A program made the translations under genes and the position numbers. Of a DNA stretch of 64,000 bases, positions 1 to 64,000 are shown piece by piece (position 1 is the first letter of the stretch; each line of letters begins with the position of its first letter). Source of the DNA: Deuterostichococcus epilithicus (taxonomy: Eukaryota; Chlorophyta; Trebouxiophyceae; Prasiolales; Stichococcaceae); the NCBI GenBank assembly GCA_033439295.1, contig JAVTLE010000007.1, positions 186,001 through 250,000 on the forward strand, read 5' to 3'. The notes beneath the pieces are model-generated. The model saw only the letters and a program-made list of their open reading frames with translations, ran no database searches and was not told where the DNA came from.

Positions 1-532
1 ACGCCAGGTACAACATGCATGAAAGAGTTTGGTATCGGGCCGAAAGCTGTTCCGTATGAATCACATTGCGTCTTACTCATAAGTTCAAGTAGGTACTGGA
101 AGGAACAAGCATCGGGATATCGTGTTTCTCATTCCAAGACGAAGAGGTTTGTAACAATGTATCATATCTGGAACCTGATGACAAGCTTCCCTGCAGCCTA
201 CTGACACCATAAAATAGAATTGGTAGTACCAAAACAATATGAGAGCCTACTGACTGCATTGTTCTCGGAAATGTAAAGTGTGAAGTTTGTTCAGCACACG
301 CCATCGCCGCAGAGAATTCATGAAGGCTGGCCTTGCCACGATGACACAAAAAGCGTTTCGCTCAGACGGCGGAAGCATCCCCGCCGCCCTGCCTAGCTGA
401 TCTCCCGCTGCTTCAAATCACCGGCTCAATCCCGCTCGAGTTGACTGACAAGTGGTACATCTTGTATGGCTCAGGGACCAGAGGCGCTCTGAGAGATGGG
501 TCTGCGCGCTCCTGGTCACTGCAAAGTTTCCA

Positions 533-2302
533 TCACAAAGGGTCAAAATGCCATCCATGGGTGCTGCACTTGCAGTGCGGATGACGCAGCAGCAGTGGAA
601 CAGCAACCCACCTGCAAATGTAGAGGTCGCATTTCGACACGGCGTGCCGGACATATTCCTCTCCAAACACGCGGTGCCACAAGGCCTCGAAGGCGAATCC
701 CAGGTGCTGGCTGCGTCCTTTTGGCCACGTCTGCAGGATGAAGAGTGCATGATTGAGTCGATGGCAAACAGCCACACATATACGACCAGAGCATTTGCTG
801 CAACTCAGCTGTTCAGCGCAGGCATACTCACGTGGAACACGTCCAGTGCATTGGCATAGAAGCGGAGCGGCCGCAGCAGCACGCGCTCTTTAGTGACCAT
901 GAACTCCCCATTGCCAGCCCCAGGGGCGATCAAGTCTGGAAGATCGCCGAGTTCTTCCTATTGGAGAATGTTGCACGGATCACGAGTCTCTTTGCGAATG
1001 CATTCGAAGGCTGAGTGACATCATTCAGAGTACAGGCCTGCAGGATGTGCACCTGGAAGGCGATGCCCCAAAGACGCGCCATCCTGGCTGAAATCTTCGC
1101 AGAGAAGCGGCCCAGCTGCGCCGGCTCATTGAGCAGCGGGCTTTTTGCCCTCTCAGGATGTGTGGGCGTGTATGCTGAGCCGAGCGTGGAGCACAGCCTG
1201 TCGCCGCGCTCCGCACAGTTCCTGCGGCGGGTTCAAAGGTTAGCAGTGTGCTGAGATACTCGAGGGACGGGAAAACCAGCAGTAGCGGTTGACAACGGTG
1301 CGCACATCATTGCCGACACTCGCGAGATGCGGGTTTGCCAACTAGGGTTGAAGAGCACGATCAAGGAGTCACCAGTCTGTGTACCCCCAATGCCGGATGT
1401 TTGCAAACGGAAGTGCTCCCCATCTGAGCTTGCGCAGGAGGGCTACCCCATTGGGCCCTCTGTGCCAGGACACCCTGCAACCAAGGTTCGTTAGGGCTCA
1501 GGCTGGGCTCCAAAAACAGGCAGCCTCTTATCTGCAGGAAAATCCTGTAAAATCTTACAAAAGTTTTAGAGGCTGAGACGCAGATTGCGCACTCGTGTCC
1601 GTGCAGGAAGAGCATGACGTCCGGCAGCCGGTCGTAATTATCCACTATGAACTGCAGGTAGACCGCAGTCTCCTTCCCGTAGGAGGCCGGGTTCAGTGGG
1701 CACTCGACCGGCCAGTCAACCTGCTTTCCTGCGCCACACTGCATGATGAGGTTCAGGCGGCGGCTGTTTAAAATAAGAATGCTCTACGGAAAGGCCATGA
1801 TGCAATGGCCAGCGTTTCACAGTGAGAGGCACAGTGGGAAGCAACCCCACTGCGCTGGCAGAAAGAGAAAACTACCTGGAGGGCACCGCTTATGGTGCTC
1901 TGTAATGTTGCCTACATACTGATAGATCGTACTAGGGATGTCGCCGAGCTTCAATGGCAGCCTGCACTTTACAGAAGCGTTCAGATGCGGAGAAGTTCCG
2001 CTGCGGGGCACGCGATGCGGGGCACAAGCAGCTCGCACAAGGATGTTGTGGGGTCGTGGACATTCCACCGCCCAGACGCACCATGAGACGTCCTCAGTGT
2101 ACCTCCCGGCAATGATGTGCCTTGATGTTGCTCTGGGGCCCCGCATGCTTCCCAAGCGGACACTGCCTTGATATCGAGAGGCGGCGAGAAGAAGCAGCGC
2201 GGACACCACAAAGGCAGCGGTAGTTGTGGCTGGCAGGCGACACCGAAAGCCGTAGCCCCGATTGGTTGAGGTCGGCGTGACCAGCGCATGAGCGGCCACC
2301 AT
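533..2302 (-). CDS. DUF3431-like membrane-anchored protein, multi-exon
   Basis: The function of this family is unknown; it sits in glycosyltransferase-like neighbourhoods in fungi and algae. The first exon starts with ATG at 2302 and has one hydrophobic segment at about residues 29-42 (AAFVVSALLLLAA), which predicts a type II membrane anchor. It is followed by TEDVSW, the motif that opens DUF3431. The next exon (about 1590-1722) carries YLQFIVDNYDRLPDVMLFLH and GHE, matching the family core of NYD, LPD and F.HGH. A later exon (about 835-950) reads GEFMVTKERVLLRPLRFYAN, and the next (about 590-731) reads FAFEALWHRVFGEE, matching the family C-terminus. Donors GTGAGT and GTGGGT and acceptor CTGCAG support the last two joins. 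The joins between 950 and 1590 are unresolved. The stop at 533 is the best in-frame end if the last exon reads through its donor-like site. Confidence 0.6.
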
Positions 2303-4401
2303 AGCACGACGTTATTCATCGTTAGCTGCTGTCAGGGCTGCACTGCCGTGCCGCTGCCATGGCGCGCCCGCACTGCTGCGGCCGTGCAGCAGCTTTCAGT
2401 ACCGCCTGGAATAAGCTGAGCACGCGGTATGCTGGCTGCGACTCGGCAGGCGAGTCCTGCGTGTAAGGATCGAGCCTGAGCTCATGGGCTCATGCACAAG
2501 CACCCTCCTGCCCAAGGGCTTGCCAGTGAGTGGTGACAAACTGAGGTGATAGTTCGGGACGTTCGTAAGATTAGATGGCAACGACAACCAACTTGGACTG
2601 TTGTCGTGTTTTGAATGCTGTTGGTCAAAACTCAAAAGCTTAGAAGTGCGGAATTTTGAATCCCACAGCCAGAGTCCCGTGAGTCAGCTAATCTCGAGGC
2701 TACTCGTGCTACCTAAGTGAAGGCCAAAAAGCATCTACGCCAACTTGACAGCCCGCCGGTAAATGAGTCAACCTCAAGGCCCGATGAAATTCATCGGTTG
2801 CCAAAGTGACTGATGAGGCCCTCAGGCAAGGCCGAAACGCGTCACACAAAGCCTCGGTCATACTCACACCCCTTCAGCCCTTTAGGGCTTGCGACACAAT
2901 TCCCTGCTGGGTGAACACAATTCTCTCTCTCTCTTTTTGGCGAACGGTAAGTACTTGATGGCTGGACAAAGAGTCTGAGAGTAGATAGTAGAACATCATG
3001 ATGCTCGCATGCGTACTCAGCATAGGTGATACAGCTCTGATTTTGAGAAAACTAACGTGGGACCCCATGCGTGCGGCAAATGGCAAATGCACCTATTACA
3101 CCATTGATTGCCATTTTTCAGCTCTCGCCTCCCATCCCGCGCGGCAAGGCAGTGAATGGATCTACAGCCCAAATGGCTACTCTTCCATATCCCTCCTTTC
3201 ATCAGGGCAGCAGATGCACCTACAGCCTAACTGGCTACTTTTTCAGCTTTCTCCTCTCGGGCTCCCACCCGGGCAGCTTATGCACCTACATCCCAGCTGG
3301 CTACTTTGACAATCTTCTCCTCCTCCCATCCGGGGCAAATTTAGTGCAACGGTATGGTTGCCTCACACCCGGACCGCAGGAGGATTTTGATATTGCAGCC
3401 GCCAGGCAACAGCCAAAGTGCATCAGCGTCCCGGATGCATGGGAGGAGAACATGGAGAAGCCTGAGCGACAACACCTGAAATGCATTGGCGTCCCGGACT
3501 TCGGATGGGAGGAGAGAAATGAGAAAGGTAACCACGGCGGCTACTGCTTCTTTCACGTCACTTCCTTCAATCCGGGTGCAAAAGCCATCTGCTCCCGCAC
3601 GAATGGGAGGAGAGAAATGCAGAAGTGGCCAATCAATTGGGCTGTAGGTGCAGTTTCCGCCTTGTCGCACGGACGGGAGGAGAGAAGTGGAGAAATTGCC
3701 ATCAGGCTGAGGTGCATTTACTGCTGCCCGGACTATAAAGAAAAATACGAAAGTAGCAATGGGAGGAACGAAATTGGCAGCTCAGGATTTTGCGCCCAGT
3801 GGCTAGGTGATTTCTCGATTTCCTGATTCTCACCTCGGTAGTCGCCCAGCGGCTGCGTTATATATTTCTCTCCTCCCATCCTTGTGTGAAAGCCATCCAT
3901 ACCGTTGCAACTGTACCCCGGACGGGATGAGGGAAATGTAGGAATATGGGCTGTACTACGTGCATTCGCCGCCCGAATGGGAGGAGGAAACTGAACAAGT
4001 AGCCCATAGCACCTGAGATGCATTTGCTGCCCAGATAAGAGGAGGATAGTATCAAAGTAGCACGTTTAACATTTTCCACCTCCGATCCGGGTGCGAAGGC
4101 CGACTAAGATGTAGGGTTTGTGGGATTGTGTGCCCGCGACAAGCCATAGTACTGCGCCTAAGCACAGTTTCCGTCGGCCTACAGTGAACTAATCTCGCGC
4201 AGTGGCACATGGCCAAATTCACATTCAGCGGCAGCTCGCTGGACTTTAGAAAAGGACTAGTAGTTCTCACGACTCAACTTGCGCTGCAGCGGCGCTGGCC
4301 TCACGGCGACGCTCCTTGATAATCTTTCTTTAGATGTGACTGGCATGCCATGCTGGAGCTTTTCTGAACGTATCGGATCGTGATGTGTCCCTCAGCTCAC
4401 G
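2303..4401. other. Intergenic region, no gene seen
   Basis: It lies between the divergent DUF3431-like and glycosyltransferase genes and probably holds both promoters. Short ORFs on both strands show no family signature. A (CT)n tract lies at about 2921-2936 and the inverted minisatellite array occupies 3083-4085. Confidence 0.5.
3083..4085. repeat. Minisatellite-like array of about 60-bp units in both orientations
   Basis: About nine to ten degenerate units of 55-67 bp. The forward unit, clearest at 3211-3277 and 3278-3341, runs from TGCACCTACAGCC through CTGGCTACTTT and TTCTCCTCTC to CCCGGGCAGC. Forward copies lie at 3087-3341. From about 3420 the units appear as reverse complements, with GGGAGGAGAGAAATG, GGGCTGTAGGTGCA and TGCCCGGAC, at about 3430-3490, 3490-3550, 3600-3655, 3660-3735, 3915-3965, 3968-4030 and 4030-4085. 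The array therefore switches orientation once and could fold into long imperfect hairpins. ORFs across it are repeat-driven and not called as genes. Confidence 0.75.
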
Positions 4402-6015
4402 ATGCTCTCCGAAAGTTATTTGTTCATTAGATGGCGATGGCTGCTGCTGCTGCCTTTGGTCGCACTGCTCATTGTTTTCCTGCGGCACGGCCCAGCCTAT
4501 CACAGCGTCCATACTGGCTTGCAGCAGCATGAAGGCGACCAGCTCTCGGAGACATGGCCGGTCTCCAGGTACGCATTCCCGTAATGGCCTTGTCGTGCTT
4601 TAGCTGACAATCTATGCGCTCAAATTGCAGCGCATTGCTCCTCAAGCAGGGCGCTGCAGTGTGGCAGCGGCTGGCAGAGGGACTACACGCATATGCACGC
4701 GGCCGTGCTTCGGGGGGAGCTGGAGCCGCGGTACCTGGTGGCCATGGGCCACAACGGTCTGGCCGACTCTGTGATTGCGGCAGTGACGCTGTTGTATGTG
4801 GCGGTGCTCCAGCGGCGGGCCTTCCTCATGAGCTTTGGCGCCTCCAAGGGCTCGTACGAGTGGGCGCTGAGCAGCCCTAAAATCAACTGGACGTGGTGAG
4901 TGGTGCAACCTGCCCGGTGGATGTAGGCACCGCCTTGCACAGATTGACACCTGCTAAGCGCACATTGCTGGGGACAGGGATCCCAGCCTCATGGAGCCCG
5001 AGACCACACTCAAAGTCATACTAACAGCTCGGGACCGCGCCACGCCACAAGCCATGCACATCAAGCACGGGGTACGAACGTTTGTTGTTCTGTAGTGGAG
5101 CGCCGTTTGCAGTGCTTTCTGCCCCATGAAGCAATCGTGTAGATGGAGCTGTAACATGCAGTACACCACAAACAAGCAGCCTCCTTCATAGGACGTCACG
5201 ACGCTCGGCGCAGGCTACAAACTGCTGTACGTACGGTCGTTCGCAGGTGTGCTCTCATGCAGTTGTATGGAAGTCTCTCATGGCGGTGACCGTGATGCAG
5301 GCACATACTGAGCTGGAACTACCCCTGACCCTGACCCACAGGCCACACGCGGCGGCTGCTTGACAACCCGCACCACAAGGATGAGCTGGTCCGGATGGGC
5401 GTCAACCCCTCGACAGCCTTCGCCTGCGCAGTGGACTTTCTTTTCAGGCTGCGACCAGAGACACTGGCGCCCTATGCGGCCGAACTTGCTGCGCTTGGCG
5501 ACTTGGCCGCACTTAAAATTGGCATCCAAATCAGGGTGGGCGACACGGTATTCACCACAGGCGAGGACAACTCCACATTAGAATTCTTTTCTGCGTTTTT
5601 TGACTGCGCCAGCCAACTCGAGGCGGCCCGCCGCCGCTCGCCTGGGCAGCGGGTCATGTACTACCTGATCAGCGACTCGGTGCGCCTGCGGCGCCTGGCA
5701 ACTGAGGCGTTTGGCACCAAACTGGTCACCAGTCTGGACACGCCGGTGAAGCACACACGCAAGCGCCGAAGCAACGACCCTGCTGAGCAGCTGCAGGCCT
5801 TCAGAGCCGCCGTCGCCGAGATGTGGCTCTTTGCGCTGTGCAACTACCACGTCGTCAGCCTGCACAGCGGGTTTGGCAGGGCCGGCGCGTACATGAGCAG
5901 CAGTTACCATCATTACTTCCCTGTCGAATTTGACAAAGACGACCCGACAGTGCCCGCGCTCAACAGGTCCTGCGGCAGCCTGGACTATGTGCCCACTCAC
6001 GACTGGAATATGTGA
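4402..6015 (+). CDS. Type II Golgi glycosyltransferase, fucosyltransferase-like
   Basis: Five exons (4402-4560, 4660-4895, 4978-5071, 5192-5246, 5342-6015) join in phase to 405 residues. The start is the ATG at 4402, followed by a short basic cytoplasmic tail and a membrane anchor at residues 13-27 (WLLLLPLVALLIVFL), the usual layout of Golgi glycosyltransferases. The central part has LVAMGHNGLADSVIAAVTLL, a nucleotide-binding-like segment, and the last exon has KIGIQIRVGD. That H/Q-I-R-x-G-D type motif is shared by fucosyltransferases of the GT23, GT37 and O-fucosyltransferase groups. Donor and acceptor substrates cannot be read from the sequence. Exon 1 could instead end at the GT at 4569, but only the donor at 4561 keeps phase with exon 2. 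Confidence 0.65.
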
Positions 6016-7485
6016 TGCCCAGTGGCTTTATCACAGAGCGCAGCGCAGATTTGCTATGGCGCTACATATCTTGTATACTTGTACAATTGGGAGATAGATC
6101 AACCTAGGATGAGCTATCAACAATGCGCTCGCTGTGGCAGTTGCCTGTGGCAGGCAAGGCTACCGAAGGTAATTCAGGTCAATGCGGGGAATTCAATGGG
6201 TTGTGTACCTACATCGGACCACACATAGCGGCATGTGGTTTTGTCGTGCCGGCGGCGCTGGCTGGTACCGGCGGCGCTGGCTGGTGCCAGTGGAACAACT
6301 CGAAAGCTTACAAGCTCCAAGGCAGGCGGTCAGGCGGATGTTCGGAAGAAAGGAACTGCAAACGGGATTGTGTGCCGATCGTCAAGACAGCAGAGTTCAT
6401 ACGTATGCAATCTGAACCGAAAACCGACGTTCTCAGGGCACAGATAGGGTCTAATAACTAATGCTGCAGTTCCTGCTGCTAGAATCTCCGGAGTACTTCT
6501 CCAGTAGCACGACTGCTACACACGCCACTAGATAGAAAGTCCGCCATCTGCCGCAATTTGCAAATTAAAATACGTAAGGAACTGGTGTAGGTACTACTTA
6601 AAGTATGACGTTTCCTCTCCGCACACAAGTTCATTTGACAAAGTATTCCCGAACCAAGAAAAACGTGCCGATTGAGTTTAGGTGCCTACCGGCTGGCCTT
6701 GCTTTTGTTGAGCAGTAACTGTGGGCGCAAGCCAATACAAGCAATGCAGATCCGGCAGGTTGTGACCACGCACACACTGAGCTGTCCTGCGTCTTCGTTA
6801 TTCTTGAAGAACAGAACAGGAGCTTGGTTACCTTTCATTTGCTGTCGTTTACAAGTCCATGTGTGCACCCCGGCAGTTTTGACCCAATTTGGGCAAAAAC
6901 GCAAAACAAAATGGTAACCTGAGGGACAAAGTAAGGGCTGGTCTTCATCTTGTGAAACTTCTTTCGAAAATCATCCAAGCAGCAGGAAATTCGTGATGGC
7001 TCGGCGGCCCTGAAATTGTCTCATAAAATGAACAAAAGGCGTCGATCCTGTGTTCCAATAGAGGGAAAGAGAAAGTATGTAACACAGGCGCCAATCCAAT
7101 TCCCGAAAGCATCTGCTGCAAATCTTGCGAAAGGTCTGTCGTGCCCGCCGTATGGTGAGTAGGTATCCAGGCTAAAGTTGGTCATAGGTATCCGATGCCG
7201 CCTTGCAGGTGACATCACTCCTGATGATGACGACGTGACAAGCAAGGGTACTGAACCGCGGTGTTGAAGCACTTGTGAACGTCGAAAGACACAGGTAGAC
7301 CAAGGGGTATCGAAGGGAGGGGGAAATGAAACGCCTTCAACACCCCATGAGCAGTCTCAAGCCCGCCCCCGCTCTCTCGCAATCAAGCCCGCATGCATCA
7401 CCCCCTTGCGATTTGCAGATCACCCATTGGATAGACGGCGCCCGTAGTAAAGTGAACAGCGCTGCAGCAAAGACTGGTTGCACGT
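6016..7485. other. Intergenic region between the glycosyltransferase and CHLI
   Basis: This should hold the 3' UTR of the glycosyltransferase and the upstream region of CHLI. A perfect tandem duplication of about 19 bp (ccggcggcgctggctggt, twice) lies at about 6247-6285. The rest contains only short ORFs without recognisable content. Confidence 0.5.
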
Positions 7486-8673
7486 GTGTTTTGGAAGTCC
7501 AGTCTCTTGACACTTCCTGCAGCAGAGGTTACTTCATGTCCACCATGCTCCTACAACGCCTGGTGCGCTCCAACATCTCCAGCAATGCAACGTGCTAGAG
7601 GCTGCCTTGCTGGCGCAAATGGCTCCTGGTCATGTGTGAATTGCTGGACGGACCCAAGTTGCCAACGCAGCGTGTCAAACAATGATGATCGTGTCGCGGC
7701 TAGGCACAATTCGATGGGACGTGCGGGGTCCACTCAACGGGAGCTGACTTTGCGCGAATGCCCAACCTCTAGATGTGGTATCGATCCTGAACCACTCTGC
7801 AACGCAGGCGCCGGGCGCGGGCGTGAGGCCCTGCAGCCGACAGTGCAGCACCAGCAGCAGGCAGTGCACAGCGCGCTGCCGCAGCGCGCAGCTGCTTGCA
7901 GCCTCCAGGTGCCCGCAGCCTCTGGTCCCCACGCTTGCCAGTACGCGCATGAGGTATACAGGGTGTCAGATCAGTCTCAAGCATCGGCGCCAACAGCGTC
8001 AACAGCGCTGCTCCGATGCTCCTTGCCGTCCCCGCTGGCCACATTCTGCAGCAATGGCGGCCGATGCTTCACACCTGCACCCGCAGGTGGTCGGCGGCGA
8101 CGCCCCAGCATGCAGCCAGCCACGTGTGCAGCGCCGCGGCCCTCGAGGAGGCGCCGCAGTCGACAAACTCCTCGACGCCGCCAGGTGAGGCTATGGGTGC
8201 TTCCCGCACCCTCTCCGTGGCAGCTCAGGGCATGGACCGCCTCTGGTGGAGCGCTGGTCTGCTGGATCGCGACAAAGCTCCTGCTGGCGGTCTGGGTGAG
8301 CCGCGCCGAGCTGCGCCAGCACAGGCTGGCTACACGCTGCGCCTCGCATGGCCACGCCTGCCACGCACAGGCTTGGACACGGCGCAACGCATCACAAGCT
8401 GGAACACTTCGGAGGGACGCTGCGATGTGGAGTGCAAACACAGCGCACCCACGGACGCGGCGCTGCCGCACAGGCGCATGCTTGCCTACATTCGCTGCTG
8501 CGCAGGCCAAGCACAGCCGCGGCTGCCGGCCGGCGACACGCAGGTGGATGCTTTACAGCCGCGCAGTGGGCCTGCCTCGCAGACGCGGCTGCCGAAAGCT
8601 TCCTTTGCGAATTCGCCCAGCGGGCAGCGCTCCTTGCGGCGCACAGTTTGACTATTTCTTTCCATATCAACAG
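7486..8673 (+). other. Unresolved 5' region of CHLI, transit peptide expected here
   Basis: CHLI proteins begin with a chloroplast transit peptide, and the first securely recognised CHLI codons start at 8674 with an acceptor that needs one base from an earlier exon. The missing start exon should therefore lie here. Several overlapping plus-strand frames are open and rich in Ala, Arg, Ser and Gln, which suits a transit peptide but also suits random GC-rich DNA. A plausible donor follows the codons ending near 8187. I cannot choose the start codon. The 418-residue open frame at 7486-8742 is probably fortuitous. Confidence 0.35.
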
Positions 8674-11600
8674 GCGCGGCGGAGGAGGCACAGGCGCGCC
8701 CAGTGTTCCCCTTCACTGCGATCGTGGGGCAGGAGCAGATGAAGCTGGCGCTCATGCTCAACATCATCGACCCCAAGATCGGCGGCGTCATGGTCATGGG
8801 CGACCGCGGCACTGGCAAGTCGACCACCGTGCGCGCGCTCACCGATTTGCTGCCCGAGATCCAGGTGCGGGGCTGTCATGTTGGCATGGCTGACGTTTCC
8901 GCTCCTCCGCGCTGTGAGGAGCAGGAACCCTGGCGAGTCCAACGACGGCAGCGCCTTGCACCGCGGGGCTGCGGCGCCTCGACTGCACGCAGTGCAGCAT
9001 GCTTGTCGGGACTCATAAGTGGGGCGGCGATGCTGGAGAGCCCCCGCGCTGCCAGCAGGACCCGTTCGCCGTCAGCGCCTCTGGCCGAGGCATGCATGCC
9101 GCAGTGCGGGAGTGCAGCGCTTGTTTGGGTATTTCAGGGTCCAGGCTCTGGGCTTTTAAACCTGGGCTCCTAACCGAGTGGCAGACCCTGCGCCTTGATG
9201 AGGTGCATCTTCCGCTGCCGCCGCAGGTGGTGGTGGGCGACCCCTTCAACAGCGACCCCAACGACCCGGAGGTCATGAGCGAGGACGTGCGCAACCGCCT
9301 CGCCGCCGGCGAGCAGCTGCCGGTGCGTGCTGATTGTGGCGGCCCGCCCTCTTTTCCTGGATGTTCGCTGGTGCCGCACAGGCGCAGCCTTCGGCTGCAC
9401 AAGGGCGGCGAGCTGCACCAGCTGCTGTCGGTGCAGCTGTTGGCGCAGCAACTCACCCTGCAGTGTGGTGGAAGCTGCTCGTCAACAAGCCGCGGCTGAC
9501 GCCCCTGGCGTGCCCCGCGGCGGCGCAGACGCGGGCGGCGCGCATCAACATGGTGGACCTGCCGCTGGGCGCCACGGAGGACCGCGTGTGCGGCACCATT
9601 GACATCGAGAAGGCGCTCACGGAGGGCGTCAAGGCCTTCGAGCCCGGCCTGCTGGTGCGCGCCCGTTCGCCGTTCCGGAGCCCGCCAAGCTTTTCGATGC
9701 TGCTCCGCACCTTCTCGCAGATTGATTCAACATGTGGAATTGAAAAGGCTCCATCCCCAGCCACGAGGCTGTTGAGCTGCAGCCACCAGCAGGGGGATGT
9801 GGTTGCCGTTGTGCGGCTGAACTGCGGGGAGGGTCGCGGCGCATCCGCTGACGGCTGTGCTGTGCAGCAGAGAAGGGACCTTGCGGCTGTGCGGCCGCTG
9901 CGCTGGAAAATGCCGAAGTGCTGGCGCGGTGGGGCGAGCCGCCGCTCAGTCTATACGTAAACATTTTAATGCTGGCCATCCGCGGTCAAAGCGCCTCTTC
10001 TGTCGTGGCCGTCCCGGGCTGCCGCCTCCTTTCCCTGTACTGCGCGCAGGCAACAGCCGCCGTGGCATCCTGTGCGAGGACGAGGTCGATGTTTTGCCGG
10101 ACCTTATTCCTGGCAGCGCTCGCCGCACCCTGGCCTCACGATGCACACATCTCTCAGCCCCTATCAGCTGACCCGCCGCTCCTGCCCTGCCGTGCCTGCA
10201 GGCCAAGGCCAACCGCGGCATCCTGTATGTGGACGAGGTCAACCTCCTGGACGACCACCTGGTGGATGTGCTGCTGGACTCTGCCGCCTCTGGCTGGAAC
10301 ACCGTGGAGCGGGAGGGCATCTCCATCTCCCACCCAGCCCGCTTCATCCTCGTTGGCTCCGGTGGGTTTTTGGGGGTTTTGTGGGGCTTCGGCCGAAGCA
10401 CTCCTGGCCAGGGACGCAGCAGGGACGAGCGGTGCCCGGTGCTCAGATGGCGCAGTGCTTGCCTGGGCTGCCCGCGGCGCCGCGGGCTGTCCCCAAGGGG
10501 AATGGAAGCGGCGTTGCAGTTACTTCACGCTTTTTGCTGAGCGTGCGTGCGTGCTCGCTCAGGTTTTCTGGAGAGATCTCGTACCAGAGTCCAGCCGCAT
10601 GTTGTGAACCTCCTCACCTTCGTGAGCTGATTTACCATGTGAGCCCGCCTGCGCTTGATCCAGGCAGCTGCGCTCACTGCTCTGCATCACCAACATTTGA
10701 AACAGTGTCCAGAGCTGAACCCAGCACAGAGCTGCGCGTACTGCCGGGGGGCTGGAGGGAGGAAGTTGGAGCTTTTGACAGGGCGCCAACATGGGGGCGG
10801 TACCATCTTTTCAGAAGCTGAATGGCGTCCACGTAGAAAAGGCTGCGGGCAAGAGTGTTGCGGCTGCAGCGGCTCGGCAGGCCATGCCGGCTGCGAGGCG
10901 TTGCTCAGGCGCAGCAGCATGCGCCGATCCTGTGCTGGGCCAGCCAGATTCCAGCGGAGGCCCCTGCGCTGCCGCCGCGCAGGCAGTCTGGGGGCGGGTG
11001 GGCGGGCGGCGGCCGCAGCCTCTGAACAGCGACATGCCAATGCGGGCTGACAGCCGCCCCGGAAGCATCCGTGAACCCCTGCCGCTGCGCAGGCACCCTG
11101 GAGGAGGGCGAGCCGTGGCTGCAGCTTCTCGACAGCGATCTGCGGCAAGATCAGAAAATCACAATTGACTCAAGAGAGATTCTACTGCCGACGCACCAGG
11201 CAACGCGGAGGAGGGCGAGCTGTGGCTGCAGCTTTTGAACTGCGATCTGCGGCAATGCAGCCCAACCTGAAAGCTTGACCTCTGAAATCATGACTGAAGT
11301 GCGACTCCACTGCCGCCGCGCAGGCAACCCGGAGGAGGGCGAGCTGCGGCCGCAGCTGCTGGACCGCTTCGGCATGCACGCGGAGATCCGCACCGTCAAG
11401 GACCCCACCCTGCGGGTGCAGATCGTGGAGCAGCGCGCCGACTTCGACACCAACCCCACCGCCTTCCGCTCCTCCTACGGCGACAAGCAGAAGCAGCTGA
11501 CCGACAAGATCATCGCCGCCCGCGCGCTGCTCAAGGACGTGAGGATTCTGCGCCCCTGCCCCCCTCCTGTCGTTCCCCTCCTGCGTACTTGGCCAGCCGG

Positions 11601-12912
11601 CTGCTGGGGTTGCGCCCCTGCTCCCGCCGTGTGGCCTGTGCGCGGGAGCCGCGCTGGCGGGACGGCTCCGCGCCGCGCCGGCAGGATGTCGGCACGCCGC
11701 GCACGCGTCTTGGCATTGATGATTCCATGGGGGAGGCCGGGATGTCCTGCGGGACCCTTCGAATCAGAGGCGGCTGTCCTGCTCCGGAGGGTCTTGCCGC
11801 ATGACCGCCGTTTCGGCGCGCGCCAGCACAGCCGGCGCAGCGTTCCAAGCTTTGCTTTGGTCCCGCTCAGCGGGGCTGCGCCTGCGCGCCGAGTCGCGGT
11901 CCCTCCGCGCGTGTTCCAACCCGACGCATGCATGAGGTTGCTCATTCTGACGCGCCCCGTGCACACGCATGCAGGTGAAGGTCGAGTACGACGACCGCAT
12001 AAAGATCAGCGAGATATGCTCCGAGCTGGACGTTGATGGCCTGCGCGGCGACATGGTGCACCCCTCTCCCCCTGCCGCAGCACCTCCCCTGTCCTGGCGG
12101 CCATCTATGAGCGCTTGCGCGCCTCAGAAAAGCCTGACTGCTGGCAGTACCTATCAGCGGCAAGCCCACGAACTTACCTGCCACGTCTCATGCCCTGTAC
12201 GCCGGAGTCAGACTGCACAGACGGCGTACAGGACGCTGGTGCAGCAGGGTGTCCTTCTGCAGGTGCTCCAGTGCATGCGAGTGCGTGTGCCGCAGGTGAC
12301 AAACCGCGCGGCCAGGGCAATCGCCGCCTTTGAGGGGCGCACACAGGTGCATTTGCTGCTGCCGCCCCATTCCAGCTCCATGCCTGCGCTCGCTGCCCTG
12401 CATGCAATGTTCGTCCTGCGGGAGCTGCGCTGGTGGGGTATCTGCCAGTCGGCTGCTGTCGTGTGGAGTGCACGAAAGTGCGCGCTGGTGCTCGCCTGCA
12501 GCCTGTGGTGACTGCTGCTGCTCTGCCTACCACAAGAACACTGCACCCTGCAGCCTGCATGTCTTGGGGTCGGCGCATGGTTGGGCTGTGGAATGCCACA
12601 CCCTGTGCCTGGCTGCCGGCGCAGGTGACGGCGGAGGACATCTACCGGGTCATGCCGCTGTGCCTGAGGCACCGCCTGCGTAAGGACCCCCTGGAGCAGA
12701 TCGACTCTGGCGAGAAGGTCCAGGACACCTTCAAGGTGAGGGTTTCTACAACAGTACACCACAATTCAACAACTATTCCTCCAGAGTACGTAACAAAATA
12801 CCCTTAGGCGTGGTGAGTCCAGCAGTGTCACAGCGCCGACAAGCTGTGGTGCTGGAGTCCAGGAAAGCTGAGGCCTGTGTGCATGTCTGTGCAGCGCGTG
12901 TTTGGCTATTGA
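8674..12912 (+). CDS. CHLI: Magnesium-chelatase subunit I (CHLI), plastid; 5' end not resolved
   Basis: CHLI is the AAA+ ATPase subunit of the plastid magnesium chelatase. With CHLD and CHLH it inserts Mg into protoporphyrin IX, the first committed step to chlorophyll. Nine exons are clear: 8674-8864, 9227-9322, 9529-9654, 10202-10361, 11324-11538, 11975-12055, 12296-12346, 12625-12735 and 12895-12912. All phases agree, giving about 348 residues of mature protein. Visible motifs are FPFTAIVGQ at the start, Walker [10 protein letters not shown], the family motif [15 protein letters not shown], Walker [14 protein letters not shown], the sensor region [20 protein letters not shown], and [18 protein letters not shown] near the end. 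The last exon codes only for RVFGY and a stop. Introns before exons 10202 and 11324 carry decayed copies of the following exon, listed separately. Confidence 0.95.
10050..10115 (+). repeat. Decayed copy (echo) of the CHLI Walker B exon
   Basis: After an acceptor-like GCGCAG the DNA reads as [16 protein letters not shown], against [16 protein letters not shown] in the intact exon that starts at 10202. It lies about 150 bp upstream of that exon, inside the same intron, and has lost the catalytic residues around the Walker B motif. It is best read as a decayed tandem duplicate of the 3' intron end plus the exon start, not as an alternative exon. Confidence 0.75.
10983..11047 (+). repeat. Decayed copy of the [12 protein letters not shown] exon, copy 1
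   Basis: The acceptor-like GCTGCCGCCGCGCAG is followed by GGC-AGT-CTG and a Gly/Ala-rich degenerate version of the exon start. The intact exon at 11324 has the nearly identical acceptor tail CTGCCGCCGCGCAG followed by [15 protein letters not shown] still weaker trace lies at about 10745-10800. Confidence 0.55.
11093..11160 (+). repeat. Decayed copy of the [12 protein letters not shown] exon, copy 2
   Basis: After CTGCCGCTGCGCAG it reads [19 protein letters not shown], against [19 protein letters not shown] in the intact exon. It shares with copy 3 the derived strings TGGCTGCAGCTT and GATCTGCGGCAA. This suggests copies 2 and 3 arose from each other after the first duplication. Confidence 0.85.
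11200..11265 (+). repeat. Decayed copy of the [12 protein letters not shown] exon, copy 3
   Basis: After CTGCCGACGCACCAG it reads [19 protein letters not shown]. It is the closest copy to the intact exon, which begins 124 bp downstream. The copy keeps an AG acceptor but no donor in register, so it should be intron sequence. Confidence 0.85.
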
Positions 12913-13509
12913 GGGGAGCGCCGCCGCAGAAGGGCGAGCTGCACCGTGCGCGCGGCCGCGCGGGCAGCGGCGCCTGCTTCGCAGCAGGCCGCTGGCGGCG
13001 CAGCCCCAAGGCAGTGCCCAGGCTGGCAGGTTCTGTCAGCAGGTCGCGGCATGGGTTGAGGCTGCGTCAGATATTGGAGCTGGAGCACTGAGGCGGCTTG
13101 TGCTGAGCGAGCGCCCAAGACGGGGGCGGGCGCCTGCCGCCTTGGAACAGCCGTGCTGGGAAAGGGATTTCAGGCAAAAGCCTCGCAGAAATGGGCAAGG
13201 AACAAGCGCGAGCTGTAGGAGATACAAAGCCGTTGCTATGCGGCAGCATGCTCTGCTCTTGACCTGCGGTTCTTTCGGGAGAACAGATTGCCCTTGAACT
13301 TCGACTAGGGATAGATCTCCTTTCAGTCCGCGCACTGCGGTTCTCACAGTGGAGACACTCCTACGTACTCTTGCGAAAGGCTCGCTACGAAATTCGAGCT
13401 GAATTTTGAAGGCGCTGCAGTCTGCAAAAGGAAACGTCATGAACGTGCAGCCCGTTGCTCGATGCCGGTTGCTGTCTGCGTCCATACCCCCGGATGAGTC
13501 GAAACACCT

Positions 13510-13960
13510 TCACCAGCTGGTCTGCAAGGCATCAAGCCACTGCCGCAGGGCCGCCCCCTCGATGCTCAGCACCCCAGGCCATGAGTGCGGCAAAAGCAAG
13601 GTTCTGGCTTTGTTGGCGGGCAGGAGCAGCCCCTCCAGCGAAAAGTCGGCGGCGCTAGTGGCCGACGAGGGCTCCTTCACCAACGAGCGCGGCCAGTTGC
13701 GCAGCATAGCGGCCGTCGCGTCCGCCAACATGCCAAAGCCGCTGCTCAGGAGGTCAATCAGCTGGGCCTCCATTGCGTTGATGCACGTCGACGGCAGCAG
13801 CAAGTCCTTACCTGGCGCTGAAGTGCCACTGGGAGCTTGCTGCAGCTGTGTGTGGCGGCAAAAATCTCGAGGTTTGAACGTGACCATCGCCTCCCCGTTG
13901 GCAGCAAAACGAAGGTTGCTTTCTGTTTCTAGACAGAGTCAAGTGGCGCAGGTGGCGCGG
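13510..13960 (-). CDS. Small unrecognised gene, convergent with CHLI
   Basis: On the minus strand about 13840-13930 reads NLRFAANGEAMVTFKPRDF, and after a possible intron with donor GTAAGG near 13811 the frame continues with MEAQLIDLLSSGFGMLADA and ends LRQWLDALQTSW and a stop at 13510. Composition and hydrophobic spacing look protein-like, and the plus-strand frame opposite looks worse. I do not recognise a family. The upstream end is uncertain; the gene would be divergent from ALG3 and convergent with CHLI. Confidence 0.35.
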
Positions 13961-14381
13961 GCGTTCAGGCATGACGTCGCCTCAAGCTCAACATGCCCAA
14001 ACAGTACATTGCCAAAAGTGGCTGTGCACAGATTGACTCTCCACTGTGGTCCCTCAGCGCGCTGCAAACAATGAATGCGCGATCACGAGCTTAAAGGCGC
14101 ATCTGCTGACCAGTTCGTGATTTCGTCAATCGAGGTTCAAATGTTCATTTCGGCCAACTTGCATTGATCTCCCCTCGGACCACTGCAAATTGGCGCTTGC
14201 ATATCTTTTGCAACACGCCAAGGCGTCGCAGCCATCCTTCGGGTCTGCCCAGATCGCTGTGTCAGATCCCAGATTCCATTCTGTGTGGGCGTGAGGCCCG
14301 TGAGCTTCCAGCCTTGCTGAGTATGTGGTGCCAAGCATTGCAGGTGCCCCGCAATTTGCCGTTGTAGAGGGGTTGCCAGCC

Positions 14382-16647
14382 ATGTGCAAGTTAGCGCCGC
14401 AGCAGCGTAGCAGCATGCTGCAGAACGCGCTGCAGAGGATGTCGGACCCATCAGACGTCCACGCAGCGACCTTCGTCGCGCTGGCCCTGCTGACGTGGGA
14501 GGCCGCGATCTGCCCGCTCATTGTGTGGGCAGTGCCATGTGCGCCGCGCTCCAATCTGCATGCCGTCTTCCTTTCCTGCCCTACTTCGTGCTGGCCGGGT
14601 TTAAGGGTTCCCCTGACGACGCTTGCAGACACGGAGATCGACTGGCAGGCGTACATGCAGCAGAGCGAGACCTTCTTGGCAGTGAGGAGCCGCCCGCATG
14701 TTGTCCCCTCACATGCACCTGCACATGCGCGCGCACCTATTCTCACCCGCTGGAGGTCATCGCGGACGCCCCAGCGCTGTGCCCAACGAGCTCAGGAGGA
14801 GCCTTGCGTCATGCAAACGTTTTCTTTCGAGCAGGGCGAGCGGGTCTACGCCAACATCCGAGGCGGCACCGGGCCGCTGGTGTACCCCGCCGGCTTCCTG
14901 TACCTGTTCTCAGGGCTGCGGTGGCTGACCGGCGGCGGCGACGTTGCCGCCGCGCAGGCTGTCTTCACGGCGCTGTACCTGGCGACGCAGGCGGTGGTGC
15001 TGGGGCTGTACATACGCTCCAGGGTGGGTGCCCTGCTGTCCCGAACTCCCATGTGCCAGCCCGGTCCTGCAGCACTTCGCACCGGAGAGTCTGGTCTCCA
15101 GGGCGGCATGCTGTGTGTGCACACAAATGGCACTGGTATGCGAGAATTTCTCGAACGCTGCATCCAGCAAGATGCAAAGTAGCGACAGTATACTGCAATT
15201 TACGAGGCAGAGGATGCCTTCAGCGGATTTGACGCTGCAGAAGGCATAGCAGTCGGTCAAGCCACGAGGCTGACATGGCGCAAGCTGCGCAGCCATCGCT
15301 TGGGCATCCGGCACGGGCTTGATGCTGCCGTATAACTATGTTGCTGGCGCAGAAGGGCGCCCACGCACAGCTGCGCCAAGGCCCCTGGAGACTGCACATC
15401 ACCTCTCCTGCATCTGGGAGTCGCAAGGCCAGACCTGCAGCCTGACCCCAAACTCGTTCAACTACATACCTTTGCAAACACAGCTCCTCTGCTCCTATAC
15501 AGGCGGTGCCGCCCTGGACGCTGACGCTGCTGTGCGCCTCCCGGCGGCTGCACTCCATCTTCCTGCTGCGTCTGTTCAACGACGGGCCCGCGATGACGCT
15601 TGCGTACGCCGCCCTGGCGGCGCTGGTGGCGGCGCGCCCGGTGCTCGCGGTGGCGGCCTTCAGCGCGGCGGTGTCCCTCAAGATGAACGTGCTGCTGATG
15701 GCGCCGCCTGTGCTGGTGGTGCTGCTCAAGGTGCGGTCCGGACGGGCGCCCCCTGGATTTGATCCCCCTCGCATCCTTGGAATGAATGCTCCTGAACACG
15801 CTGGCAGCGGCAGGTTGCCTTACCATCGCGCGCAGCACACTGCTATGCAGCGGACTCCATGGCCAGCTCCGACAGAAAAGTTGCGCGCGCTGCTCAGGCG
15901 GCGACGCCGGAGCAGCTCGCGGCCGGCATGGCGGCCGGAGCCGCGCTGCAGGCGGGCCTCGCGGCGCCTTTCCTCGCCACGGCGCCCGCCTCCTACCTGC
16001 ACAAGGCCTTCGAGCTGTCGCGCGTGTTTCTGCACCGGTGGACGGTCAACCTCAAGTTCCTGCCGGAGCCCCTGTTCCAGTCGCCCGGCCTGGCGGCCGG
16101 GCTGCTGGCGGCGCACCTCGCGCTGCTGGCGGCGTTTGCCGACCGGCAGTGGGCGGCGCGCGAGGGCGGGCTGCCCGGGCTCGCCCGGGCGTTCTGGGCC
16201 AGGCGGGTGCAGAGCCGGTCAGGGCCCAGGGAGCATGCAGTCAGATCAGCGGGGGCGAGCAAAGTGGGGGCACATGACGCGGACAAGAGGGGCAGCCTCG
16301 AACAAACCGACTGCGCTTGGGAGCGGCTGCGATCGGCGCAGGTGCTGTGGATCGTGTTCACGGGCAACTTCATCGGCATTGTGTGCGCTCGGACGCTGCA
16401 CTACCAGTTTTACAGCTGGTACTTTCACAGCCTGCCGTTCCTGATCTGGTCGTGCACAGGGCTGAGGACGCTGCACAAGCTGCTGCTGTGGGCCTGCATC
16501 GAGGCTGTCTGGAACATTTATCCTCCGACGCCCGCCTCGTCGCTGGTGTTGCTCGCCTGTCACTGCACGCTGCTGGCTGCGCTGTGGCGGTCCAGGCCTC
16601 GCTTTGCAAAAACATCAACACCATCTCAGCTGCTGGATTGGATGTAA
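14382..16647 (+). CDS. ALG3: Dolichyl-P-Man:Man5GlcNAc2-PP-dolichol alpha-1,3-mannosyltransferase
   Basis: ALG3 (GT58) adds the first dolichol-phosphate-mannose-dependent mannose to the lipid-linked oligosaccharide on the ER lumenal side. Six exons (14382-14538, 14629-14681, 14835-15023, 15503-15730, 15898-16206, 16342-16647) join in phase to 413 residues, slightly shorter than typical members. Family motifs are in order: YTEIDWQAYMQQ built across the first intron, RGGTGPLVYPAGFLY, RRLHSIFLLRLFND, AVSLKMNVLL, ELSRVFLHRWTVNLKFLPE, NFIGIVCARTLHYQFYSWYF and WNIYPPTPASS. Many hydrophobic helices fit a multi-pass ER membrane protein. The start at 14382 is the first ATG in frame after a weak upstream context; the ATG at 14412 is an alternative. 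Confidence 0.93.
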
Positions 16648-17914
16648 AGCGAGCATATTTTAAATGCTAACTGATTTCAGACCTTAGATCCGTTTATTGC
16701 ACCCTTCATGCGCTGGTAACAAAACTACTAATTTGCTGGTGCCTAGCCGGACAAGTAAGTTGCTGACCATGCAGAATGCTGGCAGGGTTCAACTCTGTTT
16801 CAAAGTGCAGTGGCAGGCCTGTTATTATTTTCGATCGGCTCTCTCCGGGCGACGCTCTCGTCTAGACAAACGGCATGGGCAATAGCCGCCCATGGATGCA
16901 AAACTACTCGTTTTAGCTCGTCCAATGTTCTACTGTACCAAACTAAAATGTTGAAAAAAGTCTCAACAGCCAGCGAAGGCTGTGCTTGCACTCATTGCGC
17001 ATGCACTCACACTTGACTTTGTTTCCGTTTCAGGCAGCGGCACTCTCCGAGGCGCATTGGCAGCTATTCGATTCCGGCTCGGCTGCAGCACACTGCCGGT
17101 GGAACTGGCAGGGGAGACGGCCTAGCCAGAAGCCTGCGACACTGTCAGCAGCAATCGTGCGGTGCCGCTGCGGTGGGGAATGAGCGGCATATGGTGTTTT
17201 GAGTGTCAATGCTGCTAGTCCGTACTTCAGCATTCCAGCAATTTCTGGGCGGCCAAACAATGCGTCGTCGTGAATTAGCAGGAAGACCAAATTGCAGTGA
17301 TGACTATTTATCGTTGCTTGTTTCGATTCGTCGTTGCACTGATCTATCTGCTGGGGATGCTGCCGAACCAGTCTGAAAAAAATCTCGATGCTGTAGAGGA
17401 GCGTGTTGTTGTGCGCGAATATGCGCAGAAAGTACATGTGCATATGATACTGAACAAACACGTGGTGCTGAGGATGAGGACTGTCTTGCTGGCTGAAAGA
17501 TGCTTTCGAAGGTTGTCAGTCTACTGTATTTAGGGTTCAGGCCCTGCATGCCGTGCATGCAGCAGCCTCTCTGCCGCGCCGCGATTTTGAACTGCTGCTG
17601 CGCGCCAACAGCGGTAGCCACTCACATGCAACATCGGATGATGTCGCCCGTTGGCTGAGCGAGGGGAGATAGTTTTTACGTTGTCTTCTGCTGGTCGCTA
17701 ATGCTCCAAACCCCCCTCCCTCTCACACGAGGGCTCTGTCGTACACAGCAGGCGACACCGGCACGTGCCCCTCTCGTGGTGAATCTGCTCCGACACGACT
17801 GGTGTTGTGTTTTGTGTTCTCCCGGGATCCTGCGATCATTTCTCGAGTAGGGCGCAGGGGAAGAGCCTCCCGACTCACGACCGGCTAGCATTGAGGCTTG
17901 CTCGGCTCTGCAAG
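16648..17914. other. Intergenic region between ALG3 and the U-box gene
   Basis: Contains the ALG3 3' UTR and presumably the promoter of the next gene. Only short, unconserved ORFs are present on either strand. Base composition is lower in GC than in the flanking coding exons. Confidence 0.5.
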
Positions 17915-20900
17915 ATGGACCCCATCACAATGACTTTGATTCAGGAGTTTAGTCTTGGCGGGGCGATCGGCTGCCTGTGCAAGACGCTGCTTACAATCCA
18001 CCACCTTCTGGTGAAGGCGCCGCAGGAACGGGAGCGCAACCACACCGTCGCGACGGAGCTGGTTCGGCTGGTGAACTTCCTGTTTGCAAAAGTCACAGAC
18101 ATCAGGCAGCGCACCGCCTACAGGACGCCAGCCGCGGCCGACGCCCTGGGTGAGACAGTGCTCTGCTGGACCTCGTATGCCGGTATCATGGACCTGAGAC
18201 TCGCAGCTGCTCCTGAAGTCGCGTGGCATGTGTCAGCGTGCAGTTGTGCGGAGCGGAATGCCGTCCGTTGTCCTGGCACAGTCTGCGTCCCGACTGCAAC
18301 AACGGCCATGAAAATTATTTAAACTCGAAACTTGGATGCAGCCTACGTGGAGAGCAAGGTGCAGGAGCAGGATGCCATCCTGCAGGAGGCGCTGGTGGAT
18401 CGCAAATTCTGGCGGCGCTGGAACACGGCACAGTCCATGCAGACGCTCAAGGACGCGCACACGGAGCTGTGCCGGGCGTTTGCCCTCGGCCTGCTGACCG
18501 CCACTGCCGAGGTGCGGCTGGCTGCGGCAGCGCCTCGCCTTTGCACCAGACCAGTCCATGCGCCCACCCTGGCCGCGTGCAGGACGGCGCACTGGCAGGC
18601 AGCGCCCTCCAGCAATCTAAGTCGCACCTCTGCGCTGGTGCCCAGCCGCTGCGTGTGCCCCGCAGCTAGCGGTGGAGGGGCTGCAGCTGCAGGACAAGTA
18701 CGCGGCGCAGCACAGCCGGGAGAACGTGCACATCCTCGCGCACGTGGCGCGGCTGGAGGACATGACCACGGCCGACGCGCACGCCTCGCGGCAGGAGGCC
18801 GCCAACACCGTGGAGCTGCTGCAACAGCTGAAGCAGCGGCTGGACACCATCGGGCCGTCCGTCGCCACCGCGCGTGCCGCCGTCAGCGAGCAGCTGGACC
18901 AGGGGGCGCCCACCTCCGAGGAGGAGATCAAGATCATCCACCAGGCGCGTCGAAGTCTGCGGGATCGCTGTCTTCTGGAACAGCACGCAGAGTGGGGGTG
19001 ACAGCTCGGCGGCGGCCTCGCACTGCATGCAGCAAGGTGGCAGAGGCAGCGATCGCCGGTGGGTCATTGCGAGTATCATTGCCCGCTGTGCCGCCTGGCG
19101 CTCTGCCAGCCCAGAGTGTGCTCGAGGGAGTCGAGCTGCCACCTGCACCTCCATGCCACTCAACCAGAGCAACTTGACATCGCCACCCCATATCAGCCTG
19201 CGCTGAGGCCGGGCGTGTGTGGCTGCACAACCGCAGCTGGTCGAGCAGCTGCATTCCGTCAAGGACGCCACGCTACTGGACCCGGTCTCCATGGACCTCA
19301 TGATCGACCCGGTGCGCCGCCCTGGCAGCACCCAGCAGCGTTCCAACTGATACCCGTCTCACATCAGCTTCGCCGTCTGTCTCGTGCGGCTGGAGCACAC
19401 GCAGCTCAACGCCTTGAGCGCGCCTTGCAACCTCCTACCGGTGGCGCTTGACGAGGAGGGTCTTGCCTGGCTGCGGCAGGCCGTCAGAGACCGCATCTGC
19501 TGGGGCCCTGTGCGGAATCACCATGCGTCCACGAATGGCACTTGGGCGGGGACCAAGGAATGTGTCGCTTCTCTCAGGTGTTCTGAGGTGTGCCGCTTCT
19601 CACAGGTGTTCTGCTCGAATGGGCGGACGCACTGCCGGTGGACAGCGTTCAAGATCATCGACCACCAGGCCAACATGCCGGGCTGCGCCAATGACGAGTT
19701 CAAGGCACGCCCAGCTCTCACCTGCTGCTTCAGGCTGCCAGCTGCACCGGACCAGAAGCGTGCTGCAAGTCAGACCTGCTGTTCTCAAAGCCGCCGGCGC
19801 TTCAGGAGCCGCTGGCTGACTTCGCACCTGCCAAGGCGGGGTTATGGCTTGCCCCGAGCTGTGGAATCATGGACCCTCGCAACTTCAACTTCAACTTCTA
19901 AAACGCGGCACAGTCCTGCCGTTCACGCACTGCCAAAACACCATGCGGCGTCCGGCAGGGATAATGGTGTGGGTCTCCGCACCCATACGCGCGGGTCCTC
20001 CTCACACCGACTCGTTTCTGCCCGGCCCAGGTGTTGCACGACAACCAGGCAGTCAAGGAGCTGCTATTCAGGGATCACCCCGCGCAGGAGGCCGAGTGTC
20101 GCTCGCGTCGGGCCGCCTTCCTGGACGGCATCGACAAGCTGCTGGCCGGCGGGCAGCTGCCAGCCGCGCAAGTGCACCTGGAACGCGCCCTGCAGGCGCG
20201 TCTCGTCCATCATGTCAGCCCTGCAGGCGCCAGGGAATGCACTGCGCCCAATGCTGCGTCCCTGAAGTGAAGACAGCTTGGTCGATTGGGCACGGAAGCT
20301 GTTGTGGAGACACAAATGTCTGGAGCTGAGCCGCCATTGCCGGTGAGCAGCTCCTGAGGAAGCGCCCATCTGCAGTCATGTGCTCGCAGTCTCAGCGGTT
20401 GCATGGCAAGAAGCTCGAACCTCTGGCACCGTTCGAACTGCTTTAGCAACCTCCAGCACGAGAGGCAGTCTACTTTCTGTTCCTGCTGTTCCGGCCTCCG
20501 TCTTTCATCACGTGAAGCACTGACAGTAGACTGTTCCCCGCCGCAGTGGGTACCCAAAGGCAGCCAGCAGCGGCGTGACATGGAGAGCACCCTCGCCAGC
20601 GTCAACACGCAGCTGCCCGCCGCCCAGGCGGGGCAGCAGTACACGCCCGTCAAGCGGCTGAGTGCTTCAACCGCCTTCAGCCCAGCCGGCAGCTCCACCG
20701 GCAGCGGCGCCGGGCGCGAGGCATCCACGGGCGGCGAACGGGACACGCCACCTGCATCGCCGTCAGGCCTTGCAATGCCACCGTCCCCAGCGATGCCCGT
20801 AATCATGGCGGAGGCGGTGCCAAAGCCGCCGCTTTCGCCCATCAACGTGGGGACCGACTCGCCTGCGGCCTGCGGCGGCGACGCGGGGCGCAGCAACAGC

Positions 20901-23212
20901 TCCAACGCACTGGCGGAGTTTGAGGTGCGCCTGGCCGCCGCCGCCGGCGCCACGGCGCTGCCGTCGCAGGGACCGGCCCGGGGCGACGCCCCCGCCCCTA
21001 CCCTGTGGCGGAGCCTGCCCTGGCAGCATCTGCNGCAGCGNACGCCGGCGCTGCGGTCGGAGTCACGGGCCCTCCGAATGGCGGCGGCAGCGCCCCCGGC
21101 AGCCCTGCGGTCCGCGCCGCGGCGGCACAGCAGCCCAGCACGCCGGCGCCGCCGTCGGCGAGCCCGCAGAGCGCCTCGCCGTTGTGCAGCGCCGGCTCCA
21201 CGCCCCGCGGCGCCGGCACGCCCATCGCGCAGCGGGAGCCCGGCGGCACGTACGCTGATGGCAGGCCGGCGGCGGCGCAGGACAGCCTCGCAAAGCTGGT
21301 GGCCACCAATGTGCAGGCGCTGTGCGGCGGTGAGGCTGCGGCNGCGCGGCAGGCGGCCGCCAACATCGCNNCGCTGCGCCCCAGCAATGGCGCCATTGCG
21401 CAGGCGCTGGCCGACGCGGGCGCGTCAGAGAAGCTGGTCCCGCTGCTGGGCGGCCCGCCGCTGGCGCTCGCAGCGGTGGCGGCGCAGGCGCTGGGCGCGC
21501 TGGCGGCCACCGGGAAGCACTGCCGCGCCGCCGCTGCCGACGCTGGCGCGATTGAGCCCCTCGTTGACCTGTTGCAGGTGCGCATGCAAGGGCAATATTT
21601 CCTTCAGTTCTTGTGTAGGTGTCACCTCAAGCACAAATTGCTGCTCACGCACAGTTGGCAGGCATGCAGTCGGCTGCCTTGCAAGACTTGGCTGCTGTTG
21701 AGAGACTCTGCAGGCTTTGCTTCGCGAGCAATGATTCCAACACGAAGTTGCTCTGGCTGTTTGGCTCTCTGGCTGACGAGACCTGCCATCGAATCCGAAA
21801 GCCTTGGTGCCTGAAGCACTAGCTGGTGACACTGCAGTGACAAGTTGCTGGAGCCGGACAAGCGCAATCTCGGGCAAATTAAAGGGTTTAAAGTTCAAAA
21901 GCTTGAAAGTGCAGACACCTGACTCCTTGACCAACATGAGCTTGGGTGCAGCCGTGACTGCATCAACCGGGCTTGCAGAGTCGCGGCAGCCGCGACGACA
22001 GGTTGTCCAGTGCGTCTCAGTCATGAACTGGCAGGCCGACGGAGACACTTGGGAGGAGAGCTGCGAGGCGCGCTCCGCCGCAGCGGTGGCGCTGTCGCAG
22101 GTGACCGTCGACTCGCCCGCAGCTGCCGCAGCTGCCGAGGCAGCCGGCGCGGCGCGCCTGCTGGCGGCCATGACGGCACCGGGTCGCGATGTGGCGCTGT
22201 ACCCTGCGGCGCTGGCGGCTCTGGCGGCACTTGCGTGCTCCGGCCAGGCGGACGCCATTGCCTCGGAGGTCCTGTCGCCGGTGGCCTGTGGCACATTCGT
22301 CGGCATGGACCTGAGTGCGTGTCTCACCCCAAAACTGTTACCCAACATCTGAAAGGACTGGCCGAGATGCTGCCGCCGCTGCGATTCACCCGGGCAGAAG
22401 TCCTGCAGCGAAGCTGCCATGGTTGCGCCTGGCAGCAACACAGCATGCGAAAATCTCGTCTGATAGCCCGAGACTCATACACACAACGGTGTGCTGTGCC
22501 GCCTACAGCGCACGCGGCGGACTGCGGCGTGGACGCCTGCGCCGCGACCGCGCGGCTGGTTGGCTGCCTTGCACGGGGCGGCGGCGTCGGCGCGGCGGCG
22601 GCACTGCTCGACCGCGGCGCTCTGCCGCTGTTGGCAGCCATGCTGGCGCATCCGCCTGCGATGGTGCGCGGCGCCGACCCCGCCACCGTGCCGCGCCTGC
22701 GTCTGGCGGCCTTGGAAGCCCTGGAGCGATTGGCAGCCTCCGGCGCGCCCGTCCGCGCGCGTCTGCTGGAGGCGCGGCAGCCGCGCCTAGTGCGGGCGCT
22801 GCAGGCCTGCCTGTCGAGCGGGCCGGCCGCATCGGCGGCCGCGGCTGCGGCGCTGCGGCAGCTGGCGCCGGCGGTGGCGCTCGCCGACGAGCTGGCGGCC
22901 GCCGGCGGCGTGGTCCCGCTGGCGGGCCTGCTCGACGGCGCCAGCCCCGTGGCGGCGGCGGACGCCGCAGCGGTCATTGCCGAAGTCGCGAGCCGGCATG
23001 GCGGGCTCCGGGAGGGCCTGCGCCGCGCAGGCGCGATGCAGCCGCTGAGGATGCTGGCGCATCTCAGCGGCGACGCTGCGCTGCGGCGGAACGCGGCCGC
23101 GGCGCTGGAGGCGCTGCTGCCGCGGCAGGGGCCGGCGGCGCTGGCCGCCGCAGGCGCCGGCGCATTCTTTCCGGTGACGCCGCCGCGCCTCGCCGGGCAG
23201 ATGGCGCGCTGA
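17915..23212 (+). CDS. U-box and armadillo-repeat E3 ubiquitin ligase-like protein
   Basis: Probable ubiquitin ligase of the plant U-box/ARM type. The ATG at 17915 opens a helical N-terminal domain (17915-18149, 18342-18511, 18666 to about 18948) with a coiled-coil-like stretch. The U-box is split: 19237-19311 gives LLDPVSMDLMIDP, 19606 onward gives SNGRTHCRWTAFKIID, and 20031 onward gives VLHDNQAVKELLF, matching the U-box end N.AVKELI. A Ser/Pro-rich linker follows (20547 to about 21000). Armadillo-like repeats then run through exons ending at about 21576, 22268 and 23212, with phrases such as LAALAALACSG and LRRNAAAALEALL. The U-box lacks the usual P-x-T segment. The frame breaks near 21000 beside ambiguous bases. 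The exon at 19606 seems to end at a GC donor. Several exon borders are provisional. Confidence 0.7.
19566..19613 (+). repeat. Duplicated 3' splice junction upstream of the U-box exon
   Basis: CGCTTCTCTCAGGTGTTCTG is followed 28 bp later by CGCTTCTCACAGGTGTTCTG. Both contain a good acceptor followed by the same exon start. The downstream copy leads into the intact U-box exon; the upstream one runs into a TGA within one codon of the shared part. It is a small, recent-looking junction duplication. Confidence 0.8.
20985..21010 (+). other. Apparent reading-frame break, likely sequence error
   Basis: The linker frame running from 20547 and the armadillo frame running from about 21005 differ by one base, yet both read as plausible low-complexity protein, with no evident intron between them. 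The break falls in a C-rich run (gcccccgcccct) and just before the ambiguous bases at 21034 and 21041; three more ambiguous bases lie at 21343, 21370 and 21371. An uncalled base is the simplest explanation. Confidence 0.6.
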
Positions 23213-24185
23213 CTGGGATCAATTCACTTGGGACCCTCCTGCGTCAGACCGGCTCAACTTTGCAGGCTGGCATGCGACGCTCGCAACGCTCTCGAAGAAC
23301 ACGACAGATACAGGCAGGGATGATGGCGGTGAGGCGCGATGGTCGATGTTTTTGTTGTGGTGCACTGATTCAATTAGGAAACCAGATGCAGGCAGGTGCA
23401 AGTCCAGCTGATGGGGGTTTGCAACAAGCTTGCAATGCATATCTTCGTGTGTGAGGCGCCACTTGATCATGACTAAAGGTTGAGTAGGTTGATCCATGTT
23501 GTCGTGCGCCAGCTTTTTTTTTGTTCTATGCCATTGGCAACAGAGTGCAACACGAGATGGCATGTGTCTTTGCATCATACCAAAGAGTGTTTGTTGAGGT
23601 GTCGCTTGAGGCATCTCATTTTGTCACCCGATACATTGGCTTCTGAAATCTTGGTGATGGTGCGCATCAGTTTGTACGCAAACCTTGCCATCCAACAGCG
23701 CAAATCAATCGACATCAAGGCTTTTCCAAACCAGGCTGCCGGGAGCAATCAGTCGTACAAATCCAGTGGCCTCGCAGAATATCAGGTATCGCAATATTTT
23801 CGTCAAGGCTCATGTACAGGTCATCAATTATGACCGCCTCCAGGTGCTTAAGCACCATCGAACAATGAGGGCCGCCGCGGCATGCACTGCACCTAACGAA
23901 ATCAGCAAGAGATCTCAATACAATTAATAACGAAATCAGCACGAGATCACAATACATTTCAATAATCATCTCCACACGCGCTGATGTGGCCATCGCTGCC
24001 CTACAGGCATGCACGTGGCAGGGAGCTATCACGTGTTGCTGAACAGCCCAGCGGCGGCGGCTGCCTTGTGGCAGGTGGCAGGGACCCGTGCCACGAGAGT
24101 GCAGATCGACGGCCTGGCGCCCTGCACTGCTCGTTCGTTGGCGCATCATGCCATCGCCGCAAGGCAGCACGCTGCACATCACCGC
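23213..24185. other. Convergent intergenic region
   Basis: It lies between the 3' ends of the U-box gene and the minus-strand kinase gene. A degenerate tandem repeat of about 36 bp (acgaaatcagcaagagatc, then acgaaatcagcacgagatc) lies at 23897-23966. No gene is supported; a minus-strand open frame at 23715-24182 may include kinase 3' UTR. Confidence 0.45.
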
Positions 24186-27100
24186 CTAGCGGTGCAAGCT
24201 CAGGCTGCGCATGCCGTCGAAGTCCAGCAGATCGCCCATTGGCGCAGCGGCGGCCCGCGGCCGGTGGTTCAGTGCCGCGTCCAGTTCGGCGTACAACAGC
24301 CGAAAATCAGGCGGACAGCCCAGGTGCTCCAGGCCGCGCCCCGCGGGGGCATCCGCGGGCGCACGCAGCGCCGAGTACGGCTCGACCGGCAGCCCGTACA
24401 GCGGCTGGTTGCCTTCCGCCGATGCCCCGATCGTGCAGTCTGCGGGCCACGCGCAGGGGGAGCACCGCACGTCAGCAGGGAGCAGAGTTGATGAGTTCTA
24501 TCAGGTATGTCTTTGTTTCACGTCAAAGAATGAAACAAAGAACTCCGGACAGGTTGGTCTTTGCGGCCAGCTAAGCACTTGAGACTCTGCTGGTGCAGCC
24601 GGGGCGGCGGCCACATTTCTGCCTTCTGCTGCGGTGCACTGTGCAGGCATGAAGTGCTGCCTTGCTTGGCGGCTGTGGAGTTCAGCCGCTCGCAGGCAGC
24701 AGTCGGATCTTGTCGATGGATAGCAGATGGCGTGATGCTTTGATGTTGACTTGCGCAGTCGGAAACGAACGTCCAAGTGTGAGGGAGCAAAGAGCTTGCC
24801 GGCGCACCCGACAGCGTGACGTCCATAAAGCCATTGGTCATTGGGCTGCGGCAGCCCGCGGGACTGAAGTTGCTGCCCTGGAAGTTGAGCTTGCTGACGG
24901 CCTTGGCGCCCGCAAATGCGTTCAGGTCCTCCCCCTGGACCGCGAAGATGCAGGCGCACTCCTCACCGCCTGCGCGTAAGACGTGACTGGCGTCAGATGG
25001 GCGTGCAGCTGACGCCAGGACTTGGGCTCCAGCGGGGGCCCCCGCACCAAACGACCACTGGCACTCGCTGCATGGCATCGGGGCAGCACACATACTCGAG
25101 CTGCATTGGCAGCTTTCTTGGCTTGCCAGCCTGCACAAGCGCCACGTTTCGTGCCCAGGCTGTCACCTCCGCAGGCGGCTTCATGCAAGGGAAGGGAACC
25201 ACGATGTGCAGCGCAGCGGAGGCACAGGGCGCGCACGCTTGAGGTGCCTCGCGGCTGCCTTAGTGGTGAACAAGGATGGCAGGCTCCAGCGCATGGCGCC
25301 GCTGTCAGGGTCCCGAAAGCCCGACACCACGAAGCCGAAGCCAAAGGCCCGGCCGTGCCGCAACTTCTTCTTCTGCCGCAGTTGCAGGTAGGCCAGGCCC
25401 TGCAGCATGCATGTCGAGCGGAATCAGTGCGGTGCACGGACAGGAACGAGCAGTACTCCCTCAGGCCTGCCGACGAGGCATGTGTCGCGCTGCGGCTGCG
25501 TCAGCAGGCCCCCGCTGCTGCAACTGCTGAGACCATCCGCAGACATGTGCAATGTCTCCATGCAGCGCCTGCTGGCGTGGATGCAGATCACGAACCGGGT
25601 AACCCAAGTGAACAACGCAGCTGGCTTCGTGCACCATCCAGCACGCACCCGGCTGCTGAGCAGGCTGGTGACACGGAACGCATGGCGCCTGAATTGCATC
25701 GGCAGCTGCTCGTCCCCCGAGCTGCGCAGCATGCTGACCGCCATGTGCACCGCGCCTGCAACGTCGAAACTCATATCCTCGCTGCCGCCGCCACTGCCTC
25801 TCGTCCCACCAGACGGCACCTGCAGCCGCCAGGCTCATGCATGATGATCCAGCTGCAGTTGACCTGCTCGGGAACCAACAAGACGCAGATGCACGTGAGC
25901 TGTAGCAGCCACCATGTCAGGCAACAACTCAGCATCCGCCACTTGGTGAGATGCCAGCTTGCAGCGGAACATGCAGCGGCACCCAGCTTCCGCTTTGCCA
26001 TCGACGCCTGAAAGGTCCTAGAAGCGGACCTGGCTTCTATTCTGACTGTAGCATCCAACTTCACTTCGGTACTTCCGTACCTCGGACGGGGAGCTTGACC
26101 CGCCCTGCTGCTGCCAGGGCTGCGGCTCCCCGCGCTGGTGCACCATTGGCACGCCCAACAGGAAGGTTCGCGCAAGCAGCTCCCAGGGATCGCCAGCGGC
26201 CTGCACCGCATGCACGGTGCACAGTTGTCATGGTGCGGTTGTGCTACTCATAGCTGATGGAGGCCTCACCAGTGCGATTGGCGGTGGTCATCAGGGCCAG
26301 AATGCACGATAGACCGTTCTGTAGTTGCGCAGTTGCCAAGATGTCAGGACCCGTCCGCAACTGACTGATGCCTCATGGCAACGAGCGCCGCCGTGCCGCT
26401 GCTCACCCGAAAGTACCGCGGCAGGTCCCGAGCCGTGGGGCGGGAGTCCGGGTCAGACGACAGGCAGCCGCTGATGACATCCCGGAAGTCCTGCGTGGCA
26501 CATGCCGACCGCCGTCACAACTTTTGCCATGGATGGTCATGATGCAGACAACCGCGCAGCCAGTCCAGTAGGTGACATTGTGCCAGTGTCAGCAATTAGC
26601 GGCAGGGCTCGAGCTTCAGGCTGGCCCCACCTCCGGAACATCGCGCAACGCCTGTGCCCATGCCGCTGGGCTGTCTGGCTGCTGGCATCGTTCAGGCAGC
26701 CTGCCCGTCACCAGCTCAAGCGCCATAAGGCCAAAGCCAAAAATGTCTCCGGCGCGGCCGTCCTGCGTGTGCAGGCAGCAGAAACAAGGTCTTCTGGGGC
26801 CTCGGTCAATCGGGGTTTGGGGCTTGGGCCTCGTGGGAGGTCACGTCGAAACAATTTGCGACTCAGCAGCGCATTGTGATTCAGCACTGGATGCCCCTCT
26901 CCGGCCACAGTGGCTTCTCGCCATCGATGTTTTGCCGTACGGGCTTACCTGTCCATATGTGATGCGGAAGGACCGCCCGCTGGTGCTGCTGTCTGATGCG
27001 GGGGATATGCTGTGTGCGCTGATGTCCTGTTGTCCCGGCTGGCCCGGGCTGCTGTGCTTGCCGTCTAGGGCATTCGACAGCAATGTCTGCAAAGACATTG

Positions 27101-28600
27101 ACAGAGAGGCTCAGTGATGAAGCAATTAGTGCGCCACAACAGAAAACGGCAGCCTGAAGCGCTAGCTTTGGTTCTGCATATGTACTCTCGGTGCGCGCCT
27201 GGGCCATACGGTGCAGACCTGGTGCCTCGCAGCAATGAGAGCTCGGCTCGACAGACAGGCAGGCGATCTGTGACCCAGCGCACCCGTCTTGAAGTTCCTG
27301 CAGCCTCCATCTCGGCGCGGTCCAGCGCAATCCTTTCGCGGAGGCGCCCGATTGCTGCCAAAGTGCTGCCGCCGGACGCCGCGCTGTGGGTGCTGCCGCT
27401 GTACGATGGGCGGCTGCCGATGACGCCACTGGCAGCATCGTGCAGGCTGCCCAGCCCCTGCAGCACGCTCGGACCTGCAAATCTAGCCACACGGAGGTCG
27501 GCTGTTCAGCACTGCAATCAAGCTGGGTGTGCACCTCCGCGCCACCGGTCTTGCGCGCAACTGTGTTCCGGGCAAACGGACCTCAACCCAGTTTACGGGC
27601 TAGACCATCAGCCGCCGCGAGCCGCTAGCATCCTGACCGTATCTGGCCACGGTTGCTGATGAATGCTGACAGAGTTGGTGCTGCTGTCAGAGAGTGCGCA
27701 CCAGTGAGGCAGACATGGCCATCGGGGGATAGCAGCACATTGGCCGCCGTCACATCGCCATGCGCGAGACCGAGCGAATGGATGTATGCCAGCCCTCTCG
27801 CCACCTCCAGCATCAGCGTTGCGACAGGCGCTGTGGCTGTGAAACCCTGCACCCCAGCGACACTTTGCTGATGTGGGCTTCGGAGTGGCACCGACGAAAT
27901 TTTTCCTTCTGCTTTCCAGCGGGCAGTCAGTGCTACCTGATTTACAAGCGACAGGCGATTCAGGCTGGATATATGTGGATGTTTGCAGCATCAGATGGCC
28001 TGAAGGCAGACCACCTCGGGGTGGTAGCCGCGAAGGATGGACCGCAGCGAACCCGAGGCCTGCGGACACAAAAGCTCGGCCGATGCAGCGAGCTTTCAGT
28101 CGAATGATGTGCCGTGAACGTCAGTCAGACACATCATGTGCCGTCAGTGATCTCGCGCAAGGCAAGGTAAGCTGTTGCCAGACATGCCATGCATCTAGCC
28201 GGAACCTCCTAAAGGGCCTGTCACGAGCAAGAAGCGAATGGGATACCTCAAAGGGGACCACTAAGTAGAGGTCGAGATCGTCAGCAAAGTACGCCAGTAG
28301 CTTTTGAATGTTGGGGTGCCGCATATGCGCCAAGACGTCCAATTGTGTGTACATACTTTCCTGCGTACAGGCCGCAGTTGATTCGACGGATTATGTGCCA
28401 GATCGTGACGGAGCGGACGACTGTTGCAGCGCCAGACAGCTGGCTCGCTGCGACGGATGCGGCCGGATGAATGTGCTTTTCAACTGTTTCAGGGGGTGTG
28501 CCGTAGCCAAACGAATGCGGACCTGTGCGTCTCCGGGAGGAGGGATGTTGTACGTGTGTACCACCACCTTCTCGCCGCCCATGGACGGACAGCATGCCAG
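24186..28600 (-). CDS. Divergent protein kinase with long unknown C-terminal region
   Basis: Kinase-fold exons follow in order on the minus strand. 28523-28600 has GEKVVVHTYN, where the usual VAIK lysine appears as His. 28247-28360 has LAHMRHPNIQKLLAYFADDL. 27702-27846 has GLAHGDVTAANVLL, a catalytic loop with D and N kept but R and K changed. 27284-27482 is a Ser/Gly-rich activation-segment insert. About 26640-26750 has GDIFGFGLMALELVTGRLP. About 26385-26497 has DVISGCLSSDPDSRPTARDL, the kinase-lobe end. Further exons (26080-26215 with PWELLARTFLLGVPMVHQ, 25424-25800, 25230-25400, 24990-25180, 24800-24980) encode a region I do not recognise, ending LDFDGMRSLSLHR and a stop at 24186. Joining the catalytic loop to the insert leaves a one-base phase clash just where DFG should be, so activity cannot be judged. 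Confidence 0.6.
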
Positions 28601-29921
28601 CTGCGGCGACTGCGTGCTGCCGCCCAACCGCGCCTACGTGATTACGGCTTTGTGAATGCAACAGCATGCACGACGGTGCGCCAGCTCTGTCAAGAATCCA
28701 GACTCTACGTGTGATGCATGCGGTCGTGCAAAGGCCCCGCTGAATGAAATCTCACCTTGAACTCGTAAGCGCTCAGTGATCTGGGGAAGCACGCGACGCT
28801 GCAGGCCACATCGGAAGGTGCCACTGGCGGGGATGGACAGAAACCTGTCTCTTGCCGATCCTCCTTGGGCCCGGCATTGGCCAACATCCAAGGTTCGAAA
28901 CCCGGCACCATGCCGAGCAGACCTGGCTTCCAAAGGAGTCGCAGCTCGAGTGGCCGGAGCCGACGCGGCTGCTGGCAGCGGCACTCAAGTGCGCCGAGAA
29001 AGTGGGCTCCTTGACCGAAGCTAAGCCCGCAGACTTCGCAGCCGGGCTGCAGCCGGTTGGCAGGCAGGGGCACGACTCGGGGAGTATGAAGGTACAGCGC
29101 TAGTAGCTCGTGTGCACCTCAAGCTGCTGGATAGTGCCTCCAAGACAGCAACTAGGCAGCTTTGATGGCCGCACAGTGGCCTGGCCGCAGCATTGACTTC
29201 AAGTCGTACTTATTGGAGCTTGACACCGACACCGTATCTGTCCGCTTGGCGGGACTCCCACTTCTACCACACCCACGGGTCACGCGCAGGCTAGCTGATC
29301 GTGCAGCGCTCCGAAATGTTGCCCCTGAGGACGGCTCAGTTGAAACGTTGATGTAATACCAGATAGGATTTTCCGGTGGACAGGTGGCATCCGATGGCCC
29401 ACGGCTGGGACACGATTTGGACTCGACTTTGCGAGGTACAACTATCCGAGTTGCCCTGGCCCTCGCACGACTTGCTCACCGCTCAACAAAGTTATTGAAA
29501 CGACAACTTCTGCTGTCTTGAGCCTGCCTGCATCAAGGTCCAATCATCGCGTGGACGTCGCGCGCGTCTCCCGCTTCATTCAGCTCCGGGTTGTGAGCAG
29601 CAGATAGACGCGCCTCGAGCAGCCTGAGCGCTCGATCGGCAGCCCGCATGTGGAAGGCACAGATCGAAGCAGCATACGACGATGTAGAAGGCCGGAACTC
29701 CGGCAATGGTCGACCAGCAGCTGCTGACAGCAGGGCTCATCGGCCCGACTTCGATCCATTTCGGGGCCTGCCATCCCCCCATCAGCCTGGACAAGGCGCG
29801 GTGTTCCCGTGTTGAGGAGCATGTGCTACAATGCAATCGGCGCGCGTGCTACGGCGCAGGTGGCGTGAGCTCAAATCAGCGTCGTAGGCCACTACTTGAC
29901 AAGACGCGTCACCTGCTGCAG
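28601..29921. other. Divergent upstream region, possible missing first exons
   Basis: It separates the 5' ends of the kinase gene and the amino-acid transporter. Both genes still need start exons, which are probably here. A minus-strand stretch at about 28900-28990 (SAAASSRVGSGHSSCDSFGS followed by a GTCTGC donor) could be a kinase leader exon. No ATG for the transporter could be chosen. Confidence 0.3.
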
Positions 29922-32900
29922 TCATCGAGGAGGGGAGCGGAGGGTGGCACACGACCGGCATACACACCGTCACGTCGATCGTGGGGGCTGGCGTCCTGAC
30001 GCTCCCCTTCAGCGTGTCTTTTCTGACGTGGGGTGGCGGCGCCGTCGTTCTTGTTGTGGCCTGGCTCACATCATTGTACACACTGTGGCAGCTGTGCCAT
30101 ATGCACGAATGGTACATCGACAGCGACAGGAGATGGCTGCGAATGAACCGATACCACGAGCTGAGCCGCTATGTGCTCGGTGTGTTGCCCTTGCATGCAT
30201 GACATAATCATGTATGTGCAGACGCGTCGCATGCAGCGTCCTCAGCGTCATGAAGCCTGACTGTCATTGCGCTTTGTCTTCTGCAACTGTGTTGAACTTC
30301 TTGAACCCTGACCTCTGAGTGGCCTCGTTGCAAGCGTAGGGAAGAACCTAGGGAATCTGGTCATAATTCCGCAGCTCATTGTGCTTGTTGGAACCGGGTG
30401 CGCATGGTGCATGCATGGAAACGAAGCATGCTCGCAGTGTTTGAGGCCAATTTGAATATCAAGACTCAGCGCAAGCTCATCAGCCATCGCAATTGCAGCA
30501 TGCACTGTTGCTATCTGCGCTGATGCGCATCGTCTGCATGCAGGATCGTCTACATGGTCACAGCTGGCACCAATATGCGGCGCGTCTGGCTTCTGTGCAA
30601 GGACGAAAATGACACACGCGGCTTTGGTCTGTCTTGCTGGATTCTTGTGTTCTTTGGCGCGCAGCTGTTCCTCAGCCAGGTGCGTCTGACCTCGAGTACA
30701 TGGGCCGGCGGCACTACATAACCGTCACTTTTCGGATCCGTCTGACATTTATGTTTACCAGGGCCGCATCCTTGACAAGCTGCCGAGTGTACAGGGCTTC
30801 ACGATTATTGAAAGCGGCATTCATCATCCAAGACGAAAATGTTGTGGGCGCAGATGCCCAACCTGAACACAAACACCCTGAAAGCCGTCTCATGCATCTC
30901 AGCATTCATGTCCTTAGCGTATTCGACCATCGCCGCTGCAACATCGATCGCACACGGCCGTGATCCTGGCGTAAGCTACAGCCTGAGGAATGGGTCACTG
31001 GATCCAGCCCCCATGGCGGTGACAAGCTCAGAGTCTGTCAGCGGCGGCGATCGCTCTGCAGCATATGCCATTTTTGGCGCCTTCAATGCGCTCGGCAACA
31101 TCGCCTTTGCATACGGTCGGGATGTTCTTCGGATGCATGACAACACCCCCTCAGTCTACCAAGTGTTTGAATCATAAGTTAGGATCTACACCTGGGTTGC
31201 CAAGAGCTTCAGTTGATTGCCATCGCAATTGCTGTTGCAGGCGGCCACTCACTTGCTTTGGAAATTCAGGCTACGTTGCCAAAACCTCCAACCATCAAGC
31301 GCTACATGGGAGGCGTGTGGTGTGCCTATACGGTCATCACATGGTGCTACCCTGCCGTCGCGTTTGCAGGTGTGTGAAGTCTCGGCACATTTTGCGAGAA
31401 TTACCAGCCTGCTCATCCGCCTGCTGCACAGAAGTGTTCAAGTAAACAAACCTGAGAGGTTTTTGCAAATTACCTGAAGCCATCGGCTAGGATTTTATCT
31501 GCGCCACTCACTATGATGCAGGCTACTGGGCATTTGGCAACGGCGTGAATTCAAATATTTTGGTGTCACTGGAGCACCCGCGCGGTGTCGTTGCCACCGC
31601 TAGCCTGATGGTTACGGTCCACATGCTCGGTTCCTACCAGCTGTACAGGTGTGAGCGCAGACCTCCTCAAGATCTACTCAACACATGATAAGATGTCTGC
31701 ACGTCTGCTGGCAGCATCCTGCCAGCAACGAATCACAGCGCATCAGCGCTGTAGCATTCGTGCCAATTGGGAAGCATGGGCAACTGCTATAAGCGCCGTC
31801 TCAGGTCGTGATGTCGGTCCCCACCCCACTGCGCTTCATACAACACACCAGATAATCCTGCTTTATCTCATTGGTTCACGCGCAGCATGCCCGTGTACGA
31901 CATGATGGAGACTCTGATGGCAAGACACGCCATTCCTGTCAACGTCTGGTCTCGACTTTTCTACCGCTCTGCATACACTTGCTTCACCGCCTTCGTTGCC
32001 ATCTTGCTGCCGTGCGATCCCCGTAACATCTCACAGTATCCTCGTCCTGCTGCCTATGCATGTTCAAGTGCTGTGCGCCGTCATGCTGCTCGACCCCCCT
32101 CCGCCTTCCCTGTTTGCACTTGTGTACCATGCAATTGAAAGCATTTCATCTGAATTTATACAAGTCATTGAAGGCAAGTTCTTTCACTTGAATGCTGCAG
32201 GTTCTTCTCAGGTCAATCCTCTCTGATGTGCTCACAGCACATGCAGTATTCTCGATTTATGCTGCTGTTCCCATATGTGCATAGTGTCAGAGCTTGATAC
32301 GTTTGCTGTTCGAAGCATCAGTTGTGACAGTTCTAGACATACATGCGAATGCCGATATGCATGTTAAACTGCAGTGAGGCATCGTCATGTCCTGCGCAGA
32401 GATCATGGGTTTCGTCGGGTCCTTCGCGGTAAGTGGCTTGACTTCGAAGGGAGCATCATTCGCCTGATTAGAGCATGCCGAGAATATACAGACCCAAGAT
32501 TGTGACTGGTGCTCCTCATGAAATTTTCCAGATTGTGCCCACCAACTTCATATTCCCGCCCATCTTCTGGCTCATCGAATTGAAGCCTAGACGATTCAGC
32601 CGCCACTGGTGAGTCCTCGATCCTTGCGCAACTGCCTATGTTCACTGGTCCTGCATTATTGACCCCATGCATGGGTCGTATGACGCTAGCTGCAACACTA
32701 TGCGTTCCTGTTGGAAACATGATGCACTGGCCTCGATTCAGTCCAGTGTTTCTCTGTACTGTTGCTGCTGATGAAGTCGCATTTGCATCAATGCACAGGA
32801 TTGCGTCCTGGTTGTGCATCATATATGGTGTGATCACGGCTGTCCTGGGGTCTATCGGAGGCATGCGAAACATCATTGTGCGGGTGCGTGCTGCTCGACT

Positions 32901-33038
32901 GCCATCACCAATTCCGAATTCTGAATTACATGTGTCAGGTGTTGTTAAGACGCAAATGTATGGAGCCTGAGGTTGCCAACCTCATACGCACCTTGTGATT
33001 CTTGGCAGGCTGCAGAGTACAAGGTTTTTGCAAAGTGA
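29922..33038 (+). CDS. AAAP-family amino-acid transporter, LHT-like; start exon missing
   Basis: A proton-coupled amino-acid permease of the auxin/amino-acid permease family, closest in motifs to plant lysine/histidine transporters, acting in the plasma or an internal membrane. Eleven exons join in phase: 29922-30179, 30340-30397, 30544-30679, 30854-31115, 31241-31369, 31522-31648, 31886-32022, 32400-32428, 32532-32608, 32799-32883 and 33009-33038. Together they give about 441 residues from TM1 to the stop. Motifs include TSIVGAGVLTLPFSVSFL, MPNLNTNTLKAVS, FNALGNIAFAYG joined to GHSLALEIQATLP, RYMGGVW, YWAFGNGVN, QLYSMPVYDMME, GFVGSFAIVPTNFIFPPIFW, and GGMRNIIV joined to AAEYKVFAK at the end. 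The short 29-bp exon is supported by phase and family alignment. Substrate is unknown. Confidence 0.9.
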
Positions 33039-34224
33039 TATCGAAGTGGCGGCGTCGGTGTGGCTGAGGCCGCACGCGCGCGGATTCGTAACCCTATGTC
33101 ACAGACTCTTTTGACTCTGAATTTAATGTGCCGCACACATGCTTTGGTCATGTTGATTTGGATTGTCGGCGAATGCGATGCCCTTGGATAATTTACTCAT
33201 GGCGTGATTCAGCTGTTTTGAGCCAAATGTACTATGGCATTGTTTGTGGCTTTGCGCCTTACTATTAAAATAATGCAGAGCCTGTCAAGATCTTATGTGA
33301 TTAATACCTACGCAATTTGGAATGTGTTGCCGTTGACAGCGCCACACCGTCTTGAAGAGCAAAAGGCAAGTTGTATATAGATACCGTAGTCACGGGCGTG
33401 AGTCGCGCAAGATATTTCGTAGAGCGCTGCGCGAGTGCACTTCGCGCACATTTCCGCCGCTAGAAACTAGTTCTAACGTGCTATCAGTACTGCAAGGTAC
33501 TGCGACTATGCATAGTTCTCTGCTGCGCGAGACTGCGCTAGCCTCCAAATTAATCAAAATTTGGCGGCTGCACGACTCATGCCCGTCAGCACGGTAGATG
33601 GTAGACGGCATCAAGCTGGTCATTGGCTGTAACGGACTTCGAAAATCGTTCATTTCACGAGTTGATGCAGGACTCGATAGGTACCTAGTTTGACAACGGC
33701 TTGGCTGGATCTTGTGTTTTGTTTTTGTGTGTCGCAGATGGTCACAGACCATGGTGGCTAGTGAATTTGCAACTCCGGGCTCGGTCTGGCACAAACAAAT
33801 GCGACTGATTTGCTGCCGTTTATAACGTTTCAACATGGTAGCACTGCAGTCCTCTCACTTGGGGTGATATACGACAAGACAGTGGAAGTAGACCGTATTC
33901 ACATTTAAAAATAAAAAAACCAATCAACAGTTGGAACTCGAACACTTATTTGGTCTCCTTTCGTAGGATGCGACTATCACAATCCAGAGTCAGCGGGTCA
34001 CAGAAGCGACATAATAGAATCAGCGTCACCAATCACCATCAATCGAGTAAAACCCAACCCCGCTCTGTCGTAGAAACACGACTTGGACTCTAATTTCAAC
34101 CCTACAACATCCAACAGCAGGTTCAACTCCCAGATCTAACACAGGTAGGTACAACCTCACACCGCAGGTCACAAAATGCAAGGATCACCGGCTGCACGCT
34201 ACCCTCCCGTGTCAACCTTATCTG
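33039..34224. other. Convergent intergenic region, lower GC
   Basis: Noticeably AT-richer than the genes on both sides, with no supported ORF. It holds the 3' UTRs of the transporter and the minus-strand gene. Confidence 0.5.
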
Positions 34225-37200
34225 TCACTCCTCAATGGCGACGGGGCGGCCACAGCAGCACAGCTGGCGGAACAGCCGCCGCAGGCACGATTCTGGCGCG
34301 CGGCTGCCGCCCTCGCTGGCACCCCGCGAGTCGGCAGGCAGCCCGGCCGCAGAGCTACCGGCCGCTTCGTTTGTGCTGAGACCTGACGACTGCACAGCAG
34401 GCTTGGTCCCTGAACGTGCAGCTGCCGGTGCCGGCGCGCAATATCCCCATGCGGCATAACCACCACTACCACCGCCACCGCTGGCGGCAGCGGCCCTGCT
34501 GCTCCATGCCAAATCGCCGTGGCTGCCCCTGGCCACGGAGGTAACTCCCACGCTGGCGTCCGGCACCTTCGCAGGCCCGCTCCTCGAGCGCACAGCTGCC
34601 GGCGCCGCCAACCAGGACTTCCACTCCGCACCGCTGCCGCCGCCGCCAGCGGTCCTGCTGCTGCGCGCTGAATGGCCGGGGCTGCCACTGCTGCCGCCGC
34701 TGGGCAGCGGCTGCAGAACTGCGGCAGCGGCATGGCTGCGCTCGTGGGACACAAGCCCGCCTGTGCGGGACACCGCGCTTCAGTGTTGTGCCTGCCATCT
34801 CGTAGATTCGCATTATGATTCTCTGGTTTCGGAACCCTATAAGCCAACTTGACATGTTCCTTCAGGGGCGAAGTACTGGCGCATTTTCTTGGACGCGCAC
34901 ACAGCTGGCTCACGCCGCAACCACTGGGGATTCGGAGCGCTCACCTGGGCCGATGGGCGTCTGCAGGCGTTCGCGAGGATCGAAACCATCTTGTAGCGCG
35001 TCCATCTCGGCCGCTGTCTGTGGCTCGGGGCGGCGCCCGGCAAAGCCGGCGCCCGACGGCAGCTCCGACCAGGGCATTGGGCTGCCATAGCACTCGTCCA
35101 GCCCCATCTCGAGCGCTGCCTGCATGAGGAGGTGGTCGAACTCTTCGCCGCCGGCCGGCGGCCGCTCTTGCCGCGGCAGCGCTGCTGCCGGCGATTGCGC
35201 CGCTGCCGGCGCCGCCGTGTGCATGGGCTGGGCGATCCAAATGGCGCCGGTGCTTTGGTCCCACAGCTGCGAATCGGTCGCCGGCTGCTGCTCTGCCGCT
35301 GGCTGCGCCCAGGCACCCCAGACAGCTTCGCCAATGCCCAACACGGCGGCGCTCCCGGGAGCGGCGCCGCTGCCGCCTGCGCTGTGGCCGCCCAAGTCCT
35401 GGGGCGCATCCCAGCTGCCACTGCAGGCCGTGGAGCCTGCTGCGCCGCTGTCGCTGGCGAGCGGTGGCGGCGGGCTTGGCAGCCGCAGCAGATCGGCCAA
35501 GGAGCCCTCTGCCCACGGGTGCTGGTCGACCGCTTGCACGGTTGCTGCAAACGGCAGGAAAGCAGGAAAGTTTCTGAGGCCTCATCATCCAGTGGCTGCA
35601 TTTCGCATGTGCAGGAACCAGGAACCCGCCAGCCAGGCGAATCCGTCATCCATCTGAAGTAGCACTGCTGCATTCAGGGTTTTGAAGCTGCGCAGCCGTG
35701 CATGGGGTCTGCAGCCGCTAGTGGCCCTCAACTGGCAGCAAGCAGACCATGCGCAACGCAGCAGCCCGAGACGTGCCGCACCTGGCTGCTGGTCGGTCGA
35801 TGGCGACGTAGAGTCGATAGCCGCCGCAGCTGGCGGCGACCGTCGTGGACGCTTGGCGCGCGGCGCTGACGCCGCCCGCCCGCCACTGCTCGCACCGCCT
35901 CCGCCGCCGCGGTCATGCCACAGCGGGCCCCGCGACCTCGGCGGCCGCGGCGCCGCTGGCCGCATCTCCGCGGCCCAGCGCAGCGTCGTTGCATTTGCGA
36001 AGCACCAGCTGCGCTGCATGCAATCGCCGGGCAGCCCGCACCGCTCCCGCAGCCCCGCCGTCAGCCAGCTGCCTGCGTGGAAGCGCCAGCGCGGCTGTGG
36101 GTGGATGAAGTGGCAGGCATACAGCCGCGCCACTCACATAGACGTTGCAGCAACAGGGCTTGCAGACGAGAGTGTCGCAAAGTTTCCCGATAACGTTCCC
36201 TGCCGCGTGCAAAAGCCTGCGAGCATGCCCACAGCAACCATGCTGGACGTTGCAGGCGCCCGCTAGCAGGCCACATCTGGCATGAAACCGCCGCTGTACC
36301 TGGGTCGGGTGTCCCCGTTAGCATGGCCAGGTCTGGCCACGCCTGCTGCAGGTGCTTCCTGCCCTCCAGCTCTGCTGCCTCGAACCAGACGCTGGTGGCC
36401 GCGCCTGTTGCTGCCTGTGTTTTTGGGTTTAGGGTTCACCCTAAGAGCACACGCAGCACTGCAACATGCAGGCGGTTGCAGGGGCATTGAAAATTACTTT
36501 TCCGGGTGGCGAGGGTGACTTCCTGTTGCGCGGTGCAGATGCAGATCAGAAAAACGAGGTTTGGCAGAGCTGCCGCACTGAGGAGGTCACCTGCTGCCTC
36601 TGTTGCGCCACCTCCTCCGCCGTGCGCCCTCTCTGCAGCGCAGCACACATATTCTAGCCATTTTCTGGGCTTTTTTCATTTTGGCGACTCGCACAGGAAG
36701 AAGCGACACTCCACAGCCTGTACCCAGCTGCCTACACAGCAAGCTGTGCACCCGCATGCAGCTGAGGGCTGCTGTTCCTGCAGGCTCATGTGGCTACAGG
36801 GGCGCTGGCGAGAGCCAGGCGGCACGAAACAAGTCTGTCCTGACATGCCTGCAGTCGCCCTGCTGGCATGACTCGATGCTGCGCACGGAGCGGCAGCTGT
36901 GAAGCCGGTAGAGCCAGCAGCGGCGGTAGCCGGACGGCAGCATGCGCACCAGTGCCAGCTTGGCGAGCATGCTGGCGTAGCGCTTGGTGGTAGCGCGCGA
37001 CACCTCCTCCCACTTCTCTGCGGAAGGCAGCCCGTCGCAGCTGTCCAGCAACATGCACGCCTGTAACCATCCATCAACCAAAGGTGGCGGATTCAAAGCC
37101 GGCAGGGGTGCCAGCATTGTGGGAGTTGTGTCAGGCATCACAGTTTGGACCTCAAGCTAGGAGCAGATGGCTGATGTCAGATAGTTGTGTTGCGGGGGGA

Positions 37201-39033
37201 ACATGTGCGCCCGGCTGCTGCCGGGTGGCAGCGACGCAGCAGCACGCCGTCAGTCCCGCTGAGCAGGGGGGCCACCGCTGCTTGAGTGATTGCTCGGCGC
37301 CTCATCAACAGTGACCCATACTTTGGTCGGGATCCACGGGCGGCAGCCAAGCCCCAGGGGCGCATCCACGGCGGTAGGCATGAGGGCGCCCAATACCACG
37401 AGCTTTCGAGCGCAGGATGAAAGGAAGCACCTGGGTCACGAGCGTCTGATCTGCGAGTTCCTGCTGCCAGGTGCTCATGTCGTACAGGCTGACGAGCGCG
37501 TCATCCTGCGCAACACAACTGCGTATTGAAACTGAACAACTGCACATGGTTCCATTCCATCTGGCGTTTGTTCCCTGCTCTGATTGTCTCACACACGCCT
37601 TTAAATGTCTCCAGCAACGAGCTGCGTGTGCAGTGTTGGTGGCTGCGCTGGCGCCTGAAGGGCGGTCGTCTGATCAATACAGTCGGCTGCAGCGACCCGC
37701 AACCTGCGACAGGAACAATGCACACGTGCAAAGGACTGTGCAAGAGCTGTGGAGGGTATCATGCGATACCCTATGCATGATCCATAGGGTTTATGGCAGG
37801 TGGCGCACCTCCTCCGCGGCCGGCTCCCGGGCCGATCTGGTTGCTCTCGGCACCAGCTGCCCGTACGCGTCCAAGTGGAGGCCTCTCGCCAAACGGTGGC
37901 CCTCGCTGAAGCTGGGCAGCAGCGGGCATCCTGCGCCAGCAGCACGGGCGGCCTCGAGCTGGTGCTGGTCGTTGCAGCGCCGCTGGCCCGCAGCGTCAAT
38001 CACCGCCGGCGTCGTGGTTCGATCGCGACTGCACCTACTTGCGGCAACGAAACAATATGCTATGGGATGCTATGGGCTATGGGATACCGCATGGGTGAAG
38101 GAGGTGTGCTTCCACCCGGAACGCACCAGAGGCCGCCAGCTCCACGATCTTGGCGGTTGGCGACGCCAGCCGGCGGGTGTCCACCGCCACAAGGCGGCGG
38201 CGGCACAGCCAGGAGGCGCCGCTGGTGCCGCAGCGGCCACGCTTCCAGACGACGCAGCCGAAGCAGCGCCGGAACTGCCGCACGCCGCTCTCACCGCTGT
38301 GCCATCCGTACATGTCCATGTGCAGCGCCCAGTACAGCTCCCTGCAACACGAGGGTGAAGCTGAGAGTCACCTTGCATCCTTGGCCTCACGGCACAGGCG
38401 GGCCGCAATGGGCTGCTGAGCAAACGAGCGCAAGACATCAACTCAATAGCATTTTCTTCCGGTCTTGACGTTCATCCGCAAACTCGATTTGACACCTTCG
38501 AAGTCAGGTATGACCTCGCGCCGAGATCCTGTGGCACCACCAGCAGCGCCTCCTCGGCATGCACGCAGTCACAGGATGGCAGCAGTCAAATCGCACCTGT
38601 GGGAGAAGCCGCACCGGGCAACCGCCTCCAGAGCCGCATCAGACCTGTCAGCCAGCAGCGCGGCGGCCGCCGCCAGGCAGCCCCAGTCCAAGTGTTGCGC
38701 CTGCAGGCCCTTGCGCGTCGCTACCGCCAGCGCCAGTTGCAAGGTGCACACCGCATCCTCGAGGTTCAGGTGTGTAGCCTGGAATGCATGGGCAAAGCAC
38801 GCTGGCAGGAGCGCTTGGCAGCGGCCAGGTGGCTGCAGCTGCTGTGCCTTCTGTAGCTGAACGGCTACCCCACGACACATGCGCCTGGTGATACCTCAGA
38901 GCAGCAGCGATATGTAAAGTCAGCATGCACGCGCCTGCGCCCCCAGCAAGTGGTGCCGCACGATACTTGCGTCCGCATCCAGCAGCTGCGGCAGCACGAC
39001 GTTGTGCAGGATCTGCGCACAGGCAAAGCTCAT
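34225..39033 (-). CDS. Unrecognised minus-strand gene or genes, multi-exon
   Basis: Several protein-like exons lie on the minus strand, but I recognise no family. From the 5' end: an ATG at 39033 opens MSFACAQILHNVVLPQLLDA (to about 38938); about 38595-38770 has NLEDAVCTLQLALAVATRKG and ALEAVARCGFSHR; about 38095-38340 has YWALHMDMYGWHSGE and VRQFRRCFGCVVWKRG; about 37800-37990 follows; about 37430-37530 has ADQTLVTQVLPFI; about 36850-37070 has ACMLLDSCDGLPSAEKWEEV; about 35970-36140 has RLYACHFIHPQPRWRFHAGS; 34910-35539 is acidic, Ala/Gln/Pro-rich and probably disordered; and 34225-34560 ends LRRLFRQLCCCGRPVAIEE and a stop. The Cys-rich tail could be lipid-modified. Whether this is one gene or two cannot be decided here. 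Confidence 0.4.
34600..34712 (-). repeat. Decayed copy of the last exon of the unrecognised gene
   Basis: Read on the minus strand it gives GSPGHSARSSRTAGGGGSG, against GSHGDLAWSSRAAAASGGGG in the exon at about 34445-34545. The copy lies upstream in transcript order, as in CHLI and TOP3. Low-complexity composition lowers certainty, but the match extends through non-repetitive bases on both sides. Confidence 0.6.
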
Positions 39034-41927
39034 GGGACCACCTTCAAGATGTTGAGGCGTGTTGTGCCATGCTGTCTCCCAAATTCAGGTGGTTGCACAC
39101 TGCCGATCAGTTGTTGAACCAACACCTGCTTAAGTTGTAAAGATAATCTTGCAAGAACGGTAATGCACTTGGTTCTGTACTGATTTGTTGGGTGATCGCT
39201 TCGTTCATGCGTACAAGTGGAGAAGGGTGCGTACTGGTGACATACGCTCGGTGCAGTCGTTGGGGCCCATGCAAGCCTTTCGCGGGCTGGCTTCTCTTAC
39301 TCAGCATCGATTCGTGCTCATGCGAGCACCCTGTGAGTAACATCTTGGCTTGTCACTCGCTGCCGCGGGTTGTAAGCGCGCACACGATTTGGGCGAGCAT
39401 GCGCAATACCTGCTCTATACTTACTAATCTCTAATCTCTAATCTCGTAGTGTAGCAGAACTAACGATGCGTCAGATCTTGTTAAAATCTAGGAAAAGCGA
39501 ATCTAGGAAAATGCCAAGGAAGCCTTCTACTACACGCATGGTTAGCTTTCTAGAAGCTTTCTAGAAACATTACGCTCGCTTGTCTGCGTTTAAGCGGTTG
39601 TTTACTCTGTACAGTCAGCCTCTAGTGTGAAAGCCGTGTGAAAGCAGATTTCAGATTCCGCCTCTATCTTGGAAGTTGCCGCCAATTGTTTTTAGTGTAT
39701 ATCGCTATGTAAATATCTGTTGTTCAGAACTCCGGATGACGGTCTTCCCCTCCCTCTCCTCTGTTGCAGCAGGGAATCAACATATCCCCACACGGAAGGC
39801 GGAGCTGTTATCCACTTGGCAGCAAACCAAAGTTTGCTGATGTTGTTTACTATGAAACAGGCACCTGCTGCTGGCTCTGGACACTGCAAAACTGCAATCG
39901 ACGCTGCAAATGCCTGCTTTGTTTTCCCAATGTATGTTGCCGTGAGCAAGAGGTGAACTGCAAAAGGAACCTGAAGAGAGGTACGTATGAGACATCACAA
40001 GAATCTTGCACGTTGCGTGTACGTATGTACGTAGTACCTTGTATGCATTCACACTTCTTGCCCGTTGCACGTTGCCTGTTGTCAAACACCTGTAAACATC
40101 CGCTAGACTACAAGGAGTACTGTAGTAGAACAGCCTTCCTTGGCCTTTTCCTACATTCGCATGTTGTCTATACGAACGCTCATTAGCTGTACACTTCCTT
40201 TGCCTTGACATAACGTTCTTACAGCATGGGTTGTACGATCAGGCATGGTATCCTGACCTACTGAACCTATATAGCACTTCGCAACTTGCAGACCTGGCAC
40301 CTCTATCTGTAAATCCTTCGAGCATACAATCATACAGCGAAGTCGAGACTCTTAGCACATAAACACCCGTTCTATTATAAGTACACATTGGTGGCTGCTC
40401 TGATGATTGGCAGCGCTTGTACACACAACATGACGACAGAGTGGAAACTTTTATCATCAAGTTTATATGACAAGACGGTTCTTCAACTTTATTTCATGCC
40501 TCAAACCTAATCAGCCTGAGTTTTGCTGAAAAATTGTAATCTCATCTCCATCTCCCCCTTTTCGTTCCCCTTGCCCACGCAGGCAAACCATAGGAAACAC
40601 TACAAAAGAAACAGCCAACTTCATCATATTTCCTTGCGTCTGGAAACTGCACTGTCTCATGCTCGGGAAGAGACGGCAAAACAGATTTGCTCTAAGATAA
40701 CCACACCTAATGCGTCTCCATCAATTGAGTGCGAGACAGATAATACGACGTAGGAATTTGCACCCGACGGCGCGAAAAGTGTAGTGTAGTTGAGTGTAGT
40801 GTAGTGTGATGTAAAAGATTTAAACATAGTATAGTATACGTAGTATAGTGTAGTATAGTAGAGTATAGTACAGTATAGCTGACAGTCTACTTCTATGTAA
40901 GAAAGTTCCGAGTCTCCTTATTGCGCGGTAGTTGCTGGTAACGCAAACGTTCTTTGCAGGAGATGATGCAGGTTGAATCGTTCGCAATTGCAGTGTTGTG
41001 ACCCAGGCGCCGGCCCAGGGTCAGCGCGGCTGGGGACGCTGACCGATGGTACCCCGCGGCGCTTGCGAGGACGTCTTCACAGGCATATACCACTACGTAT
41101 GTATACGACATTCAGGAGTCCATCTTGCTGTTGCCGCTGCCGGCACATCGAGGAACAGATCTGCCTGCCGCTGATAGATGTTCTGCAATTCCCTCCCTGA
41201 TTTGCGGATGTCAGATTTCATCGGTGAACAATGAGGAGGTCACACATATATACACATGCATGTCTTTGTCTGATAGGCAAATTGCATATCTGCAGTGGCA
41301 AGCAGATGATCAGAAAAGGTGCGAAAGGGACATTACGATTAGGCTTAGTGATTTGCGCATAACATGCGCTATGAAGATATTTGCAACATGCCACAGCATG
41401 CGTAGCACGGCACCCACCCAGTAGCCAAGGGCGGCAGCGTGGTTGGCCGGCTCTCCCTCCTGATCCACTCCAGCTCTTGCATTCCGCCGTCAAATCTGTT
41501 CGAGCAGGTCCACATGTATACGCATGTGGAAGGTGTGGCCAGCACTCGCCTTGGCAGGTAGGCACGGCAGCAGGGTGCCAGACATATTCGAGACTCCCAC
41601 AGTTGGAGACCTGCCGCCGCTGCAGGCGGAGCTGCTGTAGCGGGTGATAGTGGCTGTGCCATTACACGGCAACAACTACTTTTGTCATCTTCCTGTTCTG
41701 AACATCACTTCGCATTGTGCGCATAAGCAAGTCCAGGACATATTGCAGCGGACATGCGCCGCACGCGGTAACAGGATGTCCCTGCTGATTTTCCTTATTT
41801 GCATGTGACGGTATGAGAGGTGGAAGATGCGGAGGATGAAAGCGAGTGCGACTTGAACCCCATTTATAACCTGGCCGCGCATTGCGACCATCCAGACCAT
41901 CGCTGACTATCAACTGTGAAAGCTGTG
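39034..41927. other. Gene-poor, AT-richer region with simple repeats
   Basis: No ORF here has recognisable content. It contains three copies of taatctc at 39425-39446 and the pentamer-like microsatellite at 40779-40880. A minus-strand fragment at 41400-41500 (FDGGMQELEWIRRESRP) looks faintly protein-like but has no support around it. Confidence 0.45.
40779..40880. repeat. GTAGT/GTATA microsatellite
   Basis: Repeats of gtgtagt at 40779-40808 grade into agtat and gtatagt units at 40827-40880, interrupted by a short A/T-rich spacer. Confidence 0.85.
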
Positions 41928-42241
41928 ACCTGCAGTTTCAAGAGGGATTGCTGTGCGCCATCAAGACATGCACGGCATGAAACGCATCAAAGCCCTTGCA
42001 CCTTGACTACGTGTATGTCCAGCAAGAGTATGCTCGCTTGTGCGTTGGTTGTATGTAGCTGTGTAGCTAGACCCTGCCGGATCTAGCCGGAGCCTGCAGC
42101 CACCGCAGCAACAAGACCAGCCGTTTGATATGCTGTCATGACCACGTCGGCGAGGGCGACAGTGGCTTTCCGCCGGTGGCATATACGCACTGCTCGGGCG
42201 CTGCCAGCTGCGGCTGTTGTTGTGTGCAGAGTCAGCCGGCA

Positions 42242-42485
42242 TGCATGTATGCAGCCGCTTCTGGAACCCAGCAAGCTCAGCAGGGTGGAGACGATGCTGC
42301 TGGGACCTCTGGATCAGCGCCAGCCCGTCAGCTTCATTGTGGGTGCGTTGCGGTCGCTGCGCGTCCTCAGGGTGAACGAATTGCTTAGTCCCCCCAGTAG
42401 GCGCACGGAGGTGGCGCTGCCGGCGTCACTCGCAGCGGTGTCGGGCATGTTGCAGCGTCTGGACGTCTCGATGATGACATGTTAG
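42242..42485 (+). pseudogene. Leucine-rich-repeat-like remnant, copy A
   Basis: The frame reads LRSLRVLRVNELLSPP and LPASLAAVSGMLQRLDVSMM, with spacing of leucines like LRR units, and then stops at 42485. The duplicate at 57735-57970 is broken by small indels. No complete LRR gene surrounds either copy, so both look like leftovers of a larger gene. Confidence 0.4.
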
Positions 42486-42991
42486 GCGCTGCTGCTGCGA
42501 CTGACATTCCTCACGTGCGCGACTGGTCGTGCGAGAATATGCTATCGGCTACCGCTACATAATTGCTGCTTCTGCTACGCAAAACAGCGCGGCGTGAAAT
42601 TCTGACAGGCGGACTGCACAGCGGCGGACAGATGATTATCAGGGTGGTGTGGGGTCTGTTTGGCAGAGCGCGTTCCTTTGGGATCGGCATGAGTGTGCAG
42701 GCATGCCCAAAGCGCACAGCATGCTGGCCGCCCTTCAGTGAAAGCCTCCCTTCGACGGTTCCGAGATCCTGACTGCTCACATTCGGGGTCACATGAATGT
42801 CAAACTGTACATCTGACACTTCGTCTTCTGCACCATCCGGTTGCATCGTGCTGATACTCTATTCTTTTGGCTGCATTATTTCAGGCTGCTCATAAAACCT
42901 TTTGCACTGCAAAACAAACTCTCATTCTTTCAAGGGATCTACAGCCCTCGTCCCGGAGGTGACCTGAAAGCATCGGTCCTGCTGGCCTGAA

Positions 42992-45129
42992 ATGATCCGC
43001 TCCGTATTCCTAACGCTTGCAGTAGGTTTCGCTGCTGCAAGCTGCGCCGTGGGGGCTGCAGCTGCCGCTAAGCCCACTGATCAAGCACTTCAGCCTCAAG
43101 TGGAAGGTGAGTCTGCGTGCATTGCTGCAATATACTGCTGCTGACACCCCCGCTTTGGTGCAGGCTGTCTGCGCTCCCGACCCTCAACTCAGCATCAGCA
43201 TTGGAAATTGTAGACGACTACATACAGACGGGATCAGCATGCTCCCTGCAGGATCCCTGCAGGGCAGCCGACATCTGCTGGCGCACAGGTGCCAATACTT
43301 CAATGTCTTGGCCAAGGCACATCGCCACGCATGTCGGAGCCCAACGCCGTTCAGTGCATTGCAATCGTACGATTCGAAACTCATAGCACTCTAGCCCATG
43401 CTGACCCCTTTAATGAACTTTCAGACCCACAGTCAAGCCAACGAAAGCGCCGACTACCGCTCCTACCGCAGCGCCCACTCTGCGTCCTACCTTTGCACCA
43501 ACCAATGACCCAGGTGAGCAACATTTGGGTAAGCAGATGTCAAGAAGCGAGGACCTTCAAGACAAGACTCCTGCAAATGGCTGCTAGAGACAACCATTCT
43601 TGCCGATTTTCGCTGCAAGTCGCTGCCAGTAGAAAGAGGGTGCATCGGTCGGGCGGATGGTCACTCTGCACTTGCCATCTGCAAACGTCTGCTGAAACCG
43701 CCGCTGTGTTCGGTTGTGCAAATGAGACACCAAGAATCGTCTCAACCATGTATACACACATATCATCTCTGACGAGTGCCGGTGCGCCTACTTCCTATGC
43801 ACGTCTTAGTATCGTTTTCCTTAGATCTGACTGGGACACCCTAATGTTCCGTCGCAGACACCTGCGGCACCGGCCCGGGAGGTCAGCTTACGCTGACGTT
43901 CAACGACGCTACCACCACAGCCTTCCCACCAGCCATGCCGGCAGGGTATGGCTACCCCACCCTGCAGTGGAGCGGCGCATACTTGGCGTCAACCGCTGAT
44001 GGCGGCAAACAGCTCGTTAACACGGTGCTGTGGGACTCTTACCCTATGCAGCTCAGCGTGAGCTGTGGCTCATTCGACCTCACCTCCTTCAAGATGTCGG
44101 CCGGTACGTTCTTCATCTTTGAAACCGCGGCATGACTAACTCCACGCCCAATTGGATGGTACGCGGCTAGAGTACGCGCCGTCACCAGCAGATGTGCTAA
44201 GATTTTGACAGTCCGGTGTCACACAGACGAGCTCTCCGGACCCACCGGCGCCGGTGCCGGCACATCCCTGGGTACTCTGCGGCACTTCGACAACATCACC
44301 CTGATCGTCACGCGCGGTGAGAGCCGCCACATCGTCGATCACATTGCTATCTTGGCGCTTTTCTAATATTTTTGGTGCTGTTCTTCATGCAAACTGGCAT
44401 ATCATATGTGGCTTTCTGGAGAGCCGGGACTTGGTCCTGCCCGTCTTTCGACCCCTGCTGCCCAGGCCATATGTAAAGTTTACGTGCCTCACCCAGGCGG
44501 CGTGGACACTCTTGCTGCGACCTACCCAGTGAACAATGCGACACAGCCTCAGCGGCTCTTCACACTGCCAGCTGGCGTGGGCGCTGGTATCACCGCTGCC
44601 AGATGGGCCGCAAACCCCCTCGAGGTTCCAGCGCCGCCGAACGGCGGATGGTTCAATCCCGACACCCCCAACTACATCTACTTGGTGAGGCAGCAATTGT
44701 GGACCACTCTGCTGCCGTCTGCCAGACGGCTCCAAACAGGACTGGGGATCCGCAGCCCATGTATCGGTTTAGCATGTCTGCCTACGAACTGTCAATGTGC
44801 AGGCTGCGCTGAAGGGTTGGCAGCTGTCATCCCTTGTTCTGTCCTTCTTTGGCAGCCTGGAAGAAATGTTTACCAAACGCGTCCGGCCCAAATGAGGGTA
44901 GCGTCACTGATGGTGGCTTCATGGGGTTTATTATTGACTGATACCAAGTCTCACAGTGTGTGTTGGCCGACCAGTATGTACCTCGTGAGCAACCCTTCTC
45001 TATATGTGGCGGCAGGATGACGTGACGCTGTACGTGCGGCCGACTGCGCTGCCGCCGCCGACTCCTGCGCCAACTCCTGTGCCGACGCCTGCGCCACAGT
45101 GCATGTGCCCATGCGCCTGTGGCACTTAG
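42992..45129 (+). CDS. Secreted PT-rich protein with jelly-roll-like domain, copy A
   Basis: Six exons (42992-43106, 43433-43513, 43858-44103, 44227-44316, 44497-44684, 45016-45129) join exactly in phase to 277 residues. The protein starts with a signal peptide (MIRSVFLTLAVGFAAASCA), followed by a linker of PT repeats (KPTKAPTTAPTAAPTLRPT). The main domain is rich in Gly, Thr and aromatic residues (GGQLTLTFNDA, QWSGAYLASTADGG, FDNITLIVTRG) and ends NYIYLDDVTLYVRP. Such an F/Y-x-D-D-V-T-L ending is common in beta-sandwich surface or carbohydrate-binding domains. The tail has PTPAPTPVPTPAPQ and a Cys cluster CMCPCACGT. A cell-wall or extracellular role is inferred; no named family is recognised. 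The acceptor of exon 2 must be the second CACAG, since the first breaks phase. An AATAAA lies about 155 bp after the stop. Confidence 0.8.
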
Positions 45130-47155
45130 AGCCCAGACGACGTTGAGCCGCCAAACCTCACCGCCTGCATGCAGCCAGCTGAGCGCTGCATCTGCCGGCT
45201 GCACCGTGGGCAACTGCCCAAACGGGTCCTTCGGTTGGCTGAGGAGTGGGTCGACGGCGGCTGCTCCAACGTGAAAAAGACAAGCAAATAAAATCGCAGA
45301 CTGACCAGGACGGCCATGCGACACTGCACATGGGACAGGGCTTAATTGCGCTGCTTCTTTTCAAACAGAGACACATTAGTAGAAATATAGATATAACGAA
45401 TCTGATACATCGTGCAGCATCACATTGTGCAATTGGTGAACGGAGCATTCGGGTCTTTACCCCTGTGCCTGTGAGCTCCCGTACCCATCTTATTAGCACT
45501 GCAGTACTGTCTTTGTTTCTGCTCAATCTCGAACAAAATTGCGCTCGTATGCTGGCTTAGATTAATAAAAGACACGCAGCCGCTTGGCCTTCATCAGGTC
45601 ACTTTGTATGTGTGATGATTTCTCAGACCGTGCATGCAATCATCGTGGCAGCCTTCCCTAAAGAAAACAATCCTCCAGCGCACCATGGCATCCTGTCAGT
45701 ACTCCAATTCTCAGCCCTTGACGCCCCCGCCTCGCTGGTGTGTGCATTCTGCTGCTGGCAGCCACCTTATTTCGTGATGCACCCGATGAGAATGCAAAAT
45801 GCGTCGCGTTGTTATACTGCCATGTGTGAGTTGTTTTGACGCCATCGAGAAGGTGATGAACGTTTCAGTATCTCTGCAAGGAGCACAAGTGCTGGCTCAC
45901 ACTGTGTTTCCAGAAGCCTCTGCCTCTGCATGCTGGTGCCGTCTTTCACTCTGCCGCCGTCACATAAGGCGATGCGTTTTGCTGGCGTTGGCGGCGATGA
46001 ATGCGTTAACACTCTCAGAACGCCAAAAGCACAACTACCCCTGATTTGATGTGGCTCATTAACGGAAACATTGATGGCAAGAGGCGGAATATCTGGTTGC
46101 CTTCGGGCTCCGTCTGCCGTGCTACAGCTGCCCATGCCCCCCTGAGACGTCGTTGTGTCACCATGACGTCAATGTAAATATCATCTCGCTGCGTGGCATT
46201 ATTGTACATTATTGTGGTCGCTGCATGACGCCACCGACCGTGACACGACCTGCAAGCCAATTGCAACGACAACCAGCTTTATTGCTAATTACCCCCTATT
46301 GGTGCCATGCTTTGCTGAGTCTGGGATGTAATGCCATGCAAAGCAAATTGCACCCGTGCCTAGCAGCAATGCGGGTATGCGGCACATGCTGCAGCCGCAT
46401 GTGCGTGACTCCGTGTGCATGTGCCCGAATGGACGAGCTCTGTCCGAGCACAAGGCGTGCCTGATGAATCGACAGTGGACGGCAGCCGAGCAAAAGAGTC
46501 AAAGGGGGTTGGGTGGCTTCACTCTGACGTGCAATTTCCATTGTGTTGTGCTGCTACACCCATCAGTGGACTACTAGTGCGCGGCGTGGCCGACTGTGTG
46601 CACAAGAGCGCAAGTGAGTGCAAGTAGTGCAAGGGAGCTCCTTCAAACCTCTATAGTATACGCGCCCGCCATCAATGGGCTGCAGCGGGGAAATCTGGCG
46701 ATTTCCTTGGTCGACGCACTCGCTGCCGCCTTGCGGGCGGCATGCTGGCCACAGAGCCAGGCGGCTGAGAATGTGTGTGCGGGGCAGCAATTGCGCCGCC
46801 GTCGTGACTGCCGCTGCCATGATAGACGCGTGACCATCATTCAAATTGTACACGACAATGGCGGTTTAACAAGTCTAGGCGGAATCGAATCACGTGCAAC
46901 GGCCCACGGCACGGACGGTCGTGGTTCTAAGGCTTGGTTAATATAAGGTTTACAACGTTCTTTGGCTGATTACCAGATTGTTCCCCGTCAACAAACCTTT
47001 TCCGCCTGCACCTCGATCCAGCCGAGAGACTCATCACGTGCCTCTCGCGATTGCTGTGTGTTCGGAACATAATGTTTTGTGTGCGGTCGTTCGTATGTCT
47101 CCACACATGAGACAGCGAGGCACTGAGACTTATCACATGTCGGAATGGCTGCATC
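45130..47155. other. Non-coding part of duplication copy A
   Basis: It matches the downstream part of copy B over most of its length but has no conserved open frame. Substitutions and indels between the copies do not preserve any of the short ORFs. Confidence 0.5.
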
Positions 47156-47559
47156 TGCCACTACACTGGACGTAAAATTTACAATTGTTACAGACGTACA
47201 GACGTTTTCCTCTGAGCCAAGCTGAATGACCCTGCCAACAGCGCATAACGCACACGATGTACCCACTGACGGGCTGCCGCCGGCAAGGCGGTCTTCATGT
47301 TGCATGGTGAAAAGGATGTGGCTTTTGCCTTCCATGTCATATCGTCAGCAGAACATCGCATCCTGGGTTGATGGAGCTATGACGGCTGTAGTGATTGCCT
47401 AGAGTCAATGCTGCCGATCTGAGCACAAACCACAAACAGGACCACTGCCTATTTTGAGAACTTGACGGTGGATGGGTGTCACGCCGTGAATAAGATGGTG
47501 CTCTTGTCGATCATCAGTTCCTGCGGGAACATGGACGAGTTTCAATGCACAAACATGCA
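47156..47559. other. Spacer between duplication A and TOP3
   Basis: Probably the 3' UTR of the minus-strand topoisomerase gene. No other feature is seen. Confidence 0.4.
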
Positions 47560-50500
47560 TCACCCGAATGACCGGATTAAGCCGCCATGTGGTTGCAGCG
47601 GGTGGCGTTGTATATGTGCTGATACAGGGAGAACTGCATCACACATACGCAGGAAAGTCACAGCGTCTGACCTGCCGCCTTGATTGCCGCCTCGCGCGCG
47701 GCCACGGGCGCCGCCGCCGCCCTGCCGCCTGCCTCCACCGCCGCCGCCGCGCTGTCCGCCGCTGCGGCCAGCACCCCCGCCGCGGCCGGCAGCACCCCTG
47801 CCNCGGCCTCCGGCCACCCGGCCGCCGCCTCGATTGCCGGCCGGCTGGCGCAGCGGCGCGCCGCCGCCCGTGGGGCGTGCCGCNGGGCCCCGACCCGGGC
47901 CCCGCCCGCCCTGCTGCCCCTGCTGCCCGCCTGCGCGAGACGCAACTCTGTCTCGGCCACCAGCGGGCAGCGGCAGACGAGCGCTGCTACTGTTGCCCCC
48001 CACCCCCCCGGGCTAGCGGTGTTCATCAGAGGGAAGTGCAGCGGCCCGTTGCCTCCGGCGGCGCACGCACGCTGCTTCATTCCCGCTCGACACCCCAAAC
48101 ACCTCCTCGGCAGCAGGGGCACGGCCGCGCAGGTGCCCGCCCACCACATCCTGGCCCCTCAGATGCGGGATAGTCAAGCAGCAGGTTCACCTGGGGCGGC
48201 GCGCAGTGGCAGGCTCGGCAGTCGCGCGGCGCCGCAGGCGTCCAGCAGCCGGCGTACGCGTTGGTCGCACAGCGGGCACCCAGTGAAGGCGGGCTCCACG
48301 TCGGCTGGGATGCGCGGCCGCCGGAAGCGGAACGCCAGCTGCCTGCAGGCGGCAAGAAGCAGCCCGTCACGCCAGCGATTCCACGCATCGAGTAGCCTGC
48401 CGACTCTTGCTTTCGCCTCCATGTGTGGAGCAATGCAGCCTTTCGGATTACCTGCCGCTCAGCATCGCATCAGCGGAGGCACTTCCCAAGGTGTGACCTC
48501 TGCCGCTGTTGTGCAGACGAGCCCAAACTCTCGAGTTTGCTGTCCCGGAATTACGAAGGCGTGCAGCTGCCCAAACCGCGATGATCTCGTTGCCAATGAG
48601 CCGACCGCAGCCGCCTGGCGCTGCTGCAGCGGGGGAACCCGCGCCACGCAGCTTGTCTGGAGGAAGGTCTCCGATGGTCTCGGCCTAACATGTCAGGTGC
48701 CCTCTTTGCACCCCACCTGATGTTGCCGGCGCAGGAGGCGCAGCGCTGGTCAGTCGGCACGGCGTCCGCCAGCGCCGCAGGGAACACCACGCGCCTGTCA
48801 CACAATGGGTGGGCGCCGCAGGCCACCAGGAAGGCCTCCCCCGCCTTGCGCAGCGCCAGCCGCCCGCCGCACATCGCGCACCCGCCTGGAATTGTGTGTC
48901 AACGGTTCTCCATGTCAGGCAGGTTGGCGACAGGGCTGGCGGGCAGTAATTGCAACCTAGCCACCAGGAGAGTCCCCCCCACCCGCGCACAGCGCCAGCT
49001 GCCCGCCGCATGCCGTGCAGTGGCCTGTGATCGTGTTCGGACACATTTTGAGGTCGGGCAAGTGAGATGGCATGGCTGACCTGGGTGGCGGTGCAAGAAG
49101 CAGGCCTCGCCCGCCTTTGCGCAGAGCCAGGTGCCCGCCTCACGCCGCGCAATTGCTTGCGGGTTGCGGTGCATGAAGGATCATGTCTAGGTCACACGAG
49201 GCGAACTGTGGCAGGCTGGCTACCTGGAAATGAGAGTAGCGCCGCCTGCGTTGCCTGCATACCACGGCGCAAGCACCCGCAGGAAACCACGCGGTCGCAC
49301 GGTGATCTAGCGTCTTCGCGATGCTGTTGAGTTGTTATTGCCCTGGTGCACACCCAGATCAGATCTGGAAGACTGCAATATGCCGCTGCTGCCTGCGGCC
49401 CAGCACAGATGCGCCACCAAAGCGCAGGAGCTGTCCGAGACACATTCACGGCATTGCCGGACCACTTTCCCCGCCTGCTGAACGCTCACCAATATCTGCG
49501 ATGGGCGTGCCGCTGTCGCCGCCGCCCGCGCCTCCGCCGCCACCGGCACGCCCAAAGAAGGCTGCCACCTCCGCCTCCAGGGTCCCCGCTCGGCGCTGCG
49601 CCTCCTGAAAGTCAGCGCGGAAGGCCTGCACCGCCTCCGCCAGCACCGCCTCCTGCGTGTGGACATGCGTAACAGACATCAAGCGCGCGTGAGGCCAGCT
49701 GCGCCTCCTGGGAATCCGCGTGGAAGGCCTGCATGCATCGCCTCCGCCAGCACTGCGGGGAATCTGCATAGCAAACACAGAAGAGCTGCGCCTCCTGAAA
49801 GCCCGTGCGGCATGCCTGCACCGCCTCCGCCAGCACCACCTCCTATGGGAATCGTCAAGACACACTGCGGTGCCCTGAAGGCAGGCCTGCACTTCTGCAG
49901 CACCATCCATTCAGCGGATTCTGCTCTGAGACCGGCAAAGCTGTCTTTCAAGCGGATAGGCAGGACTTGAAGGATGACAAGTGTCAATGAAAGCACACTA
50001 AGGGCACTGCGCCCGGCCTGCAACGCTGTCCCGATTCTGTTGAGCATCTGATGACATGCTGAAAACCCGAGTTCTGGGCCGACAGCCCTGCTCATCTGTG
50101 GCACCTGCAGCAGACTCCTCGATCCCTTCTGCTCGTTGAAAGTAAAATGTATCTTTGTCACTTTGAGATAGGAAGGGAATTGCCACTCGCCTTGGTGCGG
50201 GCGCCGCGTGCAACGGCGGCGATGTTGGCCTCGATCTTGCCGCGCAGGTCGGGCAGCCACAGGTTTGCCAGCCCCATGGCACGGTAGCCGCCCACCAGCG
50301 CCTCCCCCAGCGGCGTCGGCGCGAATGTCATCTGCGCGTCCTTCTCCGCATACCTGCAGCGTGCGATGCGTGTCTTGATGTGTTCATTCGACGCACGCAA
50401 ACTCACGAACAAAACCAATCCGATCAGATCGCACTGAAATGAAACTCTACGTCGATGCAGTCGAAGCACTCACCTGGTCTCCTCACATCTATTCTAGAGG

Positions 50501-53500
50501 AAACCGCCCGTGCGCAGCAGGGCTTGAGACGCACCCGCGGTCGAGCTGCTTCTGGATGTGCTCCGCGACGGTGGCATCGGTGCCGATGCCATAGCGCTCC
50601 ATGGCGGATATGAGCGCCGCCTCCGTCAGCCGCGGCGGCGCTGCAGTCGCGCTCTGCGGCGGCACGGATTGCAGATGTGTAACCTGGTGTTCTCAACTGA
50701 CAACTCGGATTCCCTGGCGCTCCACCGCCAAGATGAGGGCGGCCTCTGTCACAGGCATGGCGGCGGCGCCGAGGCGCGCTGCGGCGCGGGCACCAGCACT
50801 GCATTTGCTTCCGAAGGGTCAGGTGTCCACTCAGCAGGGCCATACAAGGCCCCTGCCAGGTGTCAGGGCTCAGGTCTGTGTCATCAACAATGAACTTGCA
50901 CAGTTTCTTGGGACTGGAGGCACGTAGCAGTCCTCCTGGCTCAGCGCCTGCTGTGACCCAGTGAGCGGTCGGCGCCGAATTTGAGCCTGCATAATAGTGT
51001 TCCTCACCTGGTGCAGCGTCAGGTCGGAGGGCGTGAAGCGCTGGGCCTCGGTGAATACCGGCAGGTTGGCGTTGCCGCCCCAGCTGGTGTATGGGTACAC
51101 CTCCAGCCAGTTGCGCTGCGTCACCATGAGACCTGCAGGGCAGTTGCCAGTGAGGATCAGAGCCTTGGACGAGATGTGCTTGTCAAATTTACAAATTTAC
51201 GATTTACAAATTTACTCGTTTGCCGCCCAATTGGTGTACCGGGTCCCATCCAGCCATGTGCGCTGTCATCATCAACAGGCCCGGCGGCAGCAACACAGCG
51301 AATAGCGGTTCTGTCCTGCCTGGCTCAGCTGGTTTCCTTTTCCGCACAGCTGGTTGCGGCGAGATGCCTTACGGTTTGCATTACATCACCACTGGGTCTT
51401 CGGGAGCAGGCAGGCAATAGACAGGCAATGCGCTGGTCCCCAAGATCTGAATGCCTGTTGCACTATGCAGGTGCGGAAGGACCTGTAATTCTCGAGCGGC
51501 CTGCATTGTCGCCTGTGTTTCAGCATGCTGGCGAGCACCGCGTTGGGCCTACCGTGCTGCTACACCTGCTGCTGCTGATAAGCATGCATGGCGCAGCCAG
51601 CACGATGCCTGGCTGCCGGCTCGCTTTCCTGCACTATGAGCGACTTGCCGGCGGCAGAGGGAGTCCAGCAGCCTACCCGTGGTGAGGAAGACCTCCTCTG
51701 TAATGCCGATGGTGACGGTCGTCTCGAAGCCGATGGCGGGCTGCGAACACGCTCTGCGGTTGGGCAAGGGGGTCGGGCAGTCGCCAATGTAACCAAATCT
51801 TTGAGGCAGGCACCGGACCATCAGCAAGGACAGCTAATTGAGCTGTTTGTATGGTGCATGCCACAGGGCAGTGCAGTGTCTGCATGTGCTGCACCGCGCA
51901 GGGCAGCTGGGAGCAGCATCTGGCTCGGAGGACCTGGTCAGCAGAACGCACGCACCGCCCCGTATGCGACGACCTTCCCTTTGATGCCTCTGCCGTGTAT
52001 GACTGCGGCTGAATGCACCCTGCGAAGGTACAGCAGGGGGAGGCGAGGACGCACGCGAGGAAGGAGCGGACGATGAACTCGTAGAGCGCCGTCTTGTCGC
52101 GTCCCCAGCTAGCCTCGCCGGCGGTGTAGCGCGTTGGGTGGATGGGCGGGTGGGCTTTGTCGTCGTGGCCACCGCCCGGAGGCCGCCGGAACATGGGGCC
52201 CGCCACCATGGCGGTCGCGTGCGCGCCCCACCGGGCGTCGCCCGTCTGCTGCTGCACCATGGCCTGCGGCGGGTTTTGGGAACGGATGCTGTCACAGCCG
52301 CTGTTGAGCAATGGAGGAGGCGAGGCCTCATGAGGTGCTGGCAGCATGCCTGGCTGCCGCCTTTGCGCCTGTGCGAAGCTGCACTCTTGGGCAGCCCTCC
52401 TGATGTCCCTTCCGGTGAGTGAGCGCAGCGATGGAACAATCACACAGACAGCTGCAGTGGCCATAGTGGTCGGCATGGATATGGTTGCGCGGGGGACCAC
52501 TGGAGCAGCTTGAGGCAGCTTCTTCAATTTTTCCATGGGATGAGGGAAACGACAGACTCATGCAGGGCGCCGCACCAGCAGGTCGTAGCCGGCGTCGAAT
52601 TGGTCGGTCTCCGTGCGCGGGTAGGAGATGAAACCCGCCTGGTACAGCTCCTCCGCCAGCTTCATGATGCGCTCACCTATGCGGCAGGAGAATCAGAGAT
52701 AAAATTCGTGGCTGACTTCGCTGAGCAGCGTGTGTCGTGCATCTGGTACAGCTCCTCCACCAGCTAGCCTGTGCAGATTTAGGGAGTTTTTGATGGCACG
52801 TTCAAAAGCATTGTGAGTCTGTCAGCGTCTCTCACGGCTCATCCGCAAGAGCTCCACGATCCCCTCGCCTACGAGCGTGGCGATGCAACCAGGCATCAGC
52901 TTTGAACAGTTCTGGTGTGTCTCGGACAGAGATGAATGAGGCAGCGGACACATCATGCCCAGCGACGACGCTGCTTGCCACCTCGGGGCCAGTCGAGCCT
53001 GCGCATGCACCAACCATGAGACCTGCTCCAACCCCAGCGAGATACATGGTCTGCCTGCTGCCAACCCCTTCCCGATACACGCTCCCGAGGCATCTGCCCG
53101 ATGCGACAGCCCTGCAGCATGCGGCTGTCCATCGCACTCGGCTGTCCACCGCACGCGCTCGCATCCCACTTGTTGAGCTCTGCTTTTCGCTGGAAGCGGC
53201 ACCTGGCAGGCGCAGGACGCGCGTTGCCGTCTTCTGCATGTCCAGCGTCGACAGCGGGTGCGGCGGCCACCGCTTCCGCTCCTGCCCCTCCACCTGCGCG
53301 CAGGCGTGACAAGTGTTGGGGCAACGAATCTTGCACAGGTGGGCAGCCGCTGCTTGGACAGGGGGTCCCTGCCACTCACAAGGCTGCGTCCCAGTCTGCT
53401 GTGCGCAGATGCTGACTGCACGTCAACGTGCTCTGCCCCACTTCCAGAATCAGGAGACTTCCATTTGATGGCAAAATGAGCGTCCTCGTCGAATGGACTC

Positions 53501-56379
53501 CTGTTGCAGCGAGGCGCACAGAGTGCCGCAGGCTGCCCCGCTCATGACCTCAGCGCCAACAGCTCCTGCATGCAATGCGCTGCGGCTCGGGCTGCCTCGA
53601 CTCATGGCAGCCCGCGGCCCCGGCTCGGCTGCCCACCTTCAGCACCGTGGCCGTCGGCTGTGCCACGCAGGGTTCGTACAGCATGACCGCCGCCGCATGG
53701 TCGAACAGCCGGCCGCGCGCCCATCTGCGCGTTACAGGGGGTGCTCCCTGAGCCCGGCACTCCCGACGCATAGCATGCTGTCCTCCTGGCGTCGCTCATA
53801 TCCATACATGGTTTGCTTGCTCTGCTGTCACTCCGTTCCAGGAGGTGTCTGCAAGGAAGCGTTGAATGCTGCTGCAGGGCCAGCAGTGTGAGGCAAGGGT
53901 GCAGGCGTTCTCGGTGAATTGCCGTGTAGCAGCTCCAGCAGCCTGGGGGGCTCACCGAAACTCGCAGGACTTGCCACCAGCCTCCCTGTAGCCCACCTTG
54001 ATCTCCCAACAGTCCTCTGGCACGAAGCTCTGAATCTCCCTGCGGCCGATGGGTTCGATGGTCTAAACACGCCATAGTGACCAGTCAAAGGTGGGAGAGA
54101 TGGTTGTTACTGCATTGCACTCCTGCTGCAGGTATGGGTAGGTTAGTATGCCACACACTCGTGCATCGCGAGAGCGGGGCACGGTACAGGTCGCAGGTGC
54201 GCTCAGGCAGGCACATGCCAATACCGCCGCAGGGAAGCTGCATTTGTTGCCGGCAAGATTTTATTACTGACTGCGCACCAAGCACGCTGTACGATGAGGC
54301 CCAGGGTTGGGAATTGGCAGGGGCCGTAGCTGATGAGCGGCTTGTCGTCAATGCCACCGCCCGCCCAGTCAAACTTGCTCTGCGGCCAGGGCACTTTAAC
54401 GCTCGCATCAGATTCCTTTGCCGGCGTCTGGGAGTGTGCTTGATCGCTGTGTTGAGACCGTGCAAACATACGCAGATTAGTCCCAACCATGTTGCCATTG
54501 TCCAGGCAATGCCATGCACTCGGGTACTGCAGGTTTCGATCCTGCTGCAATGCATCGATCTGCTAAAGCCTCGATCCAGCGGCAGCTCAGCGGCGCACCT
54601 GCAGCAGCAGCGTCTGGTAGCGGGTGAAGGCAGCTCCAATGCGCAGGTCTATCTCCTGCCGCGCATCCACCGCCCGTGACGCATCCTCGTCCGGCGCCAC
54701 CTGCAGGCGTGGCAGGGGCATACACTTGACCGATCAACAGAAATCGTGGTGCTGAACGGACAGAGCGCAGGTTGATCTCCTGCCGCACGTCCACCGCCCG
54801 GGACACATCCTCATCAGGTGCCGCCTGCATGTGCAGCAGGCATGTGCAGTGGAGCCAGTAGAGGAGAGAAGAAAAACCCGAGAGAGAACAGCTCCAGGAG
54901 TTGCCCTGCCGTGCATCCATTCGCCGCTGCCAAGTGTTCTCATTCGGCGCCATCTGTGACGATGGCTCTCAAGAACACGTGTAATGAGGTCCCGGGGAAA
55001 AAGGAGGATTGCGTCCCCACTGTACGTCCGCCACAACTAAGGCATACTCGTCCAGCGCCACCTGTCAGCAGAATCTAAAAAGCTTTCAGGAAAGTCTGGC
55101 AGGATGCAGGTGTACATAGATTCCCTGCGGCGCATGTACCGCCCTGCACTCGTCCTCTCCCAATCACACTTACTGGCATGGAAGGAGAGCGCAAATCCCA
55201 GAGGAGAAGTAGTTAGTATTACATTCTTACTATTAATATATTGCTTGTAAGCCAATAGTGCTCAAGGCATCAGATGTGCTCCAGTACCCATACATGACAG
55301 CACAACCATCAGCACCAATGCGCTCCCGCAGATGAGCGGAAAGCGCCAGCGCCAGTGCTCACAAGGTTGCCGATGGCGCGCGTCAGATCCGCGAAGATGA
55401 GCGCCGAGAAGCGTGCGCGCTTGATCGTCAGCCGCGGGTTAGCGCGTCGGCACACTTCGATGACCTGCGCATAGATGCTCACACCCTGGACTCTGCCCGA
55501 TGAGCTTCGAGCTTGTGGCTTGCCTGGCGGCTGCGCAGCACCCGTTCACGACCTGCATGTGGAACCTGCCCTGCCGGCTGCGCGGCACCAGCGGTCGCTG
55601 CTCCACACATGCACTCCCGCCACCGCTCCCCCGCTCCCCCACAGGCATGACGTGCTGCGTCATAAAACACGTCCGCACACAGGGGCAGACGAGAGGACAC
55701 GGGCCTGCCCGTCGTTGCGGTGCCAACGGCCCCACCTCGAAGCTGATGTTCTCGCCCTCCCGATCGCAGTCCAGCCACAGCACCAGCCACTGGCACCGCC
55801 GCGCCTCAGTCTCCAGGTTGCGCCGCAGCGCCGCCTTGTCCTGTGTCAATAACCAGACAGACAATCTACCACACGGTTGGTGGATCCCTCAAAGCGTGCA
55901 GATCGCAGGCAGCGGGGCTCCAGTCCCGATGATTTTGAGCCTGACCGCTCCTCAGCAAACGGCCTGACGCGGCATGGGCGCCGCAAGTGGCGCGGCGTGG
56001 TCCCACCTGCGGCACGGCTTTCACGACGGGCGCGGAGAAGAGCTCCACCGGGCTGCAGGAGCGCCAGCCCTTGTGGCTGGCGGGAAAGTCTAGCTCCATG
56101 AGGTGGCCGGCCACCGAGGTAAACGCCATGGCACAGTGATTGCCCTGCATCGTGTAGTCGAACTCGTAGACGCCATTATACTGTGCCCTGCGGAATGCGA
56201 TGCAAAACATTCGGCTTTCAGCCTTGACATCGCGGAAAGACCCGCATCGGTGTCACGCAGATTGCTGCAGAAGGGATGGCTCACGCTGTGGATCGGTAAC
56301 GGGCGCCGTTGTTGCTGAGGATCCTGGACACCTCCTTGGCGACGCTGGGCTTTTCTGCCACATTCAGGACGTGAAGCAT
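47560..56379 (-). CDS. TOP3A: DNA topoisomerase III (type IA), TOP3-alpha-like
   Basis: A type IA topoisomerase that, with RecQ helicase and RMI1, dissolves recombination intermediates in the nucleus. About twenty exons are on the minus strand. The ATG at 56379 opens [20 protein letters not shown], which carries the first TOPRIM Glu. Later exons give [18 protein letters not shown] (TOPRIM DxDxE, 55736-55840); [18 protein letters not shown] (54599-54700); [13 protein letters not shown] (54279-54379); [26 protein letters not shown] (53203-53293); [14 protein letters not shown] with the catalytic Tyr (52576-52676); [15 protein letters not shown] (52051-52263); FETTVTIGI (51677-51740); [18 protein letters not shown] (51008-51132); [20 protein letters not shown] (50535-50653); and [12 protein letters not shown] (to 50353). 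The C-terminus has a coiled-coil-like exon (49490-49652), CxxC zinc-finger exons (about 48716-48891 and 48190-48342) and an RGG-rich tail with two ambiguous bases (47803, 47884). Many introns carry decayed copies of the next exon. Confidence 0.92.
48940..49162 (-). repeat. Two decayed copies of the TOP3 zinc-finger exon
   Basis: The intact exon (48716-48891) reads [19 protein letters not shown]. At 48940-49022 the minus strand reads [17 protein letters not shown]. At 49076-49162 it reads NCAA, a stop, then [15 protein letters not shown]. Both copies are upstream in transcript order. The stop and the lost Cys residues show they are not functional alternatives. Confidence 0.85.
49695..49846 (-). 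repeat. Two decayed copies of the TOP3 coiled-coil exon
   Basis: The intact exon (49490-49652) begins [19 protein letters not shown]. At 49784-49846 the minus strand reads [19 protein letters not shown], and at 49695-49757 a frameshifted version keeps [13 protein letters not shown]. The three copies stand in tandem within about 350 bp, with the intact one last in transcript order. Confidence 0.9.
50705..50790 (-). repeat. Decayed copy of the TOP3 [16 protein letters not shown] exon
   Basis: The minus strand reads [19 protein letters not shown] and then stops, against [19 protein letters not shown] in the intact exon at 50535-50653. It lies upstream of it in the same intron. Confidence 0.88.
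51217..51282 (-). repeat. Decayed copy of the TOP3 YPYTSWGGN exon
   Basis: The minus strand reads [19 protein letters not shown], against [19 protein letters not shown] in the intact exon (51008-51132). It lies about 85 bp upstream. The copy is followed by an AT-rich tract with repeated AAATTTAC at 51186-51216. Confidence 0.8.
52730..52768 (-). repeat. Decayed copy of the start of the TOP3 active-site exon
   Basis: The minus strand reads a stop codon and then [13 protein letters not shown], against [19 protein letters not shown] in the intact exon (52576-52676). The copy stops resembling the exon before the catalytic Tyr. Confidence 0.85.
54772..54824 (-). repeat. Decayed copy of the TOP3 RQEIDLR exon, copy 1
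   Basis: After a minus-strand ACATGCAG acceptor it reads [20 protein letters not shown], against [20 protein letters not shown] in the intact exon (54599-54700). It lies about 75 bp upstream and is the best-preserved echo in the window. The second half of the exon ([11 protein letters not shown]) is absent, so splicing it in would not give a complete domain. Confidence 0.92.
54906..54952 (-). repeat. Decayed copy of the TOP3 RQEIDLR exon, copy 2
   Basis: The minus strand reads [18 protein letters not shown], recognisably related to [17 protein letters not shown]. It is further upstream and more diverged than copy 1. Confidence 0.75.
55021..55061 (-). repeat. Decayed copy of the TOP3 RQEIDLR exon, copy 3
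   Basis: After a minus-strand CTGACAG acceptor it reads [15 protein letters not shown], a distant version of [15 protein letters not shown]. The spacing of the copies (about 55,060; 54,950; 54,824; intact at 54,700) is close to 120 bp throughout, which suggests stepwise tandem duplication. Confidence 0.65.
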
Positions 56380-57225
56380 GCTAGCGAAACTGGCCCATGC
56401 TGCCTTTGCTGACTATCTCGGCAAGTGCATAACATGCCAGCGCCCACGTCGCACTCGTGGCGCTTTCGACCAACCGCGGAATCTGAACTCGAAGAGTGCT
56501 ATGAATCCTGCTTGCACAGTCGTGCTGGGATCGGCAGAGCTGAAAATCTCTGGTTTTGCCAAATCAAAAATCCTTTGGTTTGGCAAGGATTTTGAAGTTT
56601 TGAAGTTCAAAATTGAGATGAACAGGTGGGAAGCAGTGCAATCCTGGCAGACTTGCAGCTGGCGAGCCCGAAAAGCTTCAGCACATCGGCAGGCGAGGTA
56701 TGCATGGTGCGTCAGCTGCCATCGATGCAGCGGCTGCACCCCGACAAGTGCTCTGCGCCCCTGGCGGAGGAAGCGGCAAAGCATCTGGGGAAGCCAGAAA
56801 GGCGCTATGCCCAAGGTAGCGGCCAGGGGCGCAGAGCACTTGTCGGGGTGCAGTGCAGCATCAAGTCCTTGGATATCTTCTCCGACTCCTTCTTGCCGCT
56901 TTCTGTAACCAGCCCCTCGGGAGCTGCAAGCACAGCACAAGGTGGGTCCACGGCTCAGCGGCAGCTGCTCTACTTCCTATCAAAGTACAGCGGTTGCAGA
57001 CTGCAGTTGGCACGGCGCTGCTGATGTCAGCACTGATTGTTAACAGCTCGCATGTGCACATGCAGGACACCGGGCACGGCTTTTTCTGGCCGCTAATATG
57101 TGGACCATGGCCTCGGTGCTGCTGCGACCAGTTGCACGCCACCACAGCAAGCGACATGTGCGCGAGTGTTTCCAGATTGTATAGCTCATCGCTGTCTATC
57201 TTCACCTGTGTAAGGAGAGATTTGT
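56380..57225. other. Region upstream of TOP3 with a J-domain fragment
   Basis: It probably contains the TOP3 promoter. An AT-richer stretch at 56530-56610 has short inverted strings (ttgccaaa and tttggcaa). The inverted repeat at 56733-56852 is listed separately. No complete gene is seen. Confidence 0.4.
56733..56852. repeat. Perfect 32-bp inverted repeat carrying a J-domain HPD fragment
   Basis: The arms at 56733-56764 and 56821-56852 are exact reverse complements, starting CTGCACCCCGACAAGTGCTC and ending GCGCCCCTGGC, around a 56-bp loop. Read on the plus strand the left arm and loop give LHPDKCSAPLAEEAAKHLG, which resembles a DnaJ J domain around its HPD motif. Read on the minus strand the right arm gives ALHPDKCSAPLA. 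The rest of a J domain is not present on either side, so this is a fragment captured in head-to-head form. Confidence 0.8.
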
Positions 57226-57734
57226 GACCTGCAGTTTTACGAGAGATTGCACTTGCGCCTTCAACACATGCATGAACGCATCGAATCCCTTGCACCTTGC
57301 CTGTGTATATCGCAGGCACAGGTATGCTCGCTGGTGCGTTGGTCACTTATAGCTGGTCCTGTGTCTTGTGCATACAGTGGAACCGGGAGGCCCATTGTCG
57401 CTCCGTTCTACAGGTGCTCGTGCCGCTGCTGGCAACGTCGACACGGCTGGTGGTATTGCTCTCGTCTGACAACTGCAAATTCGACGAGGAGGTGGGTTAG
57501 TGGCTGCGCTTTGCGCCGCTGCCGCCTGCACCTCCACCACATCCTGCTGTGCAGCATCCTGCCGGATATGGCCGGAGCCTTCAGCCACCTCAGCGCCATG
57601 ACCAGCCATTTGATATGCTGTGGCCACGGCGGCGAGGGCGACAGTGGCTTTGCGCCAGAGTTCACGCACTGCACGGCGATGCCGGCTGCAGCTGTTCCTG
57701 TGTGTGAGTCAGACGGCGGCATGAATGCATGCTA

Positions 57735-57970
57735 CCGCAGCCGGAACCTGTCAGCAAGCTCAGCAGGGTGGAGACGATGCTGCTTAGGGACTTCGGGATC
57801 GGCGCCTCCCCAGCAGCGTCAGCGTGGTGCATTGCGCTCGCTGCGCGTTCCCGGGGTGAACAAGTTGTTAGTCCCCCAAGTAGGCGCATGGCCCGGAGGT
57901 GGCGCTGCCGGCGTCACTCGCAGCGCTGTTGGGCATGTTGCAGCGTCTGAGCATCTCGATGATGACATGT
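57735..57970 (+). pseudogene. Leucine-rich-repeat-like remnant, copy B
   Basis: The DNA corresponds to the LRR-like frame of copy A (SKLSRVETMLL is shared) but is shifted by small indels after about 57785, so no single frame runs through. It supports the view that this part of the duplicated block is not under selection. Confidence 0.4.
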
Positions 57971-58510
57971 CAGGCGCCGCTGCTGCGACTGACATTCCCC
58001 ACGCGACTGGGTGTGCGAGAGCTGGCTATCGGCTACCGCTGCATAGTTGCTGCTGCTGCTGCGCAAAACAGCGCGGCCTGAATTGTGACAGGCGGACGAC
58101 TGCACAGCGGCGGACAGATAGATCTATCAGGGTGGTGCGGCAAATCTGTCTGGCAGAACGCGTTTCTTCTGGATCGGCATGAGTGTGCAGGCATGCCCAA
58201 AGCGCACAGCATGCCGGCCATGTGGCACCTTGCAGTAGTGACAACGTAACCTCTACGGTGTTGGATCTTCGATGATTCCGAGATGCTGACCACTCAAATT
58301 CGGGGTCCGTCACACGGACGTCAAATTGTACATCTGACACTTCGTCTTCTGCACCATCGGTCGCATCGTAGCTGATACTCTATTCACTTGGCTGCATTAT
58401 CTCAGGCTGTTCATTACCTTTTACATTGCAAAACAGACTCTCGTTCTTTCAAGGGATCTACAGCCCTCGTCCCGGAGGTGACCTGAAAGCATCGGTCCTG
58501 CTCGCCTGAA

Positions 58511-60639
58511 ATGATCCGCTCCGTATTCCTAACGCTTGCAGTAGGTGTCGCTGCTGCAAGCTGCGCCGTGGGGGCTGCAGCTGCCGCTAAGCCCACTGAT
58601 CAAGCACTTCAGCCTCAAGTGGAAGGTGAGTCTGCGTGCATTGCTGCAATATATTGCTGCTGACACCCCCGCTTTAGTGCGGGCTGTCTGCGCTCCCGAC
58701 CCTCAAAACAGCATCAGCATTGGAAACTGTAGACGAATACATACAGACGGGATCAGCATGCTTCCTGCAGGATCCCTGCAGGGCAGCCGCCATCTGCTGC
58801 TGCACAGGTGCCAATACTTCAATGTCTTGGCCAAGGCACACCGCCATGTCGGAGCCCAACGCCGTTCAGTGCATTGCAATCGTACGATTCGAAACTCATA
58901 GCACTCTAGCCCATGCTGACCTCTATATCATACTTTCAGGCCCACAGTCAAGCCAACGAAAGCGCCGACTGCCGCTCCTACCGCAGCGCCCACTCTGCGT
59001 CCTACCTTTGCACCAACCAATGACACAGGTAAGCGACATTCATGCAGAGGTTAAAGGCGAGGACCGTCAAGAAAAGACCCCTGCAATTGACTGTGGAGAA
59101 TGTCATTCTCGTTGCCAGTGGAAAGAGGGTGCGTCGGTCAGGCGGATGGCTACTCTGCACTCGCTCGCCCTATCTGTAAAAGTCTTTTAAGCCGCCTGAG
59201 TGTGTTCGATTATGACAATGGGACACCAAGGATCAGCTCAATCATGTATACGCATGTGTCTTGTCTGCCGAGGTAATGTGCCGGCGGGTGTGCCGACTTC
59301 TTGCGCACATTCTTCTCCTGGAAATGACTGGATCACTGAAGTCACGTTCCGTCGCAGACACCTGCGGCACCGGCCCCGGGGGCCAGCTCACGCTGGCGTT
59401 CAATGACGCTGCCACCACAGCCTTCCCGCCAGGCGTGCCTGCAGGGTATGGCTACCCCAGCCTGCAGTGGAGCGGCGCATTCTTGGTGTCAACCGCTGAT
59501 GGCGGCAAACAGATTGACAACTCGGTGCTGTGGGACACTTACTCTATGCAGCTCAGTGTGAGCTGCGGCTCATTCGACCTGACCTCCTTCAAGATGTCGG
59601 CAGGTGCGTGCTTATATTATTTGGAAACACATAACTCGCTCCACGCCAATTGGATAAATACGCAGCTAGGGTTCTCGCCGTCATCACCAGCAAATGTGCT
59701 AAGAAATGACAGTCTGGTGTCACACAGACGAGCTTTCCACCGCCGGCACATCCTTGGGCACTCTCGCTCACTTTGACAATATCACCCTGATTGTCACGCG
59801 GGGTGAGAGCCCTACCGTCCATGCACATTATTATCTTGTTGCCGCTCTTCTGATACTTTGGCTGTTCTTCAATGCAAACTTGCAGGACTTCCGTCAGTTG
59901 CAGTTTTGAGACGGCTTTGTTAGTTGGCAGATGCTGAAATGGTGACAATGCCTAATTTGCTCCTGCCATCATTCGAGCCCTGCGGGCCAGGCCATAAAAT
60001 CTGCGTGCCACACCAGGTGGCATGGACACTCTCGTCGCGACCTACCCTGTGAACAATGCGGCACAGCCTCAGCGGCTCTTCACACTCCCAGCTGGCGTGG
60101 GTGCTGGTATTACCGCTGCCAAATGGGTCGCGAACCCCCTCGAGGTTCCACCGTCGCCAAGCGGGTTGCTCCCTACCCCCAACCACATCTATCTGGTGAG
60201 GCACCAACTCCTGTAGTGGACCGCTCCGCCGCCGTCTGGGCATCCGCAGCCCATGTATCGATTCAATAAATGTGAAGCGTACGTGCCATCAGTGTGCAGG
60301 CTGAGCTCTAGACAAGAGTTGGCAGCTGTCATCCCGCCCTTGTTAAGCCTTCTCTCTGGCAGCCTGGCAGCATACATGCTTACCGGAAGCGCCCGGCCCA
60401 GATTATGAGGGCAGCTGGCCGATGGTGGCTCATTCGTGGGGCTGACTGATTCCAATATGTCTCACAGTGTGTGTAGCCCGTCCATTTTTGTCTCGTGAGC
60501 AACCCTTCCCTATCTGTGGCGGCAGGATGACGTGACGCTGTACATGCGGCCAACCGCGCTGCCGCCGCCGACTCCTGCGCCGACTCCTTTGCCGACGGCT
60601 GCGCCTCAGTGCATGTGCCCATGCGCCTGTGGCGCTTAG
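58511..60639 (+). CDS. Secreted PT-rich protein with jelly-roll-like domain, copy B
   Basis: A paralogue of the gene at 42992-45129, with the same six-exon structure: 58511-58625, 58948-59028, 59358-59603, 59728-59802, 60017-60195 and 60526-60639. They join in phase to 269 residues. The first, second, third and sixth exons have exactly the same lengths as in copy A. Exon 4 has lost five codons of a Gly/Ala stretch and exon 5 three codons, both in frame. The signal peptide, PT linker, beta-rich domain and terminal CMCPCACGA are all kept. In-frame indels only, against many indels in the introns, suggest both genes are functional and under selection. Confidence 0.8.
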
Positions 60640-62530
60640 AGGCCAGACGACGTTGAGCCGCCAACCGCACCGCCTGCATGCAGACAGCTGAGCGCTGCAT
60701 CCGTCTGCCAGCGGCACTGCTGGCATCTGCCCAAACGAGTCCTTCGGCTGGTCGAGGAGTGGTGCACCGTCTGCTCCTCAAAGTGCAGAAGAGCAGGAAA
60801 CCAATCGCGGACTCGCCGTGACGGCCATATAACACTGCACATGAGATAGGGCTTGATTGCGATGATTCTTCTCAAACAGCGCATGCATCTGAAAATAATA
60901 TCTGATACATCGTGCAGCATCACAATGTGCACTTGGTGAGCATTCGAGTCTTACTCCCCGTGCCTGTAACCACCGTACCAATCTTGTCAGCACTGTAGCA
61001 CTCGCTGTCTTTGTTTCTGCTCAATTTCGAACGAAGGCTGCGCCCATGTGGCTCAGATTAGGAATATGAAGACGCGCAGCTGCCTGGCGTTCCGGTCAAG
61101 TTTGTAGGTGTGATATTTCTCAGACCGTGCATGCAGTATCGTGGCAGCCTTCCCTAAAGAAGCAAATCCTCGTGCACACCATCCATGGCATTATGTCAGT
61201 AGTTCAATGAGCACATGCCTGGCACATGCTCGACCGCGGCTACACCCTTGCCAAGGTACCCCAGGTACCACAAGCTGCGCCATGATGCAGCAACAACTCC
61301 GCGCCTGAGAAGCTCCCATCTGCTCCGCCATCAGAAGTGTCATCTCCGGTCCACGCACCAGCTGCCAATGGCAGGCGGCTAGACGCGCTTGATCCGCCTT
61401 CCCACCTTATTCATCCACGCAGTATCCCGCCGGAGCCTCACCCACTGGAACCTCACCCCTTCCCCCCCCCCGGGTGTGTGTATTCTGCTGCTAGCAGCTA
61501 CCTTCTTCGTGGTTATGCGCGACAATGCCCAAGCGTGGGTTGTTGTAGCGTCGACTGAGAAGCTCGCTGATGAAACGGGTCAGAAGCTCTGCAAGGACGG
61601 CAACGAAGTGCTTGCTCGAACGCCTGCGTTGGCTCTGCATGCTGGTGCCGTGTTTGAACCTGCCGCCGCCACATAACGTGATGCAAATTTGCTGGCGTTG
61701 GCGGCGATGCTGCGCAAAAGATCTCAAAACGCTAAATGTGCAACCCTTTCATTAATGTGGCTGATGAAGGCAAGCATCAGTAGGCAAGAGGCGGAATCAC
61801 TGGTCACCTTGGGGCTCTGCCGCGCTACAGCTGCCCACCACGGCACAACCAGCTATATTGCTGATAAACCCCCCTACTAGTTTCAGCCGTGTGCAGCAAT
61901 GCGGGTGTTTTGTCGCTGATAGCATTATGCACGATGCTGCGGCCGCATGTGCGTCCGTGTGCGTGTGCTTGAACGACCAGCTCTGTCCGAAAACAAGGTG
62001 TGCCTGATAAATCCAGGAATGGATGGCAGCCGAGCAAAAGAGGCAACGAAAGTGGGCTGGGTGGCTTCAACTCTTGACGTGCAAGGTCCAGTGTGCCATG
62101 GTGCTACACCCAGTTAACTCTTGTGCGCGGCGTATGTGCACGAGAGCGCAAGTAAGTGCAGTTACTGCAAGGGAGCTTTGTCAGACCTCTAAGCTATGCT
62201 ATACGCGCCATCGATGGGCTGCAGCGGGGGAACGCAGCGGTATTTTTGAACCGAAGCACTCGCTGCCGCTTTGCGAACGGCATGCTTGCCGTCGCGACTG
62301 TTTCGCCATCCACAGAGAGCCATCAATCAAATTCTACAAAACAATGGCAGTTCAACAAGTCTTGAAGAAAACATAGGCACCTCGATCCAGCCGAGAATTG
62401 TCATCACGTGACTAATCACGAATGCTGTGTGTACGAGGCACAATGCTTCGTTGCGGTTGGTCGAGCGTCTCCACACATGAGGCAGCGAGGCACGCAGCGA
62501 CTCTCGTCTGTCGGAATCAATGGCGGTTGG
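60640..62530. other. Non-coding part of duplication copy B
   Basis: It matches the downstream part of copy A with frequent indels and the extra segment near 61215-61445. No conserved ORF. Confidence 0.5.
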
Positions 62531-64000
62531 GAATAGGTACACAGCGCAGCAGCGGGGCGCTGTAGCAGCCTGCTGAGTACCGCCAGCGTCGAAACCTTCA
62601 CAGTAGTCCTGGTGCTGGTGGGGCTTATCGCGAGGAAGGCAAGGAAACTGAGAGTTTCGCAGTACGTACCAGGATGGCCCCCATCGGACCAAGAAACGAG
62701 ACCCGCCGCCGCCGCCAGAGGCGGACGCCGCAGCGAGCTGGGCTGACGACATGCAATGAAACGTCAGACTCGGAGGAGCGTGGAAGGGTGCTATCGGGCA
62801 TTCCAAGAAGTTGCTCAGCGGCGTGGTGAGCACTGTGAACCTTGCGCCAAGTCTGCTTGCGCCAACCACACACGTTTCTGGCTGTTGCAAGTTATTGCCT
62901 CGCGCCCCGCCGCCATGCGCACAGCAACATGTGTATGCATCGCAGCGAGCACACTCAGCTGCAACCCATATACCCCGACTGTCGCCCTCACCGCAATGAC
63001 TGTTATGATAAGTGCTGCTGTCGCAGGCTGTCAAGGTCGGTGTCGGTCGGTGGCGGGGGGGACGATGCCGGTCTGCTGTGAGAGTGGTCACCACTCGCAC
63101 ACGGTGTGCGTTATACCAGTACACGCACGTCTACGTCCTGCCTGCTGCAATCTGGATGCCTGATCTGTGCTGTAATTGCATGCGCTGCACAAGTGGTGGT
63201 GCAGGGCGCCCTGAAGACTGTATCGAATCGCATCAGACTTCACGTTGGTTCGAACTGTCTGTGATTCAGAACAACACAATGCAATGCACCTCCACCCGAC
63301 TTTCATGCGAGAGCTGTCTTGATCTCTATTCAGCCACTTTTTAGCACTATAATGCTCCTCTCTCTGTCGTCAGTATCTCTCCTGCAAAAACTATTCGTGC
63401 TTTTCTCTGGTGACGTCGTGCGTAAGGACTGTTGGTACGCGCATATATGTGCGTCAAAGCGATCGCTGCCAACAACAGCAGCAGGGGCGCTGTCAGCGCC
63501 GCCTGGTGCTGCACGAGCAGCTAGCCAAGACAGCGCAGGCACATTGGCGAGCACAGACGCCGTGCGCCGGGCAGCTGCATGGCAGTCACCGCTGCCGGCC
63601 AGCACACCGACCGCTGGCTCTTTGCATGCGCTCGACTGTGGTGGCACTTGCGCTAGGGGTCAGGGCGCCGCCATTAGACCCATCAGGGACCTGAGTGAAA
63701 CTATTGCAGCATGAGCAGCTGCATAAGCTGAATTCGTGGCGTCTCAAGGCCGTCGGTGCAGACTACAATGTACATCATGAAGGCCTACGGGTCACACGTT
63801 TTGGCAGATGTGCTTCCCTGCATGTCGCGAGGTCATGTGCAACGTATGCCAGGCGAACACGCGGTCGGATTTCCTCGTCCATCGTATGCCCACCAGCTAA
63901 CAGCCCGCAAGCCCCTGCACTGGGGGCTGCAATCCGATGCAGTACTTTCCAGCTGCCTGTCGTCAGGGGTTCCACCCCAGGAGCACCGCTCGCGCCAGGC
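62531..64000. other. Unassigned right end of the window
   Basis: A minus-strand ATG at 62754 opens MSSAQLAAASASGGGGGSRF and meets a GTACGT donor near 62667, which could be a first exon, but nothing recognisable follows. At 63450-63715 GC-rich frames are open on both strands (for example ASTDAVRRAAAWQSPLPAST on the plus strand) without family signals. A gene may continue beyond the window edge. Confidence 0.3.

Follow-up and report, generated by a model that had tools for sequence, protein, structure and literature searches.

Decayed copies of adjacent exon ends recur in the introns of the green alga Deuterostichococcus epilithicus

Introns of Deuterostichococcus epilithicus contain copies of the ends of their own neighbouring exons, and these copies are real. 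They occur far in excess of chance, lie beside the exon that they resemble and on the same strand, are found on both sides of exons, often form arrays with a steady step, and have decayed through indels that break the reading frame. The explanation that we prefer, and to which we give an even chance, is that recurrent short local duplications of a repeat-spacer-repeat form leave exon-end copies to decay within the introns and that selection keeps the copy joined to the exon.

The window, that is, the whole stretch of 64,000 nucleotides that was analysed (contig C6, positions 186001-250000; the assembly comprises 46.8 Mb in 21 contigs), was examined together with the adjoining 200 kb, six further 10-kb stretches and three search loci. 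Positions labelled C6big refer to the window followed by C6:250001-450000, C6big position 1 being window position 1. Genes were predicted ab initio, without RNA support, by a self-trained hidden Markov gene finder, which learnt a donor consensus of MAG/GTGCG and an acceptor consensus of YGCAG/G. The gene content, with an intron-rich CHLI at a G+C content of 60%, suggests a green alga. After the removal of in-frame runs of exons shorter than 24 nt, the set of gene models held 65 genes and 465 introns, 428 of which are at least 90 nt long. Nine of ten submitted proteins scored above the Pfam cutoff for a recognised family, namely class I tRNA synthetase, topoisomerase with Toprim (TOP3), importin-beta N-terminal, XAP5, MutS, thioredoxin/phosducin, ubiquitin E1, aspartyl protease and mitochondrial carrier, and the tenth gave a sub-threshold GAF match alone. 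The controlled count covers these 428 introns, which belong to 63 genes on six contigs, with flanking exons of at least 40 nt; shorter introns and exons were left out. The interior of each intron was aligned with the exons on either side of it, and 200 dinucleotide shuffles served to assess each match at a threshold of p<1e-3. The counts use no complexity filter, and one that was tried lost real copies in G+C-rich exons.

At this threshold, a same-strand copy of an adjacent exon is present in 37 of the 428 introns, distributed over 15 of the 63 genes, the upstream exon being matched in 12 of 401 tests and the downstream exon in 27 of 394. Exons that are not adjacent (offsets -4 to -1 and +2 to +5) gave only 4 matches in 2,173 tests at p<1e-3: 1, 0, 1 and 0 for the exons four to one further upstream (1,076 tests), and 1, 1, 0 and 0 for those two to five downstream (1,097 tests). 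When exons were swapped between genes, scores of at least 20 were reached 0.0 and 0.2 times per set, compared with 15 and 26 times for the real exons. Inverted copying of the adjacent exons is likewise unsupported, with their reverse complement matching in 1/401 and 2/394 tests at p<1e-3; by raw score (at least 18), there were 2 and 4 inverted matches versus 0.6 and 0.6. Given that the non-adjacent, swapped and reverse-complement controls are all near zero, what the introns carry are same-strand copies of their neighbouring exons. In the 428-intron sample, matches stand far above the level of shuffled introns, one of the comparisons on which the initial annotation had let its claim depend. A search of 264 kb for local similarities within 1.5 kb at a score of at least 17 returned 184 direct matches, versus 11 and 14 when the search was shifted by 60 and 100 kb, and 65 inverted ones, versus 10 and 12.

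Within the window, 15 copies of eight exons, two from CHLI and six from TOP3, were found upstream (Table 1), in good agreement with the roughly thirteen copies of eight exons first noticed in the letters, and the shuffle p at the seven junctions tested ranges from 2.9e-4 to 1.5e-13. A further duplication suspected at a junction of a U-box gene was not borne out: gene model 17915-21734, taken for the U-box gene by eye, contains no significant copy. The intron-rich CHLI gene encodes a product that matches magnesium chelatase subunit I, with 84% identity over 84% of the query to a protein in MMETSP and EukProt; its exon 10202-10361 has one upstream copy and its exon 11324-11538 has three. In CHLI, the unit plus spacer repeats over 295 nt with a lag of 110 at 68% identity, and two spacers of the array at 11324 match each other (79% over 29 nt). 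TOP3 lies on the minus strand, and its product carries Topoisom_bac and Toprim domains; the exons beginning at 52676, 51132, 50653, 49652 and 48885 have eight copies altogether. Both copies of the exon at 49652 end, by eye, at the same exon base, and a genome search with the 308 bases around 49785-49844 found, besides that stretch itself, the exon as the sole match. The TOP3 exon starting at 54700 is absent from the junction count because the gene finder took part of its nearest copy as an exon, reading 54789-54824 as an in-frame mini-exon of 36 nt, an in-frame exception among the copies. Gene finders can thus mistake exon-end copies for mini-exons; artefacts of the present gene finder include two false 15-nt exons in CHLI and probably one of 36 nt in TOP3.

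Table 1. Source exons and their decayed copies in the window (window positions; identities are to the source exon)
Feature	Position	Strand	Identity and evidence
CHLI exon, intact source copy	10202..10361	+	gene model, CHLI homology
Acceptor-side decayed copy of exon at 10202	10026..10087	+	75% identity, -23 to +39, p 2.9e-4
CHLI exon, intact source copy	11324..11538	+	gene model, CHLI homology
Nearest decayed copy, exon start at 11324	11178..11243	+	82%; flank resembles exon's flank, z 3.8
Second decayed copy, exon start at 11324	11076..11136	+	84%, p 8.4e-7
Third decayed copy, exon start at 11324	10964..11061	+	70%
Exon of unnamed predicted gene, upstream exon, source copy	34567..34710	-	gene model
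Donor-side copy, upstream exon's end within following intron	34397..34531	-	67%, G+C-rich, p 4.1e-8, least certain
TOP3 exon, source copy	48717..48885	-	gene model
Nearest decayed copy, exon start at 48885	48960..49036	-	75%, p 1.1e-6; ~39 nt of flank also similar
Second decayed copy, exon start at 48885	49102..49151	-	84%
TOP3 exon, source copy	49490..49652	-	gene model
Nearest decayed copy, exon start at 49652	49698..49756	-	81%
Second copy, exon start at 49652	49785..49844	-	90%, p 1.5e-13
TOP3 exon, source copy	50535..50653	-	gene model
Decayed copy, exon start at 50653	50708..50786	-	72%, p 6.5e-8
TOP3 exon, source copy	51008..51132	-	gene model
Decayed copy, exon start at 51132	51220..51281	-	73%, p 4.7e-6
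TOP3 exon, source copy	52576..52676	-	gene model
Copy of exon (start 52676) positions +15 to +38	52743..52765	-	96%, short; p 1.5e-5
Weaker copy of the same exon (start 52676)	52834..52871	-	74%, score 16
TOP3 exon, source copy	54599..54700	-	gene model; Topoisom_bac, Toprim domains
Decayed copy, exon start at 54700	54765..54840	-	82% over 76 nt
Second decayed copy, exon start at 54700	55027..55064	-	76% over 38 nt
Third, more decayed copy, exon start at 54700	55124..55185	-	68% over 62 nt

The copies had been described as lying exclusively 5' of the intact exon, no 3' ones having been seen. This one-sidedness is not real, and it falls by the refuting condition set down with it, as copies occur on both sides. 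The window itself holds a donor-side copy at 34397-34531, in the predicted gene 34225-39033, which is perhaps the gene that the initial annotation left unrecognised, and the count of 7 acceptor-side junctions to 1 donor-side junction in the window accounts for the impression of one-sidedness. Outside the window, 11 of the 31 significant junctions are donor-side and 20 acceptor-side (p=0.15); examples of the former are C6big 67068-67115 and L002:1788-1868, the latter at the CHLI paralogue on contig C19, one of the 11 and a locus found through CHLI rather than at random. Overall, the start of the downstream exon is copied at 27 junctions and the end of the upstream exon at 12 (p=0.024), and simulated duplications were detected equally on the two sides (876/2,287 and 833/2,239 events). 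A mild acceptor excess may exist.

The copies are short. The best alignments span 40-84 columns at 33 of the 39 junctions, and the aligned part is mostly the exon end that faces the intron: among 27 acceptor-side alignments, 19 start between -8 and +4, five at -10 to -23 and three at +11 to +21. The step between copies, analysed at 35 of the 39 junctions, has a median of 110 nt, a mean of 115 and an sd of 24 (56 of 61 steps; the five outside 45-180 nt were left out), and for the step next to the source exon the median over 35 junctions is 116 nt, the introns being some 490 nt long. Spacers of about 60-65 nt separate one copy from the next, and an array holds up to four copies; neighbouring steps within arrays resemble each other (P=0.029 for 22 pairs from 16 arrays), and in some arrays the copies end, by eye, at a shared base of the exon. 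Of 27 acceptor-side spacings, 3 are divisible by three; a tendency of the gene finder to take up copies that keep the frame, as in TOP3 at 54789-54824, is perhaps the reason.

Besides C6, loci from C1, C3, C14 and C19 carry copies. Three of the sampled 10-kb stretches gave none: L026 on C9 (19 introns) and L028 on C19 (10 introns) at p<1e-3, and the held-out L029 on C5 (19 introns) at score 18. The copies cluster in certain genes (P<0.0005), and the affected introns lie nearer the 3' end of the gene (relative position 0.621 versus 0.504 when permuted within genes, P=0.0012); intron length likewise increases towards the 3' end (rho 0.22). The median length of introns with copies is 492 nt on the acceptor side and 478 nt on the donor side, versus 246 nt for all tested introns, that is, about twice as long. 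The proposal of a recurrent lengthening of introns by decayed exon ends is therefore sustained in unrelated genes on several contigs, with an excess over controls.

If a segment crossing the junction had been tandemly duplicated, the intron flank would have been duplicated too and should be recognisable despite decay on both sides. Similarity of this kind is visible in CHLI at 11178-11243, in the CHLI paralogue (L002), in TOP3 at 48960-49036 and in some others. In gap-tolerant scoring of 30-nt flanks, applied to the copies that reach the junction, the mean z is 0.82 for 39 acceptor-side and 1.02 for 16 donor-side copies, versus 3.1-3.9 in simulations where the flank is copied and about -0.1 where it is not; with 50-nt flanks, the values are 0.87 and 1.20, and over 58 exon-copy pairs the mean is 0.80±0.16. 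Overall, flank similarity is about a quarter of the simulated tandem-duplication value. The ungapped match profile of the 35 acceptor-side copies that reach the junction reads 0.82, 0.70, 0.62 and 0.57 within the exon (positions 0-2, 3-9, 10-19 and 20-29); within the intron (-10 to -7, -15 to -11 and -25 to -16) it is 0.29, 0.23 and 0.30, compared with 0.29, 0.30 and 0.31 in unrelated introns. In the splice motif, the match is 0.82 at -3 to -1 (unrelated acceptors, 0.79) and 0.55 versus 0.37 at -6 to -4, and the profile of the fourteen donor-side copies behaves likewise. Thus, of the acceptor-like intron end ascribed earlier to each copy, the motif stands, but what is carried is mostly the splice consensus only, the intron beyond it being mostly unrelated to the flank of the real exon.

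Simulations of tandem duplication that fit the exon side predict intron-side matches of 0.53-0.61, 0.47-0.56 and 0.41-0.49; with more divergence or heavier indels, 0.35-0.44 is obtained just outside the motif, and the exon side is then undershot. Pairs of copies are free of any yardstick effect because both members are intronic, and in 33 such pairs the exon part has a z of 3.5 and the flank 0.86, versus 6.0 and 5.3 in simulation. Duplications internal to introns were counted in 368 of the 428 introns, nine repeat-cluster gene models and introns with a short flanking exon being left out; they occur in 6 introns, compared with 45 junction pairs (ratio 0.13). Under a uniform model, some 16-30 would be expected at K 0.25-0.3, which matches the divergence of the copies, and about 4 at K 0.4, with ratios of 0.67 (K 0.25), 0.35 (K 0.3), 0.88 (ages evenly spread) and 0.08 (K 0.4). 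Under strict scoring, which covered 36 of the 39 junctions and left out junctions and copies short of the junction, TOP3 49785-49844 and C6big 105309-105361 combine high identity with no flank similarity. On the other hand, several flanks can be aligned by eye with many gaps, and therefore part of the flanks was probably copied. The ratio of aligned length to step is 0.35 in 39 exon-intron pairs versus 0.71 in 22 noncoding pairs outside predicted genes, a contrast that partly reflects faster loss of the flank. Noncoding repeats of similar step occur in the same DNA.

Several candidate sources of the copies and spacers were tried and rejected. For an mRNA-like template, the end of the upstream exon does not precede copies of the downstream exon (z -0.07±0.22, 39 tests), nor does the start of the downstream exon follow copies of the upstream exon (z 0.36±0.56, 16 tests). 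A search for joined exon ends gave five junction-spanning matches (scores 31, 29, 27, 17 and 16), versus one in reversed order and one with random genes, and only C6big 255105-255697 (score 31) has long matches on both sides. A unit lying wholly within the exon, with the spacer as the continuation of the exon, is not supported either (z 0.14±0.15, 34 tests; further z of -0.10 and -0.32, 34 tests each; donor side 0.37 and 0.20, 14 each), and at the place predicted by such a unit there was no clear excess of acceptor motifs (CAG in 3/25 versus 11%, AG in 9/25 versus 23%) or of donor motifs (GTG in 3/12 versus 12%, GT in 5/12 versus 23%). An origin of the spacers from the 5' end of the intron is not supported (z -0.18±0.16, 39 tests), nor is a spacer repeat family: one pair within CHLI and one weak cross pair were obtained at E<=0.01, and a search of 54 spacers against 317 kb gave, at E<=0.05, 13 weak rows, the best at 0.007; three rows pair sequences from a single array or intron. 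As for a source elsewhere in the genome, three intron stretches searched against the 46.8 Mb match only themselves and their own exon.

On the preferred reading, short local duplications with a step of about 110 nt would straddle the splice junction or capture the exon end with its splice-site motif. The exon-joined copy would go on being spliced and translated, and the inner copy would stay in the intron and decay neutrally, the intron therefore growing by about 110 nt per event on either side of the exon. The events would be DNA-level ones, in which break repair or template switching yields repeat-spacer-repeat structures (tandem duplication, whether or not filler is added), and it would be purifying selection on the protein that determines which copy persists as exon. 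The first suggestion, selection for the distal acceptor, needs widening to either side, with the exon-joined copy presumably staying coding and the inner one dying. What repeat-spacer-repeat duplication leaves unaccounted for is that similarity mostly ends within about 8 nt of the junction. This edge at the splice motif may reflect either excess decay of the flank or copying bounded by splicing.

Plain tandem duplications with random breakpoints across the junction, followed by neutral decay, would make the exon a conserved yardstick and let the flank be lost by change on both sides. The steady step and the arrays fit this, as do the noncoding repeats of similar step, the flank homology in CHLI, its paralogue, TOP3 48960-49036 and some others, the mean flank z above zero and the gapped alignments by eye. 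Heavier-indel simulations also lower the flank match to 0.35-0.42 outside the motif, though they undershoot the exon side, and the scarcity of duplicates within introns is likewise reproduced at K 0.4. However, flank similarity reaches only about a quarter of expectation, the profile is at the unrelated level from -7 outwards, intron-internal duplications are too few at the divergence that fits, and aligned length is a smaller part of the step than in noncoding DNA, even if that comparison owes something to faster flank loss; we consider this account rather unlikely. Another possibility is that the tandem duplications are old and that gene conversion from the exon has repeatedly renewed the likeness of their exon-like part as the flanks drifted. 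This would account for both the flank loss and the rare intron-internal duplicates, but the mismatches show no significant clustering into tracts (over 57 copies, mean z 0.14 versus 0.00 simulated, p=0.067) and are scattered much as neutral decay would leave them; this reading seems highly improbable. A function of the copies as alternative exons or splice sites is hardly credible. The AG is kept at the junction in 16 of 27 acceptor-side copies, at some extrapolated positions, but this is about the level of neutral decay, and the excess of changes at third codon positions is mild (25.1%, versus 17.4 and 20.2% at the first and second). Against it, the donor dinucleotide is kept in 3 of 12 donor-side copies, some with junctions extrapolated beyond the alignment, and 46 of 50 indels are not multiples of three; given such frame-breaking indels, the copies are dead DNA.

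The abruptness with which similarity ends at the junction, on either side of the exon, speaks for copying that is limited by the junction and linked to splicing or RNA, either by patches templated on RNA or cDNA or by breaks where an RNA-DNA hybrid ends; the neighbouring intron would then receive exon sequence and the splice motif alone. The small number of copies that start well within the exon (3 of the 27 acceptor-side ones, at +11 or beyond), the 3' bias of affected introns, the clustering in some genes and one intron in which the end of the upstream exon and the start of the downstream exon are nearly joined point the same way. Yet the copies usually include the intronic CAG, which is absent from a spliced exon; upstream-exon sequence is generally missing before downstream-exon copies; the steady steps, alike within arrays, fit DNA repeats; and the rise of intron length towards the 3' end parallels the positional bias. 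Such copying appears distinctly unlikely. The proposition that the splicing machinery or the transcript sets the breakpoint of duplication, exon ends with the consensus motif being copied some 110 nt into the adjoining intron on both sides and more towards the 3' end of the gene, is unlikely as well; if it were true, introns would grow by accretion of dead exon ends through splicing-linked copying.

Changes in the length of old introns, and the source of their sequence, are hard to see, as intron DNA decays fast. Here, exons act as fixed yardsticks, and thus about one in twelve of the sampled introns (37/428) shows part of its own growth history. With this genome one can also test whether duplication breakpoints take account of splice sites, something not expected under a model based on DNA alone. 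Introner elements are known to change introns en masse in algae; unlike them, the present case shows no repeat family, its spacers being hardly alike and the three searched intron stretches single-copy. The gain of introns by tandem duplication at AGGT sites (Rogers) is similar in that locally duplicated exon sequence turns intronic with the protein unchanged. By deduction, that model leaves downstream-exon-like sequence at the 5' end of the intron and upstream-exon-like sequence at the 3' end, whereas each copy described here is found at the same intron end as its own exon, some 110 nt away.

In the literature searched, mostly outside subscription journals, no description of two-sided, recurrent exon-end copies in introns was found, and two reports come close. 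In the potato RdRp gene, a tandem duplication crosses an exon-intron boundary, which shows that such events do happen (Ma et al. 2016, PMC4974935). As here, the unit there spans the 3' end of an intron and the start of the downstream exon, and the exon sequence of the upstream copy has become partly intronic. It is, however, a single recent event that created a new intron and copied the flank, including a putative branch site and pyrimidine tract, as opposed to dozens of old copies within introns, on both sides and mostly without a recognisable flank. New introns of Daphnia carry direct repeats attributed to staggered double-strand breaks (PMC4202315), with repeat-insert-repeat footprints resembling those reported here and a suggested passive trend to longer introns; some of those repeats copy the terminal bases of the adjacent exon. 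A direct repeat flanking an unrelated insert is found in D. epilithicus too, the spacers having no clear source. Unlike the exon-sharing repeats of Daphnia, which measure 4-12 bp, the repeats here are mostly 40-84 nt, come in arrays with a step near 110 nt and also affect housekeeping genes. The step near 110 nt, the frequency, the two-sidedness and the edge at the splice motif are absent from the accessible parts of the potato and Daphnia accounts (PMC4974935, PMC4202315), and of these features the edge at the splice motif is the one that would be really new.

Decayed same-strand duplicates of exon ends are also found within a second CHLI-like gene (L002 on contig C19), a paralogue of the magnesium chelatase subunit I gene, which carries copies of its own on the donor side, matching the upstream exon's end, together with one weaker copy on the acceptor side. 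The two kinds of copy occur together in a single intron beyond the window on contig C6, in which the end of the upstream exon lies ~8–12 nt from the start of the downstream exon, and this pair is followed by further copies of the downstream exon. In the topoisomerase gene TOP3, one copy has an open reading frame, and the ab initio gene finder called a mini-exon there.

Local inverted repeats are in excess as well (65 versus 10 and 12 at a score of at least 17, in 264 kb of C6), but they are hardly present at exon ends. A perfect inverted repeat and an intergenic repeat cluster were also observed in the window.

Because two places in the window share two tandem-repeat units in the same order, a segment duplication is suggested, the two places being ~15.5 kb apart. 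Farther along C6, the mirrored set of predicted proteins that follows tandem units suggests a large inverted repeat.

Coordinates of the features (C6big, the window followed by C6:250001-450000, numbered from window position 1)
Feature	Coordinates	Observation
Second CHLI-like gene	C19:3929200-3932249	
TOP3 copy	window 54789-54824	
Intron with both exon ends	C6big 255105-255697	
Inverted repeat	window 56734-56853	arms 32 nt, 56 nt apart
Intergenic cluster	window 3142-4061	direct and inverted repeats, ~36-120 nt each; likeness ~70-83%; steps ~58-70 nt and larger
Shared tandem-repeat units	window 43446-45095 and 58961-60605	
Tandem units, then mirrored proteins	contig C6 ~338988-342655 and 343500-367000	units ~580-585 bp; proteins from gene list
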